From a bacterium (lineage in GTDB: Bacteria > Patescibacteriota > Minisyncoccia > Phycocordibacterales > Phycocordibacteraceae): DNA of 19,344 bases. Positions 1 through 19,344 of the stretch are shown here, piece after piece (positions within the stretch are counted from its first letter, which is position 1; the number at the start of each line of letters is the position of its first letter). The stretch spans positions 1 through 19,344 of the forward strand of contig JAJZRH010000001.1 in assembly GCA_021802795.1 (NCBI GenBank). Direction: 5' to 3'. The notes beneath the pieces are model-generated. The model was not told the origin of the DNA, ran no database searches, and was given only the letters and a program-made list of their open reading frames with translations. A program made the translations under genes and the position numbers.

Positions 1-720
1 TTCCGATCTGGCGCGGATCAGTCTCTCGCGGACATTGCGGCCGCGAGTATGCAGGGAAAGTATTTCGGCCTCGTTCCGCGCGACTCCACGTTCTTCTTTC
101 CCGATGCGAGCATTCGCGCGGGCATCATGGCGGCGCACCCGGACATCGCGGCTGTCTCCATTTTCCATAACGGGCTCACCGGCCTTTCCATAAAAGTGGA
201 TGAACGCGTCCCCGTCGCACCTTGGTGCGGCCTCGCGCCCACTCCGAATGTTGAAGAATACTGCTATGTCTTTGATGCGGGCGGTTTTATATTCGCCCCC
301 CATGCGTCAACAACGGTGACCATCAATAATTTTGCGCTGTATGCGCCGCTTGCCCCGTTAGAGACGCCCGCGAAAGCCGGGCCAGGCACTACTAGTGCCT
401 TGTCTCTAACGGGGCTTGCGGGGAATGCGCAGGAGCCGCTCCGCGCGACCGTTGCGGATTCTGAAAAACTCCCCGACGCTTTTGATTTTGCGCGCCGGCT
501 TGGGACCTTCGGTTCTCCGGTGGTGCGCGTCGTTATCCGCGGCGATGAGGTGGACGATATGCTGGGAAGCGGCACGCGCATTACCTATGTGCTCGGCAAC
601 GAAGAGAACGCATTCACGGCGCTCGTTTCCGCACGCGACAGTTTTAACCTTGCGGACGGCTCCATAGACTACGTGGACCTGCGTTTTGGCAGCAAGGTGT
701 ATTTGAAACAGAAGAAGTGA
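1..720 (+). CDS. FtsQ/DivIB-like POTRA-domain protein, 5' end outside window
   Basis: The reading frame is open from the first base, so the N-terminal part, probably with the membrane anchor, lies outside the window. The visible part begins with a POTRA-like stretch: a helix, then a phenylalanine-rich strand (FFFPDASIRAGIMAAHPDI), then a VDERVPVAPWCG motif and an EYCYVFDAGGFIFAP segment. This matches the usual FtsQ/DivIB order of residues leading to an ERxPxAxW motif and a D-x-x-G-x-x-F strand. FtsQ proteins are single-pass membrane proteins that link early and late divisome components outside the membrane. The C-terminal half contains an in-frame palindromic DNA element (352-415) that adds an unusual Pro/Ala/Gly/Thr-rich linker. 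The dus gene follows 12 bp after the stop and probably shares its transcript. Family assignment is by motif only; other POTRA proteins are possible. Confidence 0.62.
   Translation, partial: FRSGADQSLADIAAASMQGKYFGLVPRDSTFFFPDASIRAGIMAAHPDIAAVSIFHNGLTGLSIKVDERVPVAPWCGLAPTPNVEEYCYVFDAGGFIFAPHASTTVTINNFALYAPLAPLETPAKAGPGTTSALSLTGLAGNAQEPLRATVADSEKLPDAFDFARRLGTFGSPVVRVVIRGDEVDDMLGSGTRITYVLGNEENAFTALVSARDSFNLADGSIDYVDLRFGSKVYLKQKK
352..415. repeat. 64-nt palindromic element inside a coding sequence
   Basis: A perfect 14-bp inverted repeat (352-365 with 402-415) encloses two further hairpins. One is 366-370 with 378-382; the other is 384-391 with 393-400 around a single C. Nearly every base is paired, predicting a three-way junction. 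It is translated in frame within the FtsQ-like gene and introduces no stop. A CTTGC direct repeat (349-353 and 415-419) at the edges could be a target duplication but overlaps the arms. It resembles in concept the Rickettsia palindromic elements found inside genes. Confidence 0.8.
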
Positions 721-732
721 TACCGTTTGAAT

Positions 733-1710
733 ATGTCGTTCTGGAATAAGCTTAAAAAGCCGTTTTTTGTCATGGCGCCGATGGCAGATGTCACCGACGT
801 GGCGTTCCGCGCGCTTGTGGCGAAGCGCGGCGCCCCCGATGTGTTCTGGACGGAGTTCGTCTCGGCCGACGGCCTGTACCACACACGCGAGATAGCAAAG
901 ATGAAGGACGCGGAGAATCCGCTGATGCGCGACCTGCAGTTTGATAAAAGCGAGCACCCCATCGTTGCGCAGATATTTTCAAGCAAGCCGGAAATGATTT
1001 CATATGCGACCAAGCTTGTCGCCGAGCTTGGCTTTGACGGCGTGGATATCAATATGGGCTGCCCGGACCGCGCCATTGAACGGCAGGGGTGCGGTTCGGC
1101 GATGATAAAGAACCCCGAACTCGCGCGGGAGATCATTCGCGCGGCCAAGGGTGCGAGCGATTTGCCGGTCTCGGTGAAGACGCGCGTGGGGTACAACAAG
1201 GAGTCGCTCGATGAGTGGCTCACTGCGCTTCTGGAAGAATCGCCCGCCGCCATCACGCTCCACCTGCGCACTCGCAAGGAGATGTCGCTCGTGCCCGCCG
1301 ATTGGGAGCATATGAAGAAAGCGGTAGAGATCAGGAACCGCGTGAATCCGGGAGTGCTCCTCATCGGCAACGGCGATGTGCGGGACATTGAGGACGGGCG
1401 CGCGAAGGTGGCGGAAAGCAGGTGCGACGGGGCGATGCTCGGCCGCGCCATGTTCGGCAATCCGTGGGTGTTCGCGGGGCGCAAATCGGAAGGCACGCCG
1501 CTCGTTGATAAGCTCGCGGCGCTTACCGAGCTTGCGTACGGGTTTGAGAAAATTACGCCACCGAAGAATTTTGCAATATTGAAAAAGCACATCAAAGCGT
1601 TCGTCACCGGTTTTGACGGCGCGGCCGACTTGCGCGCGAAGTTGATGCAGGCTGAAAGTGCCGTTGAGCTTGAGAGGGCTATTCTTGACGCTCCCGTACC
1701 GCGGGTATAG
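733..1710 (+). CDS. dus: tRNA-dihydrouridine synthase
   Basis: This is a 325-residue flavin-dependent enzyme that reduces specific uridines of tRNA to dihydrouridine in the cytoplasm. The TIM-barrel opens with FFVMAPMADVTDVAFR, the usual FMN-binding start. WTEFVSADGL follows, then DINMGCP with the catalytic cysteine at about residue 110, GCGSAMIKNP, a VSVKTRVGY strand and IGNGDVRDIEDG. The phosphate-binding end GAMLGRAMFGNPWVF completes the fold. Length is normal for the family. ATG at 733 is preferred to the upstream TTG at 727, because the conserved region begins a few residues later. No strong ribosome-binding site is visible, and the gene probably rides on the FtsQ-like transcript 12 bp upstream. 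Which tRNA position it modifies cannot be read from the sequence. Its stop codon lies inside the -10 box of the next gene. Confidence 0.93.
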   Translation: MSFWNKLKKPFFVMAPMADVTDVAFRALVAKRGAPDVFWTEFVSADGLYHTREIAKMKDAENPLMRDLQFDKSEHPIVAQIFSSKPEMISYATKLVAELGFDGVDINMGCPDRAIERQGCGSAMIKNPELAREIIRAAKGASDLPVSVKTRVGYNKESLDEWLTALLEESPAAITLHLRTRKEMSLVPADWEHMKKAVEIRNRVNPGVLLIGNGDVRDIEDGRAKVAESRCDGAMLGRAMFGNPWVFAGRKSEGTPLVDKLAALTELAYGFEKITPPKNFAILKKHIKAFVTGFDGAADLRAKLMQAESAVELERAILDAPVPRV

Positions 1711-1711
1711 T
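1685..1711 (+). promoter_or_regulatory. promoter of the small gene at 1746
   Basis: TTGACG (1685-1690), a 15-bp spacer and TATAGT (1706-1711). The box lies over the dus stop codon (1708-1710). The spacer is shorter than ideal. Confidence 0.45.
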
Positions 1712-1745
1712 TTGAGGTCTGGTTCGTTACGGAGAGGTGGAAAAG

Positions 1746-1967
1746 ATGAACACGGAGAGAATTGCCAACGCTTTGAACAGACTGAGTCAGGTCACCGGCC
1801 GCATCAAGGAGAGCCAGCGTTTTGATCAGCCGCTTTCGCCCACAGCCACAAGGGAATGGGCGGCAGAACTGAGATTCATCGAGGAAGAACTGCGCGCAGC
1901 TACCGGCGTCGCGGCGCCCGCAGGCGACCCGGGCTCCCAAAAGGAGTTGACATTCCGGCCCACTTGA
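1746..1967 (+). CDS. small hypothetical protein, 73 aa
   Basis: Not recognised. The protein is mostly helical, beginning MNTERIANALNRLSQVTGR, with a charged middle (REWAAELRFIEEELRAATG) that could form a short coiled coil and a Pro/Gly-rich tail. It has no membrane segment or cysteine. ATG at 1746 is chosen over GTG at 1737 because a good purine-rich ribosome-binding site, GGAGAGG (1731-1737), stands 8 nt before it; the GTG would overlap that site. It has its own promoter just upstream. Its stop codon overlaps the -35 box of the next promoter (1964-1969). A real gene is likely from the RBS, promoter and amphipathic composition, but no function is proposed. Confidence 0.6.
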   Translation: MNTERIANALNRLSQVTGRIKESQRFDQPLSPTATREWAAELRFIEEELRAATGVAAPAGDPGSQKELTFRPT

Positions 1968-1992
1968 CAGGAGTGCTTGAAGGGAGTATAGT
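1964..1992 (+). promoter_or_regulatory. near-consensus promoter with no gene behind it
   Basis: TTGACA (1964-1969), exactly 17 bp, then TATAGT (1987-1992). The predicted transcription start is about 1999. The only thing downstream on this strand is a terminator at 2037-2076. Confidence 0.7.
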
Positions 1993-1998
1993 TGAATT

Positions 1999-2076
1999 GT
2001 TGGCTGCTTTTACCTTTCGCAGGTACCCAACACCCCGGCCTCGGTTTCGCATGCGCTGCGATCCGAGGCCTTTTTT
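1999..2076 (+). ncRNA. candidate small RNA, about 78 nt
   Basis: A near-consensus promoter ends just before this stretch, and a strong intrinsic terminator closes it, with no credible ORF between. The 5' part folds as GTTGG pairing with CCAAC, with CTGC/GCAG inside; the 3' part is the terminator hairpin. It does not match any RNA class I know. The next gene runs on the opposite strand, so this is not a leader. Start and end are inferred from promoter and terminator positions and are good to a few bases. Confidence 0.5.
2037..2076 (+). terminator. intrinsic terminator
   Basis: GGCCTCGG (2037-2044) pairs with CCGAGGCC (2063-2070), with an inner TCGCA/TGCGA stem, followed directly by six T residues (2071-2076). 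Confidence 0.85.
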
Positions 2077-2083
2077 ATACATT

Positions 2084-2117
2084 GAGAAAAAGAAAGCCCC
2101 CGATAATTCCGGGGGCT
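2084..2117 (-). terminator. intrinsic terminator of the leftward gene
   Basis: On the minus strand AGCCCCCG (2117-2110) pairs with CGGGGGCT (2102-2095) around a 7-nt loop, followed by TTTCTTTTTCT. It ends the gene at 2150-2830. Confidence 0.82.
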
Positions 2118-2149
2118 GTAAGGGGGCACGAGGCGCTTTGGTCACCGCG

Positions 2150-2830
2150 CTATTCCGCGTTTCGCACGCACGAGGCGAGTGAAGCGAGGCCGGCAAGCAG
2201 TGTGGCCTGCTGGAACGCAGAGTCCAGATTGTGGCACGAGAGCGAGGCGCACGTTCCGGGTGTTGCGCCGCTATCCGGGTAAATGCCCATATCGCATGCA
2301 TCTCCGAAACAGCGAAGGAGAAACCGCTCTTTCTCGGCGTCAATTGATACGCTGCAATCCGGCGCGTACTGGCGAAGGGTTGTTGGAGCTGCGGTTACGA
2401 ATACTTTCCGCATGTTCCTCACTATCGTGCGCTGATTCTCTTCCGAAACGTATTTCAGTTTCTGCCGGAACTCGGCGGATACGCTTCCAAAAAGCGGGTG
2501 GCGTTGTCCGCACCCGTTCTCTATGGTCAGGAGGTTTTTCCGGCGGTCCTGGTATCCGTTTAGTTGTCCCAGCAGGAAACTGATGGATAGCAGCGTGTGT
2601 TTGATCGACTCGTACGACACTCTGAAGGTAACCTGAACCGTTCCTTCTGTTGTCTTGACGGCGCCGCATCCGCCGAATCCGATGAGACTTGCGGTGTTGA
2701 ACCAAGTCGCATTTGCGCCGAGATAGGCGGCGACCTCTTCCTGCTCGCGGGGCTGGATCCGGACGCTTTGTTCGGTGGACAGGACAAAAGCGGCTATCCG
2801 TTTAGAAAAGAACTGTAGTTCGTAGGACAT
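2150..2830 (-). CDS. hypothetical protein, 226 aa
   Basis: Not recognised. It starts MSYELQFFSKRIAAFVLSTE and has no clear signal peptide or membrane helix. A Gly-rich GFGGCGAVKTTEG turn, a hydrophobic HTLLSISFLLGQLNGYQ helix and several cysteines in the C-terminal third are visible. The ATG at 2830 is chosen because GAGGAG stands 7 nt upstream; an upstream in-frame ATG (2890) lies before the promoter and has no ribosome-binding site. It forms a complete single-gene unit: TTGACA/TAGTCT promoter, 22-nt leader, ORF and T-rich terminator. It stands back to back with dnaX. This complete packaging, unlike the leaderless neighbours, may point to separate acquisition. Confidence 0.72.
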   Translation of the reverse strand: MSYELQFFSKRIAAFVLSTEQSVRIQPREQEEVAAYLGANATWFNTASLIGFGGCGAVKTTEGTVQVTFRVSYESIKHTLLSISFLLGQLNGYQDRRKNLLTIENGCGQRHPLFGSVSAEFRQKLKYVSEENQRTIVRNMRKVFVTAAPTTLRQYAPDCSVSIDAEKERFLLRCFGDACDMGIYPDSGATPGTCASLSCHNLDSAFQQATLLAGLASLASCVRNAE

Positions 2831-2858
2831 GGCTGTCTCCTCGTGTTGGCCTGCGGCA

Positions 2859-2886
2859 AGACTACTTCCGCGAGGGCAAATGTCAA
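2859..2886 (-). promoter_or_regulatory. promoter of the leftward gene
   Basis: On the minus strand TTGACA (2886-2881), 16 bp, TAGTCT (2864-2859), giving a leader of about 22 nt that contains GAGGAG. Confidence 0.55.
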
Positions 2887-2898
2887 ACACGGGCGATT

Positions 2899-2907
2899 TG
2901 GTATACT
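2899..2907 (+). promoter_or_regulatory. extended -10 of dnaX, leaderless type
   Basis: TGGTATACT with the -10 hexamer at 2902-2907, nine bases before the ATG at 2917. There is no Shine-Dalgarno sequence. The 12-mer TTTGGTATACTC recurs before the peptidase gene at 7428. Confidence 0.6.
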
Positions 2908-2916
2908 CGGAGCACT

Positions 2917-3954
2917 ATGGCGCACCAGTCTCTTTACCGGATGTATCGTCCCGACAGGTTCGCGGACGTTGTGGGGCAGGAGCAGGTCACGAAGCCGCTT
3001 GAGGAAGCGGCCAAGTCGGGGAAGATAGGACACGCGTATTTATTTGCCGGCACGCGCGGACTGGGGAAGACCTCTGTCGCGCGCATTTTTGCAGCCGCCA
3101 TCGGTTGCACGGAGAACGATTTATATGAAGTGGACGCGGCATCGAACAACAGCGTGGAGGACATTCGCGCCCTCACCGAGGGCGTGTACACTCTCCCGTT
3201 CGCCTCGCCGTACAAGGTGTACATACTGGACGAGGTGCACATGCTCTCCAAGGGCGCGTGGAACGCATTTCTCAAAACGCTGGAAGAGCCGCCCGCGCAT
3301 GCGGTGTTCATACTCGCCACGACCGAGCTCGCGAAAGTGCCGGAGACGGTGCAGTCGCGCTGCCAGGTGTTTGAGTTCAAGAAGCCCACGCGCGCCGTAC
3401 TCGCCAAGATGACGGCGGCGGTGGCGAAGAAGGAGGGGTACGCACTCGCGAGCGACGCCGCCGAACTCATCGCCATGCTCGGCGACGGCTCGTACCGCGA
3501 TGCGCTTTCGGTGTTGCAGAAGGTGATTGCGGGTGCGGACGAGAAGTCGCTTTCGCGCGAAGCGGTGGAAGCGGCTACCGGCGCGCCGCGCCGCGAGCAG
3601 GTGAATGCGCTCGTAAGCGCGCTCGCCGGAGGCGAGCGCGGCAAAGCGCTGGAAGCGATTGAGAAGGCATCAAAGGCGGATGTGGATATGAAGCTCTTCC
3701 TGGAGCTCGTGCTGGAAGCGCTTCGCGCCACGCTCCTCATCCGTTACGCGCCGGAACTCCGCGCCTCGCTCGCAGACGAACTCGGCGCGGACGAATTCTC
3801 CGCACTGGAGAAGTTCGCCGCCGGCAAAGGCATCACGCACGCCGCCATGCTCGCATTCCTCAACGCCGCCGACCGCATCCGCTACGCGCCGATTCCGGCG
3901 CTTCCTTTGGAGCTCGCCGTTCTGGAGCTCTTTCCTGACGGAGGAGGGAAGTAG
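2917..3954 (+). CDS. dnaX: DNA polymerase III gamma subunit, compact form
   Basis: This is an AAA+ clamp-loader ATPase that opens the sliding clamp during replication. Visible motifs in order are: YRPDRFADVVGQEQV at the start; Walker A GTRGLGKTS (residues 45-53); EVDAASNNSVEDIR; Walker B ILDEVHML with DEVH at 105-108; EEPPAHAVFILATTE (sensor 1); SRC with the arginine finger at 147-149; and GSYRDALS (sensor 2). Two departures from the family are clear. The four-cysteine zinc module normally between Walker A and the EIDAAS motif is gone, leaving only IGCTEND. At 345 residues there is also no tau extension for binding helicase or polymerase alpha. It stands alone with a leaderless-type promoter, back to back with the gene at 2150-2830. 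Confidence 0.95.
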   Translation: MAHQSLYRMYRPDRFADVVGQEQVTKPLEEAAKSGKIGHAYLFAGTRGLGKTSVARIFAAAIGCTENDLYEVDAASNNSVEDIRALTEGVYTLPFASPYKVYILDEVHMLSKGAWNAFLKTLEEPPAHAVFILATTELAKVPETVQSRCQVFEFKKPTRAVLAKMTAAVAKKEGYALASDAAELIAMLGDGSYRDALSVLQKVIAGADEKSLSREAVEAATGAPRREQVNALVSALAGGERGKALEAIEKASKADVDMKLFLELVLEALRATLLIRYAPELRASLADELGADEFSALEKFAAGKGITHAAMLAFLNAADRIRYAPIPALPLELAVLELFPDGGGK

Positions 3955-3975
3955 TGGTAGAGTTTCCTTGTGCGA

Positions 3976-4068
3976 TGAGCCGGTTCGCTCGCCGGTAAGC
4001 CCTACGGGCTTTCTAGCAGCGTTCGCCTCGCAAATACGAAAGAGGACTTTCGCATTTGACTCGGCTCA
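3976..4068 (+). other. structured non-coding segment upstream of tRNA-Gln
   Basis: TGAGCCG (3976-3982) pairs with CGGCTCA (4062-4068). Inside are AAGCCC/GGGCTT around TAC (3997-4011) and a long hairpin 4031-4058 with CGAAAG/CTTTCG around AGGA. The TGGTAGAGT just upstream (3955-3963) could be a promoter, so this may be the 5' part of the tRNA precursor, or a palindromic repeat next to it. ORFs drawn through it run on into the tRNA and are not credible. Confidence 0.45.
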
Positions 4069-4093
4069 CTTGCTAATAGGCCAGCAGCCTTTG

Positions 4094-4189
4094 TTCTGTG
4101 CAGAGCTGGGGGATCGTCTAACGGTAGGACAGGAGCCTTTGAAGCTCTTAATTTTGGTTCGACTCCAAGTCCCCCAGCTCTGCACAGAA
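4094..4189. repeat. 20-bp inverted repeat enclosing the tRNA
   Basis: Bases 4094-4113 are perfectly complementary to 4170-4189. Seven of these pairs are the acceptor stem of tRNA-Gln; the other thirteen extend the helix beyond the mature tRNA, pairing the discriminator G4177 with C4106. Confidence 0.9.
4107..4177 (+). tRNA. trnQ: tRNA-Gln (anticodon UUG)
   Basis: The full cloverleaf can be drawn. The acceptor stem is TGGGGGA (4107-4113) with TCCCCCA (4170-4176). The D stem is GTCT/GGAC. The anticodon arm is GGAGC-CTTTGAA-GCTCT, with TTG at 4139-4141. The variable loop has four bases, and the T arm has loop TTCGACT (4158-4164). The discriminator is G, as in other glutamine tRNAs, and CCA is not encoded. 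It lies inside a longer inverted repeat, so the precursor should carry a 13-bp extension of the acceptor helix that RNase P and the 3' nuclease must handle. Confidence 0.95.
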
Positions 4190-4197
4190 ACGCCGTG

Positions 4198-4219
4198 AAT
4201 CTTGGTTCGATTCCAAGTC
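4198..4219 (+). other. tRNA T-arm remnant
   Basis: This 22-nt stretch matches 4150-4171 of the tRNA-Gln gene at 20 positions and forms a perfect T arm (CTTGG, TTCGATT, CCAAG). The rest of a tRNA is missing. It could be an attachment-site scar or a decayed tRNA copy; it sits at the left edge of the AT-rich island. Confidence 0.6.
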
Positions 4220-4253
4220 TCGCGGACAGTTTGAGATAGGCACAGATTCCGAG

Positions 4254-4259
4254 TATTAT
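4254..4259 (+). promoter_or_regulatory. -10 box, leaderless type
   Basis: TATTAT, six bases before the ATG at 4266. It decides the start in favour of ATG 4266 over GTG 4260. Confidence 0.6.
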
Positions 4260-4265
4260 GTGATT

Positions 4266-5054
4266 ATGGTCAGAAAAAAAGAACCGGAACCAGTCGAAGC
4301 ACATCTTTCCTTCCAACAAATGAAGGAGGCTATTCCCAAGATAGATAGGCGACTCGCCGAACTCAATGAGCTTGATGTGAGTTCCATAACCGAATATGGA
4401 GACGCGAAGGTTCAGGCACTTGAGAACAAGCTCGATACATTGCTCGTATCAATTTTCGGTTCCGGTACTGTCGAATACAATCGTTATCGTCATAGTGCTA
4501 CAACAATTATGCCTATAACTTTCTGGCCACACATGACCCCTAATGAGGTTCAGGAAGGGGTAAAAAGAGGGCTTGAAAACGCTAAACAACAGCTCGAAAG
4601 TATCAAGTCACTATTTACTGAGGAGTTACAGGATGCCGGACAGAGTCTCGGAGGAAAGGCTCTTAAGGCCTATGAAGGATTGGAATTGCATCCTGCCATT
4701 GAACGGGCTGCAGGCTCTCTGTATAAAAATGGCCATTATGCGAACGCTATCGAGGATGCAGTTAAAGCACTTAACGCATTGGTTAGGATGAATAGTGGAA
4801 TCGATGACAAAGATGGAACGACGTTGATGGAGTTTGTTTTTAGTCCGAAAAGTCCTGTTCTAAAATTTAACAGTCTCAGTGACTCGTCAGATTTAGATGA
4901 ACAAAAGGGTTTTATGATGATGTTTTCCGGGGCAGTCGCAGGTCTAAGAAATCCCAGAGCTCATAAAATTATTTTAGATGATCCTGAAATGGCACTTGAA
5001 TTCATTGCATTCATAAGTTTACTGGCGAAATTGGCGGATAAAAGCTCCAAGTAA
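4266..5054 (+). CDS. TIGR02391/Ymh-family HEPN protein
   Basis: 262 residues. The C-terminal half carries the marks of the TIGR02391 (Hypoth_Ymh) family: LHPAIERAAGSLYKNGHYANAI, a KALNALVRMNSG helix, DGTTLMEFVFSPKSPVL, DEQKGFMMMFSGAVAGLRNPRAHK and a final DDPEMALEFIAFISLLAKL. The RNPRAH segment (residues 228-233) fits the R-x4-H motif of HEPN RNases; the Ymh family is placed in the HEPN superfamily, and members often occur in defence or mobile contexts. The N-terminal 140 residues are charged and helical and are not recognised. Base composition is clearly more AT-rich than in the flanking housekeeping genes. It lies beside a tRNA and a T-arm remnant, as expected for acquired DNA. RNase activity is inferred from the motif only. 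Confidence 0.85.
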   Translation: MVRKKEPEPVEAHLSFQQMKEAIPKIDRRLAELNELDVSSITEYGDAKVQALENKLDTLLVSIFGSGTVEYNRYRHSATTIMPITFWPHMTPNEVQEGVKRGLENAKQQLESIKSLFTEELQDAGQSLGGKALKAYEGLELHPAIERAAGSLYKNGHYANAIEDAVKALNALVRMNSGIDDKDGTTLMEFVFSPKSPVLKFNSLSDSSDLDEQKGFMMMFSGAVAGLRNPRAHKIILDDPEMALEFIAFISLLAKLADKSSK

Positions 5055-5090
5055 GACTCCGAGGAGCGTCGAAATGACGTCTAGAAAAGC

Positions 5091-5106
5091 GACTGGGTAC
5101 CCAGTC
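5091..5106. repeat. 16-bp perfect palindrome after the Ymh-like gene
   Basis: GACTGGGTACCCAGTC is self-complementary. It lies 36 bp after the stop codon in a 170-bp gap that holds no clear gene. There is no T tract, so it is not a classical terminator. Confidence 0.75.
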
Positions 5107-5206
5107 AGCGTTTGATGGAGGATTTTCCGACGCCGGCGAGGCCATCCATCTTGAGCCAGGATTGAAGTTCGAAGAACATAGACTACCGATTTCGATCGGA
5201 CAGTGT

Positions 5207-5212
5207 TAGAAT
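5207..5212 (+). promoter_or_regulatory. -10 box of the zinc-ribbon gene
   Basis: TAGAAT, twelve bases before the ATG at 5225, predicting a leader of only a few bases. A small hairpin with a TTCG loop (5186-5199) precedes it. Confidence 0.5.
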
Positions 5213-5224
5213 CACCTTGAAATT

Positions 5225-6082
5225 ATGGCCAATAAACAATTTCTCGAAGAATTCCCCTTGTACAGAATATTTTCTTTTGAGCCACGTAAAAACTGGGAGC
5301 GTTTTGCAATTGAAGAACTCCCAACCCCTGCAATAAATCTATATTGCGACAATTGTGGATCTGTCCAAACCTATAACGTAAATGAGGCCACCAAATATAC
5401 TCAGCCCTATGGCTTCACGAACAATCATATATTTCGTCTTCAGTATATCTGTACGGGCTGTCACCAGAATGTCAGGGAGTTTTTTCTAAAGTTTAACGAA
5501 CTTAGTACCTTCGACGAAGAGAATAAAGAACATATTTATCAATTACAAATGAAAAAAGTCGGACAGTACCCCGCATGGAATATTGACATGGATGTGGAAG
5601 TTGAGAAATTGCTTGGAGACCATGCTGATCTTTATAAGAAAGGACTCACCTGCGAGTCTCAGGGCTATGGAATTGGTGCTTATTCCTATTATCGTCGAAT
5701 AGTCGAGGAAATAATAGACCAGCTTCTTGTATCTATAGAGGAATTAATTCCTGCCGAGGACAAAGAAAAATATGCCGCTGCTCTTGTCGAGGTAAAGAAA
5801 ACCACAGTCACCCAAGATAAGATTGAGCTTGTAAAAAATTTACTCCCAGCCAGCCTCCGTCCAAATAATATAAATCCCTTGGGCGCACTGCACTCAGCGT
5901 TGAGCGAAGGACTTCATGCTGAAAGTGAGGAAGAGTGTCTTGAGTATGCGGAGGCAGTCAGGGATGCTTTAGTTTTTCTAGTGAATCGACTCATCAGGAC
6001 CAAATCAGAGAATCAGTCTTTTACTGAGAGCATGAAAAAACTACTTGATAAAAAGAGTGGCAAGAGTCAAAAAAGTAAATGA
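5225..6082 (+). CDS. zinc-ribbon protein, possibly HEPN/DUF4145-like
   Basis: 285 residues, function unknown. Near the N-terminus C41-x2-C44 and C76-x2-C79 form a probable zinc ribbon. The middle part (ESQGYGIGAYSYYRRIVEEI) and the later LHSALSEGLHAESEEECL recall uncharacterised DUF4145-like proteins that have a zinc ribbon followed by a helical HEPN-like bundle, but no clear R-x4-6-H motif is visible, so this is tentative. The tail is lysine/serine-rich. It has the same AT-rich composition as the Ymh-like gene 170 bp upstream and reads in the same direction, which suggests the two arrived together. It has its own -10 box, so co-transcription is not required. A 70-bp repeat begins four bases after the stop. 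Confidence 0.75.
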   Translation: MANKQFLEEFPLYRIFSFEPRKNWERFAIEELPTPAINLYCDNCGSVQTYNVNEATKYTQPYGFTNNHIFRLQYICTGCHQNVREFFLKFNELSTFDEENKEHIYQLQMKKVGQYPAWNIDMDVEVEKLLGDHADLYKKGLTCESQGYGIGAYSYYRRIVEEIIDQLLVSIEELIPAEDKEKYAAALVEVKKTTVTQDKIELVKNLLPASLRPNNINPLGALHSALSEGLHAESEEECLEYAEAVRDALVFLVNRLIRTKSENQSFTESMKKLLDKKSGKSQKSK

Positions 6083-6085
6083 AGA

Positions 6086-6155
6086 GGGGATTTCGTAAAC
6101 CCCCACTTTGAACCGACCGGTCGGACCGACACCAGCACCCGCGCATGGGCGGCGG
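6086..6155. repeat. 70-bp repeat, copy A
   Basis: Matches 6761-6829 at most positions, with a shared GGATTTCGTAAACCCC start and a TTTGAACCGACCGG core. It includes the perfect palindrome CCGACCGGTCGG and ends in a GC-rich CGCGCATGGGCGGCGG stretch, directly before a -10 box. Confidence 0.8.
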
Positions 6156-6157
6156 GG

Positions 6158-6163
6158 TATACT
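6158..6163 (+). promoter_or_regulatory. -10 box of the Nudix gene
   Basis: TATACT right after repeat copy A, 21 bases before the ATG at 6185. The upstream in-frame GTG at 6164 abuts the box and could not be transcribed from it. Confidence 0.5.
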
Positions 6164-6184
6164 GTGTGGAACGGCATAAACCAT

Positions 6185-6733
6185 ATGGACGGAAGAATTT
6201 TAAATATTGTTGATGAAGCGGGGAATACGGTAGGGCAGGCGACCCGCGAGGAGATACATCAGAAAGGACTTCTTCATGGCGAAGTCCATGTGTGGTTCTA
6301 TACGCCCGACGGCAAGATAATCTTCCAGCACCGAGCAAAAGACAAGGACACCTATCCCGATCTGCTTGATGCAACGGTCGGTGGACATGTGGAGGTAGGG
6401 GACACCTACGAACAGACGGCGCTGAAGGAGTCCGAAGAGGAAACGGGTGTGACGCTGAATCCAGCGGACCTCACTTTCTTAGCCACTACGATAACCACTT
6501 CATTTGATGAAGTGACCGGCAAGACGAATCACCCTCGCCGAAATGTTTATGCGTATCGTTATGCCGGAGACGTCGCGGATCTGAAGGTAGAGGAAGGGAA
6601 AGCTATCGGTTTTGAAGCTTGGCCCATTGATACGCTCCTCAACCTGCCCGCCGCCGATGCTTCTCGGTTCATTCCGAATATCCTTGAGAAAGAAGGTCAG
6701 GATATCATCGCGAAAATACAGAAGCTGATGTAA
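6185..6733 (+). CDS. Nudix hydrolase
   Basis: 182 residues. Nudix enzymes cleave nucleoside diphosphates linked to another moiety, using divalent metal. The Nudix box is G67-x5-D73-x7-K81-E82-S-x-E85-E86-x-G88-V89. The consensus Glu and Arg are replaced by Asp and Lys, while the metal-binding E82, E85 and E86 are kept. The N-terminal ILNIVDEAGNTVGQATREE and LLHGEVHVWFYTPDGKIIFQ segments resemble the YfcD/isopentenyl-isomerase-like branch of the family. The substrate cannot be told. The start at 6185 is chosen by family alignment and promoter position. The gene is bracketed by two copies of a 70-bp repeat and followed by a perfect hairpin, so it may have moved as a unit. Confidence 0.9.
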   Translation: MDGRILNIVDEAGNTVGQATREEIHQKGLLHGEVHVWFYTPDGKIIFQHRAKDKDTYPDLLDATVGGHVEVGDTYEQTALKESEEETGVTLNPADLTFLATTITTSFDEVTGKTNHPRRNVYAYRYAGDVADLKVEEGKAIGFEAWPIDTLLNLPAADASRFIPNILEKEGQDIIAKIQKLM

Positions 6734-6735
6734 AT

Positions 6736-6756
6736 CTAGGACACGCCGTGTCCTAG
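6736..6756. terminator. perfect 10-bp hairpin after the Nudix gene
   Basis: CTAGGACACG (6736-6745) pairs with CGTGTCCTAG (6747-6756) around one C, starting 2 bp after the stop. There is no T tract; it may protect the mRNA 3' end or belong to the repeat element that begins at 6761. Confidence 0.5.
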
Positions 6757-6760
6757 GTAG

Positions 6761-6829
6761 GAGGATTTCGTAAACCCCACTTTGAACCGACCGGGCGGAC
6801 CGGCACAGGCACGCGCGCATGCGCGGCGG
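6761..6829. repeat. 70-bp repeat, copy B
   Basis: Second copy of the repeat at 6086-6155, in the same orientation. The central palindrome is broken by one change (CCGACCGGGCGG), and the end carries the palindrome CGCGCATGCGCG. Confidence 0.8.
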
Positions 6830-6850
6830 TATTGTTCTTAAAAACGGGTG

Positions 6851-6856
6851 TATTAT
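6851..6856 (+). promoter_or_regulatory. -10 box, leaderless type
   Basis: TATTAT, six bases before the ATG at 6863; no Shine-Dalgarno sequence. Confidence 0.55.
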
Positions 6857-6862
6857 TTCCTT

Positions 6863-7012
6863 ATGGAAATTCTTTACGCAGTAATAGGATTCGCAATAGG
6901 GATTGAAGTAGGGCGGTACCAGAAGGGCGGAACGTACGATTGGAAAAAGGCCGCGCTCGTGGCGGCGGTCGCCGCTGTCATTGCCGTTGTCGTAGCCTTC
7001 GTCATCCGCTAG
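6863..7012 (+). CDS. 49-aa membrane protein
   Basis: A short ORF, MEILYAVIGFAIGIEVGRYQ, then a polar loop (KGGTYDWKKA) and a strongly hydrophobic Ala/Val-rich helix ending FVIR. Two membrane passes are likely. It is supported as a gene by the -10 box six bases upstream, the clean hydrophobic pattern and its own downstream hairpin. Function unknown. Confidence 0.6.
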   Translation: MEILYAVIGFAIGIEVGRYQKGGTYDWKKAALVAAVAAVIAVVVAFVIR

Positions 7013-7032
7013 TTCCGTTAGGAATTGCAGTC

Positions 7033-7051
7033 GGGAGAGTTAAACTCTCCC
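7033..7051. terminator. 9-bp hairpin after the 49-aa gene
   Basis: GGGAGAGTT (7033-7041) pairs with AACTCTCCC (7043-7051) around one A. No T run follows, so termination is not certain. Confidence 0.45.
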
Positions 7052-7083
7052 AAAATGCGAAACGTGCGGGCGGGTTCGGGAGT

Positions 7084-7089
7084 TATCAT
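7084..7089 (+). promoter_or_regulatory. -10 box, leaderless type
   Basis: TATCAT, six bases before the ATG at 7096. Confidence 0.55.
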
Positions 7090-7095
7090 ACGCAT

Positions 7096-7404
7096 ATGAC
7101 CACCAAACCATTTCTGAACGCGCTCATCGCGGCCGGGTACATCGGGATTATCGTAACGATTCTTTCCAACACCCAGCAATTTGATGCGCGAAACTTCGGG
7201 ATGCTCGCTCCCGTCACGTTCCTATCCTTGCTTGTCCTGTCCGCTGCGCTTATGGGGTACCTGTTCTTCTATCAGCCCGTGCGGCTCCTCATTGAAGGGA
7301 AACAAAATGAAGCGTCAAAGTTCCTCATCTCCACCATTGCGTCATTTTTCGGCATTATGGGAACCGTCATCACCGTGTGGTTCCTCGTCGGTTCTCTGCT
7401 TTAG
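7096..7404 (+). CDS. small three-helix membrane protein, 102 aa
   Basis: Hydrophobic segments lie at about residues 8-24 (ALIAAGYIGIIVTIL), 37-58 (APVTFLSLLVLSAALMGYLFF) and 76-100 (LISTIASFFGIMGTVITVWF). Between the second and third there is a short basic and acidic loop (RLLIEGKQNEASK). I do not recognise a family with certainty. The frame is open further upstream, but the -10 box six bases before ATG 7096 fixes the start. The next gene begins 23 bp later with its own promoter. Confidence 0.75.
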   Translation: MTTKPFLNALIAAGYIGIIVTILSNTQQFDARNFGMLAPVTFLSLLVLSAALMGYLFFYQPVRLLIEGKQNEASKFLISTIASFFGIMGTVITVWFLVGSLL

Positions 7405-7412
7405 TACCGGTT

Positions 7413-7421
7413 TGGTATACT
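7413..7421 (+). promoter_or_regulatory. extended -10, leaderless type
   Basis: TGGTATACT with the hexamer at 7416-7421, six bases before the ATG at 7428; same 12-mer as before dnaX. Confidence 0.62.
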
Positions 7422-7427
7422 CACCCC

Positions 7428-8090
7428 ATGAAGCTTTTGCTCACTTCGTCGGGAATGAGTAATGGATCCATTGCTCGCGCCCTCTCAGAACTCGCGAGGC
7501 GTCCGCTCTCCGAGCTCTCCATCATCCACATCCCGACTGCCGCGAATTCGTGGGGCGACGACAAAGGTTGGGTGATTGATAACCTCGTTGACCTTCAGAA
7601 GCAGATTTTCAAGGCGATTGACATAGTAGATGTTTCGGCAGTCCCGGCGGAAGTGTGGAAGCCGCGCTTTATGGCCGCGGACGTTATCTCTGTCGGGGGG
7701 GGCGAGGAACAATATCTTGCGAAAGTTTTTAGAGAGGCTGGGATGAAAGAGTTCCTGCTTTCCGTTCCGGATACCAAGGTATACATGGGGACGAGTGCGG
7801 GGAGCATGGTCGCCGGACAGTTCCTGCCCTACGGAGTGCTTAAAATTATCTATCCGGAAGAAGATTTTGGCGATCTACTCGAAAGCCCCATGGGTTTCTA
7901 TGATTTCCTATTCATACCCCACCTGAATTCAAAGTGGTTTACCCATGTGACGGAAGAGAACCTGGAGAACCTCAAAGACAAATTTGAGCATTCGGCATAC
8001 GCCACCGACGACGAAACCGCGATAAAGATAGATGGCGCGAAATTTGAGATTGTCGGGGGAGGCGCGCACTGGGAGTACCGCAAACCATGA
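7428..8090 (+). CDS. peptidase E (S51) family protein
   Basis: 220 residues. Members of this family are serine peptidases with a class-I-amidotransferase-like fold; peptidase E cuts Asp-X dipeptides in the cytoplasm. The nucleophile elbow is GTSAGSM with Ser123. VISVGGGEEQYLAKVF upstream is the usual Gly-rich substrate loop, and FIPHLNSKW supplies the likely catalytic His. The C-terminal DDETAIKIDGAKFEIVGGGA is also typical. Length matches the family. The start is fixed by a TATACT box six bases upstream. Its stop overlaps the next start (ATGA, 8087-8090), so the two are translationally coupled. A cyanophycinase-like role is less likely, given the short length. Confidence 0.88.
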   Translation: MKLLLTSSGMSNGSIARALSELARRPLSELSIIHIPTAANSWGDDKGWVIDNLVDLQKQIFKAIDIVDVSAVPAEVWKPRFMAADVISVGGGEEQYLAKVFREAGMKEFLLSVPDTKVYMGTSAGSMVAGQFLPYGVLKIIYPEEDFGDLLESPMGFYDFLFIPHLNSKWFTHVTEENLENLKDKFEHSAYATDDETAIKIDGAKFEIVGGGAHWEYRKP

Positions 8091-8488
8091 CCCTCATCGA
8101 GGAAGCGAAACAGCTCAATTTCCCGCCGGGGGAATATGTCATCGTCGGGAGCGGTCCGCTTGAGGCGCTCGGCATACGCACCGCGAGCGATATAGACATA
8201 GCGGTCACGCCCGCGCTTCACGCGCGTTTGCGAACGACAGGGGAGTGGGAAGAGGAGGAGCGGTACGGAAAGATATTCCTCAAGAAAGGAAGAGTGGACA
8301 TCAATCCGCACCTCTCGTGGGAGGAGTACCCGACCACGACCGAAGAAGCCATCGCCTCGGCAATGGTGATAGACGGAATTTATTTTATGAACCTCAACGA
8401 ACTGAAGAAGTTCAAGCAGGCGCTGGGGCGGGAGAAAGATTTCGCCGACATCGAGCGCATTGATGCGTATTTGAAGGAGAAACACTAA
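8087..8488 (+). CDS. nucleotidyltransferase-fold protein, 133 aa
   Basis: The protein has YVIVGSGPLEALGIR followed by SDIDIAV. This is the G-S...D-x-D arrangement of the nucleotidyltransferase fold, with helix-starting GS and a metal-binding Asp pair. A later VDINPHL could give the third acidic residue. The C-terminal helix LNELKKFKQALGREKDFADIERI resembles that of AbiEii-like and other minimal nucleotidyltransferases. It overlaps the peptidase gene by four bases and has no promoter of its own. Its target is unknown. The family call is by motif and moderately sure. Confidence 0.68.
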   Translation: MTLIEEAKQLNFPPGEYVIVGSGPLEALGIRTASDIDIAVTPALHARLRTTGEWEEEERYGKIFLKKGRVDINPHLSWEEYPTTTEEAIASAMVIDGIYFMNLNELKKFKQALGREKDFADIERIDAYLKEKH

Positions 8489-8489
8489 T

Positions 8490-8738
8490 GTGCCGTACTT
8501 CGTGTACCTGCTTGAGTGCGAAGACGGCTCGCTCTACACCGGCATTACGACCGACGTGGCACGGCGGCTTGCGGAACATAAGAGCGGGATAGGGAGCAAT
8601 TTTACCCGAGCGAAGAAGGCGAAACGCATCGTGTACACCGAACAGCACTCTGATCGCGGTTCGGCGCTTCGGCGCGAGGCCGCTATTAAGAAATGGCCGC
8701 GGGAGAAGAAGTTAACACTGGTACGGGGGAGGCGTTGA
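8490..8738 (+). CDS. GIY-YIG nuclease-like protein (UPF0213/YhbQ type)
   Basis: 82 residues, GTG start. The short single-domain layout matches YhbQ-like proteins: YFVYLLECEDGSLYTGITTD contains the two signature strands (FVY and YTG). RRLAEHKSG follows with the conserved Arg and His, and ALRREAAIKKW with the metal-binding Glu. AAGGAGA about ten bases upstream supports GTG at 8490; the ATG at 8488 is in another frame. It follows the nucleotidyltransferase-like gene by one base and closes the three-gene unit starting at 7428. The family is associated with DNA damage handling, but its precise role is not known. Confidence 0.88.
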   Translation: MPYFVYLLECEDGSLYTGITTDVARRLAEHKSGIGSNFTRAKKAKRIVYTEQHSDRGSALRREAAIKKWPREKKLTLVRGRR

Positions 8739-8748
8739 CACGGGTGTA

Positions 8749-8757
8749 TGCTATAGA
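8749..8757 (+). promoter_or_regulatory. extended -10 upstream of candidate RNA
   Basis: TGCTATAGA; a TTGACA at 8735-8740 is too close (11 bp) to serve as its -35 box. Confidence 0.35.
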
Positions 8758-8763
8758 CAGCGT

Positions 8764-8851
8764 TCCCTGGAAGAATATTGCGGTGCGGTCCGGCATGCGT
8801 CCCGTGAGGGACCAAACGAGAACCCCCGGCGAGTAATCTCGCCGGGGCTTT
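8764..8851 (+). ncRNA. candidate small RNA, about 88 nt
   Basis: A stretch with no credible ORF lies between an extended -10 box and a strong hairpin. It contains GTCCC-GTGA-GGGAC (8799-8812), a stem with a GNRA-type tetraloop, before the terminator-like stem. It could instead be the tail of the transcript from 7428. No known RNA class recognised. Confidence 0.35.
8824..8851 (+). terminator. terminator-like hairpin
   Basis: CCCCGGCGAG (8824-8833) pairs with CTCGCCGGGG (8838-8847) around TAAT, followed by CTTT. The T tract is short. Confidence 0.65.
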
Positions 8852-8879
8852 CCATTTGGCTCTTTTGGCGCACTTCAGC

Positions 8880-8885
8880 TAGAAT
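8880..8885 (+). promoter_or_regulatory. -10 box, near-leaderless type
   Basis: TAGAAT, nine bases before the ATG at 8895. Confidence 0.5.
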
Positions 8886-8894
8886 GGCTTCACT

Positions 8895-10043
8895 ATGTCC
8901 ATGAAGAAGCGCGGAGCGTTCATCGGCGTCGGCGCGCTCGCGCTCGTCTATGTGTTCGGCTTCTCCGGCCTCGTCGCGACGGAGTATCGCGCCGTGACTG
9001 CCGGCGCGCCGGAGAAGTTCATCCCGCTCCCGACGCTCAATAAACAGGACTACAACGCGCGCATGCTCGCGCTCGCACATTTCTCTACCGCGACCGATAC
9101 CGTTATATATGACAGTGTCGCGAGCGCCGCCGCCGCAGCAGATGCTGCCGCGGCTGCCGCCTCGTCCACGCCGGTCGCGCTCCCGGTCGCAACCGCGTCC
9201 ACGACGGTCTCCGTGCAGGGCGACCCGTGGCCCGTGCCGACCGCGTATCCGGAAGTCGGCGCGATACTGCCGTTCAGCCGCATCGTCGCGTACTACGGCA
9301 ATTTTTATTCCAAAGGCATGGGCGTGCTTGGCGAGTACCCGGAGGATCAACTGCTCGCCATGCTCGCGAGCACCACGGCCAAGTGGGCCGCCGCCGACCC
9401 CTCCACGCCGGTCATACCGGCCATCCAGTACATCGCGGTGGTTGCGCAGGCGAGCGCGGGCAAGGAAGGGAAGTACATCCTTCGCATGCCGGACGATCAG
9501 ATAGAACACGCGATAGAGATGGCGGATAAAATTCACGGGTTGGTATTTCTGGACGTGCAAGTGGGGAAGAGCACGGTGGAATATGAAATTCCGCAGCTCG
9601 AGAAATATTTGAAAATGCCGAAGGTGCACCTGGCCATTGACCCGGAATTCTCAATGAAGTACGGCGATGCACCGGGACATGTTATCGGCACATTCGATGC
9701 CGCGGACATTAATTACACTGCCGGGTATCTCGCCAAGCTCGTGCAAGAGAATCACCTGCCGCCGAAAATCCTCATCGTGCACCGCTTCACCGAGGATATG
9801 GTGACGAATTACAAAAAAATTACGCCGTTGCCGGAAGTGCAGATAGTGATGGATATGGATGGGTGGGGCTCGCAGGCCAAAAAGAAGAATACCTATATGC
9901 GGGTCATCCAGTCGGAGCCGGTGCAGTTCACGGGCCTCAAGCTCTTTTACAAAAACGACATCAAGCCGCCCTCCACCGGTCTGCTTACGACCAAGGAAGT
10001 CCTGGACCTCACCCCCGCACCGATTTACATTCAGTATCAATGA
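8895..10043 (+). CDS. membrane-anchored or secreted protein of unknown function, 382 aa
   Basis: The N-terminus is a signal anchor (MSMKKRGAFIGVGALALVYV and following hydrophobic residues) without a lipobox cysteine. About 50 residues later there is an Ala/Ser/Thr/Val-rich linker (SAAAAADAAAAAASS and on to about residue 105), as expected for an extended spacer outside the membrane. The folded part starts with FSRIVAYYGNFYSKGMGVLG and has regularly spaced strands: IPAIQYIAVVAQ, HGLVFLDVQVG, KVHLAIDPEF, KILIVHRF, VQIVMDMDGWG. This suggests a TIM-barrel-like, possibly glycoside-hydrolase-like fold. Catalytic residues cannot be assigned. ATG 8895 is preferred because of the nearby -10 box; ATG 8901 is possible. 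A strong hairpin ends the gene. Confidence 0.82.
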   Translation: MSMKKRGAFIGVGALALVYVFGFSGLVATEYRAVTAGAPEKFIPLPTLNKQDYNARMLALAHFSTATDTVIYDSVASAAAAADAAAAAASSTPVALPVATASTTVSVQGDPWPVPTAYPEVGAILPFSRIVAYYGNFYSKGMGVLGEYPEDQLLAMLASTTAKWAAADPSTPVIPAIQYIAVVAQASAGKEGKYILRMPDDQIEHAIEMADKIHGLVFLDVQVGKSTVEYEIPQLEKYLKMPKVHLAIDPEFSMKYGDAPGHVIGTFDAADINYTAGYLAKLVQENHLPPKILIVHRFTEDMVTNYKKITPLPEVQIVMDMDGWGSQAKKKNTYMRVIQSEPVQFTGLKLFYKNDIKPPSTGLLTTKEVLDLTPAPIYIQYQ

Positions 10044-10053
10044 AAACAAGAAA

Positions 10054-10080
10054 CCGCCGGAGCAGGTTTCCTGCCGGCGG
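10054..10080. terminator. bidirectional terminator between convergent genes
   Basis: CCGCCG/CGGCGG outer stem and GCAGG/CCTGC inner stem around TTT. On the minus strand it is followed by TTTCTTGTTTTC, the stronger side. It separates the genes ending at 10043 and 10082. Confidence 0.75.
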
Positions 10081-10081
10081 C

Positions 10082-10642
10082 TTAGAGAAGACATAGCACC
10101 GTGATGATGACATTGAGGATCATTGCAGCTACGGGAACGAACAGGTTCGCGAAATCGTTCTTCTCCGCCCCGAGAACCGCAAGAAGGCATGACACGATGG
10201 TCATAAGCCACAACCAGAGAGTATCAGGTTGAGGCGTCTTCCAGTAGTCGGCCATGAGGGGGACGAACGAAACATACATCGCCACCATATACGCCCAAAG
10301 CGCTTTTTCTGCGCTCCACGCAAGCCACAAGACAATGGCGACCGCCCCAAGAAAAACCGAAGCCATCTCGACCCATCCCCATGTGGCTCGATTACCGTTC
10401 AACGTTACCGCTAGGAAAATGCAGAATGCCGCTATCGCCCAGCCGAGCTGCAGGTACGGTTTTTTGTTTCCGTCTCGATACGCAAGGATAAGCCCAAGCA
10501 AATCGAGGACGAATACCATTGCCCAGGTCGCGATGTTTTGCGGCTCGTGGCTTTTGTACAAAGTCCATCCGAAATACGTTGGCACGATGAATCCAAGGGC
10601 GCCGCTCATCAGCAACGCGTATTGTTTCAGAGTGGTGTTCAC
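10082..10642 (-). CDS. seven-helix membrane protein, 186 aa
   Basis: Seven hydrophobic segments of about 18-20 residues alternate with short loops: LLMSGALGFIVPTYFGW, TWAMVFVLDLLGLILAY, LGWAIAAFCIFLAVTL, MASVFLGAVAIVLWLAW, ALWAYMVAMYVSFVPL, TLWLWLMTIVSCLLAVL and LFVPVAAMILNVIITVL. I do not recognise the family. The GTG at 10642 is the likely start because GAGGAG stands 7 nt before it; upstream in-frame ATGs have no such site. A TTGACA/TATTTT promoter gives a leader of about 70 nt with a hairpin (CAGAAG/CTTCTG). The leader's last 21 nt resemble those of the GNAT gene to the right. Confidence 0.72.
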   Translation of the reverse strand: MNTTLKQYALLMSGALGFIVPTYFGWTLYKSHEPQNIATWAMVFVLDLLGLILAYRDGNKKPYLQLGWAIAAFCIFLAVTLNGNRATWGWVEMASVFLGAVAIVLWLAWSAEKALWAYMVAMYVSFVPLMADYWKTPQPDTLWLWLMTIVSCLLAVLGAEKNDFANLFVPVAAMILNVIITVLCLL

Positions 10643-10720
10643 CGCGTTCTCCTCTCGTGGTTGATTTTGGTCAGTGAAAAGACCGAATACAGAAGCCACT
10701 GCAACTTCTGCGCTGTGCGC

Positions 10721-10748
10721 AAAATAGCAGATTTATTGCGCTTGTCAA
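10721..10748 (-). promoter_or_regulatory. promoter of the seven-helix gene
   Basis: On the minus strand TTGACA (10748-10743), 16 bp, TATTTT (10726-10721). Confidence 0.68.
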
Positions 10749-10761
10749 GTTATATAAAGAG

Positions 10762-10783
10762 CGGCCGCGCGGGAGCGCGGCCG
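10762..10783 (-). terminator. terminator of the GNAT gene
   Basis: A 9-bp GC-rich stem (10762-10770 with 10775-10783) around a 4-nt loop, followed on the minus strand by CTCTTTATAT, just after the GNAT stop. Confidence 0.7.
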
Positions 10784-10790
10784 GGTGGTG

Positions 10791-11321
10791 CTAGTGGTCA
10801 TTGCGCACTGGTCGGATGACGGGGAAACGCGAGCGGAGCATGACTTCCGCACGGTTCCCGAACTGCGTGCGCGAGCCCTGTATCCCTTCGCCGAACACCT
10901 GGGCGTATGCGTTTATCGCGTTGAAATTGAACGCGTACACCCAGACGACGAAGGAAACATGGCTCTCAATGCGGTCATTGCTTTCCTTCGTCCAGTCAAC
11001 GAGCGCACGCATGTTTGAGCGCATGAGTTCCTGCCCGATGCCTTTTCCTTGTGCGCTTTTGCAGATTCCGATTTGATCCAGCTCGATGACCGGCTCGGCG
11101 CGATGAAAACCGCCGTGCGCTTGCCAGCCCGCGTAACCGACGACCACTTCGTCCTCTTCCGCAACGAAGTACTGGTACAGCGGAAATGCGCGGAACCAAC
11201 AGTCCGACCATCCCTTGGCGCTCTCGGGGTGGTCGCGGTCGCCGAGGAAGACCTCGGCGTTGATGCGCGCGATGTGCGGAAGGTCATTTTCCTGCGCGCG
11301 CCGGATGATGCGTTCAGTCAT
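10791..11321 (-). CDS. GNAT-family N-acetyltransferase
   Basis: 176 residues, transferring an acetyl group from acetyl-CoA to an unknown substrate. It begins MTERIIRRAQENDLPHIARI, the usual first strand and helix of GNAT proteins. EVVVGYAGWQ and VIELDQIGICKSAQGKGIG follow; the Q-G-K-G-I-G loop binds the pyrophosphate of CoA, and the preceding strand ends in the conserved acidic/hydrophobic pattern. The C-terminal part VYAFNFNAINAYAQVFGEG is consistent with the last helix and strand. ATG 11321 is chosen over the longer frame because GAGGAG stands 7 nt upstream. A leftward TATACC (11401-11396) could start a leader that begins with the hairpin at 11366-11389. Confidence 0.88.
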   Translation of the reverse strand: MTERIIRRAQENDLPHIARINAEVFLGDRDHPESAKGWSDCWFRAFPLYQYFVAEEDEVVVGYAGWQAHGGFHRAEPVIELDQIGICKSAQGKGIGQELMRSNMRALVDWTKESNDRIESHVSFVVWVYAFNFNAINAYAQVFGEGIQGSRTQFGNRAEVMLRSRFPVIRPVRNDH

Positions 11322-11365
11322 GTCGTTCTCCTCTCTGCGGTTGATAGGTTCACCCAAGAGATAAG

Positions 11366-11389
11366 AACCGCCCGTTTTAAGGGGCGGTT
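11366..11389. promoter_or_regulatory. hairpin in the divergent spacer
   Basis: AACCGCCC (11366-11373) pairs with GGGCGGTT (11382-11389) around 8 nt. It lies 8 bp before the -10 box of the rightward Nudix gene and would be at the 5' end of the leftward GNAT mRNA. It could stabilise that mRNA, attenuate it, or terminate antisense transcription. Confidence 0.5.
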
Positions 11390-11397
11390 GCGTGCGG

Positions 11398-11403
11398 TAT
11401 ACT
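11398..11403 (+). promoter_or_regulatory. -10 box, leaderless type
   Basis: TATACT, eight bases before the ATG at 11412. Confidence 0.6.
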
Positions 11404-11411
11404 TTTGACCT

Positions 11412-11900
11412 ATGGAACCCGCACAAGTGCTTCACGAGGTCGCCATCACGGTTATCGTCGCGAAAGACGAAAAGTACCTCATTACGCGAAGAGTGCCGAC
11501 GAAGAAGCGTTTCCCGGGCAGGTGGACCGTGCCGGGCGGGAAGTTGGAAACGAGCGATTATCTGAATTCGCCGAAAGATACGGAGGACAGCTGGTACAAC
11601 GTGCTCGAACGCGTGGCGCGCAGAGAAGTGAAGGAGGAGACGGGGCTTGAGATCAAGAATATAGATTATGTCACTTCCATCACGACCATAGACGGCACGG
11701 GCACGCCCATGCTCGTCATCTCATGCATGGCCGACTGGGCCGGCGGCGACGTAGTGCTCCAAGAGAGCGAGACGGACCAGCACGCGTGGGTGTCGGCTGA
11801 AGAGGCGAGGGCCTATGACCTCATTAGCGGCATCTGCGACGAGCTCGCGATGGCGGAGGCGCGCCGCCGGGGCGAGAGATCGGAATGGAAGCGCGGTTGA
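11412..11900 (+). CDS. Nudix hydrolase with split Nudix box
   Basis: 162 residues. VAITVIVAKDEKYLITRR is the usual opening strand pair, and GRWTVPGGKLE the start of the Nudix box. The end of the box, R71-E72-V-K-E75-E76-T-G78, is intact with its metal-binding glutamates. Between them there are about 14 extra residues (around DYLNSPKDTEDSWYNVLE), so the loop-helix is longer than the canonical 23-residue box. The enzyme probably still works, because the metal-binding half is complete. VLQESETDQHAWVSAEEA is the typical C-terminal strand. The substrate is unknown. It is transcribed divergently from the GNAT gene with a leaderless-type promoter. Confidence 0.88.
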   Translation: MEPAQVLHEVAITVIVAKDEKYLITRRVPTKKRFPGRWTVPGGKLETSDYLNSPKDTEDSWYNVLERVARREVKEETGLEIKNIDYVTSITTIDGTGTPMLVISCMADWAGGDVVLQESETDQHAWVSAEEARAYDLISGICDELAMAEARRRGERSEWKRG

Positions 11901-11935
11901 AATAGGATTTCTCGCGGTTGCGGGTTCCGCCCGTG

Positions 11936-11944
11936 TGGTATCAT
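11936..11944 (+). promoter_or_regulatory. extended -10, near-leaderless type
   Basis: TGGTATCAT with the hexamer at 11939-11944, nine bases before the ATG at 11954. Confidence 0.58.
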
Positions 11945-11953
11945 CTGTCGCAT

Positions 11954-12652
11954 ATGGAAAACACTGAAAACAGCAAATTTTTACCCGTCGCCGTTGTCGT
12001 CGCCGGGCTCCTCATAGCGGGAGCCGTCGTCTGGAACGGTTCGCACCCGGCGGCCGCGCCGGCCGGCACGGCCGGCACCGGAGCCGCGCCGTCGGCCGAC
12101 ATCAAGAATATAAAGATGGATGGCGATCCGTTCATAGGCAAAGCTGATGCTCCGGTCACCATCGCATTCTGGAGCGATTTTCAGTGCCCGTTCTGCAAGA
12201 GCTTTGAACTCACGACGCTTCCGCAGATCGTGAAGGATTACGTGGATACCGGGAAGGTAAAGCTCGTCATGATGGACTTCGCATTCCTCGGCAATGATTC
12301 CATCGCGGGCGGCGAATACAACCGCGCAATTTGGAAACTCTATCCGGAGAAGTACTTCGCGTGGCGCACGGCGATGTACAACGCGCAGGACCAGGAGGGA
12401 GACCAGGGCTTCGGCAATGCCGCATCCATTGATAAGCTCAATGCGACCATCCCGGGCATCGATGCGGCGAAAGTCGCGGCCGACGTGAAGGCGAACAAGA
12501 CCGCGTATGACGCGGCAATGGAATCCGACAAGGCCGAGGCGGTGAAGGCCGGCGTGAATGCCACCCCGTCGTTCGTCATCGGCACGCAGGTCATTGCGGG
12601 CGCGTATCCGTACCCGAACTTCAAGGCGGTCATCGACCCGCTTCTCAAATAA
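11954..12652 (+). CDS. DsbA-like thiol:disulfide oxidoreductase, membrane-anchored
   Basis: 232 residues. A polar N-terminus is followed by one membrane helix (LPVAVVVAGLLIAGAVVW), an Ala/Gly/Pro-rich linker and a thioredoxin-fold domain outside the membrane. The active site is FQCPFCKSF with C78-P-F-C81, in the DsbA/BdbD-like position after VTIAFWSDF. ATPSFVIG near the C-terminus holds the cis-proline. The helical insert between them is of DsbA size. It likely forms or rearranges disulfides in exported proteins. No partner such as DsbB is seen in the window. Two GC-rich hairpins follow. Confidence 0.92.
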   Translation: MENTENSKFLPVAVVVAGLLIAGAVVWNGSHPAAAPAGTAGTGAAPSADIKNIKMDGDPFIGKADAPVTIAFWSDFQCPFCKSFELTTLPQIVKDYVDTGKVKLVMMDFAFLGNDSIAGGEYNRAIWKLYPEKYFAWRTAMYNAQDQEGDQGFGNAASIDKLNATIPGIDAAKVAADVKANKTAYDAAMESDKAEAVKAGVNATPSFVIGTQVIAGAYPYPNFKAVIDPLLK

Positions 12653-12660
12653 GACCGGCG

Positions 12661-12683
12661 ACTTGGAAGCGAAGCTTCCAAGT
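12661..12683. terminator. 10-bp hairpin after the DsbA-like gene
   Basis: ACTTGGAAGC pairs with GCTTCCAAGT around GAA. No T tract follows. Confidence 0.5.
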
Positions 12684-12688
12684 TGCGT

Positions 12689-12720
12689 AACGCGCGACCG
12701 GCACAGCCCGGCCGCGCGTT
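12689..12720. terminator. second hairpin before the ZIP gene
   Basis: AACGCGCG (12689-12696) pairs with CGCGCGTT (12713-12720), with an inner CCGG/CCGG stem. It ends 4 bp before the -10 box at 12725 and could insulate that promoter. Confidence 0.5.
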
Positions 12721-12724
12721 GGTG

Positions 12725-12730
12725 TATCAT
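12725..12730 (+). promoter_or_regulatory. -10 box, leaderless type
   Basis: TATCAT, six bases before the ATG at 12737. Confidence 0.6.
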
Positions 12731-12736
12731 AGGGTC

Positions 12737-13456
12737 ATGAACGTCATCCTTGTTGCGCTTGCCGCCTCGGCGGCCACCTTTATCGGCGGTTCCTTCGCAC
12801 TGCGGTTCCGCGACAAGCTCCACCTCATCCTCGGCTTCTCGGCGGGCGCGGTGGCGGGAGTGGCGCTCTTTGATCTGTTGCCGGAAGCTATCGATCTGGG
12901 CACTAAGTATCACAGCGCCGCGACCGTCGCGCTTTTCATTGCGGCCGGGCTCTTCGGCTACCTCATCCTGGATCGGCTCATCCTCCTCCATACGCACGAA
13001 GAAGACGATGAAGCGAACGCGCCGCGCGGATTCTTCGGCGCATTCACGCTCGCGGCGCACAGCTTCCTTGACGGCATCGCTATCGGCATCGGCTTCCAGG
13101 CGTCCGCGGCGGTCGGCGTGGTGGTGACCGCCGCCGTACTTACGCACGACTTCTCCGACGGCATCAACACGGTGAATCTGGTGCTGAAGAACGGCGGGCA
13201 TTGGCGCCGCGCGTTCCAGTGGCTTCTCGTGGATGCGGCGGCGCCCCTCTTAGGCGCCGCGTCCACGCTCTTCTTCACCATTCCCGAATCGGCCATCGGG
13301 CTCGTGCTCGCCGTCTTCGTCGGCTCCTTCCTGTACCTTTCGGCGAGCGACCTCATTCCCGAGAGCCATCACCGGCACCCGCGCGCGCTCACGACCGTGA
13401 TGACTTTGCTTGGCGCGCTCGTCCTCTACACGGTCGTGCGTCTGGTATCATTCTAA
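12737..13456 (+). CDS. ZIP-family divalent metal transporter
   Basis: 239 residues, about seven or eight membrane helices. ZIP proteins move zinc, iron or similar ions into the cytoplasm. The metal-site helices are visible: H108-S-F-L-D112-G in helix 4 and H137-D-F-S-D141-G in helix 5, where many ZIPs have HExP. DLLPEAIDLG and DLIPESHH are the other conserved patches. The loop LLHTHEEDDEANAPR between the third and fourth helices is His/Asp/Glu-rich, as in many ZIP proteins. The last codons contain the -10 box of the next gene. The ion carried cannot be told from sequence. Confidence 0.9.
   Translation: MNVILVALAASAATFIGGSFALRFRDKLHLILGFSAGAVAGVALFDLLPEAIDLGTKYHSAATVALFIAAGLFGYLILDRLILLHTHEEDDEANAPRGFFGAFTLAAHSFLDGIAIGIGFQASAAVGVVVTAAVLTHDFSDGINTVNLVLKNGGHWRRAFQWLLVDAAAPLLGAASTLFFTIPESAIGLVLAVFVGSFLYLSASDLIPESHHRHPRALTTVMTLLGALVLYTVVRLVSF
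13443..13451 (+). promoter_or_regulatory. extended -10 inside the ZIP gene end
   Basis: TGGTATCAT with the hexamer at 13446-13451, seven bases before the ATG at 13459. Confidence 0.58.
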
Positions 13457-13458
13457 GT

Positions 13459-13791
13459 ATGAAAATGCTTTTCCACTGGGCCGTCGCGACGCTTTCCATC
13501 CTCATTGCCGCGTATATCGTGCCGGGCGTCACCGTAACCCCGGTCTCCGCGCTCATCGCCGCAGTCGTCCTCGGCGCGCTCAACCTGTTCATTCGTCCCA
13601 TCATCACCATCCTCACGCTCCCCATCACTATCCTTACGCTCGGGCTCTTCTCGCTCGTCATCGACGCGCTCCTCGTCATGCTCGCGTCCGCCATCGTGCC
13701 GGGATTCCTCGTCGCCGGATTTTGGACGGCGTTCTTCTTCGCGCTCGCGCTCACCGTTATCAACTGGATATTTCACCTTTGGTCTAACTAG
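13459..13791 (+). CDS. phage-holin-family (YvlD-like) membrane protein
   Basis: 110 residues with four hydrophobic helices. The pattern ALNLFIRPIITILTLPITIL followed by TLGLFSLVIDALLVML is the signature of the Phage_holin_4_2 (PF04020) superfamily. Most chromosomal members are not lysis proteins; some are linked to envelope stress. It starts two bases after the ZIP stop but has its own -10 box within that gene's end. No lysis enzyme or phage gene is nearby, so a prophage origin is not suggested. Confidence 0.9.
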   Translation: MKMLFHWAVATLSILIAAYIVPGVTVTPVSALIAAVVLGALNLFIRPIITILTLPITILTLGLFSLVIDALLVMLASAIVPGFLVAGFWTAFFFALALTVINWIFHLWSN

Positions 13792-13799
13792 GACATTTC

Positions 13800-13805
13800 T
13801 ATAAT
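13800..13805 (+). promoter_or_regulatory. consensus -10 box, leaderless type
   Basis: TATAAT, six bases before the ATG at 13812. Confidence 0.65.
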
Positions 13806-13811
13806 GCTTTT

Positions 13812-14021
13812 ATGATCGACCCCGAACTGCTCGCCAAACTTGAGGAGATAAACGCGAAAGCGGAAAAGGCGTATCAGGCCGCCGAATCAACGCGCAAATA
13901 TCTCTTTTGGACGGGCGTCGTCACCGTCGCGCTCATCGTACTTCCGCTCATCGGCCTCGCGTTCGCGATACCGCAATTCATCAGTTCGTATACGACCACG
14001 CTCACCGGCGCTGGTTTGTAG
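13812..14021 (+). CDS. small single-helix membrane protein, 69 aa
   Basis: An N-terminal charged amphipathic helix (LLAKLEEINAKAEKAYQAAE) is followed by a membrane helix (FWTGVVTVALIVLPLIGLAF) and a short tail. Unrecognised. Similar small proteins with a helix-plus-anchor layout are common in this kind of genome. A consensus -10 box six bases upstream supports it. It converges on the DedA gene, whose stop is six bases away; the GC-rich GCGCGC inverted repeat at 14035-14051 may help end both transcripts. Confidence 0.7.
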   Translation: MIDPELLAKLEEINAKAEKAYQAAESTRKYLFWTGVVTVALIVLPLIGLAFAIPQFISSYTTTLTGAGL

Positions 14022-14027
14022 AACTCT

Positions 14028-14645
14028 TTAGACCGCGCGCTTGCCGCGCGCGAGATTGAGGACGATAGGGAGGAATGAAATGGCGATAATGACGAGCGAG
14101 AGCGGGAGCACGTATTTCTCGCTGTCCGGAATAAGCGAGCCGAGGAAATAGCCGAGCGAGACCATGCCCGCTCCCCAGAGGAAGCCGCCGATGACGTTGT
14201 AGGAGAGGAATTTCCGGTACTGCATCCCGCTCACGCCGGCGAGGATGGGAGCGATGGTGCGCACGACGGGTACGAAGCGCGCAAGGACGACCGCCCGGCC
14301 GCCGTATTTTTGGTAGAAGCGCTCGGTGCGTTTCAAGTATTCCTGTTTGAAGAAACGGGAGTCTTTGCGTTCAAAGAGATGATCGCCGACCTCCGCGCCG
14401 AACCAGTAGCCGACCGAATCGCCGAGTATGGCCGCGGCCACGACGATCATCATCAAAGGGCCGGCGACGAAGAACCCGCTTGCCGCGAACAGCCCCGCCG
14501 CAAAGAGGAGCGAATCGCCCGGCAAGAATATGCCGAAGAACAGCCCGCTCTCGGCGAATATGAGGAAAGCCACGCCGAGGTAACTGCCCGCCTTGATGAT
14601 GGCGATAGGGTCCAGATGTATACACGCGAGAAGAAAGTTGAGCAT
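14028..14645 (-). CDS. DedA-family membrane protein
   Basis: 205 residues. DedA/VTT proteins are membrane proteins, several of which help recycle lipid carriers such as undecaprenyl phosphate. FAESGLFFGIFLPGDSLLFA is the conserved re-entrant segment with its acidic residue, and VLARFVPVVRTIAPILAG the second, with the two conserved arginines. GDSVGYWFGAEVG lies between them, and hydrophobic helices fill the rest. ATG 14645 is chosen because the leftward -10 box ends eight bases upstream; a longer frame would start beyond it. It shares a palindromic promoter with the ATPase gene transcribed the other way. Confidence 0.92.
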   Translation of the reverse strand: MLNFLLACIHLDPIAIIKAGSYLGVAFLIFAESGLFFGIFLPGDSLLFAAGLFAASGFFVAGPLMMIVVAAAILGDSVGYWFGAEVGDHLFERKDSRFFKQEYLKRTERFYQKYGGRAVVLARFVPVVRTIAPILAGVSGMQYRKFLSYNVIGGFLWGAGMVSLGYFLGSLIPDSEKYVLPLSLVIIAISFLPIVLNLARGKRAV

Positions 14646-14653
14646 TCGGGTGC

Positions 14654-14661
14654 AGTATACT
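14654..14661. promoter_or_regulatory. one palindrome acting as -10 box in both directions
   Basis: AGTATACT reads as TATACT on both strands. Rightward the hexamer (14656-14661) is seven bases from ATG 14669; leftward (14659-14654) it is eight bases from the start at 14645. Confidence 0.65.
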
Positions 14662-14668
14662 GTATGAA

Positions 14669-17440
14669 ATGGAATCGGCACCAAAGTTGTCCACGCCCGA
14701 AGAGGAGCTCGCATATCTGCGCGAACGCATCGCGCACAAGGAAGCGGAGGTTGCGGCGCGCGGGGTTTCGCCCGACGAGACGGACCGCGCGTACATCGTT
14801 TCCGAACAGATACGCGAGCATCATGCCGCGCCGCAAGAGCGGCTCGCGGAAGGGTATCGCGTGAGCGACGCCACGAGAGAGAGCGAAGCGGCGGCGCTGC
14901 TCGCGGAGCTCAACCTCGGCGGCGGCGCGGGCGCCATAGACAGCCTGCGCAAGACGATGGAGGAGAAGGGTATCAAGAACGCGCTCCACGTGCTCGAGAA
15001 GCTCCGCGACCCGCACATCGCGGACGACTTCCACCGCTATCTCGTGCGCTACATCGCCGCGGGCATTACGGCGCCCGGGCTCGACGAGAAAGCGCCGCGC
15101 TTCCAGGCGCTTCATATGACGCTCTACGAAATAGCGCTCCCGGGGCCCAAATCGGCGGAACCGAATGCGCGAGCGAAAACGCTCAAGGAACTCATTTCCG
15201 CTATGGAGCAGTTCTATGCCGGGCTCCTTTCCGTGGACGATGCGTCAACCGGCGAGTCCCGCTATTTTGCGCTTGAGCTTGCCGTGCCCGCGGACAGCCC
15301 CGAGCTCCAGTTCTACGCGGCGGTGCCGAACAGCAAGCGCAATCTTTTTGAAAAACAGCTCCTTGCGATATTTCCCGATGCGCATCTGGTGCCTCAGCCG
15401 TTCGATTACAACATCTTCGTCCGCGAAGGCGTGTCGCTCGCTTCCACGGCGCGCTTCACCGACAATCCCGTCCTGCCCTTGAAGGACTATACCGACTTTG
15501 ATTACGACCCCATCAATGCGGTCATCAATGCGTTCGCGAAGATAGAACACGAGGGTGAAGGCGCCGCGCTCCAGATAATCGTGGAGCCGCGCGGCGACCG
15601 GCACGTGAAGCATTACCGCAAGATCCTGCAGGCGCTCCGCAAGGGTGAGAAGCGCGCATCGGCGTTCAGCACCCCTGAAACCGCGCTCGGCGAAGTGTTC
15701 CGCGATTTCGGAAAGACGCTCTTCGGTAGCAAGCCGAAGGATGTGGAGAAAGCGAAAGAGGCGGAGACGCGCCAGATAGAAGCGAACAAAGCATACATCG
15801 AGCAAGTGGAGAAGAAGATAGCGGCGCCGATCGTCGGCGCGACGATACGACTGGCCGTATCGTCGCGCAACGAGAACACGGCGGAGCAGGTGCTCGGCGA
15901 TCTGGAAGCGGCATTCAATCAGTTCGCGAACACGCAAGGGAACCAACTGCAATTTGTGCGCGCCGAGGGGCACCATGCACAGGAAGCGTTCGATAATTTC
16001 TCGTTCCGCCTGCCGGACGCCGCCGCGCTCCCGCTCTCTCTGCGGGAGCTCACGACGATGTACCATTTCCCGCCCATGGGCATCGAGAGCTCTCCGCACT
16101 TGAAGCAGGCGCGCTTCACGCACGCACCCGCGCCCGCTACGCTCCCGCAAACGGGCGCTCTGCTCGGCATAAATTCGTTCCGCGGGCAGGAGACGCGCGT
16201 GTACCTGGAACCCGAGGATCGCCTACGCCATCTCTACATCATCGGCCAGACCGGCACCGGCAAGACGGGACTGATGAAGTCCATGATCATCCAAGATATA
16301 CAGGGGGGCGAGGGCTGCTGCTTCATCGACCCGCACGGCTCCGACATCCTGGACATCCTCGCCGCGGTGCCGCCCGAACGGTACAAGGACGTCATCTACT
16401 TCGACCCCGCCGACCTTTCGCGCCCGTTCGCGCTCAATTTCTTGGAATACGATCTCTCGCGTCCCGAGCAAAAGACCTTCATCGTGAACGAGCTCCTGAT
16501 GATATTCAAGCGGCTCTACGGCGATGTGCCCGAGTCTATGGGACCCGCGTTCGAACAGTACTTCAGGAACGCGACCCAGCTTGTGATGGAGGATCCGGCG
16601 AGCGGTTCCACCATCCTGGACATCGCGCGCGTGCTCAGTAATAGCGAGTTCCGCCGCGAAAAGCTCGCAAAGAGCATGAACCCCATCGTGAACCAATTCT
16701 GGAATGAAATAGCGACGAAGGCCGGCGGGGAAGCATCGCTTGAAAATATCGTCCCGTACATCACGAATAAATTCGACGACTTTACCGCAAACGATTTCAT
16801 CCGCCCCATCGTCGGCCAGCAGGAATCCTCGTTCAAGTTCCGCGAGGTAATGGACGACAAGAAGATACTCCTCATCAATCTTTCCAAGGGCCGCTTGGGA
16901 GAGAAGAATGCGAACCTGCTCGGCCTCATCATCGTCGGCAAGCTCTTCATGGCGGCGCTCTCGCGCGCCGACAACCCCCGTGCGCCGTACCCGCCGTTCT
17001 ACCTGTACATCGACGAATTCCAGAACGTAACGACCGACTCCATCCCCGGCATCCTCTCCGAGGCGCGCAAATACAAGCTGGCGCTCACGGTGGCGCACCA
17101 GTTCCTCAGCCAGATAGAAGAGAAGGCGCGCGACGCCGTCTTCGGCAACGTGGGGAATATGGCGGTCTTCCGCGTGGGCGAAGAGGACGCGGAGTTCTTC
17201 ACGAAGCAATTTGCGCCGGTCTTTGAAGCGCTCGATTTTGTGAACATCGAGAACCGCAATGCCTATGTGAAGCTGCTCGCCGCGGGCGTGCCGCAGAAGC
17301 CGTTCGATATGAAGACGCCGGATCTGCCGCCGTTGAACCACGCGCAGACGGACGATCTCATCCACCTCTCTTCGCTCACCTATGGACGCGATCGTGCTAC
17401 CGTTGAAAATATGATACGAGAGCGGTATCTCTCGCGCTGA
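14669..17440 (+). CDS. VirD4/TraD-like conjugation-type ATPase
   Basis: 923 residues. The C-terminal half is a P-loop motor. Walker A is GQTGTGKT (526-533), followed by CCFIDPHGSDILDILA and VIYFDPADLSRPFALNFLEY. ILLINLSKGRLGEKNANLLG is next, then Walker B FYLYIDEFQN with D782-E783, and the sensor-like ALTVAHQFLSQI. This order matches TraD/VirD4 coupling-type and related HerA-like ATPases. The N-terminal half (about 500 residues) is soluble and mostly alpha/beta, with no obvious membrane helix, unlike classical VirD4. Proteins of this layout are widespread in CPR genomes, where they may serve DNA transfer, pili or uptake. No relaxase or VirB proteins are in the window. The downstream coiled-coil gene starts 4 bp after the stop and is probably co-expressed. 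Confidence 0.9.
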   Translation: MESAPKLSTPEEELAYLRERIAHKEAEVAARGVSPDETDRAYIVSEQIREHHAAPQERLAEGYRVSDATRESEAAALLAELNLGGGAGAIDSLRKTMEEKGIKNALHVLEKLRDPHIADDFHRYLVRYIAAGITAPGLDEKAPRFQALHMTLYEIALPGPKSAEPNARAKTLKELISAMEQFYAGLLSVDDASTGESRYFALELAVPADSPELQFYAAVPNSKRNLFEKQLLAIFPDAHLVPQPFDYNIFVREGVSLASTARFTDNPVLPLKDYTDFDYDPINAVINAFAKIEHEGEGAALQIIVEPRGDRHVKHYRKILQALRKGEKRASAFSTPETALGEVFRDFGKTLFGSKPKDVEKAKEAETRQIEANKAYIEQVEKKIAAPIVGATIRLAVSSRNENTAEQVLGDLEAAFNQFANTQGNQLQFVRAEGHHAQEAFDNFSFRLPDAAALPLSLRELTTMYHFPPMGIESSPHLKQARFTHAPAPATLPQTGALLGINSFRGQETRVYLEPEDRLRHLYIIGQTGTGKTGLMKSMIIQDIQGGEGCCFIDPHGSDILDILAAVPPERYKDVIYFDPADLSRPFALNFLEYDLSRPEQKTFIVNELLMIFKRLYGDVPESMGPAFEQYFRNATQLVMEDPASGSTILDIARVLSNSEFRREKLAKSMNPIVNQFWNEIATKAGGEASLENIVPYITNKFDDFTANDFIRPIVGQQESSFKFREVMDDKKILLINLSKGRLGEKNANLLGLIIVGKLFMAALSRADNPRAPYPPFYLYIDEFQNVTTDSIPGILSEARKYKLALTVAHQFLSQIEEKARDAVFGNVGNMAVFRVGEEDAEFFTKQFAPVFEALDFVNIENRNAYVKLLAAGVPQKPFDMKTPDLPPLNHAQTDDLIHLSSLTYGRDRATVENMIRERYLSR

Positions 17441-17444
17441 ATGT

Positions 17445-18905
17445 ATGCCCGAAAACGATCCCACGAAGAAAAAATCCGCGAGAAGGCCGTTTAATCCGGA
17501 TACCTATGTCGAGGGTGCAAGGAAGGTTTATGCGAGGATCGGCAAAGAACTCCAAGATCAGGGCGTTGACGTCGCGAATCTCCCGGGAGAAGTGTTTGCG
17601 CCGGCCAACACGACGATCGAGAATTTGTACGGTCTTGCCAAAGAGTACGAGAAAGAAACTAAGCCGGGGAAAAAGAAGTATCTTGCGGCTCGTATGCGGC
17701 GAGCGAAGGCTCATTTGGGGAAGAACGTTGTCGCTGAAATTGAAGAGAAGGTACAGGGACTGAGGACGACCGAAGAGATCCGAGCGCACCTAGCCAAGCC
17801 CGTCGAACCTCCTCCCGCGCGAGAACCAGCGCCGTCGGAAACCATTCCCAAGATCGAACCTCGGCAGGATATTGATGACGTCCAGCGGTTACGCGCGGAG
17901 ATACGAGAACTGGAAGCGGAAGCGGCGAAGCCCGGAGCGAGGAAAGACATAGAAAAGGACATCCTCATGCGCGAAGGAGCGCTCCGGGCGCTCGAGGCGG
18001 CGAAGGCCGCCGGCTCAAAAGGAGAGGCCAAGACCGGTCGCGCACGGGAGATACGCGAGCGTCTTGCTACGCTCGAGCGGGAAGCGGCGAGCCCGGCCGA
18101 TTATCGCCATAATCACGACGAGCTTGAAAAAGAAGTTCTTGCGCTGGAGAAGGAATTGCGGGAACGGGAAACAAAAACTCCGGCTTCTGAGAAGAAACCG
18201 GACACCCCTTTCTTCTCCGCACGGAACGGACCGCCCGGCAAAGAGGAGGGATCCGCTGAAGAGCAGCCGTGGTCCCCGTCGCCGCTTGAGGAACAGCAGA
18301 GCGCTGTGCAGGGGGAGCTGTATGAACGGTATCGACGCAATGCCGAGGGGCCGTTTGAATTTGACGCCGTTCCGGAATCGGTCCACGAGAAGGTCAAAGA
18401 TTTTTTTGATACCCGCTCAAAAAATATTCCGCCGGGTGGCACGATACCGGAAAGCGAAATTAACGCGTTCCTTGCGGAGCAGCTCGCGGCGGCGGGGAAG
18501 GAGGAACAAGTCGAAGGGCACGCGGCGACAGAGGAGCAGGGCGCACATGCCGCGGAGTCGCTCGCGCATGAAGAGACCGATCGGAGTGCGGAGACGGACA
18601 ACGTTCAGCGACCTTCGCCGCCCGCACAGGAAGCCGGGCCGATCGACGAGCCGATCATCCCGAATCCAGATGACGCGATCGATCCGGAGCATGCGTGGGC
18701 AATGCGGCGCGCGGGTGCAACAGGAAAAGCGGAACCGGAAGCGGAGAGAAGCGCTCGCGAGGAACGCGCGTCATGGAAAACGGGAATTGAGACCCGCGAT
18801 GATGGTCTCGAGTATGTCAGCATCGTCCCGCCGGCTTTTGCCGAGGGCACGCGCCGCGAGTGGTACGAGAAACTGGCGGACCTTATCAAAAAGTTGACCA
18901 AATAA
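17445..18905 (+). CDS. coiled-coil protein downstream of the ATPase, 486 aa
   Basis: Unrecognised. The first 110 residues are basic and helical ([20 protein letters not shown] and so on). Residues about 140-250 hold two similar helical repeats, [20 protein letters not shown] and then [20 protein letters not shown], each followed by an acidic second helix; these look like coiled-coil hairpins from an internal duplication. The rest is Glu/Ala/Pro-rich and probably disordered, ending with a conserved-looking [16 protein letters not shown]. No signal peptide or membrane helix. It starts 4 bp after the ATPase stop, with no promoter or clear ribosome-binding site, so it probably depends on translation of the ATPase. 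It may be an adaptor or scaffold for it; this is inference. Confidence 0.8.
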
Positions 18906-18933
18906 CCCGTGGTATGATACTGCCCAAGTCGAG

Positions 18934-18939
18934 TATAAT
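18934..18939 (+). promoter_or_regulatory. consensus -10 box, near-leaderless type
   Basis: TATAAT, nine bases before the ATG at 18949. A second possible box, TGGTATGAT (18910-18918), lies upstream. Confidence 0.6.
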
Positions 18940-18948
18940 AATCGCCAT

Positions 18949-19344
18949 ATGAAACCAACCCAGACCGGTATCGCCACAGCGCTTGCGCTCGTTGTCGTTA
19001 TTATGTTCTTCATCCTCCCGGGGCTTTCGCCCTTTGGACAGCCGTCCACGCCTCCGCAGGAGGCGGCGACTGTTGAGTTCGCCACTACCACTAACCAAAC
19101 CGCGCAAGCCGCACCAACCACTATGCCCGCTGAAACGAAACCGATAACACAGCTTATGATGAAGGATGAAGTCGTCGGCACGGGCGCAGTCGCGGCCGCA
19201 GGCGACACGGTGACCGTGCAGTACGTCGGCGCGCTCACGAACGGAACCGTCTTCGACGCATCCGCCAATCACGGTACGAGCGGGTTCACCTTCAAGCTCG
19301 GAGCGGGGCAGGTCATCAAGGGCTGGGATGAGGGCGTCGCCGGT
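18949..19344 (+). CDS. FKBP-type peptidyl-prolyl isomerase, cut by window end
   Basis: 132 residues are visible and the frame is open at the window edge. A signal anchor ([19 protein letters not shown]) is followed by a Pro/Thr/Ala-rich linker. The start of an FKBP domain comes next: [20 protein letters not shown], then [16 protein letters not shown] with the conserved Y and FD, then [18 protein letters not shown] with the V-I-x-G-W-D active-site strand. About 40 residues are missing. The enzyme would speed proline isomerisation of exported proteins at the cell surface, a natural companion to the DsbA-like protein at 11954. Confidence 0.93.

What the first reader, a model, noticed from the sequence alone, without database searches (positions are those of the whole stretch)
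2899..18951. Genome style of leaderless mRNAs: -10 boxes 6-12 nt from the start codon
At 2917, 4266, 5225, 6863, 7096, 7428, 8895, 11412, 11954, 12737, 13459, 13812, 14669, 18949 and 14645 (minus), a TATAAT-like hexamer (TATACT, TATCAT, TATTAT, TAGAAT, TATAAT) ends 6-12 nt before the start codon, with no Shine-Dalgarno. As transcription starts about 7 nt after the -10 box, these mRNAs should have leaders of 0-5 nt. Several boxes carry the extended TGG prefix and no clear -35 box. Leaderless expression is established in Deinococcus and Actinobacteria; here it appears to be the default.
Basis: partly seen in the sequence, partly recalled or inferred. Interest (0 to 1): 0.75.

Follow-up and report, generated by a model that had tools for sequence, protein, structure and literature searches.

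The report
Probable leaderless genes in Kaiserbacteria relative
In this tiny uncultured bacterium many genes carry the promoter's -10 box only 6-9 bases before the start codon, so their messages should begin at the start codon itself, and the 16S genes of its relatives lack the usual sequence by which ribosomes find messages.

Summary
14 of the 15 named sites have a TATAAT-like hexamer (one mismatch at most) ending 6-9 nt before the start codon; the one at 5225 is at 12. The window belongs to a relative of Ca. Kaiserbacteria. Over 630 genes of six genomes of its order, called without looking upstream, 136 have the box at gap 6-9 against about 14 expected; gaps 5 and 10 are nearly empty. The consensus is an extended -10, TGGTATAMT. 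Of 242 aligned orthologous starts, 161 keep the box and none has a Shine-Dalgarno motif. Best reading: promoters of leaderless mRNAs. 'Default' overstates it: 27% (strict) to 39% (two mismatches) of genes not packed behind another have the box, and 226 of 574 genes have neither box nor packing. New: the anti-SD core CCUCC is missing from 28 of 28 readable 16S ends of the family, and the signature appears in 12 of 16 other phylum members, 11 of them with intact anti-SD. The mechanism is known from Deinococcus; my searches found no report for Patescibacteria. No transcript ends are available.

The parts
2902..2907 (+). -10 box TATACT (TGG prefix), gap 9 to ATG 2917 (dnaX-like gene)
   Evidence: 4 of 8 orthologs have a box at gap 6-9
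4254..4259 (+). -10 box TATTAT, gap 6 to ATG 4266 (Hypoth_Ymh family)
   Evidence: no ortholog with aligned start in the loci
5207..5212 (+). TAGAAT at gap 12 to ATG 5225: outside the 6-9 peak, doubtful
   Evidence: no ortholog with aligned start
6851..6856 (+). -10 box TATTAT, gap 6 to ATG 6863
   Evidence: 1 of 1 ortholog
7084..7089 (+). -10 box TATCAT, gap 6 to ATG 7096
   Evidence: 1 of 3 orthologs
7416..7421 (+). -10 box TATACT (TGG prefix), gap 6 to ATG 7428 (peptidase S51 family)
   Evidence: no ortholog with aligned start
8880..8885 (+). -10 box TAGAAT, gap 9 to ATG 8895
   Evidence: 8 of 12 orthologs
11398..11403 (+). -10 box TATACT, gap 8 to ATG 11412 (NUDIX)
   Evidence: 3 of 3 orthologs
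11939..11944 (+). -10 box TATCAT (TGG prefix), gap 9 to ATG 11954 (DsbA/thioredoxin family)
   Evidence: 11 of 13 orthologs
12725..12730 (+). -10 box TATCAT, gap 6 to ATG 12737 (ZIP transporter family)
   Evidence: 14 of 21 orthologs
13446..13451 (+). -10 box TATCAT (TGG prefix), gap 7 to ATG 13459; lies inside the 3' end of the preceding gene
   Evidence: 23 of 34 orthologs
13800..13805 (+). -10 box TATAAT, gap 6 to ATG 13812
   Evidence: only 2 of 20 orthologs have it
14654..14661 (.). Palindrome AGTATACT: holds TATACT for both strands, gap 7 to ATG 14669(+) and gap 8 to ATG 14645(-)
   Evidence: 45 of 48 (14669) and 34 of 40 (14645) orthologs have a box
18934..18939 (+). -10 box TATAAT, gap 9 to ATG 18949 (FKBP)
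   Evidence: 15 of 39 orthologs

Best explanation
The hexamers are sigma-70-type, often extended (TGN) -10 promoter elements placed so that RNA polymerase, which starts about 7-10 nt beyond the -10 box, puts the first nucleotide on the A of the AUG (or at most 3 nt before it). The mRNAs are leaderless. A ribosome recognises the 5'-terminal AUG directly (inferred: the 70S or IF2/fMet-tRNA route established for leaderless mRNA elsewhere). Genes packed behind another gene mostly lack a box and an SD, and are probably read by reinitiation. In this family the 16S anti-SD has decayed, consistent with little or no SD-guided initiation. Shown by sequence: motif, position, conservation, anti-SD loss in relatives. 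Inferred: transcript 5' ends, ribosome route, reinitiation.
For: Peak at gaps 6-9 in six genomes of the order: 26/143, 34/152, 35/159, 13/65, 14/63, 14/48 with 2.3, 2.0, 2.6, 1.3, 2.7, 3.0 expected. TANNNT over 630 genes: gap 9:47, 8:42, 7:54, 6:100, against 12.7 per position at gaps 17-39. Of 703 internal ATGs 1 has a box at gaps 6-9. EM with free gap converges on TGGTATAMT; TGN before 83 of 181 confident boxes. Strict box in 118 of 432 genes not within 20 nt behind a called same-strand gene (contig-edge genes included), against 18 of 198 that are. 161 of 242 aligned orthologous starts have the box, 0 of 242 AGGAG/GGAGG/GAGGA. Divergent pair 14645/14669: AGTATACT in 21 of 21 loci with a divergent ORF and 4 of 25 without, as a DNA-level promoter should behave. 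CCTCC absent in 28 of 28 readable family 16S ends. Controls: annotated D. deserti plasmid starts show the same kind of peak with TANNNT (15 of 69 at gaps 6-8), E. coli does not (1 of 48 at gaps 6-9).
Against: No transcript 5' ends exist here. Gene starts are predicted, not measured. 226 of 574 genes have neither a two-mismatch box at the chosen start nor an upstream same-strand gene within 20 nt (56 of 630 genes without a known neighbour left out). 262 of 432 unpacked genes lack even a two-mismatch box at the chosen start. Some orthologs lack it (13812: 2 of 20; 18949: 15 of 39). A pyrimidine at -1 is common with and without a box, so it is no evidence for a start at the A. Purines at -2 and -3 do not separate a 0-nt from a 1-3-nt leader. 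With strict boxes and my own start calls the D. deserti control gave 0 of 60. The own genome shows a small, not significant excess of SD-like motifs (11 against 5 of 143).
Confidence: 0.87

Rival explanations
1. Variant within the best explanation: the boxes are promoters, but transcription starts a fixed 7 nt downstream, so genes with gaps 7-9 have leaders of 1-3 nt and are only near-leaderless.
For: Gap 6 is the commonest single gap (100 of 243 TANNNT hits at 6-9), dominates in G206 (10 of 14), and gaps 6 and 7 hold 21 of 22 in G156. mRNAs with very short 5' UTRs count as leaderless in Deinococcus work (PMC12340547, passages seen).
Against: Gap 10 is as empty as gap 5 in the G015 and G014 samples (0 each), which fits a start-site window that must include the A of AUG; nothing in the bases before the AUG decides.
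Confidence: 0.25
2. The motif is a translation signal in a leader (a Kozak-like or S1-type element), not a promoter, as argued for Bacteroidetes.
For: Flavobacterium johnsoniae lacks SD sequences yet most of its transcripts are leadered (PMC6847099, passages seen); S1-domain matches occur in 30 of 30 genomes searched.
Against: The motif is the extended -10 with a weak -35 excess at spacers 16-17, is three times rarer before packed genes, and is palindromic in 21 of 21 loci where a divergent ORF abuts it. A translation element would not need to be symmetric.
Confidence: 0.05
3. Chance or start-calling artefact.
Against: Starts were called from coding potential and first ATG only. The peak is absent at internal ATGs (1 of 703) and out-of-frame starts (5 of 432 against 143 of 432 in frame), in E. 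coli, and not significant at p < 0.01 in 7 of 28 Patescibacteria genomes (G097, G125, G152, G079, G113, G134, G115), so the method does not produce it everywhere.
Confidence: 0.01
4. A variant SD pairs with the altered 16S tail (GGAUAU or GGAAUU instead of GGAGG).
For: The tail is nearly uniform (AUAUCC in 19 of 28 ends, AAUUCC in 7, AUUUCC in 1, ACUUCC in 1), which could mean a function.
Against: Complementary motifs are not clearly enriched upstream of starts: own 2 of 143 (controls 5 and 1), G015 6 of 152 (3 and 2), G014 1 of 159 (7 and 4), G007 0 of 65 (1 and 2), G177 2 of 63 (5 and 2).
Confidence: 0.03

Closest known systems
ORF-adjacent -10 motif / leaderless genes of Deinococcus-Thermus (Zhong et al. 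2025, PMC12340547; abstract and passages seen)
   Same: TANNNT box about 6-7 bp before nearly a third of D. radiodurans genes, shown there to act as a -10 promoter; a -35 enhances but is not needed.
   Different: Here the gap spreads over 6-9 in the family, the box is often an extended -10 (TGG prefix), and the 16S of the family lacks CCUCC; D. radiodurans also shows an RBS motif, while the six order genomes show no significant SD excess.
TA-led (leaderless) gene class of Zheng et al. 2011 (PMC3160421; passages seen)
   Same: Same signal and same inference: TANNNT about 10-12 bp upstream of the start.
   Different: Their survey covers 953 bacterial genomes; 'candidate division' does not occur in the text. 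They call leaderless genes widespread but not dominant in bacteria.
[quoted passage not shown] section 21 read)
   Same: Loss of the CCUCC core with few SD genes; the list includes Ca. Campbellbacteria and Ca. Wolfebacteria.
   Different: That section does not tie those candidate phyla to ORF-adjacent promoters; Kaiserbacteria are not in the table shown (its full list is a supplement, and supplements cannot be opened here).
Bidirectional promoters from -10 symmetry (PMC10268837; passages seen)
   Same: A near-symmetric -10 serves both strands.
   Different: [quoted passage not shown] here the inferred starts are 24 bp apart and both RNAs would be leaderless mRNAs.

Membership tests
Leaderless (TA-led, ORF-adjacent -10) genes | TANNNT / TATAAT-like consensus | tested here: met
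   EM consensus TGGTATAMT
Leaderless (TA-led, ORF-adjacent -10) genes | Narrow position peak a few nt before the start, absent in shuffles and internal starts | tested here: met
   Gaps 6-9; shuffled 17 against 217 of 630
Leaderless (TA-led, ORF-adjacent -10) genes | No SD before the boxed genes | tested here: met
   0 of 242 orthologous starts with AGGAG/GGAGG/GAGGA; no significant SD excess in six order genomes
Leaderless (TA-led, ORF-adjacent -10) genes | Mapped transcript 5' end at the start codon | not testable with these tools
   No RNA data held
Extended -10 promoters | TGN directly before the -10 box | tested here: met
   83 of 181 confident boxes
Extended -10 promoters | Activity without a -35 element | not testable with these tools
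   Weak TTGACA excess at spacers 16-17 only; activity needs a reporter
Organisms lacking a CCUCC anti-SD | No CCUCC at the 16S 3' end of this species | not testable with these tools
   The 71.5%-complete bin holds no 16S match
Organisms lacking a CCUCC anti-SD | No CCUCC in close relatives | tested here: met
   28 of 28 readable ends among 30 loci fetched (43 of 59 family genomes had a 16S match). One of them, G011, has the 16S coordinates of the genome of L002, whose 14669 homologue is 85% identical
Bidirectional (-10 symmetric) promoters | Symmetric -10 with start sites usually 18 bp apart | tested here: inconclusive
   Symmetry met at 14654-14661; inferred spacing 24 bp, start sites not mapped

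The most novel reading that the evidence does not exclude
A whole order of Patescibacteria has given up Shine-Dalgarno initiation: its ribosomes have lost the anti-SD, and nearly all proteins are started either on a leaderless AUG made by an ORF-adjacent extended -10 promoter or by reinitiation behind a stop codon. The phylum preserves the steps on the way: SD plus some leaderless genes; leaderless with little SD but intact anti-SD; anti-SD lost. (Odds lowered from 0.45 to 0.4 on rechecking, because 226 of 574 genes show neither sign; mis-called starts and weaker boxes may account for part of them.)
Probability: 0.4. Interest if true: 0.78.

Novelty: new variant of a known kind. Interest (0 to 1): 0.6.

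Why it matters
Leaderless expression would be a widespread habit of one of the largest bacterial groups, which changes how starts are annotated in their genomes. The set of relatives offers a natural series for testing whether leaderless transcription came before the decay of the anti-SD, which is otherwise among the most conserved sequences of bacteria. It also predicts that foreign genes relying on SD sequences would be poorly translated in these cells.

Tried and rejected
Rejected: chance (gaps 5 and 10 nearly empty); a variant SD matching the altered 16S tail (no clear enrichment); Era loss as sole cause of anti-SD loss: 9 of 30 genomes pass the Era cut-off, but only G134 and G191 with one full-length match (the other 7 are split matches in ORFs of 376-472 aa, which I take for the double GTPase Der; recalled), yet CCTCC is intact in 14 of 14 readable phylum-level genomes. 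S1-domain matches occur in 30 of 30 genomes and explain nothing. IF3_C was found in 29 of 30 (not in the incomplete own bin) and scores lowest in families f1 and f2 (36-44 bits against 59-116 in the phylum-level genomes), suggestive only. bS21 in the own genome is a weak match below the cut-off (1.7e-4).

Led nowhere: bases at -1 to -4 as evidence for the exact start site; EM on internal ATGs as control (degenerate fit); D. deserti with my own start calls and strict box (0 of 60), replaced by annotated starts and TANNNT.

Dropped rows: 2 of 30 family 16S loci whose 3' end my pattern did not find (L091, L094); 2 of 24 in the survey (G079, G038); 56 of 630 genes without a known neighbour in one count, tblastn hits not aligned from residues 1-4, without a start codon there, too near a contig end, or 99.9% identical or more (number not printed). 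The 64-locus set is redundant (one gene neighbourhood), so searches were not used for rates. In one search relatives share ancestry, so no P value is claimed; the other-strand start lies 8 nt from the box in 17 of 21 loci, 7 in one, and was set at 2 in three (L006, L022, L034) where a second in-frame CAT lies nearer. Of the 4 exceptions, L005 and L024 have a GTG-type start (CAC) 8 nt away on the other strand (my reading).
Full report
WHAT THE WINDOW IS. It is contig C45 of a 477 kb, 65-contig, 71.5%-complete genome bin. A scan with its longest gene (14669-17440) gave 64 loci; the nearest (L001, 97%) is an unnamed bacterium, the next (L002, 85%) Ca. Kaiserbacteria, and most of the lineage names in the list are Kaiserbacteria or Parcubacteria.

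THE SITES. All 15 hexamers exist. 14 of 15 end 6-9 nt before the start codon with at most one mismatch to TATAAT; 5225 has its box at 12 and is doubtful. Among the 587 other ATGs of the window, 4 carry such a box. So the window is richer than the sampled rest of the genome.

POSITION. Six genomes of the order (own; G015 same genus; G014 and G007 same family; G177 and G206 same order) give 26/143, 34/152, 35/159, 13/65, 14/63 and 14/48 boxed genes with 2.3, 2.0, 2.6, 1.3, 2.7 and 3.0 expected from the same genes at gaps 16-43. Neighbouring gaps are nearly empty: in G015, gap 5 has 0 and gap 10 has 0, gaps 6-9 have 11, 6, 7, 10. With TANNNT over all 630 genes the counts are 100, 54, 42, 47 at gaps 6-9 against 12.7 per position at gaps 17-39. 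The lower limit is the distance RNA polymerase needs; the upper limit is where the start would fall short of the AUG (inference from general knowledge of start-site selection). Of 703 internal ATGs, 1 has a box at gaps 6-9; out-of-frame starts 5 of 432 against 143 of 432 in frame.

MOTIF. EM with free gap gives T-G-G-T-A-T-A-(A/C)-T and 217 of 630 genes at gaps 6-9, against 17 of 630 for shuffled upstream regions. TGN precedes 83 of 181 confident boxes. TTGACA-like hexamers are in mild excess at spacers 16 and 17 (15 and 16; about 6 on average elsewhere). It is an extended -10 promoter by sequence.

CONTEXT. Strict boxes precede 118 of 432 genes that are not within 20 nt behind a called same-strand gene (170 of 432 with two mismatches; 204 of 432 if any in-frame ATG/GTG up to 40 codons in is allowed, control 12) but only 18 of 198 genes that are. 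120 of 438 genes with a same-strand neighbour begin between 5 nt before and 9 nt after its stop: probably reinitiation (inference). Against a clean two-way scheme: of 574 genes with a known neighbour, 150 have a two-mismatch box only, 166 packing only, 32 both and 226 neither.

CONSERVATION. Orthologous starts in the 64 loci: box in 45 of 48 (14669), 34 of 40 (14645), 11 of 13 (11954), 14 of 21 (12737), 23 of 34 (13459), 15 of 39 (18949), 8 of 12 (8895), 4 of 8 (2917), 3 of 3 (11412), 1 of 3 (7096), 1 of 1 (6863), 2 of 20 (13812): 161 of 242 in all, with an SD motif in 0 of 242. No orthologs with aligned start for 4266, 5225, 7428, 17445, nor for two SD-bearing genes (11321, 10642). The loci are related and were fetched with one gene, so these are not independent trials.

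A SHARED BOX. 14645(-) and 14669(+) are 23 bp apart and share the palindrome AGTATACT. In 46 loci, 21 of 21 with a divergent ORF there have the palindrome; of 25 without, 4 have it. 18 of the 21 loci without the palindrome still have a box at gap 6-9 before the + gene, such as GGTATACT. This behaves like a promoter on DNA rather than a signal in RNA.

ANTI-SD. Of 59 family genomes searched, 43 have a 16S match; 30 loci were cut and 28 gave a readable 3' end. It is GGA(A/T)CATATCC in 19, GGA(A/T)CAATTCC in 7, GGAACATTTCC in 1 and GGATCACTTCC in 1; none has CCTCC. In the survey (22 of 24 ends readable), CCTCC is intact in the 14 readable of 16 phylum-level genomes and in class member G125; it is absent in G177 (order), G097 and G165 (class) and altered in G138 (class); G112 and G152 (class) were not readable. 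The own bin has no 16S match, nor has the genome of L001 (G210). Complementary variant SD motifs are not clearly enriched.

BREADTH. Box excess with uncorrected p < 0.01 in 21 of 28 genomes: 6 of 6 in the order, 3 of 6 other class members, 12 of 16 other phylum members; SD excess with p < 0.01 in 9 of 28, none of them in the order. Of the 12, 11 have a read and intact CCTCC and G117 no 16S match. G062, G156, G086, G121 and G191 combine box excess, no significant SD excess and an intact CCTCC. This suggests that leaderless use came before anti-SD loss; no tree was built. Samples are about 50-80 kb per genome except own (159 kb), G015 and G014 (200 kb each).

LITERATURE. Leaderless genes via an ORF-adjacent -10 are established in Deinococcus-Thermus (PMC12340547: abstract and passages) and predicted across bacteria (PMC3160421: passages). 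Loss of CCUCC in Ca. Campbellbacteria, Wolfebacteria and Absconditabacteria is in PMC10783764 (section 21 read). Most CPR lack Era, which binds that tail (PMC10582724: passages). A 2025 paper on CPR ribosome biogenesis mentions YchF, which it says promotes leaderless translation, but makes no claim about leaderless mRNAs in CPR in the passages I saw (PMC12641178). Searches combining leaderless, anti-SD or start-site terms with Patescibacteria terms showed me no report of leaderless mRNAs in this phylum among the rows listed (12-30 rows each, 10, of up to 1,190 papers). The library lacks most subscription papers, and two relevant ones are not held.

VERDICT. Observation confirmed; interpretation right in kind, too strong as 'default', and incomplete because the ribosomal half was out of sight.

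Noticed in passing
window 2830(-), 10642(-), 11321(-): Three minus-strand starts have AGGAG ending 6 nt upstream (my reading). 11321 (GNAT) and 10642 have no ortholog with an aligned start in the 64 loci (2830 was not tested there): possibly recent arrivals keeping SD leaders.
   Followed up: partly
window 4001-6000: GC drops to 0.43-0.45 around and behind tRNA-Gln (4107-4178), part of which is repeated at 4198-4219; genes 4266 and 5225 have no ortholog with aligned start in the loci: looks like an island at a tRNA gene.
   Followed up: partly
window 6088-6155 and 6763-6829: Direct repeat (88% over 58 nt, plus an identical 16-nt start) on either side of the NUDIX gene 6185-6733.
   Followed up: no
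window 6158-6185: NUDIX gene 6185 has TATACT about 21 nt before its ATG (listing): a probable short-leader exception, or another start.
   Followed up: no
L002, L017, L020, L050, L056: Where the 14669 and 14645 homologues are apart, the sequence before both genes can look alike (for example TATCTCAC.GGGTATACT in L050), as if the shared promoter had been copied (my reading).
   Followed up: no
L065-L093 (16S loci): Right after the altered tail the rDNA often shows a small inverted repeat (TCC...GGA), perhaps a processing signal of the 16S 3' end (my reading).
   Followed up: no
G005, G027, G038: 16S matches split into separate pieces along one contig, as with insertion sequences known in CPR rRNA genes (PMC11270868 seen in a listing only).
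   Followed up: no
G007, G011, G014, G015, G017: IF3 C-terminal domain matches only part of the profile (from position 2 to 49-66 of 86) in the family without anti-SD.
   Followed up: partly
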